Source: an uncultured Anaerolineae bacterium
Lineage (GTDB): Bacteria; Chloroflexota; Anaerolineae; Anaerolineales; Villigracilaceae
DNA: 37,432 nt
Assembly: GCA_903908605.1 (NCBI GenBank)
Contig: CAIVSQ010000127.1
Coordinates: forward strand, 1 to 37,432
Reading direction: 5' to 3'
Both the position numbers and the translations under genes were made by a program. Of this stretch, positions 1 through 37,432 are shown piece after piece (position 1 is the stretch's first letter; every line of letters starts with the position of its first letter). The notes below the pieces were generated by a model, which had not been told where the DNA came from, ran no database searches, and saw nothing but the letters and a program-made list of their open reading frames with translations.

Positions 1-24
1 AAGAGTATTTGCTGAAGTGCCAAA

Positions 25-126
25 CGCGGGACACGGAGAGGCACCGAGGTTGCACGGAGGGTCACTGAGGATTTGTTTTTGGTTCTCGGTGCGGCTTTGT
101 GGAATCTCGGTGCGCTTCGGTGCTTG
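25..126. repeat. CACGGAG-type intergenic repeat, copy 1
   Basis: The left arm carries four roughly 10-11 base units (CACGGAGAGG, CACCGAGGTTG, CACGGAGGGT, CACTGAGG). After a T-rich spacer the right arm carries the complementary type (TTCTCGGTG, ATCTCGGTG, CTTCGGTG), so the element can fold back on itself. A diverged copy lies at 2013-2112. Together they bracket nadR-pnuC. Bases 1-24 show nothing recognisable. Confidence 0.75.
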
Positions 127-131
127 TCTGT

Positions 132-785
132 TCAGACTGGCCGGGCAGCACGGCGCGTGGCAGTCCATTCGCGGTAGCCAGCCACCGCCATAAAGAGCAG
201 AATCACGTATAAGAGAGAAATAAACTTGACTTCCTTAACATAATATAACCAGATGCCTATGACATCGACGATGATCCAGTAAATCCAGCTTTCGATCTTT
301 TTGCGTGCCATCAGCCACATGGCGCTGAAACTCATAATGGTGGTCAGTGCATCGAGGTAGGGCAGCGAGGCTGGTTCGAGAAAGAGCACTGGTAACAGCA
401 AGTGAATTTTACTCATCAGCAGGCCGGTGATGAGTGACACAAGCGCTGTGCCTGCCACCCAAACGAGCTGGGAGCGCATTCCACTAAAGGTGACATCTGT
501 GACCTGGTTGTCCTGTTGGGGGGACTGCTTCCATAACCACCAGCCGTAGATACTTGCGCCCAGGTAATAAATCTGTTCAATCGTATCGGAATACAGGTGG
601 ATCTGGTAGAACAAGAGCATATAAAGAATGACGCTGATAATCCCAACCGGCCAGGTGAGGATTTTGCGCTTGGCGATCAGCCAGACCGACCAGAGATATA
701 GCAGGGTACCCACCAGTTCGATATAGTTCATTGGGTAGTCCAGGAAAGTAAATGCTATTGCATTAACGCTAAGGATGAAGGGCAT
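132..785 (-). CDS. pnuC: PnuC-family nicotinamide riboside transporter
   Basis: Integral membrane transporter of 217 aa, the normal size for PnuC, which takes up nicotinamide riboside by facilitated diffusion. Visible family features are the early YIELVGTLLYLWSVWL helix, the WPVGI turn, and the SIYGWWLW motif followed by a charged loop. About seven hydrophobic segments are visible. The start is well supported: AAAGGAGCT lies 4 bases upstream of the ATG, and this ribosome site overlaps the stop codon of the upstream nadR gene (796-798), so the two are one translationally coupled unit. Trapping depends on phosphorylation of the imported riboside by the kinase domain of NadR, so the pair forms a complete import-and-salvage module for NAD. 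Confidence 0.93.
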   Translation of the reverse strand: MPFILSVNAIAFTFLDYPMNYIELVGTLLYLWSVWLIAKRKILTWPVGIISVILYMLLFYQIHLYSDTIEQIYYLGASIYGWWLWKQSPQQDNQVTDVTFSGMRSQLVWVAGTALVSLITGLLMSKIHLLLPVLFLEPASLPYLDALTTIMSFSAMWLMARKKIESWIYWIIVDVIGIWLYYVKEVKFISLLYVILLFMAVAGYREWTATRRAARPV

Positions 786-795
786 AGCAGCTCCT

Positions 796-1812
796 TTAGA
801 ACATAAAAGTATCGGCCAGGGAGGAATATTTTTGAAATTTCGCCAGGATTTTTTCGACAGTTTTTACACGTTCATCCAGGCTGCCGCGTAAGGTAATGAA
901 AGGGATTTTTCGCTGCAGCAGATCGGCATAGATTTGTTTTTGGAAAACCAGACGGTCGACATCTCCCGACCGGTCCCAGGTGTCATCGTAAGGAATATCG
1001 ACGTCGCACAAGAAAAACAGGTCATAGCGAGTGGATGCCTGCCTGGCCAGGTCGACCAGTTGTGGTTGGGCAGTACCGTGGTAGGCCTGGGCAAACATGC
1101 AGGTGGTAATGGCATTCGTATCGGTAAAAAGGATCCGGTTGGCCTGGTAGAGCAAGGTTTCTTCGCGTTCCAGGTGACCCTGGGCGATCTCAAACAGCTG
1201 GTTGGGGGTCAGGCGGCGGTTGACCTGGTGTTTTTCCCAGTAATCACGACCATATTCAGGCATCCAGGTTGTGTTGAATTCATCGGCCAGGCGTTTGGCA
1301 AGGGTGGATTTGCCAGTGGAGGGTGCGCCAAGGAAAACGATATTGGTGATCAGATCGCGGTAGACGCGCGGATGTAGAAACTGGCGTGATATGAAAGGAT
1401 CGAGCCGAATATCGCTACCGGAAATGGGAATCGTCGCTCGCTCGGGGTCTACCTGGCGGTTTACGGCTGCCAAGGCGCGGCTAACATGCTCGCCGTAAAA
1501 TTCGCTGGAATAAAAATGAGTAATTTTTTCTGGACCGAGTTTTTTTAGGATATATTGCTCATGCTGGTGTTTGATTTCGGGAGAATCGCCGACCGCAGTA
1601 GGGCCATCCCAAGCTTCAAGAACGGTGGCGGCTGGATAAAGTTCGCGCAGCCATGCGGCCCTGATGCTGAGCGGGATAGAGGTGGTTTCTGGGGCATCGT
1701 AGATTAGGATGCTTAACCGATCCATTTCTCGCAGGGCGGTTTCGATAACGAGTTGGTGTCCGTGGTGCAGTGGGGCGAATTTGCCTAAAGTAAGACCATG
1801 TGTGACTGGCAT
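796..1812 (-). CDS. nadR: NadR-type NMN adenylyltransferase / ribosylnicotinamide kinase
   Basis: Bifunctional cytoplasmic enzyme that phosphorylates nicotinamide riboside to NMN and adenylylates it to NAD. The N-terminal nucleotidyltransferase domain shows GKFAPLHHGH near residues 10-20 and the ISGSDIR signature near residue 150. The C-terminal kinase domain begins with the P-loop GAPSTGKST. The open frame extends 23 codons further upstream, but I chose the ATG at 1812 because MPVTHGLTLGKFAPLHHGH matches the family N-terminus and GGGGA lies about 10 bases upstream. The N-terminal DNA-binding domain of enterobacterial NadR is absent, so it is probably not a repressor. First gene of the nadR-pnuC unit; pnuC follows 10 bases downstream. 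Confidence 0.92.
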   Translation of the reverse strand: MPVTHGLTLGKFAPLHHGHQLVIETALREMDRLSILIYDAPETTSIPLSIRAAWLRELYPAATVLEAWDGPTAVGDSPEIKHQHEQYILKKLGPEKITHFYSSEFYGEHVSRALAAVNRQVDPERATIPISGSDIRLDPFISRQFLHPRVYRDLITNIVFLGAPSTGKSTLAKRLADEFNTTWMPEYGRDYWEKHQVNRRLTPNQLFEIAQGHLEREETLLYQANRILFTDTNAITTCMFAQAYHGTAQPQLVDLARQASTRYDLFFLCDVDIPYDDTWDRSGDVDRLVFQKQIYADLLQRKIPFITLRGSLDERVKTVEKILAKFQKYSSLADTFMF

Positions 1813-2161
1813 TGTGGTGTGTGTCCCCTTTTTTACCAAATAGGAGTATCCATGCCTTTGGCCGATAAGTGGTATTGGCAAGTTTCTTTGGCAGACTGCT
1901 CAACCTATTAAGTATAAATGCAGCAGACGAGTTGTCAAGCATCAACCTGGATGATAAAAACGCGGATCTCGTGAATTTTTATGCGAAATAGATTGTTGCA
2001 TTTGGAGAGGAAGGCGGGACACGGAGATCGCGGAGGATGCACGGAGGGTCACGGAGGTTTTTGTTTTGGGTTCTCGGTGTGGCTGTGTGTTTTCTCAGCG
2101 GGTTCCGTGTGAGGGTTTTTTTACATATAATACATTATGGAAGGAACATGGAAAAAACCCT
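1813..2161. other. Non-coding interval upstream of nadR
   Basis: About 350 bases between the divergent nadR and the small membrane gene at 2162. It holds the second CACGGAG-type repeat (2013-2112). The promoters of both flanking genes should lie here, but I cannot fix a convincing -35/-10 pair. An open frame entering the repeat from 2066 is not believed to be coding. Confidence 0.5.
2013..2112. repeat. CACGGAG-type intergenic repeat, copy 2
   Basis: Same order of units as the copy at 25-126: GGGACACGGAGA, a variable unit, GCACGGAGGGTCAC, a T-rich spacer, GGTTCTCGGTG, then TTTCTCAGCGGGTTCCGTG. The GCACGGAGGGTCAC core is identical in both copies and both are in the same orientation. It lies between two divergent genes. 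Confidence 0.75.
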
Positions 2162-2623
2162 ATGACGAATCGTAAAATAATTTTAATCGTTGTTGTTATT
2201 GTTTGTTTGGTGAGCGATGTTGTGCTTTTTGCGATTTTAGCGAAGGATGCCTGGCTGTCGCCTGAGAAAATAGCGGTTCATATTGTTGTTGATAATCGCA
2301 CCAGCCAGCAGATTGGGCCTTTTGAGATTTCCGATTCGCAGGATGTGACCCCGCTGCGCATCAGCCCGATTGGAGCTCATTCAGTGGCTGATGTATATTT
2401 TAAAAACCCAGAAGCAGGCGGCGAAAATGAAATCATCATGACAGACAGCCGTGGAAATGAGTATTCTGTTGTATCATATTTTGAGCAAGGCCAGAAAGGG
2501 CGGGTGGATTTGCGTGTGGAGTGTGTGACGCCAGATGGGGAGCTGGCTGGCAAGAAGCGTGATTTAACCTCCTGGTATTTTTCGTTTGAGTGGTATGCCT
2601 GGGGGGCAAGCACGTGCAGGTAG
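2162..2623 (+). CDS. Small membrane-anchored protein of unknown function
   Basis: A 153-aa protein with one N-terminal transmembrane helix (about residues 5-27, rich in Ile/Val) and a soluble, probably extracytoplasmic remainder of about 120 residues. The remainder looks like a small beta-rich domain (AVHIVVDNRTSQQIGPFEI and similar strands). I do not recognise the family. The start is set at the ATG at 2162: an upstream in-frame start would translate the intergenic repeat, and GGAAGGAAC lies about 20 bases upstream, which is a rather long spacing. No operon partner is obvious, since the next gene begins 142 bases later. Confidence 0.6.
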   Translation: MTNRKIILIVVVIVCLVSDVVLFAILAKDAWLSPEKIAVHIVVDNRTSQQIGPFEISDSQDVTPLRISPIGAHSVADVYFKNPEAGGENEIIMTDSRGNEYSVVSYFEQGQKGRVDLRVECVTPDGELAGKKRDLTSWYFSFEWYAWGASTCR

Positions 2624-2765
2624 GTCTTTCCACAACAACCAGCGCCAGGTAAAGTTGGCTTGGCGGAAGATGTTTTGAATCTGGGCCAGGCCACCAACAC
2701 GAAATGATCTGGGTGGTGTTGTATCTGCTAATTGGATTGAACCTATCTTACATTCAAAGGAAGAC

Positions 2766-3635
2766 ATGATGAAAAAGACAGATCGAAACTCGTTGATTGC
2801 ATTTCCGCTGTTGGTGTTGGTCGGCTACCTGGTGGCGCTGGCGGGCAGCCAGGGCGGTATCATCCTGGCGGGCAGGCCGTTGTTAATGTGGGTGGTTGGG
2901 CTGGCTTTCCTGGTGCAGTGGCTGGCGTTCATCCCGGCTTATTTTATGCAGACCGAGAAGTTTTTCGACCTGACCGGCAGCCTGACGTATATCGCTGCCA
3001 GTAGTTTTGCTCTCTTCCTGAGCGGCAGCCAGGATGTCCGCTCGATATTGCTGTATGCGATGGTGATTGTTTGGGCAGTGCGGCTGGGCAGCTTTCTGTT
3101 CGGGCGCATCCGCAAGGCTGGCCGCGATGACCGCTTTGACGAGATTAAGCCTTCTTTCTTCCGTTTTTTGAATGTCTGGACGATCCAGGGGCTGTGGGTC
3201 ACCTTTACGGCTTCGGCAGCGCTGGTGGCATTGACTTCTGCCGGGAAAAAAGACCTGGATGTGTTTGCGGTGGTCGGTTTTGCGGTCTGGCTGTTGGGCT
3301 TTGTGATTGAGGTGGTGGCTGATAACCAGAAGAGCCGTTTCAACGCGGACCCGGCCAACAAGGGAAAGTTCATTCATACTGGTTTGTGGGGGCGTTCCAG
3401 GCACCCTAATTATTTTGGGGAAATTTTGCTGTGGATTGGTGTAGCGATTTGTGCGCTGCCGGTGCTGCGTGGCTGGCAGTGGGTGGCGATGATCTCACCG
3501 ATCTTTGTGACGCTGCTGCTGACGCGTGTGAGCGGTGTGCCGCTGTTGGAAGCCAAGTCCGATAAGAAATGGGGCGGCAAAAAGGATTATGAAGACTATA
3601 AGAAGAACACACCGGTGCTGATTCCGCGCCTGTGA
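2766..3635 (+). CDS. DUF1295 / steroid 5-alpha-reductase-like membrane protein
   Basis: Polytopic membrane protein of 289 aa with about seven hydrophobic segments. The C-terminal half carries the hallmark SRHPNYFGEI motif followed by a hydrophobic stretch and a terminal KKDYEDYKKNTPVLIPRL tail. This pattern belongs to the DUF1295 family, related to isoprenylcysteine methyltransferases and NADPH-dependent steroid 5-alpha-reductases. The substrate in bacteria is not known. AAAGGAAG at 2756-2763 supports initiation at the ATG at 2766 or the adjacent one at 2769. A strong intrinsic terminator follows the stop, so this is a single-gene unit or the end of one with the preceding small membrane gene. 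Confidence 0.85.
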   Translation: MMKKTDRNSLIAFPLLVLVGYLVALAGSQGGIILAGRPLLMWVVGLAFLVQWLAFIPAYFMQTEKFFDLTGSLTYIAASSFALFLSGSQDVRSILLYAMVIVWAVRLGSFLFGRIRKAGRDDRFDEIKPSFFRFLNVWTIQGLWVTFTASAALVALTSAGKKDLDVFAVVGFAVWLLGFVIEVVADNQKSRFNADPANKGKFIHTGLWGRSRHPNYFGEILLWIGVAICALPVLRGWQWVAMISPIFVTLLLTRVSGVPLLEAKSDKKWGGKKDYEDYKKNTPVLIPRL

Positions 3636-3672
3636 TGCTTTTTTTCGTGTAGTTGGCTGTGATTAAGGTTAC

Positions 3673-3696
3673 AAAAAGCCGCGTGAGCGGCTTTTT
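3673..3696 (+). terminator. Intrinsic terminator after the DUF1295 gene
   Basis: A perfect 10-bp inverted repeat (AAAAAGCCGC / GCGGCTTTTT) with loop GTGA, the right arm running into a T-rich tail. The A-rich left arm lets it work in both directions. Confidence 0.85.
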
Positions 3697-3728
3697 GTTT
3701 GCGAGCTTGCGGATTGGTGGCGGGTGAA

Positions 3729-3766
3729 TTGGCCGTGCGGAGGTAATTCACGTTAAAATAGATTAA
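3729..3766 (+). promoter_or_regulatory. Candidate promoter for a leaderless transcript
   Basis: A -10-like TAAAAT at 3754-3759 ends six bases before the ATG at 3766, so initiation would fall on the start codon. A weak TTGGCC at 3729-3734 lies 19 bases upstream of the -10. No Shine-Dalgarno sequence stands at the usual distance from the ATG. Confidence 0.4.
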
Positions 3767-4905
3767 TGACTGAAACAATCTGGAACAATTTGATCGCGGA
3801 CCTGCCCGAGGCGCACTTGCTGCAAACGCAGGAGTGGGCGCGGGTGAAGGCCGCTTATGGCTGGCAGCCTGTTTACCTGGCCTGGCCGCAGGCTGGCGGC
3901 ATGCGGGCGGTGGAGGATCCGGCTGGGCTGGCTGGCTTGCAGCCCGGGACTCTGGATGCGGCAGCGCTGGTGTTGAAAAAGCGTGTGCTGAGCCGTGGCT
4001 TCGCTGCGCGCCTGTGCATTTTATATTGTCCGAAGGGTCCGCTGCTGCGCTGGCAGGATGCGGCCCTGCGCAAACGGGTGCTGGATGATCTGCAGGCTTT
4101 TGCGCGCAGGCAGGGGGCCATCTTTTTGAAAATGGACCCGGATGTGGTGCTGGGGCTGGGCGTGCCGGGCGGGGCGGATGACCAGCCGGATGCATTGGGT
4201 GGGCAGGTGCAGGCCGAGCTGACGGCGCGTGGCTGGCAGGTTTCGGAAGAGCAGATTCAGTTCAAGAACACGGTCATGCTGACTGTGGACGGGTCGGATG
4301 AGGATCTGCTGGCACGAATGAAGCAAAAGACGCGCTATAACGTGCGCCTGGGCCCGAAGAAGGGCCTGAGTGTGCGCGTGGCGCAGGAGCAGGATTGGCC
4401 GGCGCTCTACCGCATGTATGCCGAAACTTCGGTGCGGGATGGCTTTGTCATCCGCGATGAGGCCTATTACCGGGTGGTTTGGAAGACGTTCGCGAGTCGT
4501 TCGGCGGCATTGATCGCCGAGGGCGAGGGCGAGGTGGTGGCGGCGGTTTACCTGTTCCACTTTGCCGGGCGGGCTTATTATCTGTATGGCATGTCACGCG
4601 ATGCGCAGCGTGAGAAGATGCCCAATTACCTGCTGCAGTTTGAGGCCATGCGCTGGGCACGTGAACAGGGCTGCCAGCTGTATGACCTTTGGGGCGCGCC
4701 GGATGTATTTGATGAGAGTGATTCCATGTGGGGAGTCTTCCGCTTTAAGGAAGGCCTGGGCGGCAGGGTGCGGCGCACGCTGGGTGCCTGGGATTACGCC
4801 CCCAATGGGTTGTGGTACTGGGCTTATACCCGCGTGATGCCACGCGTGCTGGATTGGATGCGTTCACGCGGCAGGCGGCGTACGCAGCAAGGGCTGGAAG
4901 CCTGA
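3766..4905 (+). CDS. FemAB/FemX-like aminoacyltransferase (GNAT fold)
   Basis: Protein of 379 aa, the usual size of FemX-type enzymes that add amino acids from aminoacyl-tRNA to the lipid II pentapeptide on the cytoplasmic face of the membrane. Two GNAT-like halves are visible. The first contains LQTQEWARVKAAYGW and LYCPKGPLL. The second contains QKTRYNVRLGPKKGL around residue 190 and the family signature YDLWGAPDVFDESDSMWGV, with FKEGLGG after it, near residue 310. Homologues in other phyla include FemX, MurM and related peptidyltransferases. The specific amino acid cannot be read from the sequence. The -10-like element immediately upstream suggests a leaderless mRNA. The DcyD-like gene follows after 54 bases in the same direction. 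Confidence 0.88.
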   Translation: MTETIWNNLIADLPEAHLLQTQEWARVKAAYGWQPVYLAWPQAGGMRAVEDPAGLAGLQPGTLDAAALVLKKRVLSRGFAARLCILYCPKGPLLRWQDAALRKRVLDDLQAFARRQGAIFLKMDPDVVLGLGVPGGADDQPDALGGQVQAELTARGWQVSEEQIQFKNTVMLTVDGSDEDLLARMKQKTRYNVRLGPKKGLSVRVAQEQDWPALYRMYAETSVRDGFVIRDEAYYRVVWKTFASRSAALIAEGEGEVVAAVYLFHFAGRAYYLYGMSRDAQREKMPNYLLQFEAMRWAREQGCQLYDLWGAPDVFDESDSMWGVFRFKEGLGGRVRRTLGAWDYAPNGLWYWAYTRVMPRVLDWMRSRGRRRTQQGLEA

Positions 4906-4959
4906 TGGTCAGCTGATGGGCTGCGGCCCAGGTAACATCATTTCAACAAGGAGAAAACC

Positions 4960-5928
4960 ATGAAATCCGTATCGCGTTTGCGTTTTGCACATTTGCCCAC
5001 CCCAATCGAGGAGATGCCGCGTTTATCAGCCGAATTGGGTGGCCCACGCCTGTTTATCAAGCGTGATGACCAGACCGGGCTGGCGCTGGGCGGCAACAAG
5101 ACCCGCAAGCTGGAGTTTTTGGTGGCCGAGGCTCAAGATCAGCGCGCGCGCGTGATGATCTCGGCCGGGGCGATGCAGTCCAATCACTGCCGGCAGACGG
5201 CGGCGGCTGCGGCACGTTTTGGGATGGAGTGCATCCTGGTGTTGAATGGCAAGCACCCCGAGCAGCCCTCGGCCAACCTGATGTTGGATTTTCTCTTCAA
5301 CGCTGACGTGGTGTGGGTGGAGGATCGCAAGGATCGCGACGCGGTCTTGCAGCACACCTATGATACCGCCCTGGCCAATGGCAGCCAGCCCTACCTGGTG
5401 CCCTACGGCGGTTCGAGCCCGACTGGCGCGCTGGGCTATGCCTTTGCGGTGGAAGAATTGATGCAGCAGAAATTAAAGCCGGATTGGATCATCTTTGGCA
5501 CGTCCTCGGGTGGTACGCACGCCGGGTTGACCCTGGGGGCGCGTTTGTTTAACTGCGAGGCGAAAATCCTGGGGATCAGTATTGATGAGCCGGTGCGGGC
5601 TTTGAAGGCCAATGTCTCGGCACTGGCCAGTGCCGCCAGCGAAAAGCTGGGAGCACGCATCCAGTTCAGCGGGGATGATGTGCTGGCCAATGATGACTAC
5701 TGCCAGTCTGGTTACGGTGTGTTTGGCGAGCAGGAGCGCGAGGCGATCAACCTGTTTGCTGGCAAGGAAGGCCTGTTGTTGGACCCGGTCTACACCGGGC
5801 GGGCGGCGGCCGGGATGATTGACCTGATCCGGCGCGGGGTGATCCAAAAGAACGAGACGGTTTTGTTCTGGCACACCGGCGGGCAGCCGGCGCTGTTTGC
5901 CGAAAAGTACCAGCCTGAAATCCTGTGA
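4960..5928 (+). CDS. D-cysteine desulfhydrase / ACC deaminase family (PLP enzyme)
   Basis: Fold-type II PLP enzyme of 322 aa. The KRDDQTGLALGGNKTRKLE signature places the cofactor-binding lysine at residue 47, and SNH at residues 74-76 is the conserved active-site triplet. The glycine-rich phosphate loop GTSSGGTHAG lies near residue 185. D-cysteine desulfhydrase converts D-cysteine to pyruvate, ammonia and sulfide; ACC deaminase and L-cysteate lyase relatives share the same signatures, so substrate is uncertain, with D-cysteine desulfhydrase the best guess. AAGGAG lies 8 bases before the ATG. The next gene overlaps its stop (GTGA), so the acetyltransferase is translated from the same message. 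Confidence 0.85.
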   Translation: MKSVSRLRFAHLPTPIEEMPRLSAELGGPRLFIKRDDQTGLALGGNKTRKLEFLVAEAQDQRARVMISAGAMQSNHCRQTAAAAARFGMECILVLNGKHPEQPSANLMLDFLFNADVVWVEDRKDRDAVLQHTYDTALANGSQPYLVPYGGSSPTGALGYAFAVEELMQQKLKPDWIIFGTSSGGTHAGLTLGARLFNCEAKILGISIDEPVRALKANVSALASAASEKLGARIQFSGDDVLANDDYCQSGYGVFGEQEREAINLFAGKEGLLLDPVYTGRAAAGMIDLIRRGVIQKNETVLFWHTGGQPALFAEKYQPEIL

Positions 5929-6533
5929 AAGATGGGGATTTTTACTACCCGCCGGCTGCGCGAATCCTGGCCAGTGCCTTGGTGGAGGATCCTTTTTACG
6001 CGGCGATCAGCAGCGATCTTGAGAAGCGCTCGGAGGACCGGCTGGACTGCCTGTCGAGCTATTTTGAGTATTCACTGCGCGAGGGCGAGCAGATTGGCTT
6101 GAGCGTGGTGCCCCGGCCGGAAATATATGGGGCGGCCATCTGGAATATGCCGCAGCCGGAGGAGATTCAGCAGCGGGCAGATGCTTTGAAGATGGTGGCT
6201 TTGGGCGGGGTGCTGGGTGAGCGCGGCTTTGCGGCTTACACAGCCATCCTGGAGTTCATGCATCCACGCGTCGGGTTGGTCGTCCCGCCAGCGGCCTGGT
6301 ATCTCTCGATCCTGGGGGTGGACCCGGCCCGCCAGGGTCATGGCCTGGGTGCGGTGATGTTAGCGCCGACCCTGGCACTGGCAGACCGGGCCGGGGTGGC
6401 AACCTACCTGGAGACGTTCAGCCCACGCAATATTCGTTTTTACGAGCGGCTCGGTTTCAGCACACGGGCGGTTCATCACGAGCCGGTCAGCGCGGCAGAT
6501 TACTGGATTATGGTGCGCGACCCGCACGGGTGA
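5925..6533 (+). CDS. GNAT-family N-acetyltransferase
   Basis: Acetyl-CoA-dependent acyltransferase of 202 aa. Motif A is clear: LSILGVDPARQGHGLGAVML, with the pyrophosphate-binding RQGHGLG at residues 136-142. Motif B follows as ETFSPRNIRFYERLGF. The GTG start overlaps the TGA stop of the preceding PLP enzyme (GTGA), which implies translational coupling rather than an independent ribosome site. The substrate is unknown. Family members of this shape act on small amines, antibiotics or amino acids. The coupling to a D-amino-acid enzyme hints at an amino-acid-like substrate, but this is inference. Confidence 0.85.
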   Translation: MKDGDFYYPPAARILASALVEDPFYAAISSDLEKRSEDRLDCLSSYFEYSLREGEQIGLSVVPRPEIYGAAIWNMPQPEEIQQRADALKMVALGGVLGERGFAAYTAILEFMHPRVGLVVPPAAWYLSILGVDPARQGHGLGAVMLAPTLALADRAGVATYLETFSPRNIRFYERLGFSTRAVHHEPVSAADYWIMVRDPHG

Positions 6534-6577
6534 GCAGCCAGCCCGGCTGGCAGGGTTAATAAAGCAAAATAATCTCG

Positions 6578-6626
6578 CCGCAGCGGCTGCTGCGGATGGT
6601 TAATGGATCGGGAATAATGATAAAAT
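6578..6626 (+). promoter_or_regulatory. Hairpin and extended -10 element before the MFS gene
   Basis: A GC-rich hairpin, CCGCAGC / GCTGCGG (6578-6595, loop GGCT), follows the acetyltransferase gene but lacks a T-run. It is followed by TG-A-TAAAAT at 6618-6626, an extended -10 type promoter, with the MFS start codon about 50 bases downstream. No good -35 is visible. Confidence 0.4.
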
Positions 6627-6677
6627 TCGCCGGTCGATAGACGTTTTCATCCATCCCATTTTCTGATTTGAGAATTT

Positions 6678-7892
6678 ATGAGCACACAAAACAAACCCCT
6701 TTCGCGCGCCAAGCTGGGCCTGATTATCATGTGTTACATCGCATTCATCGCACTGGGCATGCCGGATGGGTTGGGCGGGATTGCCTGGCCTTCGGTGCGC
6801 GAGCTGTTCGGCCTGCGGCTGGATTCAATCGCGGCGTTGATGGTGGTGGGCACCAGCGGTTATATGGTTTCCAGCTTTTTTAGCGGCAAGATTATCGCAA
6901 AGGTGGGGGTGGGTGGCACGCTAATTGCCAGCTGCGCGTTGACCGGTATGGCGCTGTTGGGCTATACGCTGGTGCCAGCCTGGTGGATGTATGTTTCGCT
7001 GGCTTTCTTTGCCGGGCTGGGGGCTGGCGCGATTGATGCCGGGCTGAATACCTATGTGGCTTCTCACTTTGGCGAGGGGTTGATGCAGTGGCTGCACGCC
7101 AGTTATGGTGTGGGCGTCACCATTGGCCCAATCCTGATGACGGTTGGGCTGAATGTCTTCCGCACCTGGCGTTTTGGTTACCAGGTGGTTGCAGCGGCGC
7201 AGGTGCTGCTAGCGCTGACCTTTGTGGTGACGATTAAGATGTGGCAGGATCATGGCAGCGAGCCGGACGTGCATGCGCCCGAGGCCGAGCGCAAGTTGAC
7301 GGATTACAAGACGCCTTACAAGGAAACCCTGGCGCGGCCTTCGACCTGGATGAACATGCTGTTGTTCTTCCTGTACACCGGGGCGGAGTTTTCATTTGGC
7401 ACCTGGACGTATTCGCTGCTGACGCTTTCGCGCGGGGTGCCGGTTTCGGTGGCGGCGCTGTGGTCGGGCAGTTACTGGGCGACTTTTACGATTGGGCGGG
7501 TGTTGGCCGGCTTGCTGACGCGCCGCTTTGGCAATGAGAATATGCTGCGCGGTGGGTTGCTGCTGGCCTTTGCCGGCAGCCTGCTTTTGTGGTGGAACCC
7601 ATTCTATTCGTCCAGCATCATCGCGGTAGCTCTGATTGGTTTTGCGGTGGCGCCGATCTTCCCGGCGATGGTTTCGGGGACGAGCGCGCGGGTGGGTGAC
7701 AAACACGCTGCAAATGTGATCGGTATGCAGATCACCGCGGCTGGCTTTGGCGGCATGGTTGTGCCGGCCCTGGCGGGTTGGATCGGTCAGAACATCAAAC
7801 TGGAGGGTATCCCGGTTTACCTGGCGGGGGTTTTCCTGGTGCTGGTGGTGGTGTATTTTGGCATGCCGCGGCCGAAGGTGCTGGCAGCCTAG
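6678..7892 (+). CDS. Major facilitator superfamily transporter
   Basis: Polytopic inner-membrane transporter of 404 aa with about twelve hydrophobic segments. The N-terminal helix carries FIALGMPDGLGGIAWPSVRE, typical of a bacterial MFS group of sugar/fucose-permease-like proteins of unknown substrate. The second half resumes at WMNMLLFFLYTGAEFSFGTW and contains TRRFGNENMLRGG, the loop between helices 8 and 9. The start is the ATG at 6678, in AT-rich sequence with only a weak GAGAATTT upstream. It forms its own unit: a promoter-like element precedes it, and a strong hairpin inside the repeat at 7953 ends it. Nothing nearby identifies the cargo. Confidence 0.85.
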   Translation: MSTQNKPLSRAKLGLIIMCYIAFIALGMPDGLGGIAWPSVRELFGLRLDSIAALMVVGTSGYMVSSFFSGKIIAKVGVGGTLIASCALTGMALLGYTLVPAWWMYVSLAFFAGLGAGAIDAGLNTYVASHFGEGLMQWLHASYGVGVTIGPILMTVGLNVFRTWRFGYQVVAAAQVLLALTFVVTIKMWQDHGSEPDVHAPEAERKLTDYKTPYKETLARPSTWMNMLLFFLYTGAEFSFGTWTYSLLTLSRGVPVSVAALWSGSYWATFTIGRVLAGLLTRRFGNENMLRGGLLLAFAGSLLLWWNPFYSSSIIAVALIGFAVAPIFPAMVSGTSARVGDKHAANVIGMQITAAGFGGMVVPALAGWIGQNIKLEGIPVYLAGVFLVLVVVYFGMPRPKVLAA

Positions 7893-7952
7893 AATAAATT
7901 TGCGCTGGTGGTGCCAGGCTTGCTGATTGCCGGGTGCCAATCGGGATGTGAT

Positions 7953-8065
7953 ATTAAAAACCCAAACCGCTTTGAAGCCGGCCCAGGCTTCTTAGCGGTT
8001 TGTTGTATTGAGGAGGAGAGTGTAACGATATGATACAACACGTAGATGACAGGGGGATGAAGAAA
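7953..8065 (+). repeat. 113-bp direct repeat, copy 1 (hairpin element)
   Basis: Nearly identical to 15185-15296 in the same orientation. It begins ATTAAAAACCC, contains the long hairpin at 7964-8001, and continues through TGTAACG-ATGATAC to GATGACAGGGGGATGAAG. Differences are confined to about ten positions in the middle, between TATTGAGGAG and GATGACAGG. It carries no ORF of its own. Confidence 0.92.
7964..8001 (+). terminator. Long hairpin, probable bidirectional terminator
   Basis: AAACCGCT-TT-GAAGCC pairs with GGCTTC-TT-AGCGGTTT around loop GGCCCA: a 14-bp stem with one symmetric TT/TT interruption. T-rich sequence follows, and A-rich sequence precedes it (T-rich on the other strand). 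It lies about 70 bases after the MFS gene. Confidence 0.7.
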
Positions 8066-8212
8066 ATGTTTCAATCATTCATTTGATTGTGAGAACGCCG
8101 ATTCTGTGGGGGGCGGTCCGCCGTTATGGGTGGGGATTGGGTGTGTTTACGGGTAAAGGGGGGAATTTAGACATTTGTACAGACATAATTTGTAAAATGT
8201 GCTGTAATAGGA

Positions 8213-8241
8213 TTGACTTTCGTCTCAAAATCAGATAGACT
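8213..8241 (+). promoter_or_regulatory. Sigma-70-type promoter of the Mn riboswitch operon
   Basis: TTGACT at 8213-8218 and TAGACT at 8236-8241 with a 17-base spacer. Transcription would begin about seven bases later, just at the 5' edge of the riboswitch aptamer (8251). Confidence 0.75.
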
Positions 8242-8250
8242 CTAATTACT

Positions 8251-8346
8251 CCGATGGGGAGTAGCCACCCGGCTTTACCGGGATAGACAGTCGTCAAGAC
8301 GGAAAGAGATTTCCCGGCTGTCCGACAGTAAACGCAAGACCATCGC
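8251..8346 (+). promoter_or_regulatory. yybP-ykoY manganese riboswitch aptamer
   Basis: The conserved blocks of this Mn2+-sensing class occur in order: GGGGAGTAGC, a CCCGG-CTTTA-CCGGG helix, GACAGTCGTCA, a GGAAA/TTTCC hairpin, CCCGGCTGTC and CGCAAGACC. Helix P1 pairs CGATGG (8252-8257) with CCATCG (8340-8345). GACAG (8286-8290) pairs with CTGTC (8318-8322). In known members Mn2+ bridges the two conserved internal loops and usually raises expression of Mn exporters. The 3' strand of P1 overlaps the terminator stem that follows, so metal binding should prevent termination. Confidence 0.93.
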
Positions 8347-8370
8347 TTTCTATAAGCTTTGGTCTTTTTT
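8336..8370 (+). terminator. Riboswitch-controlled intrinsic terminator
   Basis: AAGACCA (8336-8342) pairs with TGGTCTT (8360-8366), with an inner GCTT/AAGC helix, followed by a T-run. The left arm shares CCA with aptamer helix P1, making the two structures mutually exclusive. This predicts an ON switch with Mn2+. Confidence 0.9.
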
Positions 8371-8398
8371 GTTTTTAACTCTTGGAGTCAGTAAGTTC

Positions 8399-8569
8399 AT
8401 GGGTAAACAAATTCGCACGGGTGATGGAATTTTTGGTGGTTGGATGCAGGCCGGGTTCGGCTTGATAGATCTTTCTTTGATTGGCGGGCGCATTAAGAAA
8501 ACTCTGCCTGGACAGGGTATATCTGTAAAGCAGAAAGCGCTGATGATAGCGAGCTACATTAGCAAGTGA
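8399..8569 (+). CDS. 56-aa protein of unknown function, first gene of Mn operon
   Basis: First open frame after the riboswitch terminator. The ATG at 8399 (MGKQIRTGDGIFGGWMQAGF) is chosen because the frame upstream runs into the terminator hairpin. TTGGAG lies about ten bases upstream. The peptide is basic, with a glycine-rich, weakly hydrophobic centre (IFGGWMQAGFGLIDLSLIGG) that could associate with a membrane. No recognised family. The next gene starts 17 bases after its stop, so both are on one transcript governed by the riboswitch. Confidence 0.55.
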   Translation: MGKQIRTGDGIFGGWMQAGFGLIDLSLIGGRIKKTLPGQGISVKQKALMIASYISK

Positions 8570-8585
8570 ATAGGAGAATATTCAA

Positions 8586-8972
8586 ATGGATATTATAGAA
8601 GATTTGTTTGATTTTGGTGAGCGCAAGCACCGTAATAAAGGTGGATTTTTCCAAAATGGAGGTCATCACGATGAGGACCACCACGATGACGACCATCACG
8701 GTGACCATGGTCATCGTCAAAATCAAGATGACCCATTCACCCAGGGCCCGATGAATTCAACTCAACCTGCAAACCAGCCATTCCCGACAGCTCCTTTGAT
8801 TTCTTTGGCGGGGGTCATGTGCCGAAAGTGCTCCACGCATACAGTACAGGGTGCTAAATTTTGTCACGTGTGCGGAACGGCAATTGATTTGCTCCAAATT
8901 TGTGCCAGCTGTGGATCAAAACTACCTGCCAATGGTTTGTTTTGCGCACAATGCGGATACAAAAATGGATAA
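8586..8972 (+). CDS. His/Asp-rich protein with two C-terminal zinc ribbons
   Basis: Protein of 128 aa with three parts. Residues 1-26 are acidic then basic. Residues 27-43 form a dense metal-ligand patch with eight His and seven Asp/Glu. After a Pro/Gln/Asn-rich linker there are two CxxC-x10-CxxC zinc ribbons: C79/C82/C93/C96 and C106/C109/C120/C123. The ribbons resemble the double zinc ribbon found at the end of many bacterial scaffold-like proteins. The His/Asp patch resembles metal-buffering tracts of ZIP/CDF transporters and metallochaperones. TAGGAG nine bases upstream supports the start. Placement directly behind a Mn2+ riboswitch suggests a manganese-binding or Mn-homeostasis role, but that is inference. 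Confidence 0.8.
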   Translation: MDIIEDLFDFGERKHRNKGGFFQNGGHHDEDHHDDDHHGDHGHRQNQDDPFTQGPMNSTQPANQPFPTAPLISLAGVMCRKCSTHTVQGAKFCHVCGTAIDLLQICASCGSKLPANGLFCAQCGYKNG

Positions 8973-9079
8973 ACCCTGGGGGACCAGCGTACCCAGGACA
9001 GACTGACGCGAAAACTGCAAGCAGGCATGGGCAGTTAATTTATTCAAGCTTGGAGTAGATCAGGTTCAAGGAAAAGGAA

Positions 9080-9601
9080 ATGTCAAAACAAACTTCGGAA
9101 GTTGTTCAAACCGGTCAATTGGAAGGCGCGAAAATAACCATCTCAGCACTTCATAACCAAGGGTTGCAGGAGTCTATTACCATCATCAATCATGGGACTG
9201 TGGTTCAGCCCATGTCTGGGTGGGTGCTTGCCAGCTTGCGTGGACAGGTTTTTTACCAATTTCCGGATGATTTACGAATTCGGCCTGGAATGAGTGTTGT
9301 GGTTATCAGCGGTCAGCAAAAAAACGAAATAATTTTCAACAAACAATTAATGCAGACCGAATTATTTTGGGCAACCGGGCAGGTTTGGAATAACCATGGC
9401 GATACCGCACTTTTGTTTGACGCGAATGACCTGGAGATAGACCGGTATTCTTATCCACACGAGCGCGTGATGGGCAGCAGCGACAAGCGCAAAAAAAGTT
9501 TAAAGCGTGGTGACAATGGGTTTGAAATTGTCGAGGAAGTGATCTCTCATGCACAAAGAGGAATCCGGAAACAGAGTGACGTGATGTCAAGCCCATCCTG
9601 A
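9080..9601 (+). CDS. Lamin-tail-domain (LTD) protein
   Basis: A 173-aa protein whose residues 18-125 fit the lamin-tail Ig-like beta-sandwich: ESITIINHGTVVQPMSGWVLAS, then YQFPDDLRIRPGMSVVVISG, then LFWATGQVWNNHGDTALLFD. The last 45 residues are charged and probably unstructured. Bacterial LTD domains are generally found in exported, multidomain proteins; here there is no signal peptide or anchor and the domain stands alone, so a cytoplasmic location is suggested. AAAAGGAA lies just before the ATG. It is part of the riboswitch-led series of genes. The role is unknown; protein- or nucleic-acid-binding is possible by analogy. Confidence 0.78.
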   Translation: MSKQTSEVVQTGQLEGAKITISALHNQGLQESITIINHGTVVQPMSGWVLASLRGQVFYQFPDDLRIRPGMSVVVISGQQKNEIIFNKQLMQTELFWATGQVWNNHGDTALLFDANDLEIDRYSYPHERVMGSSDKRKKSLKRGDNGFEIVEEVISHAQRGIRKQSDVMSSPS

Positions 9602-9627
9602 AAGTGATCACAAAAGGATTATTTAGT

Positions 9628-9741
9628 ATGAATGTCAAGAAAAATATCTTTTCCAACCTGAGCCTGGCAATATCTGCATGGATTGCCAACCCATTTCTGG
9701 AGTTGGGTTTGATCAGGGTAGGTATTTTGGTCAAGTCGTGA
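9628..9741 (+). CDS. Possible 37-aa membrane peptide
   Basis: A short frame from ATG 9628 to TGA 9739-9741 with AAAAGGAT about ten bases upstream. It begins MNVKKNIFSNLSLAISAWIA and continues through PFLELGLIRVGILV. The basic N-terminus followed by a mostly hydrophobic stretch suits a single membrane helix. It begins 26 bases after the LTD gene, in the same direction. It could equally be a decayed remnant, since the following 160 bases are non-coding. Confidence 0.35.
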   Translation: MNVKKNIFSNLSLAISAWIANPFLELGLIRVGILVKS

Positions 9742-9902
9742 TGGCTTGGGACTGATGTGAGCCAGGCTGGTGTTACGACTTTAGATGAAATTTTTGATGC
9801 AAGAATCTGAGAGATCAAATGCAAGCGAATGTAAAAGCAAAATAACGACTTTCTGACAGTTTACGAGAACCATAAATAACACTTAGATTTTACGGAGAAT
9901 AA

Positions 9903-10556
9903 ATGATTGCGGAAATTGAAACCATCATATTATCGACCATCCAAACCATTTACGATGCCTGGGGCTGGTTTGGTGTTGCTGCGATGTTAATTTTTGAAAA
10001 TGCCACGGGCATTACACCCAGTGAAATCATTCTCGGCCTGGCGGGCTGGATGCTGATTGCCGAGCATCAACTATCGCCATCGATGATTCTGTTGGGCGGT
10101 TTTTATGCTGCCATCGGCAGTGTACTGGGGGCATCCATTACCTATTGGGTGGCGCGCCTGGGTGGCCGTCCGTTGGTAGATAAACTGGCTGGTTGGGTGC
10201 GGATTGATCCTGTACACATAAGCAACGCTGAAAAGAAGTTCCAGCGGCGGGGCACCGGTCTTGTGATGGTTGGCCGGGTTATGCCGGGCATCCGTACCCT
10301 GATCAGTATTCCGGCTGGCCTGGCGCGCATGCCGTTTGTCACCTTTTTTATGGCTACTTTTGTTGGGTCTTATTGCTGGTGTACCCTGATGATTGGTGCT
10401 GGTTATATGCTAGGGCATGAGTGGGCCCTGGTAAGTGCTTATTTGAAGCAATGGCTGCCTTTTCTATTGGTAGGCGGGTGTTGTGCCCTGGCGCTATATT
10501 TTTGGTTCTCCTGGCGCACTCCAGCTTATGCGCCAGTTATTCTGAAGGATGAATAA
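9903..10556 (+). CDS. DedA-family membrane protein
   Basis: Inner-membrane protein of 217 aa, the standard DedA (VTT-domain) length. Diagnostic motifs are FENATGITPSEIILGLAG near residue 35, GSVLGASITYWVARLGGRP near residue 65, FQRRGTGLVMVGRVMPGIRT near residue 110 and the following PAGLARMPF. DedA proteins are undecaprenyl-phosphate or phospholipid flippases/scramblases, and some contribute to membrane-potential and metal tolerance. ACGGAGA just upstream supports the ATG. It lies within the riboswitch-led gene series. The small membrane gene that follows begins 67 bases downstream with its own strong ribosome site. Confidence 0.9.
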   Translation: MIAEIETIILSTIQTIYDAWGWFGVAAMLIFENATGITPSEIILGLAGWMLIAEHQLSPSMILLGGFYAAIGSVLGASITYWVARLGGRPLVDKLAGWVRIDPVHISNAEKKFQRRGTGLVMVGRVMPGIRTLISIPAGLARMPFVTFFMATFVGSYCWCTLMIGAGYMLGHEWALVSAYLKQWLPFLLVGGCCALALYFWFSWRTPAYAPVILKDE

Positions 10557-10623
10557 TGGCAACTTTCCGCCCGTACTCCGGTTGTTTTCTTGAGATTGAT
10601 AATGTTAGCGAAAGGAGATTTTC

Positions 10624-10851
10624 ATGTCCAACCATTCGACACATTCCCCTCACTTCTCATTTTTTCGATGGCTGTGGAAACCTGTGGCTGTCACTGGCGT
10701 GGGTGGCACAGCAATAGCCTACTGGTTTGAAGAAATTGTGATGTTCGGCGAGGAGATACTGGCCTTGATTTTTCTGCCCATTATGGCAGGAGTGATCTAC
10801 TTGCTTGATATCCTGATATTTAAATCTCGCATGCCGCGACGCGATAAATGA
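10624..10851 (+). CDS. Small two-helix membrane protein
   Basis: A 75-aa protein with a His/Ser-rich N-terminus (SNHSTHSPH), a first hydrophobic region (about residues 20-33) and a second, stronger helix (about 44-66), ending in basic RMPRRDK. No recognised family. AAAGGAG seven bases upstream is one of the best ribosome sites in the operon, so it is probably translated. It lies between dedA and the P-type ATPase (stop to ATPase ATG about 60 bases) and might be an accessory subunit of that pump, but this rests only on position. Confidence 0.65.
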   Translation: MSNHSTHSPHFSFFRWLWKPVAVTGVGGTAIAYWFEEIVMFGEEILALIFLPIMAGVIYLLDILIFKSRMPRRDK

Positions 10852-10912
10852 ACCAGGTTTGAACCTGGAAAATTACGAAAAACCGATTATTAACGCAGAA
10901 AAAAGGTACCTC

Positions 10913-13612
10913 ATGCAAACTAAACCATGGCATACATGTACAACAGACGAGGCTTTTCAGCAATTTGGCAGCCAAGCCGGCGGGCTGAATGTGGCAGAAG
11001 TTGAAATACGCCGGGGACAATATGGGCCAAATGAGTTGAAAGCCGCCCAACGCGTGTCACCCTGGGCAATTTTGTTGGAGCAGTTCAAAAATGTGCTCAT
11101 CCTGATCTTGTTAGGCGCAACGGTGATTTCTCTGTTTCTTGGGCATGGTGTTGAATCGATCGTGATTGCCGTCATTGTGCTTTTTGCGGTCGTACTGGGC
11201 TTTGTGCAGGAATACCGAGCAGAGCGTGCCATCGAAGCCTTGCGCAAAATGGCTGCCCCCACTGCCACTGTTGTGCGCGATGGTGTTGAAATTAAAGTTC
11301 CGGCACGGGACCTGGTTCCGGGGGATGTCATCTTGCTGCGTACCGGTGACCGAGTCCCGGCAGATGCGCGCTTGATCGAATCGATCAATATGCAGGTCGA
11401 GGAAGCAGCGCTCACGGGTGAATCGGTTGCCGTGGAGAAACATATTCGTGAATTGGAAAACGAACAATTAACGGTCGGAGACCGAAAGAACATGGTTTTC
11501 GCCGGAACAGCCGTTACTTACGGGCGCGGGCGTGCGCTGGTGGTTGCCACTGCAATGCAAACCGAGTTTGGAAAAATTGCCCAACTGCTGCAAACGATTG
11601 AATCGGGTAGAACGCCGCTGCAACAAAACCTGGATAAGGTGGGCACGGTACTGGCACGCGCGGCTTTTGTGGTTGTGGCCATTATAGTTGCGCTGGGATT
11701 GATGCGTGGGCAACCCCTGGTTGAGATGCTGATCTTTGGTATTGCCCTGGCTGTGGCAGTTGTTCCTGAGGCTCTGCCGGCCGTAGTGACAATATCATTG
11801 GCAATCGGGGTGCAAAAGATGGTCAAGCGCAACGCGCTCATCCGCCGTCTACCGGCGGTGGAAACCCTCGGGAGTACTTCGGTGATTTGTTCCGATAAAA
11901 CGGGCACGCTGACCAAAGACGAGATGACGGTGCGCAAGATATTCAGCGGTGGGCAATTGTTCACTGTTTCGGGTGCTGGTTATGCCCCGCAAGGTGAATT
12001 TTCTGTAGATGGCGGCACAGTTGTTGCTCCGACAAAAGTGCTCAAGCTGATGCTGAGCGCCGCGACCCTTGATTCGGATACCTGCCTGGTAAGTGCTGAT
12101 CCTGTTGCGGGTACAGGTTGGCAAATCAAGGGTGATCCAACCGAAGGTGCGCTGGTTGTGGCTGCTGCAAAAATTGGATTGGATAAAGAGGATCTTGAAG
12201 CAGAATTTCCGCGGGTACATGAAATCCCCTTTACCTCTGAAACAAAGCGTATGACTACCTTGAACAGGGTCAACGATGGCCTGACTGCTTACGCAAAAGG
12301 TGCGCCGGAAGTGATTTTGGAGGATTGCGATTTTGTTTTGGTGGATGCAGGGACTGAGAGTGTGGTTAAGCCGCTAGATGCTGCCGGGCGGGCGCAGATT
12401 TTGGCACAAGCGCAAGAGATGGCCGGTGAAGCGTTGCGTGTTCTGGCAATTGCGACCAAACCAAACGTAACGCTAGAGACCGCCGAACGAGGGATGACCT
12501 TTTTAGGGTTGGCCGGAATGATCGACCCGCCGCGCATGGAGGCGAAGGCAGCTATCGCGTTATGCGCAGATGCCGGTATACGCCCGATCATGATCACCGG
12601 TGATCATCCAGTAACGGCGCAGGCGGTGGCGCACGAGCTAGGGTTGCTGCGCAATGGCGGCCAGGTGGTGACCGGCGCAGAGTTGGAGGCCTTGTCTGAC
12701 GAGCAGCTTCAGCGTGAGGTGGAGTCGATCAGTGTGTATGCGCGCGTTTCGCCAGCGCATAAATTGCGGGTGGTGACAGCCTGGCAGGCGCGTGGGCAAA
12801 TTGTTGCAATGACGGGCGACGGTGTAAACGATGCCCCGGCACTCAAAAAAGCAGATATCGGTATCGCGATGGGCATTACTGGCACGGATGTGACCAAGGA
12901 AGCCGCTGCCATGACCCTGACGGATGACAATTTTGCTTCGATTGTGGCGGCAGTGGAGGAAGGGCGCGGGGTATTCGGTAACATCAAGAAATACCTGATG
13001 TATCTGCTTTCATCCAATATTGGCGAAATTGGCTTGATGGCGGGATCGGTGCTACTGGGTTTGCCCTTGCCACTGACGGCTGTGCAAATACTGTATGTCA
13101 ACCTGGCAACGGATGGACTGCCTGCCCTGGCATTGGCCGTTGATCCGCCTGAGAAAGATTTGATGAACCGTAAGCCTCGTAACCCGCGCACAGGCATTTT
13201 TACCCGTCCGGTTGTGACTCTTATGTTGCTGGGTGGCATCTGGTCAACAATGATCAACCTGGGCTTGTTCACCTGGGCAATAAACTCCGGTCGTAGCCAG
13301 GCTGAAGCGATGACGATGACTTTCATCTCACTGGTGCTGATCCAATTTTTTAAGGCATACAACTTTCGCTCTGACCGGCATTCGGTGTTGAACAAGCCAT
13401 TTGCAAACAAATGGCTGAATCTGGCGGTGGGGTGGGAAATGATCTTATTGGTTTTGATTATTTACCTGCCGTTTTTGAATAAAGCCTTCAGCACCTATGC
13501 TCTACCGCTGATTGACTGGCTGATTGTCTTTGGCCTGGCGCTGACGATTATGCCCATCCTGGAAATAGCCAAGTGGATGGAGCGCCGGGGTTGGTTTGGC
13601 ATTGTTGAGTAG
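10913..13612 (+). CDS. P-type ATPase, P2A Ca2+/Mn2+ type
   Basis: Ion-pumping ATPase of 899 aa. Seen in order: actuator TGES at 168-171, M4 PEALP with E286, phosphorylated D328 in DKTGTLT, hinge TGDGVND at 634-640, M5 N702/E705 in SNIGE, and M6 N730/T733/D734 in NLATDGLP. These match ion-site residues E309, N768/E771 and N796/T799/D800 of SERCA. In my alignment the M8 glutamate (SERCA E908) is Q811. The family exports Ca2+ and in some bacteria Mn2+, and placement behind a Mn riboswitch favours Mn2+. The frame is open to a TTG at 10859, but the ATG at 10913 with AAAAAAGG upstream is the better start. Last gene clearly tied to this operon; GT4 follows after 93 bases. Confidence 0.93.
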   Translation: MQTKPWHTCTTDEAFQQFGSQAGGLNVAEVEIRRGQYGPNELKAAQRVSPWAILLEQFKNVLILILLGATVISLFLGHGVESIVIAVIVLFAVVLGFVQEYRAERAIEALRKMAAPTATVVRDGVEIKVPARDLVPGDVILLRTGDRVPADARLIESINMQVEEAALTGESVAVEKHIRELENEQLTVGDRKNMVFAGTAVTYGRGRALVVATAMQTEFGKIAQLLQTIESGRTPLQQNLDKVGTVLARAAFVVVAIIVALGLMRGQPLVEMLIFGIALAVAVVPEALPAVVTISLAIGVQKMVKRNALIRRLPAVETLGSTSVICSDKTGTLTKDEMTVRKIFSGGQLFTVSGAGYAPQGEFSVDGGTVVAPTKVLKLMLSAATLDSDTCLVSADPVAGTGWQIKGDPTEGALVVAAAKIGLDKEDLEAEFPRVHEIPFTSETKRMTTLNRVNDGLTAYAKGAPEVILEDCDFVLVDAGTESVVKPLDAAGRAQILAQAQEMAGEALRVLAIATKPNVTLETAERGMTFLGLAGMIDPPRMEAKAAIALCADAGIRPIMITGDHPVTAQAVAHELGLLRNGGQVVTGAELEALSDEQLQREVESISVYARVSPAHKLRVVTAWQARGQIVAMTGDGVNDAPALKKADIGIAMGITGTDVTKEAAAMTLTDDNFASIVAAVEEGRGVFGNIKKYLMYLLSSNIGEIGLMAGSVLLGLPLPLTAVQILYVNLATDGLPALALAVDPPEKDLMNRKPRNPRTGIFTRPVVTLMLLGGIWSTMINLGLFTWAINSGRSQAEAMTMTFISLVLIQFFKAYNFRSDRHSVLNKPFANKWLNLAVGWEMILLVLIIYLPFLNKAFSTYALPLIDWLIVFGLALTIMPILEIAKWMERRGWFGIVE

Positions 13613-13705
13613 AAAGAATTACTTTCCCCATGGTCAAATGATGATCTACGGGCTGATGAAATGGATTTTTGTTCTGGTTGATCAATATCATTAAAAGGGT
13701 TTGAC

Positions 13706-14944
13706 ATGCGTATTGCTTATCTTACTCAATCTTATCCTCCTGTGGTTAGCGGAGCTGCGGTGGTGGTCCATGGCCTGGCTGAAGGAATGGCCCAGCGTGG
13801 GCACCAGGTGCTTGTTTTGACTGCCAGCGAAAATGCGAATCCTTATGAAGTAGAGACACCCGGGTTGAAAGTCAAACGCTTTCGCTCCATTCGAAATCCG
13901 TTCAGGAATAACCATTATTTTGCGCCCTGGCCGCATTTTGAAATTATGAGGGCGCTGCGCGACTTTGGTCCGAATGTGATCCATGCGCATGACACGCTTC
14001 AATTTGCGCTCTCATCCCTGGCGTATTGCCGTGCCACGAGCACCTTTGGTGTGATGACGGCCCACCAACTGCCCTGGTTTGTGAGATCCCACCTGCCCAA
14101 TTGGGCGGCGCTTAAGGATGGAATCGAAAGGGCGCTATGGACATACAGCCGCCGAACGTTATGCCGGTTCAATGCGGTTGTCACGCCAACACGGACAATT
14201 GCTAACGTTGTGTATCAGCGTACCGGAATTCGCTCTCGAGTGATTGGATATGGCATCGACCCGGAGTTTTTTTATCAGGCAGCGCTTTCGAAAACGAAAG
14301 AAATCGCACTGCGCAAGCAGTTGGGAGTGCCAAAAAATGTAGCTGTGCTGCTGCATGTGGGGCGACTGGATGTGGACAAAAGCGTTGACCGTGTAATCAG
14401 AGCCGCCGCCCTTGCCATGACAAATCGCAACGCTCACCTGGTGGTGATTGGTGATGGTACCGAAAAAAATAATTTGATAGCCCTGTGTAATGAGCTTGGG
14501 ATTGGGTCGCGCAGTCATTTCCCCGGTTTTGTGGCCCGGGAACAGGGCTTGCCCGATATTTTTCGACTGGCTTCGGTATTTGTGACCGCCAGTGAGATCG
14601 AGACGCAGGGATTGGTGCTGCTCGAAGCGGCAGCATGCGGGCTACCCCTGGTGGCTGTGACCGCTACCTGTGTTCCCGAGATTGTCAGGGATGGCGTGAA
14701 TGGTTACCTGGCAGTGTCTGGGGATGTGGCTGGCCTGGGCGCACATATCCAAAGGCTGTTGGATGATCCGGTTATGGCGCGCAGAATGGGGTTGGCGGGC
14801 AGCCTGATTAGCCAGGATTGCAGCCTGGAAAAATCGCTGCTGGCTCATGAGGCGCTTTACTATCGGGCCTTTGCCAGGGTAAAGTCATATTATTCGCGGA
14901 AAAAAGAACGGTTTGTGCTCAGAACTTCAGAAAAAGACTACTAA
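13706..14944 (+). CDS. GT4-family glycosyltransferase
   Basis: Retaining GT-B glycosyltransferase of 412 aa that transfers a sugar from a nucleotide donor to lipid or glycan. The N-terminal acceptor domain begins MRIAYLTQSYPPVVSGAAVVV, a glycine-poor version of the family loop, and contains VIHAHDTLQF near residue 95. The donor domain begins at LLHVGRLDVDKSVD and ends with the EX7E motif (E299 and E307 in ETQGLVLLE). The family includes phosphatidylinositol mannosyltransferases and diglucosyl-diacylglycerol synthases. The acceptor cannot be told here. AAAAGGG lies upstream of the ATG. It shares direction with the P-type ATPase and may be the distal gene of the riboswitch transcript. Confidence 0.88.
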   Translation: MRIAYLTQSYPPVVSGAAVVVHGLAEGMAQRGHQVLVLTASENANPYEVETPGLKVKRFRSIRNPFRNNHYFAPWPHFEIMRALRDFGPNVIHAHDTLQFALSSLAYCRATSTFGVMTAHQLPWFVRSHLPNWAALKDGIERALWTYSRRTLCRFNAVVTPTRTIANVVYQRTGIRSRVIGYGIDPEFFYQAALSKTKEIALRKQLGVPKNVAVLLHVGRLDVDKSVDRVIRAAALAMTNRNAHLVVIGDGTEKNNLIALCNELGIGSRSHFPGFVAREQGLPDIFRLASVFVTASEIETQGLVLLEAAACGLPLVAVTATCVPEIVRDGVNGYLAVSGDVAGLGAHIQRLLDDPVMARRMGLAGSLISQDCSLEKSLLAHEALYYRAFARVKSYYSRKKERFVLRTSEKDY

Positions 14945-14988
14945 ACGGATCTGACTGGCTGGAATTTAATTTCAAAATAGGAACCTTT

Positions 14989-15162
14989 ATGAGACCCAAA
15001 AATGTGAATGGTACGACAATAGCAAAAGCTCAAAACAAAGTAAATAATGAGGAGGATGGCCGCCGAAATCGGTTAGGGATCATTGGGGTGCGGCTTGCGG
15101 CGATTTTTCTGGTGATTGTTTTTCTGGCGAGTGAGTGCGCGGCAATCCTACCGGCGGGGTAG
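14989..15162 (+). CDS. Possible 57-aa single-helix membrane protein
   Basis: Short frame from ATG 14989 to TAG 15160-15162. AGGAA lies six bases before the start. The first 30 residues are polar and Asn/Lys/Arg-rich (MRPKNVNGTTIAKAQNKVNN), followed by one hydrophobic helix (IIGVRLAAIFLVIVFLAS, about residues 31-48) and a short tail. The organisation with a good ribosome site and clean topology argues for a real gene, but I recognise no family. It lies 44 bases after the glycosyltransferase. Confidence 0.4.
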   Translation: MRPKNVNGTTIAKAQNKVNNEEDGRRNRLGIIGVRLAAIFLVIVFLASECAAILPAG

Positions 15163-15184
15163 GGGCCGCCCACCGGGCTGGATC

Positions 15185-15296
15185 ATTAAAAACCCAAACC
15201 GCTTTGAAGCCGGCCCAGGCTTCTTAGCGGTTTGTTGTATTGAGGAGAGAATGTAACGTTATGATACAGCGCAAAGATGACAGGGGGATGAAGAAA
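15185..15296 (+). repeat. 112-bp direct repeat, copy 2 (hairpin element)
   Basis: Second copy of the element at 7953-8065, same orientation. The first 62 bases, including the whole hairpin, are identical; changes cluster between the hairpin and the GATGACAGGGGGATGAAG end. It separates the GT4 gene from the leftward-reading deacetylase. Confidence 0.92.
15196..15233. terminator. Hairpin of repeat copy 2, probable bidirectional terminator
   Basis: Identical to 7964-8001. It lies between convergent units, so it could end both the rightward glycosyltransferase transcript and the leftward kinase-deacetylase transcript. Confidence 0.65.
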
Positions 15297-15348
15297 TAAG
15301 GCTATTTCAAAATTCGTTTATACGCGAAAAATGATCCTGGCTGTGGGA

Positions 15349-16194
15349 TTAGTTGCGATTAGGGGGCAGGTGGGCGAAGTGGATCAGGGTGAGGTGGCGG
15401 GCTTGTACTTCGGCCAGGGTGCGGGGGTCGGTCAGCAGGGTATATTCGGTTTCGCGCTGGTGGTTGTAGCTGGATACGGCGGTGAGGGCCGCGTCGTTGA
15501 AGCCGGGGTGGCACATGATTTCGGCGCTGGTGCCATCGGGCAGGCTATCGAATATGCGGGTCAGCTCCTGGAGGGTGGCGTTTTCGTCATAGAAATCGGC
15601 GAAGAAGCTGGTGGGGCAGGTGGGGTTGAATTCGGCTACCAGCGCGGCGATCTCGCGCTGGATGTAGGGCGTAATTTCGCCGGGCAGGCCGGTGACCTGC
15701 CAGCTCTTTTTATCGACAATTGGCAGGCGGATGGGGCAGTGGTAGTCGCGGGCCAGCTCGAGCATGGCGCGAAGCAGGGCCGGGGAGAAATAGGAGCTGT
15801 GATGGTGCGAATCGAGGTGGGTGGGTGAGTGCCCGGAGGCTTGCACGAAGGCTTCGATCTGCGCGCGCCATTCGGCTTTCACTTCGGCGATATTCAGCTG
15901 GCCGAGATTGGCAATGAATTGACCGAGCTTGAGGAAGCGGCCCTCAGCGGTGATTATGCTGGGCAGTTGGGAAGCGGGTAAGAGCGGGGAATCGGCGGTG
16001 AGGGTCAGGTGTACGCCCAGGCCGAGGCGCGGAGTTTCACGCAGGGCGATGGCGATATCTGCGACGGTGTCGGGCAGGTTCATCATGCAGGTGGTGGAGG
16101 TCACCAGCCCGTTGAGGTGGGCCTGGCGGATGGCGCGTGAGACGGCTGGGGTGCGGCCATAATCGTCGGCGTTAAATATCAGTTGGATTGGCAT
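15349..16194 (-). CDS. ChbG/HpnK (YdjC) family carbohydrate deacetylase
   Basis: Metal-dependent deacetylase of 281 aa. The family signatures are clear: FNADDYGR with the catalytic Asp at residues 10-11, the GVHLTL strand with metal ligand H62, and THLDSHHH with ligands around H126-H131. ChbG removes an acetyl group from N-acetylated chito-oligosaccharides or their 6-phosphates; HpnK acts on acetylated hopanoid precursors. Here the gene lies two bases after a kinase-like gene of the N-acetylglucosamine kinase family, so an amino-sugar role is favoured over hopanoids. Leftward unit, ending against the hairpin repeat. Divergence from a LacI regulator suggests shared control with the glycan import locus. 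Confidence 0.9.
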   Translation of the reverse strand: MPIQLIFNADDYGRTPAVSRAIRQAHLNGLVTSTTCMMNLPDTVADIAIALRETPRLGLGVHLTLTADSPLLPASQLPSIITAEGRFLKLGQFIANLGQLNIAEVKAEWRAQIEAFVQASGHSPTHLDSHHHSSYFSPALLRAMLELARDYHCPIRLPIVDKKSWQVTGLPGEITPYIQREIAALVAEFNPTCPTSFFADFYDENATLQELTRIFDSLPDGTSAEIMCHPGFNDAALTAVSSYNHQRETEYTLLTDPRTLAEVQARHLTLIHFAHLPPNRN

Positions 16195-16196
16195 GC

Positions 16197-17198
16197 TTAT
16201 TTTCCTTTGGCGGACTGCGTTTGGTGGATGGCGGCGCGCAGGTTGTTGACCAGGGTTTGGCGCAGGCCGGGGGTGATCGGCAGACCGCCCTGTTCCATGC
16301 CGATCAGCACGGAGCCCATTACGGGGGGTGCATCGAGGGGCAGCAGACGGGCGGCGGGGGCGAGGGCGTGAATGGTCTCGCGCATGGCGGCGGTCATCAG
16401 CGGGTTGTTGAGGAACATGCTGCCGACCATGACGACATCAAAGGCGAGCTGTTCAAATTCGAGCTGGCGGGTGACGCTGCAGGCCATTTCGCCGAGCTGG
16501 TGACCGGCCCAGCGCATGATTTCGATGGCCTGGGGGTCGCCCTGCTGGGCGGCAGCGATGACCAGTGGGGCAGCGGCGGGGCCGATGGGGTAGCGGTGCT
16601 CGGTGTAGCCTTCGACCAGGTCTTCCAGGTCGCTGGCGCCGGCATAGGCAATGAAGGCATCCGAGAGGGCGGTGGGGGCGATACGTTTGCCCCAGGCGTA
16701 CCCGATGGTGTGCATGGCGCGGATGACGACTTCGATGGCGCCGCCGGCTTCGCCCATGACCTCGCCGTAGCCGGTGACGCGCCCTTCGCGGGTGTGATCT
16801 TTGTTCCAGCCGCGGCAGTTGCAGCCGGTGCCCGAAATGATGCTGATACCCCAGCCATCCGTGGCGCCTGCCACCAGGCCAGGGATGGTATCGTTGACGA
16901 TCTGGAAGTCACCGCCCAGGCCGAGGGTGGCGACGGTGGCACGCATGCGCGGCAGAGCGGAGGGCCAATCATAACCAGCGATGCCCAGCCCGGCACCGCA
17001 GATTTGGGCGGCACTGATGCCGGCCTGCCCAAGGGCCTGGCCCAGCCCGCTGAGCAGAGTAGCGCGCAGGCCGTCATAACCGACATGCTGGGGGTTGCCC
17101 GGCCCGGACCGGCCGAAGCCGAGAATTTCGCCATCCTGGTTGGCGATGTATGTGTCGGTTTTTGTCCCGCCCACATCCACACCGAGGTAGTATTTCAT
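16197..17198 (-). CDS. BadF/BadG-type kinase, N-acetylglucosamine kinase-like
   Basis: Actin-fold ATPase of the BcrAD/BadFG group, about 333 aa, the size of N-acetylhexosamine kinases. The phosphate-1 loop reads LGVDVGGTKTD at the N-terminus, with GAGLGIAGYDW near residue 70, IISGTGCNCRGW in the middle (phosphate-2 region) and a late adenosine motif VVMVGSMFLNNP. Start: the frame opens at 17204, but TTGGAGA sits seven bases before the second ATG (17198), which I prefer. It likely phosphorylates an N-acetylated hexosamine after import, feeding the coupled deacetylase gene two bases downstream. The region also carries a long open frame on the opposite strand, which I take to be a composition artefact. 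Confidence 0.85.
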   Translation of the reverse strand: MKYYLGVDVGGTKTDTYIANQDGEILGFGRSGPGNPQHVGYDGLRATLLSGLGQALGQAGISAAQICGAGLGIAGYDWPSALPRMRATVATLGLGGDFQIVNDTIPGLVAGATDGWGISIISGTGCNCRGWNKDHTREGRVTGYGEVMGEAGGAIEVVIRAMHTIGYAWGKRIAPTALSDAFIAYAGASDLEDLVEGYTEHRYPIGPAAAPLVIAAAQQGDPQAIEIMRWAGHQLGEMACSVTRQLEFEQLAFDVVMVGSMFLNNPLMTAAMRETIHALAPAARLLPLDAPPVMGSVLIGMEQGGLPITPGLRQTLVNNLRAAIHQTQSAKGK

Positions 17199-17219
17199 AA
17201 GCATTCTCCAATGCGGGCT

Positions 17220-17225
17220 ATTATA
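17220..17225 (-). promoter_or_regulatory. Candidate -10 of the kinase-deacetylase unit
   Basis: A consensus TATAAT on the minus strand, about 20 bases before the kinase start codon. No good -35 at 17 bases (AGTCAA only), so activation or a weak promoter is possible. Confidence 0.35.
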
Positions 17226-17242
17226 TAGCTCTAGCGTTATTC

Positions 17243-17270
17243 TTGACTCATTTTCAAATTCTGGTAAAAT
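17243..17270 (+). promoter_or_regulatory. Promoter of the lacI-type gene
   Basis: TTGACT (17243-17248) and TAAAAT (17265-17270) with a 16-base spacer. The putative start site falls inside the tandem operator candidates immediately downstream. Confidence 0.65.
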
Positions 17271-17296
17271 GAAACCGGTACAGTGAACCGGTACAC
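17271..17296. promoter_or_regulatory. Tandem operator candidates for the LacI regulator
   Basis: Two ACCGGT-centred sites 13 bases apart: AAACCGGTAC (17272-17281) and GTGAACCGGTACAC (17283-17296). The second is a near-palindrome with a central CG, as LacI-family operators usually have. They overlap the predicted transcription start of the regulator gene, so binding should repress the regulator and the genes behind it, and could also influence the divergent kinase unit. Confidence 0.7.
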
Positions 17297-17317
17297 TAAA
17301 GGAATTTTACCAAACCT

Positions 17318-18331
17318 ATGCCAAAAAAGACAGGTTCGCCCACCATTCGAGATGTAGCCCGCCTGGCAGGTGTGTCGGTAACGACCATCAGCCGGGTAAT
17401 GAATGAGCCGGATCCTCCCGTTAGTGCTGAAACGCTGGCGCGTATTCACCAGGCGATCGCGGATTTGAATTATGTGCCGCATGCCGCTGCGCGCAGTCTT
17501 TCTTCCAGCCGCAGTAATGCGATTGGCTTGTTGCTGCCGCACGTGGGTTGGGACGATTACTTCCCGCCCTTGCTGCGTGGGGTGGAGGCTGCCGCGGTGG
17601 AAAACGGTTTTGACCTGTTGATTGCTTCGCGGCGTGAAAACGGCTCGGGTGCCCGCCCGCTGGGTCCGCACAATACGGATGGGGTGGTGGTGTTTACCGA
17701 CAGCCTTTCGGATGCCGAGCTGGCGGCCTGGGTTGAGAAGAAATTCCCGGCGGTACTGCTGCACCGTACGCCACCGGCCGGGTTGGGCATTCCGCACGTG
17801 CAGTATGAGAACAAGGACGGCACGCGGGCGATGATTGACCACCTGATTGAGAAGCATGGCAAGCGGCGGATCGCTTTTTTGCGCGGGCCAGATGGCAACG
17901 AAGATTCACACTGGCGTGAGCTGGGGTACCGCCAGTCGCTTGAGGCGCACCAGATCGCGGAGGACCCGGCGCTGGTGGGGTTTGGCAATTTCAATGAAGA
18001 TGAGGCGCGTAACACAGTGGAAGACTGGTTGCGGGCCGGACTGGATTTTGACGCTGTCTTTGCCGGCGATGATGACTCTGCAGTGGGTGTGATGCAGGCT
18101 CTGCATGCGGCTGGCAAGCGCATCCCGGAGGATGTGGCGGTGGTGGGCTTTGACGATGCCCCGGTGGCGCGCTTCTGTAACCCGCCGTTGACGACGGTGC
18201 GTGCTTCGATCGCTGAAGCCGGCCAGACAGCCACGCAGATGCTGGCTGAGTTGATTACTACAGGTAAAACCCAGTTCATGGCGCTCTTGCCAACCGAGCT
18301 GGTTATTCGACGGTCATGCGGTTGCGCCTGA
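17318..18331 (+). CDS. LacI-family transcriptional regulator
   Basis: DNA-binding regulator of 337 aa, standard LacI length. The helix-turn-helix and hinge occupy residues 9-55: TIRDVARLAGVSVTTISRVM, then VPHAAARSL, the minor-groove hinge helix. The remainder is a periplasmic-binding-protein-like effector domain with VVGFDDAPVARFCNPPLTTV near residue 275 and ends in RRSCGCA. The ligand should be a sugar from the adjacent uptake locus. AAAGGAA precedes the ATG. It overlaps no gene and is followed 27 bases later by the sugar-binding lipoprotein, so regulator and binding protein are probably cotranscribed. Two operator candidates lie in its own promoter, suggesting autorepression. Confidence 0.93.
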   Translation: MPKKTGSPTIRDVARLAGVSVTTISRVMNEPDPPVSAETLARIHQAIADLNYVPHAAARSLSSSRSNAIGLLLPHVGWDDYFPPLLRGVEAAAVENGFDLLIASRRENGSGARPLGPHNTDGVVVFTDSLSDAELAAWVEKKFPAVLLHRTPPAGLGIPHVQYENKDGTRAMIDHLIEKHGKRRIAFLRGPDGNEDSHWRELGYRQSLEAHQIAEDPALVGFGNFNEDEARNTVEDWLRAGLDFDAVFAGDDDSAVGVMQALHAAGKRIPEDVAVVGFDDAPVARFCNPPLTTVRASIAEAGQTATQMLAELITTGKTQFMALLPTELVIRRSCGCA

Positions 18332-18358
18332 CCGGTTTTCATCCAAAAGGAGAAGAGA

Positions 18359-19825
18359 ATGAAGGAAAAAATGTTCAAACTTCTGTCCTTGCTGATGGTG
18401 GCCAGCCTGCTGCTGGCGGCCTGCGGCGCTCCCGCGCCGACTGCCGCTCCAGAGCCAACTGCCGCCCCGGCAACCGAAGCCCCGGCTCCCACTGTTGCGC
18501 CCACAGAAGCCCCGACCGAGGCCCCCACCGCCGTTCCGGCCCCCACTGAACCTGTGACCGTATCGATCATGATCGGTTTCGGTACCGGGGGTGACCCGGG
18601 CCAGGTGGAACAGCAGGATGCGATCGAGAAGAAGTTCAATGACAGCCACAAGGACATCCAGATTGACTTTGTGTATGTTAACCACGATGAGGCCCATGCC
18701 AAGTTCGCGGCGATGATCGCCAGCGACCAGGCTCCTGACATTGTCCCGGCCGGCATCGCGGGTATGAATGACTTCATCGATGAGTGGATGGACCTGGCCC
18801 CGTATATCAAGAAGGATAATTACGATACCAGCGACTATCTTGGCGCAGCGATTGACCTGGTTGCCACGCCTGGCAAGGGCACCCTGGCCTTCCCGCTCGG
18901 TGTGTACCCGACCGTGATCTATTACAATGTGGATATGTTCGATGCCGCCGGTATTGATTACCCGCCGCATAAATTCGGCGACACCAGCTGGACCTTCGAC
19001 AAGGTGACCGAAATCGCCAAGAAGCTGACCACCGATAAGAGTGGCAACAATGCCGATTCTCCCGATTTCAAATGGGAAGATACCACCCAGTGGGGTTGGG
19101 CCGGCTTTGGTGGCCAGTATCAGATGGTGGTGGAGCACTGGGGTGCTGACCCGCTTGGTTTGAGCGAAGATTACAAGACCGCTGAATACACCAACCCGTT
19201 GTGGGTTGAGGCTTCACAGTGGTACCACGATACAATTTGGACCTGGCACATTCGCCCGACCGAAGATCAGAACTCGCCTTTCGGCTGGGACACCTTCTCG
19301 GCCAACAAGTCGGCCATGCTCGAAAACTTCTCCTGGCAGAAGTGGGCCTGGGGCGACTGGCAGCAGAACTTCAAGTGGGACGTGGCGGTTGTACCGGCTG
19401 GCCCGCATGGCAACGTGGTTTCCCCCACCAATGCCAATATCTGGGCGATTCCAAAGAAAGCCAAGCACCCCGACCAGGCCTGGGAAGTCATCAAGTGGCT
19501 ATCTGAACCTGAGAATATGGATGCGATGTGCAAGATCTATGGCTGTATCCCGGTGCGCAAGTCAGTGGCCTCCAACTGGGTGACTGCCCGCTCGGCGGAA
19601 TACCCGGGTGTCGACTTCCAGGTCTTCATCGACTCGATCGAGTACCTGGATGCCAACCCGAACCTGGAATCCTGGATGCCGAGCTGGGGCGAAGTGTACG
19701 ATGCCACCAACCAGTTCGATGTCGGCCAGCAGACCGGTGAAGTGAAGAACGTGGAAGAAAGTTTGAACCAACTCAATACCAAGGTCCAGGCCATCCTGGA
19801 TACGTACTGGGCGAACCACAAGTAG
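18359..19825 (+). CDS. Sugar ABC transporter substrate-binding lipoprotein
   Basis: Family 1 extracellular solute-binding protein of 488 aa. The signal peptide ends in a lipobox (LLLAAC, acylated C22). A Pro/Thr/Ala/Glu-rich linker spans residues 23-62, followed by the two-lobed binding fold starting VTVSIMIGFGTGGDPGQVEQ. Later motifs such as IPKKAKHPDQAWEVIKWL belong to the MalE/UgpB-like group. AAGGAGAAG just upstream of the ATG gives a strong ribosome site. Position directly behind the LacI gene suggests it serves the regulated sugar. Its cognate permeases are not adjacent; the second permease pair at 30360-32125 is the best candidate because the first pair has its own large binding protein. 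Confidence 0.93.
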   Translation: MKEKMFKLLSLLMVASLLLAACGAPAPTAAPEPTAAPATEAPAPTVAPTEAPTEAPTAVPAPTEPVTVSIMIGFGTGGDPGQVEQQDAIEKKFNDSHKDIQIDFVYVNHDEAHAKFAAMIASDQAPDIVPAGIAGMNDFIDEWMDLAPYIKKDNYDTSDYLGAAIDLVATPGKGTLAFPLGVYPTVIYYNVDMFDAAGIDYPPHKFGDTSWTFDKVTEIAKKLTTDKSGNNADSPDFKWEDTTQWGWAGFGGQYQMVVEHWGADPLGLSEDYKTAEYTNPLWVEASQWYHDTIWTWHIRPTEDQNSPFGWDTFSANKSAMLENFSWQKWAWGDWQQNFKWDVAVVPAGPHGNVVSPTNANIWAIPKKAKHPDQAWEVIKWLSEPENMDAMCKIYGCIPVRKSVASNWVTARSAEYPGVDFQVFIDSIEYLDANPNLESWMPSWGEVYDATNQFDVGQQTGEVKNVEESLNQLNTKVQAILDTYWANHK

Positions 19826-19837
19826 TTAATTAATCCA

Positions 19838-19868
19838 TAGTAGGGGCGCGCAAGTCGCGCCCCTACTA
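19838..19868 (+). terminator. Hairpin after the binding-protein gene
   Basis: A 13-bp perfect stem, TAGTAGGGGCGCG / CGCGCCCCTACTA, with loop CAAGT. The tail (TTCTGTTTT) is only partly T-rich, so it may attenuate rather than stop transcription and may protect the lipoprotein mRNA 3' end. Confidence 0.6.
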
Positions 19869-19878
19869 TTCTGTTTTA

Positions 19879-19887
19879 TGGCAAAAT
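19879..19887 (+). promoter_or_regulatory. Candidate extended -10 of the GDPD gene
   Basis: TG-G-CAAAAT ends seven bases before the ATG at 19895, placing the transcription start on the start codon. It resembles the arrangement at 3754-3766. It would give the downstream import locus its own promoter. Confidence 0.35.
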
Positions 19888-19894
19888 GTACGCT

Positions 19895-20644
19895 ATGCTA
19901 ACCAAACTTACCCGACCCTATATTTTTGCCCATCGCGGCGCATCGGCGCATGCCCCCGAGAACACCCTGGCGGCTTTTGAGCTGGCTTTCAGGCAGGGTG
20001 CCCAGGCGATTGAATTTGACGTCAAACTGACGGCTGACCGGCAGGTGATTATTCACCACGACCGCACGCTGGAGCGTACCACCAACGGCAGTGGCCCGGT
20101 GGCGGAGCACACGCTGGCAGAGCTGCGCGCACTGGATGCGGGCGGCTGGTTTTCGGAGCAGTCCCGCGGGGAGAAAATCCCAACGCTGGAAGAAGTCTTT
20201 GAGGCGCTGGGCGGGAAGATTTTTATGAATGTGGAATTGACCAATTATGCCACCCCTGGCGATGGCCTGGTGGATGAGGTTGCGCAGGTGGTTAAGCGGC
20301 AGCGCATGGAAGAAGGGATCATGTTTTCCTCTTTTTCGGCTGCCAATCTGGCGCGAGCCAGGCGCTTGCTGCCGGGGGTGGCCTGTGGCTACCTGCTGGA
20401 TGGCGGTGCGCCCTGGCGAAAACGGCTGGAGGGCAGCTTCATCCGCATGGAGGCTGAGCATCCGTGGATGGAAGATGCAACCGCCGCGGCGGTGGAGAAG
20501 GCTCACCGGCGTGGTCGCCGCATGCATGTCTGGACGGTTAACGAGGCAGCCGAGATGCGCCGCCTGCGTTCGATTGGTGTGGATGGCATTTTTACCGATG
20601 ATCCGCCCCTTGGGCTGGATGTGTTTGTGAATGGGCATGGTTAG
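19895..20644 (+). CDS. Glycerophosphodiester phosphodiesterase (GDPD)
   Basis: TIM-barrel phosphodiesterase of 249 aa. The GDPD catalytic set is intact: HRGAS with H13 and R14, PENT with E22, IEFDV with metal ligands E40 and D42, and IHHD with H55. Late motifs HVWTVNEAAEMRRLRSIGVDGIFTDDP close the barrel. There is no signal peptide, so it acts in the cytoplasm, releasing an alcohol from glycerol-3-phosphate diesters. Starts at 19886 and 19895 are both ATG; I prefer 19895 because 19886 overlaps a -10-like element and no Shine-Dalgarno precedes either. Ends seven bases before the large binding protein. Similar GDPD genes often accompany ugp-type sugar transporters. Confidence 0.9.
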   Translation: MLTKLTRPYIFAHRGASAHAPENTLAAFELAFRQGAQAIEFDVKLTADRQVIIHHDRTLERTTNGSGPVAEHTLAELRALDAGGWFSEQSRGEKIPTLEEVFEALGGKIFMNVELTNYATPGDGLVDEVAQVVKRQRMEEGIMFSSFSAANLARARRLLPGVACGYLLDGGAPWRKRLEGSFIRMEAEHPWMEDATAAAVEKAHRRGRRMHVWTVNEAAEMRRLRSIGVDGIFTDDPPLGLDVFVNGHG

Positions 20645-20650
20645 TTGACG

Positions 20651-23533
20651 ATGAAAATATCCCCCCGCTGGGCCAGGTTTGCGCCGTATGCCATCTTGCT
20701 GCTGGCATTTTTTGTTGTTGCCGGGCAGACGGGTCAAGCGGCGGCGCGGGTGCAGGCGGATGCAAACCTGCCTGAGCCGTATTACGCGCAAGTGCTGGCG
20801 GGATACCTGGCGCAAGGCTATCAGTCGCCGCCCGGGGTGGAGATCACCCAGGCAGGTGGCGATTTTTCGGCCAAGGCGGATGTGGATGTGAGTGTGACGG
20901 CCGATAAGGCGCTGACATGGAACGAAGCGGACCAGCTAGGCTGGGTGGAGTGGGCCTTTGATGTGCCGGCCGATGGGCTTTACAACCTGGGCATGGAATA
21001 CACCCCGCTGGCGGGCAAGGGCGCTTCGATTCAACGTGACATGCGCATTGACGGGCAGTATCCGTTTATGGAAGCGCGGCGCCTGGCTTTTGAGCGCAAC
21101 TGGGTGGATGCCAACCCGCCCAGGCAGGATAACCAGGGCAATGACATTCGCCCGTCGCAGGTGGAAGCCCCGGGTGGGCGCTTTCAGCTGTTTGAAGATG
21201 CGCAGGCCATGTACCGTGCGCCCTACCTGTTTTATTTTAGCGCGGGCAGGCATGTGGTGCGGCTGGGGCTGATACGCGAGCCAGTGTTGATCACACGCAT
21301 AAGCCTGCTCTCGCCACCAAGCGTGCCGACGTATGCAGAGCTGCAGGCGGTCTACCAGGCGCGTGGTTATGCCGAGACCAGCGGGCAGCGCGTGGTGATC
21401 GAAGCGGAAAATGCAATCAGCAAGTCCGCGCCGACCCTGACCTCCAATTACAGCCCCAGCCCGGCTGCCAACCCGCAGGCCTGGGGTAACTTTCGGCTGA
21501 ATGTGTTTGGTGGGTATCGCTGGCAGAGACCAGGTGAACTGGTGCGTTGGCGTTTGCAGGTGCCGCAGGATGGGTTGTACAAAATTGGGCTCAAGCTGTG
21601 GCAGGGGGATGAATCGCGCAAACCGAGTTACCGTGCCCTGGAGATTGACGGGTTGGTGCCGTTTGAGGAGATGCGCGAGGTGGCCTTTCCATACGAGTTG
21701 AACTGGCGCACCCAGACACTGTCTGATCCATCCGGAAAGCCCTACCTGTTTTACCTGACGGCCGGCGAGCACACGCTCAGCATGCGGGCGGTGGTGGGTC
21801 CGGCGGCCGAGACGGTGCGGGCGGTGGAAGAGGTGACCCGCAACCTGGCCGAGATGTCGCGGCGGGTGATCTTGCTGACCGGTTCGCAGCCTGACCCGCA
21901 GATGGAATGGGACATGCGCAAGGAAATCCCGGACCTGGTGCCAGGCTTGATCGCAGCCGCGCAGACCCTGGAGGGCGAAGTGGCCCGGCTGACGGTGATG
22001 GGCGGTGGGCGGCTGCCGAACACCGCCAATACGCTGGTGGAGATCGCCGCGCAGTTGCGCGATATGGCCAATCATCCCAACACGGTGCCCAACCGACTGA
22101 CGCAGTTGGGTGAGACCCAATCCATCCTGGGCTTTTGGGGCCTGGAGATTCAGAACGGGCAGTTGGAAGTGGACAGCCTGATTGTGGCTTCAGCGGATGT
22201 GCCCATGCCGCCGGGTCGGGCGGGCTTTTGGGAAAACCTGCAATTATCCTTATATAACTTTTTCTCGTCTTTTCGTAAAAATTACAACACGGTCGGCAAT
22301 GTGTATGACAGCAAGACCAATAAAGACGCGGTGGTGCTGGATGTGTGGATGGCGCGCGGACAGGAATGGGGCGAAATCCTGAAGGTGCTGATTGAGGAAG
22401 ATTTCACCCCCAAAACGGGTGTGCTGGTGAACCTGCACACCGTTCCGCCTGGTTCGCTCGGCTCGGGGGATATGTCGGTGCTGCTGCTGGCGGCAACGGC
22501 CGGCGAAGCGCCGGATGTGGCCATGTCGGTCAACCCCAACCTGCCGGTGGAGTTCGCCATCCGCGGAGCGCTGGTGCCGCTTAACCAGTTTGGGGATTTC
22601 TCGACGGTTGAGCCGCGTTTCCCGCAGGGGGCGTTGGTGCCGTACCAATATGACGGCGGTACCTATGCCGTCCCGGAGACACAAAATTTCAACATGATGT
22701 TTTACCGCAGCGATATCCTCGATTCGCTCGGTCTAAAACCACCGCAGACCTGGGATGAGGTCCATGACCTGATCTGGGTGCTGCAGCAAAACGGGATGGA
22801 GTTTTATTACCCACCCGGCGCGGATGGGCTGACGCCCTTCCTGTTCCAGGCGGGCGGTGAGTACTACAGTGCGGATGGGATGCGCTCGGCGATGGACAGC
22901 CCGCAGGCGCTGAACGCCTTCAAGTCCTGGACGGACCTGTACACCAATTACCGCGTGCCGCAGTTTGGGAACTTCTTTAACCGCTTCAAGACCGGCGAGA
23001 TGCCGATTGGGATCTCGGATTATTCCACCTACATTCTGCTTTCGACGGCGGCGCGTGAATTGAACGGGCGCTGGGCGATGGCACCCATCCCGGGCACGGC
23101 CCAGGCGGATGGCAGCATCAATCGCGCGGCGGGGGGTTCTGGCGATGCAGTGGTGGTCTTTCAACAGTCGCAGCACCAGCGCGAGGCCTGGGAATTTGTC
23201 AAGTGGTGGACCAGCGCCGCGGTGCAGCGCCGCTATGCGGTGGAGCTGGAAGCCTTGCTGGGTGTGGAGGCGCGCTGGAATACGGCCAATGTGGAGGCTT
23301 TGAACAGCCTGGCCTGGCCGCGTGCGGATATCAAGGCTGTTTTGGAACAGTGGCGTTGGTTACAGCAGCGCCCGGTGGTACTGGGCGGCTATTTTACCGC
23401 CCGGCATGTGGAGAATGCCTGGAACCGGGTGGTGCTGCAAGGGACCAACCCGCTCGAGGCGCTGGATGACGCGCTGCGGGAAATCAACCGTGAACTGCGC
23501 AAGAAGCAGGAGGAATTCAATGTCGGGCAGTGA
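20651..23533 (+). CDS. Large substrate-binding protein with two N-terminal modules
   Basis: A 960-aa exported protein, twice the usual binding-protein length. Residues 1-35 are a signal peptide without a lipobox. Two related beta-rich modules follow (about 40-225 and 235-390). Both share an LYNLG/LYKIG strand, a basic stretch, IDGxxPFxEMR or IDGxxPFMEAR, a Phe-Pro/Glu-Asn-Trp segment, PYLFY-x-AG-x-H and a closing strand, so they arose by duplication. They look like CBM6/CBM35-type carbohydrate-binding modules. A helical linker (about 395-520) leads to a family 1 solute-binding fold (about 550-950, with DSLGLKPPQTWDEVHDL and REAWEFVKWW). ATG 20651 is preferred over a TTG at 20645. The permease gene overlaps its 3' end by 14 bases. 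Confidence 0.88.
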   Translation: MKISPRWARFAPYAILLLAFFVVAGQTGQAAARVQADANLPEPYYAQVLAGYLAQGYQSPPGVEITQAGGDFSAKADVDVSVTADKALTWNEADQLGWVEWAFDVPADGLYNLGMEYTPLAGKGASIQRDMRIDGQYPFMEARRLAFERNWVDANPPRQDNQGNDIRPSQVEAPGGRFQLFEDAQAMYRAPYLFYFSAGRHVVRLGLIREPVLITRISLLSPPSVPTYAELQAVYQARGYAETSGQRVVIEAENAISKSAPTLTSNYSPSPAANPQAWGNFRLNVFGGYRWQRPGELVRWRLQVPQDGLYKIGLKLWQGDESRKPSYRALEIDGLVPFEEMREVAFPYELNWRTQTLSDPSGKPYLFYLTAGEHTLSMRAVVGPAAETVRAVEEVTRNLAEMSRRVILLTGSQPDPQMEWDMRKEIPDLVPGLIAAAQTLEGEVARLTVMGGGRLPNTANTLVEIAAQLRDMANHPNTVPNRLTQLGETQSILGFWGLEIQNGQLEVDSLIVASADVPMPPGRAGFWENLQLSLYNFFSSFRKNYNTVGNVYDSKTNKDAVVLDVWMARGQEWGEILKVLIEEDFTPKTGVLVNLHTVPPGSLGSGDMSVLLLAATAGEAPDVAMSVNPNLPVEFAIRGALVPLNQFGDFSTVEPRFPQGALVPYQYDGGTYAVPETQNFNMMFYRSDILDSLGLKPPQTWDEVHDLIWVLQQNGMEFYYPPGADGLTPFLFQAGGEYYSADGMRSAMDSPQALNAFKSWTDLYTNYRVPQFGNFFNRFKTGEMPIGISDYSTYILLSTAARELNGRWAMAPIPGTAQADGSINRAAGGSGDAVVVFQQSQHQREAWEFVKWWTSAAVQRRYAVELEALLGVEARWNTANVEALNSLAWPRADIKAVLEQWRWLQQRPVVLGGYFTARHVENAWNRVVLQGTNPLEALDDALREINRELRKKQEEFNVGQ

Positions 23534-24464
23534 ACCTTTATCGACCCTGGCGCCCGCCCGGCCCGCTTCGCGCTGGACGGCGGTGAAACAGGCCTGGCGG
23601 CAGTATCACACCATGTACCTGTTCATGCTGCCGTTTTTCATCCTGTTCCTGATCTTTGTGGTTGCGCCGGTGCTGACGGCCGCCTACTTGAGCTTTACCT
23701 ATTACAACATGCTGCAGCCGCCGCGCTGGATTGGGCTCTCGAATTACCGGCTGCTGTTTGTGGAAGATGATATTTTCATCACCGCCATTCAAAACACGCT
23801 GGCGTTTGCGTTGATTACCGGGCCGGTTAGCTACGCGCTGTCTTTTACGCTGGCCTGGTTTATCAACCGCGTCAAGCTGCGACAGGTGTACACGCTGGCT
23901 TTCTACGCCCCATCGATCACCAGTGGGATCGCCATGTCGGTGATCTGGCTGTATTTCTTTGCCAACGACCGCTATGGCTTGTTGAATTATCTGGTGATGA
24001 ACATTGGCCTGATCCGCGAGCCGGTTGCCTGGTTGAAGGAGCAGTCGACCATCCTGCCGGTGATCATGATCATTTCACTGTGGATGAGCCTGGGCACCAG
24101 TTTCCTGGTCTTCCTGGCCGGGCTGCAGGATGTGCCGCGTGAGCTGTACGACGCTGGCGCGGTGGATGGGGTCGGCAACCCGTTCCAGGAGGTCTGGTAC
24201 ATCACCCTGCCGGTGATGCGCCCGCAGCTGCTGTTTGGGGCGGTGATGGCGATTGTCAGTTCGTTTTCGGTGTTTGGGATCGCCGTGCAGGTGGCCGGGC
24301 TGCCCAGCCCACTGTACGCCGGGCACACGATCGTGGCACACCTGTATGATTATGGCTTTATCCGCTTTGAGATGGGCTATGCCTCGGCCATCGCGGTGGT
24401 GTTGTTCATCGCCACTTTTGTGCTTTCGCGCTGGGTGATGCGCATCCTGGGAGATTCGGAATGA
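23520..24464 (+). CDS. Sugar ABC permease, MalF/UgpA type (pair 1)
   Basis: Membrane permease of 314 aa with six hydrophobic helices. The EAA loop that contacts the ATPase reads LYDAGAVDGVGNPFQEVWYI, preceded by DVPRE. The frame is open upstream, but the ATG at 23520 has a textbook AGGAGGAATTC ribosome site inside the 3' end of the binding-protein gene, giving a 14-base overlap and coupled translation. It should form a heterodimer with the permease at 24511. No ATPase gene lies in the cluster, so energising depends on a shared MsmX/UgpC-type ATPase elsewhere in the genome (known for this importer class in other bacteria). Confidence 0.93.
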   Translation: MSGSEPLSTLAPARPASRWTAVKQAWRQYHTMYLFMLPFFILFLIFVVAPVLTAAYLSFTYYNMLQPPRWIGLSNYRLLFVEDDIFITAIQNTLAFALITGPVSYALSFTLAWFINRVKLRQVYTLAFYAPSITSGIAMSVIWLYFFANDRYGLLNYLVMNIGLIREPVAWLKEQSTILPVIMIISLWMSLGTSFLVFLAGLQDVPRELYDAGAVDGVGNPFQEVWYITLPVMRPQLLFGAVMAIVSSFSVFGIAVQVAGLPSPLYAGHTIVAHLYDYGFIRFEMGYASAIAVVLFIATFVLSRWVMRILGDSE

Positions 24465-24514
24465 AAAACAAGCGGGCGAGTGGTTTCATGTTGAAAGAGA
24501 AGGCCAGCCGATGA
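24461..24514 (+). CDS. Possible 17-codon bridging ORF
   Basis: MKNKRASGFMLKEKASR, whose ATG overlaps the stop of the first permease (ATGA) and whose stop overlaps the ATG of the second (ATGA). It would carry ribosomes across the otherwise 46-base gap between the two permeases. It may be only a coupling device, not a functional peptide. Confidence 0.3.
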   Translation: MKNKRASGFMLKEKASR

Positions 24515-25380
24515 AAATCCCGAGGATATTGCGGCGCAGGCGCTTTGAGGCCGGGCTTCCCACCTATATTGGCCTGACTCTGCTGGGCGGCTTTATGATT
24601 CTGCCGCTGGTCTACATGGTTTCGACGGCCTTTAAGCCGCTGGAAGAGATGTTCCTCTACCCGCCACGCTTTTTTGTGCGCACGCCCACCCTGCAAAACT
24701 TTAATGAGCTGTTGGTGGCGCTCAACGGCCTGTACGTGCCATTTTCGCGTTACTTTTTCAACAGCCTGTTCGTGACGATCTGCGTGACGGGTGGGACGGT
24801 GATCATCTCGAGTATGGCGGCCTACCCGCTGGCCAAGTACCCGCGCATGCCCGGGGCGAAGTTGTTTTTCAATATCGTAATTGCCACACTGATGTTTGCA
24901 CCCGAGGTGACGCAGATACCGCGCTACCTGATCGTCAACCAGCTAAACCTGGTGGATACCTACGCCGGGCTGATTCTGCCGATGCTGGCGGGGTCTTACG
25001 GCATGTTCCTGATGAAGCAGTTCATGGAGCAGCTGCCGGTGGAGGTGATTGAGGCCGCCAAGGTGGATGGAGCTTCGGAGTGGACGATTTTTTGGAAAAT
25101 TGTCATGCCGCTCGTGCGCCCGGCCTGGATTACGCTGATCCTGCTGTCTTTTATTGGCACATGGAACGATTACTTTACTCCGCTGGTCTTTACCCGTTCA
25201 GAGCAGATGAAGACCCTGCCGCTGGTGCTGAGCACGTTGGGCGGCGGACCTGGCTCGGTGGCGCGCACCGGTGCGGTGGCGGCCGCCAGCCTGATCGTGA
25301 CCCTGCCGACACTGATCTTGTTCCTGTTCCTACAGAAGTATGTCATGGAAACCATGGCACATTCAGGGATTAAGGGTTGA
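24511..25380 (+). CDS. Sugar ABC permease, MalG/UgpE type (pair 1)
   Basis: Permease of 289 aa with six hydrophobic helices, standard for MalG-like proteins. The EAA loop is EVIEAAKVDGASEWTIFWKI near residue 180, followed by VMPLVRPAW. The conserved GTWNDYFTPL lies near residue 210. Partner of the preceding permease. The ribosome site is weak (AGAGAAGG about ten bases upstream), and a 17-codon frame runs from the preceding stop to this start, so re-initiation may set its level. Two bases after its stop the NHL-TPR-YIP1 gene begins. Confidence 0.93.
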   Translation: MKIPRILRRRRFEAGLPTYIGLTLLGGFMILPLVYMVSTAFKPLEEMFLYPPRFFVRTPTLQNFNELLVALNGLYVPFSRYFFNSLFVTICVTGGTVIISSMAAYPLAKYPRMPGAKLFFNIVIATLMFAPEVTQIPRYLIVNQLNLVDTYAGLILPMLAGSYGMFLMKQFMEQLPVEVIEAAKVDGASEWTIFWKIVMPLVRPAWITLILLSFIGTWNDYFTPLVFTRSEQMKTLPLVLSTLGGGPGSVARTGAVAAASLIVTLPTLILFLFLQKYVMETMAHSGIKG

Positions 25381-25381
25381 T

Positions 25382-27400
25382 ATGCGCCGCCTGACGTTTG
25401 CCTTGCTCAGCCTGCTGCTGTTGTTTGGCCTGACCATGCCGGTGATGGCTGGCGGCGGCTCGCCAGAGACCTCGTACCTGATCAGCGCGGATGGACGGCG
25501 GGTGCCCGCCCCGCTGGGTTACCTGTTTTCGGCACGGCTGGGCAGTGGTTTTAGCAAGCCGCAGGACCTATTTTACGATTCCACCACCGCGCACCTGCTG
25601 GTGGCAGATACCGGCAACGACCGGGTGGTGGTGCTGGATGGGCAGGGCCAGCCTGTGCTGATCATTGGCGAGAGCGGTGAGAAATTGAAGGCGCCCGAGG
25701 GTGTGTTTGTGGACCCCGAGGGGGGCATTTGGGTGGCCGATACGGGTAATCAGCGCATCGCCGTCTTTGATGCACTCGGTCAGCTGCAGGCTGAATACCG
25801 CAAGCCGGTCTCTGACCTGCTGGATGGCTATGAATTTGCCCCGCGCAAGGTGGTGGTGGACCGGCGCAAGTTCATTTTTGCGGTGACCGGCAACCAGGAG
25901 AACCTGGGTGTGCTGGTGATGGATACCACCCAGCGCTTTCGAGGGTTCTTTGGGCGGGCGCGGGTGCCGTTTAACCTGACGCGCTTTCTTTCCAACCTGT
26001 TTGCCAGCGAGGCCCAGCGCCTGCGGATGGTCAAAATCAAACCATCTCCGCTGGGCAATATTCACCTGGATGCGAATGGATTTATTTATGCCACCTCGCC
26101 GGTGCTGAAGGTGGACCAACTGCAGCGTCTGAATGCGGTGGGCGAGAATGTGTACGGCGAGGGCACCCATACCGGGGCGGGCCGGCTGTGGGACAAGCTG
26201 ACCGGTGGTGAAGGCCAGTCCTTTGGCGAGTGCGAGACCAATGTGTGGGCCGAGATGTGTTCGCAGTTTAGTGACCTGGCGGTGGATGACCGCCTGGGGG
26301 TGGTTTCGGCATTGGATTTGAATTCTTCGCAGGTTTACCAGTATGACCAGGCCGGTAACTTGCTGACCATTTTTGGCGGACGTGGACAGCGGGCCGGGCT
26401 GCTGGGCAGCCCCACCAGCCTGGCCGCCGGTGTGGATGGGGTGCTGTATATCCTGGATGAGGGCCGCGGCGATATTGAGGTGTTTACGCCAACGGCTACC
26501 ATGCGCGCCATCCACCAGGCCACCTACCAGTATTACACCGGCAATTACCAGCAGGCCGCGGCACTGTGGAGTGGGATTGCCGGGCGCAATACCAACTTCA
26601 CGCTGGCGCATTCCGGGCTGGGCAAGGCGCTGCTGCGTCAAAACCAGTACAGTGAGGCCATGAACCAGTACCGCCTGGCGGATGACACCGGCGGCTATTC
26701 GGCGGCCTTTAGTGAGCTGCGCTATGCCTGGCTGCGCGAGCATTTTGCCCTGGCCGGGCTGGGGATTGGGCTGCTGCTGTTGGCCAGTGCGCTGTGGGGC
26801 AAGCCGCTCACGCGCCTGGGTGGACGGCTGCGGACAAGCAGTCTGGCGGCCCTCGACCGCGCCGACCTGTGGGGTGTGCCGCTGCTGTTGGCGCTGGCGG
26901 TGGTGGCCTGGATGATCTCGCTCAGCCTGACCAGTTTTCACTTTCGCACACAGCGCCCCGAGCAGACCCGGCTGATCTTTGAAAGCGGAAAAATCCTGAT
27001 CCCGTGGTTAAGCTGGTGCATCGCCTCGTATGGCGTCAGCCAGATTTTCTTTGGACGCGGTTCCTTCCGTGAGATCGTGTTGGCCAGCGCGCGGGCTTTG
27101 ATCCCATTCATGCTGCTGGCTATTCCGCTGGGGTTAATCACCAACCTGCTGACGCTGGGTGAGGCTTCACTGATCCAGTGGGGCTGGATGATCGTTTGGG
27201 CGTTGATGGCCTGGCAGTTTTTCCGGCAGGGCGAGGAGTTGCACAGCTTTGCCTTTGGTGAATCGGTGCTGGTCTTTGTGCTGAACCTGTTTGGCATGCT
27301 GGTGTTGTGGGCGCTGGCCGCGCTGGTTTATACGCTGAGCGCCGATATTGTGCGCGTGATTGGGCAAGTGATATTGGAGATTTATGTTCGCAGGTTCTAA
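25382..27400 (+). CDS. NHL beta-propeller - TPR - YIP1-like membrane protein
   Basis: A 672-aa chimera. Residues 1-23 are a signal peptide (RRLTFALLSLLLLFGLTMPVMA). NHL repeats follow, with signatures LLVADTGNDRVVVLDGQG and IWVADTGNQRIAVFDALG, and further blades to about residue 375. A short TPR-like unit pair follows (YYTGNYQQAAALWSGI; LGKALLRQNQYSEAMNQYRL). The last ~220 residues hold about six transmembrane helices resembling YIP1. The propeller and TPR are therefore outside the membrane, anchored by a polytopic domain. The start at 25382 is two bases after the permease stop; the longer in-frame start at 25340 would hide the signal peptide. Function unknown: a ligand-sensing or assembly role for the importer is possible. 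Confidence 0.85.
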   Translation: MRRLTFALLSLLLLFGLTMPVMAGGGSPETSYLISADGRRVPAPLGYLFSARLGSGFSKPQDLFYDSTTAHLLVADTGNDRVVVLDGQGQPVLIIGESGEKLKAPEGVFVDPEGGIWVADTGNQRIAVFDALGQLQAEYRKPVSDLLDGYEFAPRKVVVDRRKFIFAVTGNQENLGVLVMDTTQRFRGFFGRARVPFNLTRFLSNLFASEAQRLRMVKIKPSPLGNIHLDANGFIYATSPVLKVDQLQRLNAVGENVYGEGTHTGAGRLWDKLTGGEGQSFGECETNVWAEMCSQFSDLAVDDRLGVVSALDLNSSQVYQYDQAGNLLTIFGGRGQRAGLLGSPTSLAAGVDGVLYILDEGRGDIEVFTPTATMRAIHQATYQYYTGNYQQAAALWSGIAGRNTNFTLAHSGLGKALLRQNQYSEAMNQYRLADDTGGYSAAFSELRYAWLREHFALAGLGIGLLLLASALWGKPLTRLGGRLRTSSLAALDRADLWGVPLLLALAVVAWMISLSLTSFHFRTQRPEQTRLIFESGKILIPWLSWCIASYGVSQIFFGRGSFREIVLASARALIPFMLLAIPLGLITNLLTLGEASLIQWGWMIVWALMAWQFFRQGEELHSFAFGESVLVFVLNLFGMLVLWALAALVYTLSADIVRVIGQVILEIYVRRF

Positions 27401-29657
27401 TTATCCCTGCAGGCAGACGGGTGTGCGCCTGCGTGGGCGCGTGTATTTAATGCTGGGTGCAGCCGTGCTGCTGTTGGTGTTAAGCGCCTGTGCTGGCGCG
27501 GGCAGCTCGCTGGCGGTGCCGCAAGAAGTGGCGCCGCTGCTCAACCCGGCCCTGGGAGCCCTGCCGGAAGCAGCTGTCAGCTGGCCGGTGATGAAGCGGC
27601 CGGACGGGATCCCGCCGGAGTACCAGGCAGCGGCCGAGAGTGAAGAGCTGCAGCTGTTCATCAACCCGAAGAATGCGGCCATCCTGCTGTTTGACAAGCG
27701 CAGCGGCTACACCTGGAGCAGCGTTCCGCTGGATGCCAGCACGAACAAAAAGCTGGCCGGGGTCTGGAAGCGCCGCAGCCCGATCCCACTGGTGGTGGAA
27801 TATACCAGCAGCGACCGTTCGGCCGTCAAGGCTGTGCGGCCCGAGGATATGCAGTTGACGGTCAGCCCGCTGCAGAATGGGGCCAGGGTGGAGGTGGTTG
27901 CCGCCAACAACGGGCTGGCGCTTAATCTGCTGTTTACTGTGAGCAATGACCGCCTTGAAGTGACCATTCCGGAAGCCTCGGTGCAGGAGAGCGGTGAAAA
28001 TGGCTTTGTTTCAGTGCAGGTGCTGCCATTTTTTGGAGCCATGCCAGACAGCCAGGCGGGATATATCTTTTACCCGGATGGGGCTGGCATGCTGGTGCGT
28101 TTTGATACTCCGCATCGCAACGAGGTGCAGGAGACTTCGCGCCCGGTTTACGGCAATGACCTGCTTGATCCGCCGACCAACAGGCCGGTGATCTTTACGC
28201 GCCAACCGATTGTCATGCCGGTTTTTGGGTTGACCACCGGCGCAGATGCCTTTGTGGGGATCGTTACGCACGGCGATTTTGACGCCAGCATCTCGATGGC
28301 GCGCAGTGGTGAAGGCATGCCCTACAACCGCAGCTGGGCTGAGTTTGTTTATCGCCGGCAGGGAATGTTCTCGCTGAATGGTGAGCAGCCGGTGATCCTT
28401 TACGAGCCCGGGCGGGTGGGCGGTGACCGGCAAATTCGCTACATGTTTTTCAACGCCTGCGCAGCGCCCTGCCAGGGGCAGGTGGGTTATGCCGATATGG
28501 CGGCCCGCTACCGCGACTACCTGCTGGAGCGAGGGGCCGGGCGGGTGAAGACCGATGCGCCGCTGATGAACTTGCGTCTTTTTATGGGCATCGAGCAGCG
28601 AACCTGGTTCCTGCGTGATTTTATTGGCATGACCAGTTTTGGAGAGGCGCAGGCCATGTTGGATACGCTGGCGGGTGAGGGCGTCGATCGGCTGGATGTG
28701 ACCCTGGAAGGCTGGAACAACGGCGGTGCAAAGTCTCACTATCCACAGCGATTGCCGGTGGAGGCTGAGCTGGGCGGTGAGGACGGGTTGCGCGCGCTGG
28801 CAGATAGCCTGCATGCGCGCGGGCAGCGCTTGTTCTTGCACGATAATTACCTGGATATTTTGCCCGGGTCAACCGGGGCTTTCCCGATCATGGACGCAGT
28901 GCGCGGGGTGGATGGTCTGCCGGTGGGTGATGGCGAGGCGGGTTATTACCTCAACCCGCAGGTGGCGCTGCGCCAGTTTGCCGCCCACGATATGGCCAGC
29001 ATGGCGAAGCTGGGCGCGGACGGGTTGTATTTGCAGGATTTCGCCGCGATTGCCGTGCCGGATGGTAACCTGCGCTACCCGCTCAGCCGTGAGAATTTCG
29101 CCGCCACCTGGATACAAATTGCCGGACTTTCCAGTTCGGCGTTGGGCAACGCTGCGTTGGGGGGTGGCAACCTGTATGCATTGAACCATGCCGCGCGGTT
29201 GGAGAATGTGCCGCTCGAGAGTACCGGCTATGACCTGAGCAATGAGTCTGTGCCGTTTTACCAGATGGCTGTGCATGGCCTGGTGCAGTACAGCGGCGAG
29301 GTGATTAACCTGGGCAGCGATGCGCGCCGGTCTTTCCTGCGGCATGTGGAGTACGGCGCCATGCCGGTCTTTGCACTGACCTGGAACGATACGGCCCTGC
29401 TGTACCGCACGAATGCCAATGCACTGTGGACCGGGCAGTTTTCGACCTGGAAGGATGAAATGGTGCGTGATTACCTGTCCCTGCTGCCGCTGCAGGCTGT
29501 GCAAGGCCAATTTATGAGCGGGCATGAAAAGCTGGCCGAGGGTGTTTTTGAAACCCGTTATGATTCGGGTGCGCGGGTGATCGTGAATTACAACGATAAT
29601 CCGTATGTGGCCGGATCGATCAGTGTGCCGGCCAACGATTTTATTGTGGTGCCTTAA
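27384..29657 (+). CDS. DUF5696-like lipoprotein, glycosidase-like barrel
   Basis: Surface lipoprotein of 757 aa: signal peptide with lipobox (LVLSAC, acylated C36). The first ~330 residues resemble a beta-sandwich (INPKNAAILLFDKRSGYTW at the start). From about residue 390 the pattern is that of a (beta/alpha)8 barrel of retaining-glycosidase type: NLRLFMGIE, LDVTLEGWNNGG with D438 and E442, FLHDNYLD with D487, and LYLQDFA with D552. I place it in DUF5696 from memory of that family's N-terminal motif; no function is established that I know of. Acidic residues at strand ends make a glycoside hydrolase role plausible. The ATG overlaps the preceding gene by 17 bases, with TTGGAGA upstream. Confidence 0.75.
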   Translation: MFAGSNYPCRQTGVRLRGRVYLMLGAAVLLLVLSACAGAGSSLAVPQEVAPLLNPALGALPEAAVSWPVMKRPDGIPPEYQAAAESEELQLFINPKNAAILLFDKRSGYTWSSVPLDASTNKKLAGVWKRRSPIPLVVEYTSSDRSAVKAVRPEDMQLTVSPLQNGARVEVVAANNGLALNLLFTVSNDRLEVTIPEASVQESGENGFVSVQVLPFFGAMPDSQAGYIFYPDGAGMLVRFDTPHRNEVQETSRPVYGNDLLDPPTNRPVIFTRQPIVMPVFGLTTGADAFVGIVTHGDFDASISMARSGEGMPYNRSWAEFVYRRQGMFSLNGEQPVILYEPGRVGGDRQIRYMFFNACAAPCQGQVGYADMAARYRDYLLERGAGRVKTDAPLMNLRLFMGIEQRTWFLRDFIGMTSFGEAQAMLDTLAGEGVDRLDVTLEGWNNGGAKSHYPQRLPVEAELGGEDGLRALADSLHARGQRLFLHDNYLDILPGSTGAFPIMDAVRGVDGLPVGDGEAGYYLNPQVALRQFAAHDMASMAKLGADGLYLQDFAAIAVPDGNLRYPLSRENFAATWIQIAGLSSSALGNAALGGGNLYALNHAARLENVPLESTGYDLSNESVPFYQMAVHGLVQYSGEVINLGSDARRSFLRHVEYGAMPVFALTWNDTALLYRTNANALWTGQFSTWKDEMVRDYLSLLPLQAVQGQFMSGHEKLAEGVFETRYDSGARVIVNYNDNPYVAGSISVPANDFIVVP

Positions 29658-29718
29658 TTGACAGGGTTGTGCCAGGTGTGGATGTGTGATGATTGCCAGC
29701 AGTAAGGATGCCGCCACA

Positions 29719-30294
29719 ATGATGGTCAAAAGAGGATTTCTATTTGCAATCCTGGCTGGCTTTGTGCTGGTGCTGGTGGGCTGGGGCCTGTATCCGCAGA
29801 TCAGCCTGCTCGGTGTGGTTGGTGTGAGCCTGGTTTTGTTGGCTTATGCAGCCGCTGGTTATGTTGGATTTGCGCGGATTGAACCCGGTTTGCTCAGGCT
29901 GGCGAGTGTTTTTGGCCTGTTTTTTCTCTCGGCCCTGCTGGTGACGGCCCGCGGCAAGAGCATCAAAAATGGTCTGGGCGTGGCGGTGATGACGGCCATG
30001 CTCAGTGCGGTGGCCTGGTTGGTTTGTGTGCTGCTGGTCTTTTACCTGTTCCGGGGCAGCCCCCGGCAGGCACTGGTTTTTGCGGCCGAAGGCAATTTGG
30101 AAGATTTCGCCCGCAGTGGGATGAGCGATTTCAATACCTTCATGATGGAAGATTTTTTGGGGGCAGGGTTCTTTCACCTGCTGCTGGCCCCGCTGGTTGC
30201 AGTCTTGTTCGGCACGCTGGGCGGTTTGGCTGGCAAGGGTTCCTGGTGGATCCGAAATCGGCGCAGCGTTAATAACGGTAGCAACGAGGGCTAA
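29719..30294 (+). CDS. Small polytopic membrane protein (YIP1-like?)
   Basis: About 191 aa with five hydrophobic segments (FLFAILAGFVLVLVGWG; GVVGVSLVLLAYAAAG; LASVFGLFFLSALLV; AMLSAVAWLVCVLLVFY; LLLAPLVAVLFGTLGGLAG) and one long extramembrane loop before the last helix. No conserved catalytic motif is seen, so a structural or accessory role is likely. AAGGA lies ten bases before ATG 29719, which I prefer; the frame also opens at GTG 29686. It lies between the DUF5696-like gene and the second permease pair, all read in the same direction, hence probably part of the same transporter-associated module. Resemblance to the C-terminal part of the preceding YIP1-like protein is only general. Confidence 0.7.
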   Translation: MMVKRGFLFAILAGFVLVLVGWGLYPQISLLGVVGVSLVLLAYAAAGYVGFARIEPGLLRLASVFGLFFLSALLVTARGKSIKNGLGVAVMTAMLSAVAWLVCVLLVFYLFRGSPRQALVFAAEGNLEDFARSGMSDFNTFMMEDFLGAGFFHLLLAPLVAVLFGTLGGLAGKGSWWIRNRRSVNNGSNEG

Positions 30295-30359
30295 CCCATG
30301 CCATGCCGCTCGTGTGTTTATTGTCGTTTCGGTAAGAATAAGCCCGTACCCGGATTGTA

Positions 30360-31235
30360 GTGGAAAAAAACATGCGCCTGACACTTCGACAAAGACAAGC
30401 TCTTTCTGGTTATTCCTTCATCGCCATCTGGTTGGTGGGGATCAGTGTTTTCCTGATGTATCCCCTGATTCGCAACCTGCTGTGGAGTTTTACGGATGCC
30501 GCCCTGAACAAAAACATCGATCACCCCAACTTCATTGGGGTGGCCAATTACGTGGAAGCCTTTGTGATCGATGCAAAATTTGTCCCGCTGCTGCTGCAGA
30601 CCCTTCGCAACCTGCTGGTGGATACGCCGATCATCCTGTTGTTTTCGCTGGCGGTGGCGATCCTTTCGGAGCAGAAGGTGCGCGGACAGGGCTTCTTTCG
30701 GGCGATCTTCTTCCTGCCGGTGGTGATCGGCTCGGCGGAGGTGGTTGGGCGGTTGTTCCAGATACAGGGCAACCAGCTGACGCTGTTCCAGGGCGAGCAG
30801 ATCAACACCTTCCTGCATATCTTCCTGGGCGCTAACACAGCGACATTTTTGGAGTTTGTCAATCGGATTGTGTTTGTGCTGTGGCGCTCGGGCGTGCAAA
30901 TTATGATTTTTATTGCCGGGCTGAAGGGCATTGACCCGGTCTTGTATGAAGCGGCCCAGATGGATGGGGCCACGCCCTGGGTGCGGTTTTGGAAGGTAAC
31001 CCTGCCGATGCTGACCCCGGTCTTGATCATTAATGTGGTCTATACGATCATCGATTCATTTACCGATTACTTTAACGCTGTGATGGGCTACATTCGCGAT
31101 GTGACCTTTGTTTCGCAGCTGCGCTTTGGCTACCCCTCGGCGCTGGGCAATATTTATTTCATCATCATCTTCGCGATCGTGATCAGCATCTTTTTGGTGC
31201 TGAACCGGCGCGCCTATTATGGAGGTGAGCGATGA
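30360..31235 (+). CDS. Sugar ABC permease, MalF/UgpA type (pair 2)
   Basis: Permease of 291 aa with six hydrophobic helices. The EAA loop is LYEAAQMDGATPWVRFWKVT followed by LPMLTPVL. The first helix reads GYSFIAIWLVGISVFLMYPL. Starts are GTG at 30360 or ATG at 30372; neither has a strong ribosome site (GGAAAA before the ATG). Its partner gene overlaps its stop by ATGA at 31232. Together they form a second permease pair of the locus, different in sequence from pair 1. Its binding protein is probably the lipoprotein at 18359, since no other unpaired one is present in the window. Confidence 0.92.
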   Translation: MEKNMRLTLRQRQALSGYSFIAIWLVGISVFLMYPLIRNLLWSFTDAALNKNIDHPNFIGVANYVEAFVIDAKFVPLLLQTLRNLLVDTPIILLFSLAVAILSEQKVRGQGFFRAIFFLPVVIGSAEVVGRLFQIQGNQLTLFQGEQINTFLHIFLGANTATFLEFVNRIVFVLWRSGVQIMIFIAGLKGIDPVLYEAAQMDGATPWVRFWKVTLPMLTPVLIINVVYTIIDSFTDYFNAVMGYIRDVTFVSQLRFGYPSALGNIYFIIIFAIVISIFLVLNRRAYYGGER

Positions 31236-32125
31236 ACCTGCTGCGAACTCTGCTGGATGGACAGCGCCTGAAGCGTGCGTTTTACCAACTGGTGACCTTT
31301 GTGCTGCTGCTGGATGTGGCTTTTATCTTCCTGCTGCCGCTGCTCAGGCTGGCTTCGACCGCCATGATGAGCCCAACCGACCAGCACGACCCGACGGTGG
31401 TCTGGCTGCCGCATGAGATCCACATCGAGAATTTTGTGCGTGCCATCGCCGCGTTGGATTACTGGCAGGCGCTGAGGAACACGATGCTGGTGGCGTTGGC
31501 TGCCGCCGCGCTGCAGACCATCTCGGCGGCGGTGGTGGGTTATGGTTTTGCGCGTTTGAAGTTCCCAGGGCGCGATGCGCTTTTTGGGTTGGTGCTGTTC
31601 AGCCTGATTGTGCCACCGCAAACGATCATCATCCAGCTGTTTGTGCTGTATGGCAAGCTGGACTGGTTGGATGGCTACCTGCCGTTCCTGGTGCCTTCGG
31701 CGATGGGCATGGGGCTGCGCGGGGCGTTGTTTATCTTCATATTCAGGCAATTCTTTAAGGGCATGCCTTATGAGCTGGAGGATGCTGCCTACATCGATGG
31801 GGCCAGCCCGCTGCGGGTCTTTTTGAGCATCATGCTGCCGCTGGCCCAGCCGGCCATCCTGGTGGTGTTCTTGTTTTCGTTTGTCTGGCATTGGAACGAT
31901 AATTTTGAGCCTTCGATTTACCTGACCAACCCGGATAAGTTCTTCCTGCCTCAGCACCTGAACAACCTGGAGGCGATGATGCGCGCCCTGCACATGCTGC
32001 TGACCGGCAATACGGGCGCGATTATGGCGGCGTCGCTGCTGACCTTCCTGCCGCTGCTGGTGATCTACCTGTTTGCCCGCCGCTATTTCGTCGAATCGAT
32101 CGAACGTACCGGCCTGGTGGGGTAG
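31232..32125 (+). CDS. Sugar ABC permease, MalG/UgpE type (pair 2)
   Basis: Permease of 297 aa with six hydrophobic helices. The EAA loop reads ELEDAAYIDGASPLRVFLSI followed by MLPLAQPA. The conserved WHWNDNFEPSIYL lies near residue 220. ATGA overlap with the preceding permease and a GGAGGTGAG site seven bases upstream indicate coupled translation in equal amounts. The next gene begins five bases after its stop. As with pair 1, no nucleotide-binding subunit is encoded nearby. Confidence 0.93.
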   Translation: MNLLRTLLDGQRLKRAFYQLVTFVLLLDVAFIFLLPLLRLASTAMMSPTDQHDPTVVWLPHEIHIENFVRAIAALDYWQALRNTMLVALAAAALQTISAAVVGYGFARLKFPGRDALFGLVLFSLIVPPQTIIIQLFVLYGKLDWLDGYLPFLVPSAMGMGLRGALFIFIFRQFFKGMPYELEDAAYIDGASPLRVFLSIMLPLAQPAILVVFLFSFVWHWNDNFEPSIYLTNPDKFFLPQHLNNLEAMMRALHMLLTGNTGAIMAASLLTFLPLLVIYLFARRYFVESIERTGLVG

Positions 32126-32130
32126 CGCCT

Positions 32131-33336
32131 TTGCGAGCCCTGGCGCGTACCCTGACGCTGCTGGCCTGCGGGCTATTGTTTGCCTGCCAGGTGCCCGCCA
32201 GCCAGTCCACCCCGCTTCCAACCACTGCCAGGTCAATTAGCATGCCAACCAACCCTCCAAGCCCCATGCCCACCCAGGCGCCAAGCCCATACCAGATTGA
32301 GATTATTGTCCGGACGGCTGAAAATTTTCACAGCCGTGAGGATATCAGCGCTTTCGTGGCGATGGCGGCCCGGCACCAGGTAAAGGTGATCAGCGTGTTG
32401 GTCAAACAGGACGAGGATGGCTTTATCTCCTCCGGGCAGGTCTTTTATCGCAGCAAGATTGCGCCGATTGCGCCTGGTTATATGAGGCTGGATGTGCTGC
32501 AGGTGATGCTGGAGGAAGCGCACGCGCGCGGCATACAGGTGCGGGCGTGGATGCCACAATTCCACGACCAGGTGGCGGCGCGCCAGCACCCGGAATGGCA
32601 GATGATGGCGCTACGCGATGGGCAGGTGCGCGCGTTTAGCGGCTCGGGGAATGAGGAGTATTTTGTGAACCCGCTCAACCCCGATGTTCAGCAGTACGAG
32701 CTTGGGTTGATCCGTGAGGTGGTCGAAAATTACGCGGTGGATGGCATTATGCTGGATTGGCTGCGTTTTGACGATTTCAACATGGATATGGGCGAGAGTA
32801 CGCGGGCTGCTTTTAAGGCCAAGACCGGTATCGACCCGCTGGAGATTGACCTTGCCAGCGAAAACCCGGCGCGGGCCGCCTGGAACGAGTTTCGCACGGA
32901 TGGGATTGGAGCTTATGCGCGGGCGGTGCGTGCCAGCCTGCCAAAGGGCATGCTGCTGGGGGTGTATATTTTGCCGCCCGAGTTTATTGAGTGCGGGCAG
33001 GACGCGGCAAAATTTAATAACCAGGTGGATTTCATCTCGCCGATGTGCTATAACCGCGATTGGGGCTTCCCGCTGGATTGGATTTGGGGCAGCTGCCTGC
33101 AAACGACGCGCCAGAAAGCCGGACCGGCCGCTGTGCTGCCGACATTGGAGATTGGCACGCGCACCACGCTTTCGGCCAGTGGGACGAGCGTGCCCAACCT
33201 GGGTGACGAACATTTTCACCAGATTTTGACCCATTTGCGGTATGATTACCCCCAGATAACGCGCCTATCGTGGTTTTTTCACGAGAGTTGGACCGAAGAA
33301 CTGCTTCAGCGCATCGAAATCATCAGTTCATGGTAA
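32131..33336 (+). CDS. GHL10-type glycosidase-like lipoprotein
   Basis: Exported lipoprotein of 401 aa: TTG start, short signal peptide ending LLFAC (C19), then a Pro/Ser/Thr linker to about residue 52. The rest is a TIM-barrel of the glycosyl-hydrolase-like GHL10 group: AHARGIQVRAWMP near 132, YAVDGIMLDWLRFDDF with D204 and D209, and FISPMCYNRDW near 305. These match the family's sugar-binding barrel positions. Starting at a later ATG (32242) would remove the signal peptide, so the TTG is preferred. Five bases separate it from the second permease pair, so it probably processes the glycan outside the membrane before import. Confidence 0.82.
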   Translation: MRALARTLTLLACGLLFACQVPASQSTPLPTTARSISMPTNPPSPMPTQAPSPYQIEIIVRTAENFHSREDISAFVAMAARHQVKVISVLVKQDEDGFISSGQVFYRSKIAPIAPGYMRLDVLQVMLEEAHARGIQVRAWMPQFHDQVAARQHPEWQMMALRDGQVRAFSGSGNEEYFVNPLNPDVQQYELGLIREVVENYAVDGIMLDWLRFDDFNMDMGESTRAAFKAKTGIDPLEIDLASENPARAAWNEFRTDGIGAYARAVRASLPKGMLLGVYILPPEFIECGQDAAKFNNQVDFISPMCYNRDWGFPLDWIWGSCLQTTRQKAGPAAVLPTLEIGTRTTLSASGTSVPNLGDEHFHQILTHLRYDYPQITRLSWFFHESWTEELLQRIEIISSW

Positions 33337-33349
33337 GGAAAGGGAAACC

Positions 33350-33985
33350 ATGCTTATTCACGCTAACAGCAAGCTGCTTTTTATTGGCGATTCGATTACG
33401 GATTGCGGACGTGAACGTCCATTTGGCGAGGGTGGGGGGCTTGGTAATGGGTATGTCAGCCTGGTGAATGCGCTTTTATGGGCGGCCCAGCCCGAAAACC
33501 CGGTGCGGGTGGTCAACGTGGGCACCAGCGGCAACACGGTGCGAGACCTGGACGAGCGCTGGCAGAAGGATGTGCTGGCTCAAAACCCGGACTGGCTGGC
33601 CATTATGATCGGGATCAACGATGTCTGGCGGCAGTTTGATGGGCCGCTGCAGAAGGAGTGGCATGTCTCCTTGGAGGAGTACGCCACCACCCTGGAGCGT
33701 TTGATACAGAACACGCGCCCGAGCCTGATGGGGCTGGTGCTGATGACGCCCTTTTTTATTGAACCAAATAAATCGGACCCGATGCGGGCGATGATGGATG
33801 AATATGGTGCCGTGGTGAAGCGCCTGGCTACCAAATACCAGGCGGTCTTTGTGGATACGCAGGCGGCTTTTGATGTGGTGCTGCAGCACAGCCACGCAAT
33901 GGGGATTGCCTGGGACCGGGTGCATCCTTTCTTGCCGGGGCACATGGTGATTGCCAGGGCTTTTGTACAGGCGATTGAGGCGTAG
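33350..33985 (+). CDS. SGNH/GDSL-family hydrolase (esterase)
   Basis: SGNH hydrolase of 211 aa. All four blocks are present: block I FIGDSITD with nucleophile S15, block II GTSGNT with N62, block III GIND with N90, and block V WDRVHP with catalytic D189 and H192. No signal peptide, so it is cytoplasmic. Many carbohydrate loci of this kind contain such an enzyme to remove acyl or acetyl groups from imported sugars, which fits its place at the end of the import operon, 13 bases behind the glycosidase-like gene. AAGGAAAGGGAA lies just upstream of the ATG. The hairpin that follows the stop ends the unit. Confidence 0.92.
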   Translation: MLIHANSKLLFIGDSITDCGRERPFGEGGGLGNGYVSLVNALLWAAQPENPVRVVNVGTSGNTVRDLDERWQKDVLAQNPDWLAIMIGINDVWRQFDGPLQKEWHVSLEEYATTLERLIQNTRPSLMGLVLMTPFFIEPNKSDPMRAMMDEYGAVVKRLATKYQAVFVDTQAAFDVVLQHSHAMGIAWDRVHPFLPGHMVIARAFVQAIEA

Positions 33986-34006
33986 GGGCACGGCAACGCC
34001 GTGCCC
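33986..34006. terminator. Hairpin between convergent genes
   Basis: GGGCACGGC / GCCGTGCCC, 9-bp perfect stem with loop AAC, immediately after the SGNH hydrolase stop. No T-run. It could end both converging transcripts. Confidence 0.5.
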
Positions 34007-34007
34007 A

Positions 34008-34802
34008 TTACGGGGTGTTATTTTGCAGGAAAGCGGTTACAAGCGGCCAGAAGGCGGCTTCTTTTTGTACGGCGTGGCCGGATTCCAAGATGTTATGTTG
34101 GTATGAGAACGGGTGGTGGTTGTCGGCCAGGCGCTTGAGGATTTGTTTGCTCATCGGTGTGGATGGCCAGATGGTATCTGCACGGGCTGAGATCAGCAAG
34201 AGTGGCCCACGCATCTGCTCGACCGGGATGGTGGCGGTTGCGACCTGTTTTTTGTTGAGGAGGGCCTGCTCGTAGACCTTTCGGTAACGGGATGTGAACA
34301 ATGCCATGATGAGTGCGGGTGAAAATGGCAGCGAGACAAAGGGGATGTCTTTGCCGGCGTAGGACCAGGACGATCCGAGTGGGCCTTTGGGAGCGCCGTT
34401 TGGAATGCCCTGCCAGGTCACGTGGCTGGGCACGGAGGCGATGACGGTCCTCACCTGCTGGTAACGACTGGCCAGCAATAAGGCCAGCTCAGCGCCCTTG
34501 GACCCGCCAAGGATGTTGTATTGATGGGGGATGTCCGTTTGCCGGGAGAGCCAGTCAAAGGCTTGCTCAAAATACTCAAGTGGAATTTTCTCGAGGGATT
34601 GCGGCAGTCCTTCTGTTTTGAAATAGGCCAGGCACAAGACCGGGTGACCCAGGTCGAGCAGGGGTTGGAGTTGTTCCTCGTGATCGGCAAAGGGCAGCCC
34701 GCCTTCAGAACCCCCCAATACAATGATTGCCCGGCCTTGTTGGCCGTCAACCTGATAAAAATTGGCGCGTAAACCATTTTCGGTGACATATTGTTTTTGC
34801 AT
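34008..34802 (-). CDS. BAAT / dienelactone-hydrolase-like alpha/beta hydrolase
   Basis: Alpha/beta hydrolase of 264 aa resembling the C-terminal catalytic domain of bile-acid-CoA:amino-acid N-acyltransferases and acyl-CoA thioesterases. The nucleophile elbow is LGGSKGAELAL (S101), the acid is D209 in SARADTIW, and the histidine is H243 in ESGHAV. GGSEGG at residues 30-35 forms the oxyanion region. No signal peptide: cytoplasmic. The substrate cannot be told from sequence; an ester or thioester is likely. GGAGA lies ten bases before the ATG. It is converging with the carbohydrate operon and forms its own leftward unit. Confidence 0.85.
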   Translation of the reverse strand: MQKQYVTENGLRANFYQVDGQQGRAIIVLGGSEGGLPFADHEEQLQPLLDLGHPVLCLAYFKTEGLPQSLEKIPLEYFEQAFDWLSRQTDIPHQYNILGGSKGAELALLLASRYQQVRTVIASVPSHVTWQGIPNGAPKGPLGSSWSYAGKDIPFVSLPFSPALIMALFTSRYRKVYEQALLNKKQVATATIPVEQMRGPLLLISARADTIWPSTPMSKQILKRLADNHHPFSYQHNILESGHAVQKEAAFWPLVTAFLQNNTP

Positions 34803-34874
34803 TGTTTTTCTCCAGGATGCGTTTTGCGATGATTGGGCTGCTGTGAAAATGTACCGATCTGATGATTAAGTTAT

Positions 34875-34920
34875 AAAAAGCGGTGCTGTGTGCAACCGGG
34901 TGACGGTTGGGTGGGACCGC
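34875..34920 (-). terminator. Possible terminator of the PhzF-like gene
   Basis: On the minus strand GCGGT (34916-34920) pairs with ACCGC (34880-34884), with an inner CAACCG/CGGTTG hairpin, followed by a run of five T (34875-34879). It lies 29 bases after the PhzF stop. Confidence 0.4.
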
Positions 34921-34948
34921 CAAAGGGGAATTGGTGTGGGATGACTGG

Positions 34949-35824
34949 TTAAAGGAATTCGCCCTGGGCTACGATGACGCTTTTGCCGCCGACGGAGATA
35001 TTGATGATGCCGTCATTTTGTTCGGCTCGCAAGAGCAAGAGCGAGGGTCTGCCAATTTCATAGCCCTGTTCACTGCGGATATCGAGCGTGTCTTTGCCAA
35101 AATAGCGATATTTCAGCAGGTAGCCGGCCAGGCAACCGTTGCCACTGCCCGTAGCGGGGTCTTCGGGGACACCGTAGTAGTCGACAAAAACCCTGACGCT
35201 GACCTGGTTTTGGGGTTGATGTGCTTCGGGACAAAAGACCAGGATGCCCTTTGCAACGGTATTGTTAATCAGCTTGAAATACTTTTCGCGCTCAACGCGG
35301 GCTTTTTTTAGGGCGGCCAGGTTTTTGAGGGGCACGATGAAAAATGGCAGGCCGGTGGAAACTTCTTGAATGGGAAAGCGCTGATCGATTTCAGCCACTT
35401 CCAGGTTGAGAACATCCGCCAGGGTGTTGGCCGGGTGTTGTTGGCCAAATACGGGTGGAACCTGTTTCATCCAGCCATAGCCATCCGGGCTAAAGCTGAC
35501 CGGAATTTGGCCTATCTTCAGATTGAGAACGAGGTGATCGGTTTTTCGCTGCAGGATTTCGTTGTGGATGATGTGCGCGGTGCCTAGCGTGGGATGACCC
35601 GCAAAGGGAACTTCCTCTTTGGGCGTAAATATGCGCACATCAAAACCAGCCTCGGTCTGTTCATCGGCGAGGATAAAGGTGGTTTCGGAAAAGTTGATTT
35701 CGCGGGCGATATTTTGCATTTCGTCGCTGGAGATGTTGGCTGCGCGACGAAAGACGGCCAACTGGTTGCCTGCAAATTTTGATTCGGCAAAAACGTCCAG
35801 GATGTAATAAGAAAGTTTGCTCAT
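34949..35824 (-). CDS. PhzF-family isomerase-like protein
   Basis: PhzF/diaminopimelate-epimerase-fold protein of 291 aa. The catalytic glutamate is E47 in INFSETTF, and the DPATGSGNGCLAGYL motif near residue 220 is a family hallmark. PFAGHPTLGTAH near residue 70 is the other signature. PhzF itself isomerises a phenazine precursor; most homologues have unknown substrates, and no other phenazine genes lie nearby, so a phenazine role is unlikely. The frame is open to 35923, but the ATG at 35824 (MSKLSYYILDVF) with GAGGAAA just upstream is preferred; the upstream extension crosses into the foreign-looking segment. Confidence 0.9.
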   Translation of the reverse strand: MSKLSYYILDVFAESKFAGNQLAVFRRAANISSDEMQNIAREINFSETTFILADEQTEAGFDVRIFTPKEEVPFAGHPTLGTAHIIHNEILQRKTDHLVLNLKIGQIPVSFSPDGYGWMKQVPPVFGQQHPANTLADVLNLEVAEIDQRFPIQEVSTGLPFFIVPLKNLAALKKARVEREKYFKLINNTVAKGILVFCPEAHQPQNQVSVRVFVDYYGVPEDPATGSGNGCLAGYLLKYRYFGKDTLDIRSEQGYEIGRPSLLLLRAEQNDGIINISVGGKSVIVAQGEFL

Positions 35825-35848
35825 GGCTTGTTTTTCCTCGGTGGATGA

Positions 35849-36640
35849 ATGGATGGTTGGGTCTGCAGCCTGGAGATCAGTGTCGACGACATCGATTGCA
35901 CCGAGGCAGACCTCGCCCTCCACCCGGGCATTGCCCCCGGTCCCTTTGTCCGGCTGTCGGTGGCTGACACCGGCCCGGGCATCGCCCCGGAAATCAGGGA
36001 CAGGATCTTCGACCCCTATTTCACCACCAAGGGGGTGGGCAAGGGCACCGGCATGGGGCTAGCCATCGTCGATGGCATCGTTCGCGGCTCCGGCGGCTTT
36101 ATCACCTGCGAGAGCGAACCCGGCAAGGGGACGGTCTTCGCCATCTACCTCCCCGCCTGCAACACCGAGGCGGTTGACACCGGCGATTCGACCGACAACA
36201 TCACCAAAGGCAGCGGCCATATCCTTCTGGTCGATGACGAGGAGATCCTCACCGAGATGGGCCAGACCATGCTCGAACGGCTCGGCTACTCGGTGACGAT
36301 CCGCACCAGCAGCCTCGCGGCCCTGACCACCTTCCAGAACGATCCCCATCGCTTCGACGCGGTGATCACCGACCAGACTATGCCGGGCATGACCGGTCTC
36401 GACCTTGCCCGGCGCATGCTCCAGATCCGGCCCGAGCTGCCGATCATCCTCTGCACCGGCTACAGCAACCTGATCGACGAGGCCCAAGCCAAGGCCTACG
36501 GCATCAAGGGCTTTGCCATGAAACCGCTGACCAAAAAAGATATTGCCGCTTTGCTCCATGCCGTGCTCGACCGGAACCACGCGCCCGCGGCCGGTCCCTT
36601 CATGCCCCGCGACGCCATCAAGGAGGCCATCGATGAATAG
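35849..36640 (+). CDS. Truncated hybrid histidine kinase: HATPase tail + receiver
   Basis: 5'-truncated: the frame opens at 35849 in non-homologous sequence and family similarity begins about LEISVDDID (35870). Residues 36-102 are the second half of a HATPase_c domain: DTGPGI (D-type ADP contact, 40-45), IFDPYFTTK and GKGTGMGLA; the phosphotransfer helix and N box are missing, so no kinase activity is expected. Residues 123-240 are an intact receiver: acidic pair D129/D130, phospho-acceptor D175, T203 and K225. The ending ATGA overlap starts the next gene. Codon use (CTC, ACC, GGC) differs from the preceding genes. Either a recombination/assembly junction or a decayed gene. Confidence 0.8.
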   Translation: MDGWVCSLEISVDDIDCTEADLALHPGIAPGPFVRLSVADTGPGIAPEIRDRIFDPYFTTKGVGKGTGMGLAIVDGIVRGSGGFITCESEPGKGTVFAIYLPACNTEAVDTGDSTDNITKGSGHILLVDDEEILTEMGQTMLERLGYSVTIRTSSLAALTTFQNDPHRFDAVITDQTMPGMTGLDLARRMLQIRPELPIILCTGYSNLIDEAQAKAYGIKGFAMKPLTKKDIAALLHAVLDRNHAPAAGPFMPRDAIKEAIDE

Positions 36641-37432
36641 CTCCGCGACCGCCCGTTTCGAAAACGGCCTCCAACCGGCAGCACCCCGCTGGCTTCTCCG
36701 TCTCCTGACTGCTATCCTGACCGCCGCCTTTCTCGGGGGGCTGTTTTTAATCAGCCTGTACAACTTTCTCCTGTTTCATGTTGTCGTCGAGCTGTGCACC
36801 ATCGGCATGGCTATCGCCATCTTTACTGTCGCCTGGAACACCCGTCACCTGGTCGACAATGATGCCTTTCTCATCCTGGGCCTGAGCTTTCTTGGTGTTG
36901 CCCTGATCACCCTGCTCCACACCCTCGCCTACAAGGGCATGGCCCTACTCGCCAACACCGGCGGCGCCAATATGGCCACCCAGTTCTGGATCGCCGCCCG
37001 TTTCCTCGAGGCAACCGCCTTGCTCGCCTTCCCGCTCTCGCTGCAGCGCCGATATCCGGCGATGTTCCATGTTGTGCTCTGGGGTGTGCTGCCCGTGCTG
37101 CTCGTGTTCTCCATTATTGGCTGGCCGATTTTTCCCGACTGTTTCATCGAAGGCACGGGGCTGACCACCTTCAAAATAGCCAGCGAATATCTGTTCTGTC
37201 TGGCGGGACTCACTGCCCTTGTCCTCCTCCACCGCCGCCGCAGCCACCTTGACCGCACCGTCTACCTCCTCGTCTCCCTGGGGATTGCTCTCTCCATCGG
37301 TGGCGAACTCTTTTTCACCCTGTACACGAGCGTCACCAGTCTTGTGAACGCCACTGGGCATTTCATGCATCTGGCCTCTGTCTTCCTTTTGTATCAAGCC
37401 CTGATCCACTCCAGCCTTAAACGGCCGCTGGA
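36633..37432 (+). CDS. MASE3-domain sensor, 5' part (runs off window)
   Basis: Starts with ATG 36633, overlapping the receiver gene stop by eight bases, and AAGGAGG lies seven bases upstream. The 266 visible residues form about seven transmembrane helices with the MASE3 signature: LYNFLLFHVVVELCTIGMA near residue 45, LLHTLAYKGMALL near 95, and TQFWIAARFLEA near 115, with FCLAGL later. MASE3 heads membrane sensor histidine kinases and diguanylate cyclases; the catalytic part lies beyond the window end. It is the second gene of a two-component set with the receiver upstream. The style of sequence resembles sulfate-reducing Desulfobacterota rather than the Chloroflexota-like genes to the left. 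Confidence 0.82.
   Translation, partial: MNSSATARFENGLQPAAPRWLLRLLTAILTAAFLGGLFLISLYNFLLFHVVVELCTIGMAIAIFTVAWNTRHLVDNDAFLILGLSFLGVALITLLHTLAYKGMALLANTGGANMATQFWIAARFLEATALLAFPLSLQRRYPAMFHVVLWGVLPVLLVFSIIGWPIFPDCFIEGTGLTTFKIASEYLFCLAGLTALVLLHRRRSHLDRTVYLLVSLGIALSIGGELFFTLYTSVTSLVNATGHFMHLASVFLLYQALIHSSLKRPL

Follow-up and report, generated by a model that had tools for sequence, protein, structure and literature searches.

The window analyzed here, a 37,432-nucleotide stretch of DNA from an uncultured Anaerolineae bacterium, harbors a conserved core of seven genes that is, in our judgment, likely an ABC importer cassette for polysaccharide-derived oligosaccharides. The core encodes two permease pairs and three proteins that would face outward, and the copy in the window is an unusual one. 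Because the seven genes are kept in the same order across many bacteria, two undescribed proteins encoded in the core, NHL-TPR-YIP1 and DUF5696, are probably working parts of sugar uptake.

In the window, 13 co-directional genes extend from LacI to SGNH (17318-33985), 12 of them inside 18359-33985, with intergenic spacings of -17 to +65 bases (Table 1). The earlier note on this DNA had recognized the co-directional run and counted fourteen genes or so; the number is slightly lower and LacI lies before the interval. The families it listed (LacI, binding proteins, permeases, DUF5696, GHL10, SGNH and GDPD) agree with the Pfam matches, which comprise LacI, two SBP_bac_1, four BPD_transp_1, GDPD, NHL, a weak TPR, DUF5696, GHL10/DUF4015 and SGNH/GDSL. 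The order in the window is SBPfus–PermF1–PermG1–NHL-TPR-YIP1–DUF5696–(small membrane protein)–PermF2–PermG2. Between SBP1 and GDPD the transcript may stop or be attenuated, since a hairpin (z -5.4, a single copy in the genome) is followed there by a U-rich tail.

Table 1. Features of the LacI-to-SGNH gene run in the window.
Feature	Position	Strand	Basis
LacI-family regulator	17318..18331	+	Pfam LacI, Peripla_BP_3
SBP1, lipoprotein-like solute-binding protein	18359..19825	+	Pfam SBP_bac_1 E 1e-29; lipobox-like N-terminus read from sequence
Hairpin, 14 pairs, then U-rich tail; terminator/attenuator candidate	19837..19869	+	
GDPD, local extra	19886..20644	+	Pfam GDPD E 5e-54; without TM segment by hydropathy
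SBPfus, core gene 1	20645..23533	+	Pfam SBP_bac_1 on 573-861
PermF1 permease, core gene 2, ATG at 23520	23520..24464	+	Pfam BPD_transp_1; EAA loop
PermG1 permease, core gene 3	24511..25380	+	Pfam BPD_transp_1; EAA loop
NHL-TPR-YIP1 membrane protein, core gene 4	25382..27400	+	Start set by homology; longest ORF from 25340
DUF5696 lipoprotein-like protein, predicted GH129-like fold, core gene 5	27384..29657	+	Pfam E 2e-148; PDB profile; AlphaFold, Foldseek
Small membrane protein, peculiar to window copy	29686..30294	+	Five TM segments by hydropathy
PermF2 permease, core gene 6	30360..31235	+	Pfam BPD_transp_1; EAA loop; tree
PermG2 permease, core gene 7	31232..32125	+	Pfam BPD_transp_1; EAA loop; tree
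GHL10/DUF4015 lipoprotein-like protein, local extra	32131..33336	+	Pfam E 6e-18
SGNH/GDSL hydrolase, local extra	33350..33985	+	Pfam E 1e-24

From a search with an NHL-TPR-YIP1 profile the best 80 loci by profile match were kept, and in 71 of these the seven core genes, from SBPfus to PermG2, occur in the same order on one strand. Contig ends interrupt the cassette in seven of the nine exceptions. The order recurs in Bacillota, Chloroflexota and others. All seven families were also found in order in 19 of 20 loci from two genomes, among them L170, which is the same locus as L069 of the best 80. When lists for 249 genomes of the class were compared by eye, all full-length DUF5696 genes adjoined an NHL-YIP1 gene (20/20). 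The same was true of 117/117 full-length DUF5696 genes in 29 other genomes selected for holding a cassette, where every listed full-length copy was counted and an NHL-YIP1 match had to lie at most 2.5 kb upstream on the same strand. Left out of the 117 were six rows of DUF5696 fragments, two in G571 and four in G591; the latter four belong to two loci and adjoin both listed NHL-YIP1 genes that have no full-length partner. One Paenibacillus genome holds 16 cassettes, and both permease pairs were present together with NHL-TPR-YIP1 and DUF5696 between them in 16/16 copies in one genome. The counts of 71 of the best 80, 20/20, 117/117 and 19/20 reject the possibility, raised in the earlier note, that the genes are neighbors by chance; synteny with permeases, on which it had made its reading depend, is present in other genomes.

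The cassette moves, is duplicated and diverges as a block of seven genes. Distances were correlated for all gene pairs (0.80-0.94, and 0.82-0.94 when restricted to 14 paralogous cassettes from a single genome), for which co-inheritance alone is a sufficient explanation. The core is composed of at least two modules, since one half cassette (L032, genome G206) has NHL-TPR-YIP1-DUF5696-PermF2-PermG2 without SBPfus-PermF1-PermG1 within 20 kb, two cassettes (L031 and L082) have the two blocks in swapped order, and another (L081) is irregular.

Each permease pair belongs to an old lineage of its own: in trees of 111 sequences each, PermF1 and PermF2 were reciprocally monophyletic, as were PermG1 and PermG2. 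The glycine of the EAA loop, through which permeases couple to the ATPase, is kept in 98-100% of the sequences of all four permeases, counted in alignment columns of 122-129 sequences each. These counts supersede those obtained with a narrow EAA pattern (PermF1 37/129, PermG1 103/131, PermF2 78/124, PermG2 93/124). NCBIfam matches were to UgpA/UgpE, GlcT/GlcU and MalF/MalG, all below cut-off. The window yielded no MalK-type ATPase, and the genome search for one that had been proposed earlier gave four MalK-OB-domain matches outside it, two of them above cut-off. Among 99 distinct loci (L069 and L170 counted once) a MalK-type ATPase gene lies directly upstream of SBPfus in 34, leaving 65 without. 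The earlier description of a system with no ATPase is thus correct for the window copy but not for the system. Importers that lack an ATPase gene can borrow a shared ATPase of the MsmX type (PMC7658222), and we infer that the cassette may do the same.

The DUF5696 protein scored 496 bits against its family profile (PF18952), for which the gathering cut-off is 25.6. Its AlphaFold model consists of a beta-sandwich plus a TIM-barrel, and Foldseek matched nearly the whole chain to 5opq (E 2e-34) and 5wzn (E 1e-29). Both profile and fold match GH129 NagBb and the GH129-like DagB (5opq), but identity is 14-17% and the catalytic pair is not conserved. The GH129 nucleophile is D435 in NagBb, equivalent to D486 in DagB (PMC5698469). 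The corresponding positions of nucleophile and acid/base in DUF5696 were assigned from the alignment and the model. An acid occurs at or adjacent to the aligned nucleophile position in 80/128 sequences, the window protein included, so catalysis by DUF5696 may be possible. The position at the end of strand 5, taken for the acid/base, is N in 107/128 and acidic in 2/128, and D232, D560 and E656 are conserved. Judged from the model, DUF5696 is a GH129-like fold without the GH129 catalytic pair. Searches of the open literature found no paper naming DUF5696 and no description of a role for NHL-TPR-YIP1/DUF5696, in agreement with the earlier remark that DUF5696 and YIP1 have no described function.

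SBPfus is a 962-aa fusion of a signal peptide, two beta-sandwich domains, a helical bundle and a C-terminal solute-binding domain (AlphaFold pLDDT 90.9; Foldseek), with Lin1841 as best PDB sequence match (E 3e-17). Only 11/126 SBPfus sequences showed a lipobox-like motif; in most copies a lipid anchor is apparently missing. The count applied a simple motif to the longest ORFs, which may begin upstream of the true start. Separate SBP genes adjoin many cassettes, and for SBP1 of the window the nearest solved chains are of UspC (E 8e-18). The label NHL-TPR-YIP1 is borne out for the window protein by NHL and a weak TPR match but not by YIP1, for which Pfam gave no match; Pfam Yip1 was matched at E≤0.01 in 15/16 members of the family alignment, the window protein being one of the 16. 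NHL-TPR and YIP1 are encoded by two ORFs in 22 and by one in 58 of the best 80 loci (one of the 58 is cut). No signaling domain was found in NHL-TPR-YIP1 with Pfam.

The remaining genes of the window behave differently from the core. The small membrane protein has matches at E≤0.01 in 5/249 class genomes, the window included; GDPD gave no match beside other fetched cassettes; an SGNH homolog was found beside one related cassette only (3' of L149), and GHL10 gave weak matches at L136 and L178. The GHL10/DUF4015 protein itself weakly resembles Cwp19 in the PDB (E 3e-6). These four proteins were rejected as core parts, the small membrane protein as not conserved and the other three as not recurrent at other cassettes, and therefore what had been described as one large locus is a mixture of a conserved core and local extras. 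Similarly, the proposal that the accessory proteins between the permease pairs are integral to the importer can be maintained for NHL-TPR-YIP1 and DUF5696, which are kept there across phyla, and together, but not for the small membrane protein. NHL-TPR-YIP1 and DUF5696 may be physically joined to the permeases. LacI genes occur near the cassette in 12/20 class loci, the 20 being drawn from 22 NHL-YIP1 loci of which the other two are at G072 and in the window itself.

Neighboring enzymes were annotated from chosen cluster representatives within about 10 kb. Many class cassettes adjoin GH144, GH94 and GH35, resembling known beta-1,2-glucan proteins, and the second cassette of the genome (L044) has GH144 and GH35 nearby. 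Other cassettes have xylan or rhamnoside enzymes nearby. Since the neighbors thus vary by locus, the cassette is an importer core of general use, combined with exchangeable enzymes. An opposite-strand ORF may conceal another enzyme both at L036 and at L046, and loci L159-L165 were covered at the level of their ORFs. The window copy is without every enzyme that would point to its substrate: GH144, GH94 and GH35 profiles gave no match to any window ORF of at least 60 aa. The flanks of its nearest relatives (20 proteins) are mostly housekeeping, regulatory or unmatched and indicate no clear substrate.

The mechanism that we propose for the importer starts with secreted SBPfus, whose beta-sandwich domains would hold a glycan chain while the solute-binding domain feeds PermF1/G1. 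The DUF5696 barrel would bind or trim the chain beside SBPfus. NHL-TPR-YIP1 would be embedded in the membrane, exposing its propeller and TPR to the exterior, and would hold SBPfus and DUF5696 at both permease pairs. PermF2/G2 would import a second product delivered by a further binding protein, of which SBP1 would be an example. Both permease pairs could be powered by a single multitask ATPase, for the window copy encoded elsewhere, and local enzymes would determine the substrate, which for the typical class copy would be beta-1,2-glucan.

Other explanations of the core were considered. SBPfus-PermF1-PermG1 and a second SBP with PermF2-PermG2 could be two independent importers in one operon, with NHL-TPR-YIP1 and DUF5696 doing separate jobs and touching neither. 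The swapped and half cassettes and the separate SBP genes are consistent with this, but independent importers would not need pairs kept around NHL-TPR-YIP1 and DUF5696 so regularly, and we consider this arrangement rather unlikely. We also doubt that DUF5696 works as a retaining alpha-glycosidase (GH129/GH101 superfamily) that trims an alpha-linked decoration from each glycan before import. The near-whole-chain fold match, the three conserved acidic residues and the frequent acid at or next to the nucleophile position argue for activity; the prevalence of N at the presumed acid/base position argues against it, and neighbors acting on beta-1,2-glucan, xylan and rhamnosides fit one specificity poorly. 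That NHL-TPR-YIP1 is a sensor reporting extracellular glycan binding to gene regulation, and not a part of transport, is very improbable. A histidine kinase and a response regulator do represent two neighbor clusters, each in nine of the best 80 loci, but regulators vary by locus (LacI, AraC, two-component), NHL-TPR-YIP1 stays among the permeases in 71 of the best 80, and it is without a detected signaling domain.

Two further explanations concern the substrate of the window copy. UspC and Cwp19 have roles in amino-sugar and cell-wall processes, and the resemblance of SBP1 and GHL10 to them could point to specificity for peptidoglycan or amino-sugar fragments; an AnmK-beta-lactamase fusion adjoins L144 and a D-Ala-D-Ala carboxypeptidase adjoins L154. 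Such specificity is highly unlikely, as every match is weak or single, AnmK was not found in the window's own genome (91% complete), and it occurs in 10/19 cassette genomes but beside the cassette only in G434. Alternatively, the window copy might import phosphoglycerol- and acyl-substituted glucans from which cytoplasmic GDPD and SGNH strip the substituents. Glucans of this type bear phosphoglycerol and acyl substituents. In favor, GDPD and SGNH are without TM segment by hydropathy, and SBPfus is nearest in sequence to Lin1841, a beta-1,2-glucooligosaccharide binder. We give this little credence, since the other fetched cassettes gave no GDPD match alongside, the hairpin lies between SBP1 and GDPD, and such a locus is absent among the literature matches listed.

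With the importer cassette as the preferred reading, DUF5696 and a previously unplaced YIP1 protein become constant components of a putative glycan importer that is widespread. From the enzymes in its neighborhood, a copy in Paenibacillus or Lachnospiraceae could be labeled according to substrate. It also becomes testable how large glycans are held at the membrane by a binding protein seemingly without lipid anchor in most copies.

The window copy is a putative CUT1-type sugar transporter. With importers of this type (MalFGK/UgpABCE) the cassette shares SBP_bac_1 proteins (two in the window), BPD_transp_1 pairs with an EAA loop and, in relatives, a MalK-type ATPase. It differs from them in the fixed presence of two permease pairs, NHL-TPR-YIP1 and DUF5696, and in the two extra domains fused to its binding protein. 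The Lin1841 locus of Listeria innocua and the IaSGT cluster of Ignavibacterium album are devoted to beta-1,2-glucan, with GH144, GH94 and GH35 that also occur beside the typical class cassette, and Lin1841 is the nearest sequence to the C-terminus of the window SBPfus. The window copy is without their glucan enzymes. The available parts of the two descriptions (PMC8861115, PMC12369401) report an ABC transporter with a sugar-binding subunit and do not mention DUF5696 or NHL-YIP1. More tentatively, the core could form one physical capture-and-import machine in which NHL-TPR-YIP1 would act as the membrane scaffold that links two ABC importers to a binding protein gripping the chain and to a pseudo-enzyme of GH129 fold. 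Such a machine, present up to 16-fold in one genome, would be the counterpart of the Bacteroidetes Sus system in mostly single-membrane bacteria.

In the window, the thirteen genes from LacI (17318) to the SGNH hydrolase (33985) are all co-directional, with intergenic spacings of -17 to +65 bases. The domain assignments of the earlier note held up and can be refined: SBPfus, the second binding protein, is a fusion of 962 aa, and probable starts were assigned to one permease (PermF1), which is preceded by a ribosome-binding-like sequence, and to the NHL-TPR-YIP1 membrane protein (NHLYIP), where the start matches that of its relatives. A 14-pair hairpin with a U-rich tail, which occurs once in the genome (5.77 Mb, 612 contigs), lies between the separate binding protein SBP1 and GDPD, where it may end or reduce transcription.

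Coordinates of probable gene starts and flanking features in the window
Feature	Position	Strand	Remark
YdjC-like protein	15349-16194	-	Pfam; opposite strand, upstream of LacI
PermF1, probable start	23520		
NHL-TPR-YIP1, probable start	25382		
Short protein, histidine-kinase ATPase domain then receiver domain	35849-36640		ORF without usual kinase N-terminus

Searching 249 genomes of the window's class with NHL-TPR-YIP1 gave some match in 236, mostly to NHL repeats alone. Matches over most of the protein, or as far as the contig end, were found at 22 loci in 20 genomes; one of these is the window, and 20 others were fetched. The order SBPfus-PermF1-PermG1-NHLYIP-DUF5696-PermF2-PermG2, hereafter the cassette, was present in 11 of the 20 and interrupted by contig ends in seven. 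At one locus (L031) two blocks were swapped, and at another (L032, G206:C8) NHLYIP-DUF5696-F2-G2 stood alone, SBPfus-F1-G1 being absent from the 20 kb fetched; this half cassette is accompanied by a GH127-like protein and by a solute-binding protein whose signal is TAT-like. The best 80 loci from scanning genome contigs with an NHL-TPR-YIP1 profile came chiefly from Paenibacillus, Lachnospiraceae and other Clostridia, and also from Caldicoprobacter, Halanaerobiales, Dictyoglomus, Izimaplasma and Chloroflexota. The seven genes occurred in the same order on one strand at 71 of these 80 loci (70, and one that has an additional permease pair after them); seven were partial at a contig end, one had its blocks swapped (L082) and one was irregular (L081). 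The earlier note had mentioned DUF5696 and YIP1 genes near sugar permeases in Paenibacillus-like genomes; both sets of loci show this synteny.

The linkage was also seen from the side of DUF5696. In the class, all 20 DUF5696 matches with E < 1e-130 adjoin an NHL-YIP1 match, as judged by eye from the coordinates, the further matches being partial barrel matches. In 29 genomes reached via cassette loci, each of the 117 full-length DUF5696 matches (six fragment rows excluded) had an NHL-YIP1 match on its own strand, no more than 2.5 kb upstream. The Paenibacillus mendelii record (G577; L069, L166-L181) holds 16 full-length DUF5696 genes, each within a cassette, and P. eucommiae (G571) holds 13 plus two fragments. 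Gene order was examined in all 16 copies of the L069 genome and in four of the 13 full-length copies of the L061 genome, likewise from Paenibacillus; all seven families were in order in 19 of these 20 copies, with PermF2 not called at L183, PermF1 in two pieces at L179 and an inserted gene at L177. The luciferase-like monooxygenase at L077:18000-19352, from a cluster of 11 genes at four loci, adjoins a Paenibacillus cassette.

Across 111 cassettes PermF1 and PermF2 were reciprocally monophyletic, as were PermG1 and PermG2 (supports 0.88 and 0.96), and for any two members of the seven-gene set the pairwise distances correlated at 0.80-0.94. Within one genome, where species relatedness is no factor, the correlation was 0.82-0.94 (14 cassettes). 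In the concatenated tree ten cassettes of the window's phylum, the window's own included, form a clade (support 1.0) that adjoins seven Bacillota cassettes, the seventeen together having a support of 0.995. L062, whose record bears the title Bacillus subtilis DE0224, has a cassette sister to the one in Lederbergia L060; a misnamed record or a transfer of the cassette may explain this.

The accessory proteins had been proposed to be integral to the importer. Synteny supports this for NHLYIP and DUF5696, which are kept between the permease pairs, but not for the small membrane protein, which is not recurrent. Nor were GDPD, SGNH or GHL10 of the window recurrent partners among the fetched cassette loci; sporadic likenesses were an SGNH match near L149 alone and weak GHL10 matches at L136 and L178. 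Just past the cassette of L144, at 3789-6182, an anhydro-N-acetylmuramic acid kinase (AnmK) is fused to a serine beta-lactamase-family domain. NHL-TPR and YIP1 were encoded as two reading frames at 22 of the best 80 contig loci and as a single frame at 58 (one cut by a contig end); such a fusion suggests a joint function. A simple lipobox-like pattern applied to the longest ORFs matched 11 of 126 SBPfus and 17 of 131 DUF5696 proteins, so most seem to require other means of membrane retention, and NHL-TPR-YIP1 is a candidate for the retaining partner. The boldest reading would place all cassette products in one physical complex.

No MalK/UgpC-type ATPase was found in the window, the earlier note having listed no ATPase for the locus, and a search of the genome gave four MalK-OB-domain matches, three on one contig and two over the cut-off. 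The EAA loop is retained in all four permeases, with its glycine in 98-100% of 122-129 sequences each. A MalK/UgpC-type ATPase gene lies directly upstream of SBPfus at 34 of the 99 loci with room for it (35 of 100 before a duplicate was removed); the L060 representative carries Pfam ABC_tran, TOBE_2 and OB_MalK. According to PMC7658222, ATPase sharing is established for type I importers.

The neighbouring enzymes at many of the class loci, with which L086 (Anaerolineae) and L100 and L114 (Anaerolineales) group in the tree, point to beta-1,2-glucan. Between PermG2 and LacI stands a gene whose scanned class representative is a Pfam Glycoamylase protein nearest to XCC2207 (8xul) that also resembles an endo-beta-1,2-glucanase (5gzh), and the downstream GH35 gene is nearest to the beta-1,2-glucosyltransferase 7vkw. 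The glucanase and GH94 clusters each occur at 12 of the 20 fetched class loci and GH35 at nine; the glucanase profile also matches nine of the best 80 contig loci. PMC12102758 worked with Chy400_4164, a beta-1,2-glucanase from Chloroflexus aurantiacus. L157 and L158, from the window's phylum, have SBP1, the cassette, GH144-LacI-GH144 and GH35, with GH94 additionally in L157. The second copy in the window's genome (L044, contig C88) has GH144 and GH35, and its contig stops short of the expected GH94 position. GH144, GH94 and GH35 profiles had no match within the window, whose cassette is separate from the beta-1,2-glucan clade in the concatenated tree. Among the representatives of the Bacillota neighbour clusters are GH10, GH43, GH67, GH51, GH78, GH106, GH3, GH38 and a sulfatase; others are binding proteins, oxidoreductases, regulators and proteins with no match. 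Because the neighbouring enzymes differ in this way, the core is not bound to a single sugar; family membership and neighbours mark it as a putative glycan importer.

The earlier note's suspicion of an undescribed system was upheld: the cassette is real, widely conserved and apparently undescribed. 'DUF5696' and 'PF18952' are absent from the open-access papers covered (5.39 million), and no such locus came up there for YIP1 with permease or NHL; papers beyond that set, or ones that give the genes by locus tag alone, would escape. The cassette belongs with the CUT1 sugar importers, as a variant in which two accessory proteins and two permease pairs are fixed. In the predicted SBPfus structure (pLDDT 90.9) two beta-sandwiches, at about 46-226 and 249-383, are followed by a helical bundle and then a solute-binding domain; the 50 Foldseek matches listed each cover about 400-440 columns, the size of that domain, and none spans the whole chain. 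The nearest solved relative of SBP1 is UspC and that of GHL10, by a weak match, Cwp19. Over about 700 columns, the predicted DUF5696 structure (pLDDT 86.9) aligns with DagB (5opq, E 2e-34) and NagBb (5wzn, E 1e-29). NagBb Asp435 is equivalent to DagB Asp486 according to PMC5698469, and an acid stands at or next to the aligned position, at the end of strand 4, in 80 of 128 DUF5696 proteins including that of the window. At the end of strand 5, the inferred acid/base place, 107 of 128 have asparagine and two an acid. Conserved residues are D232 (D/E in 125), D560 (D in 109) and E656 (E/D in 127). We read DUF5696 from its predicted fold and these residues as a putative glycan-binding barrel, possibly catalytic as well.
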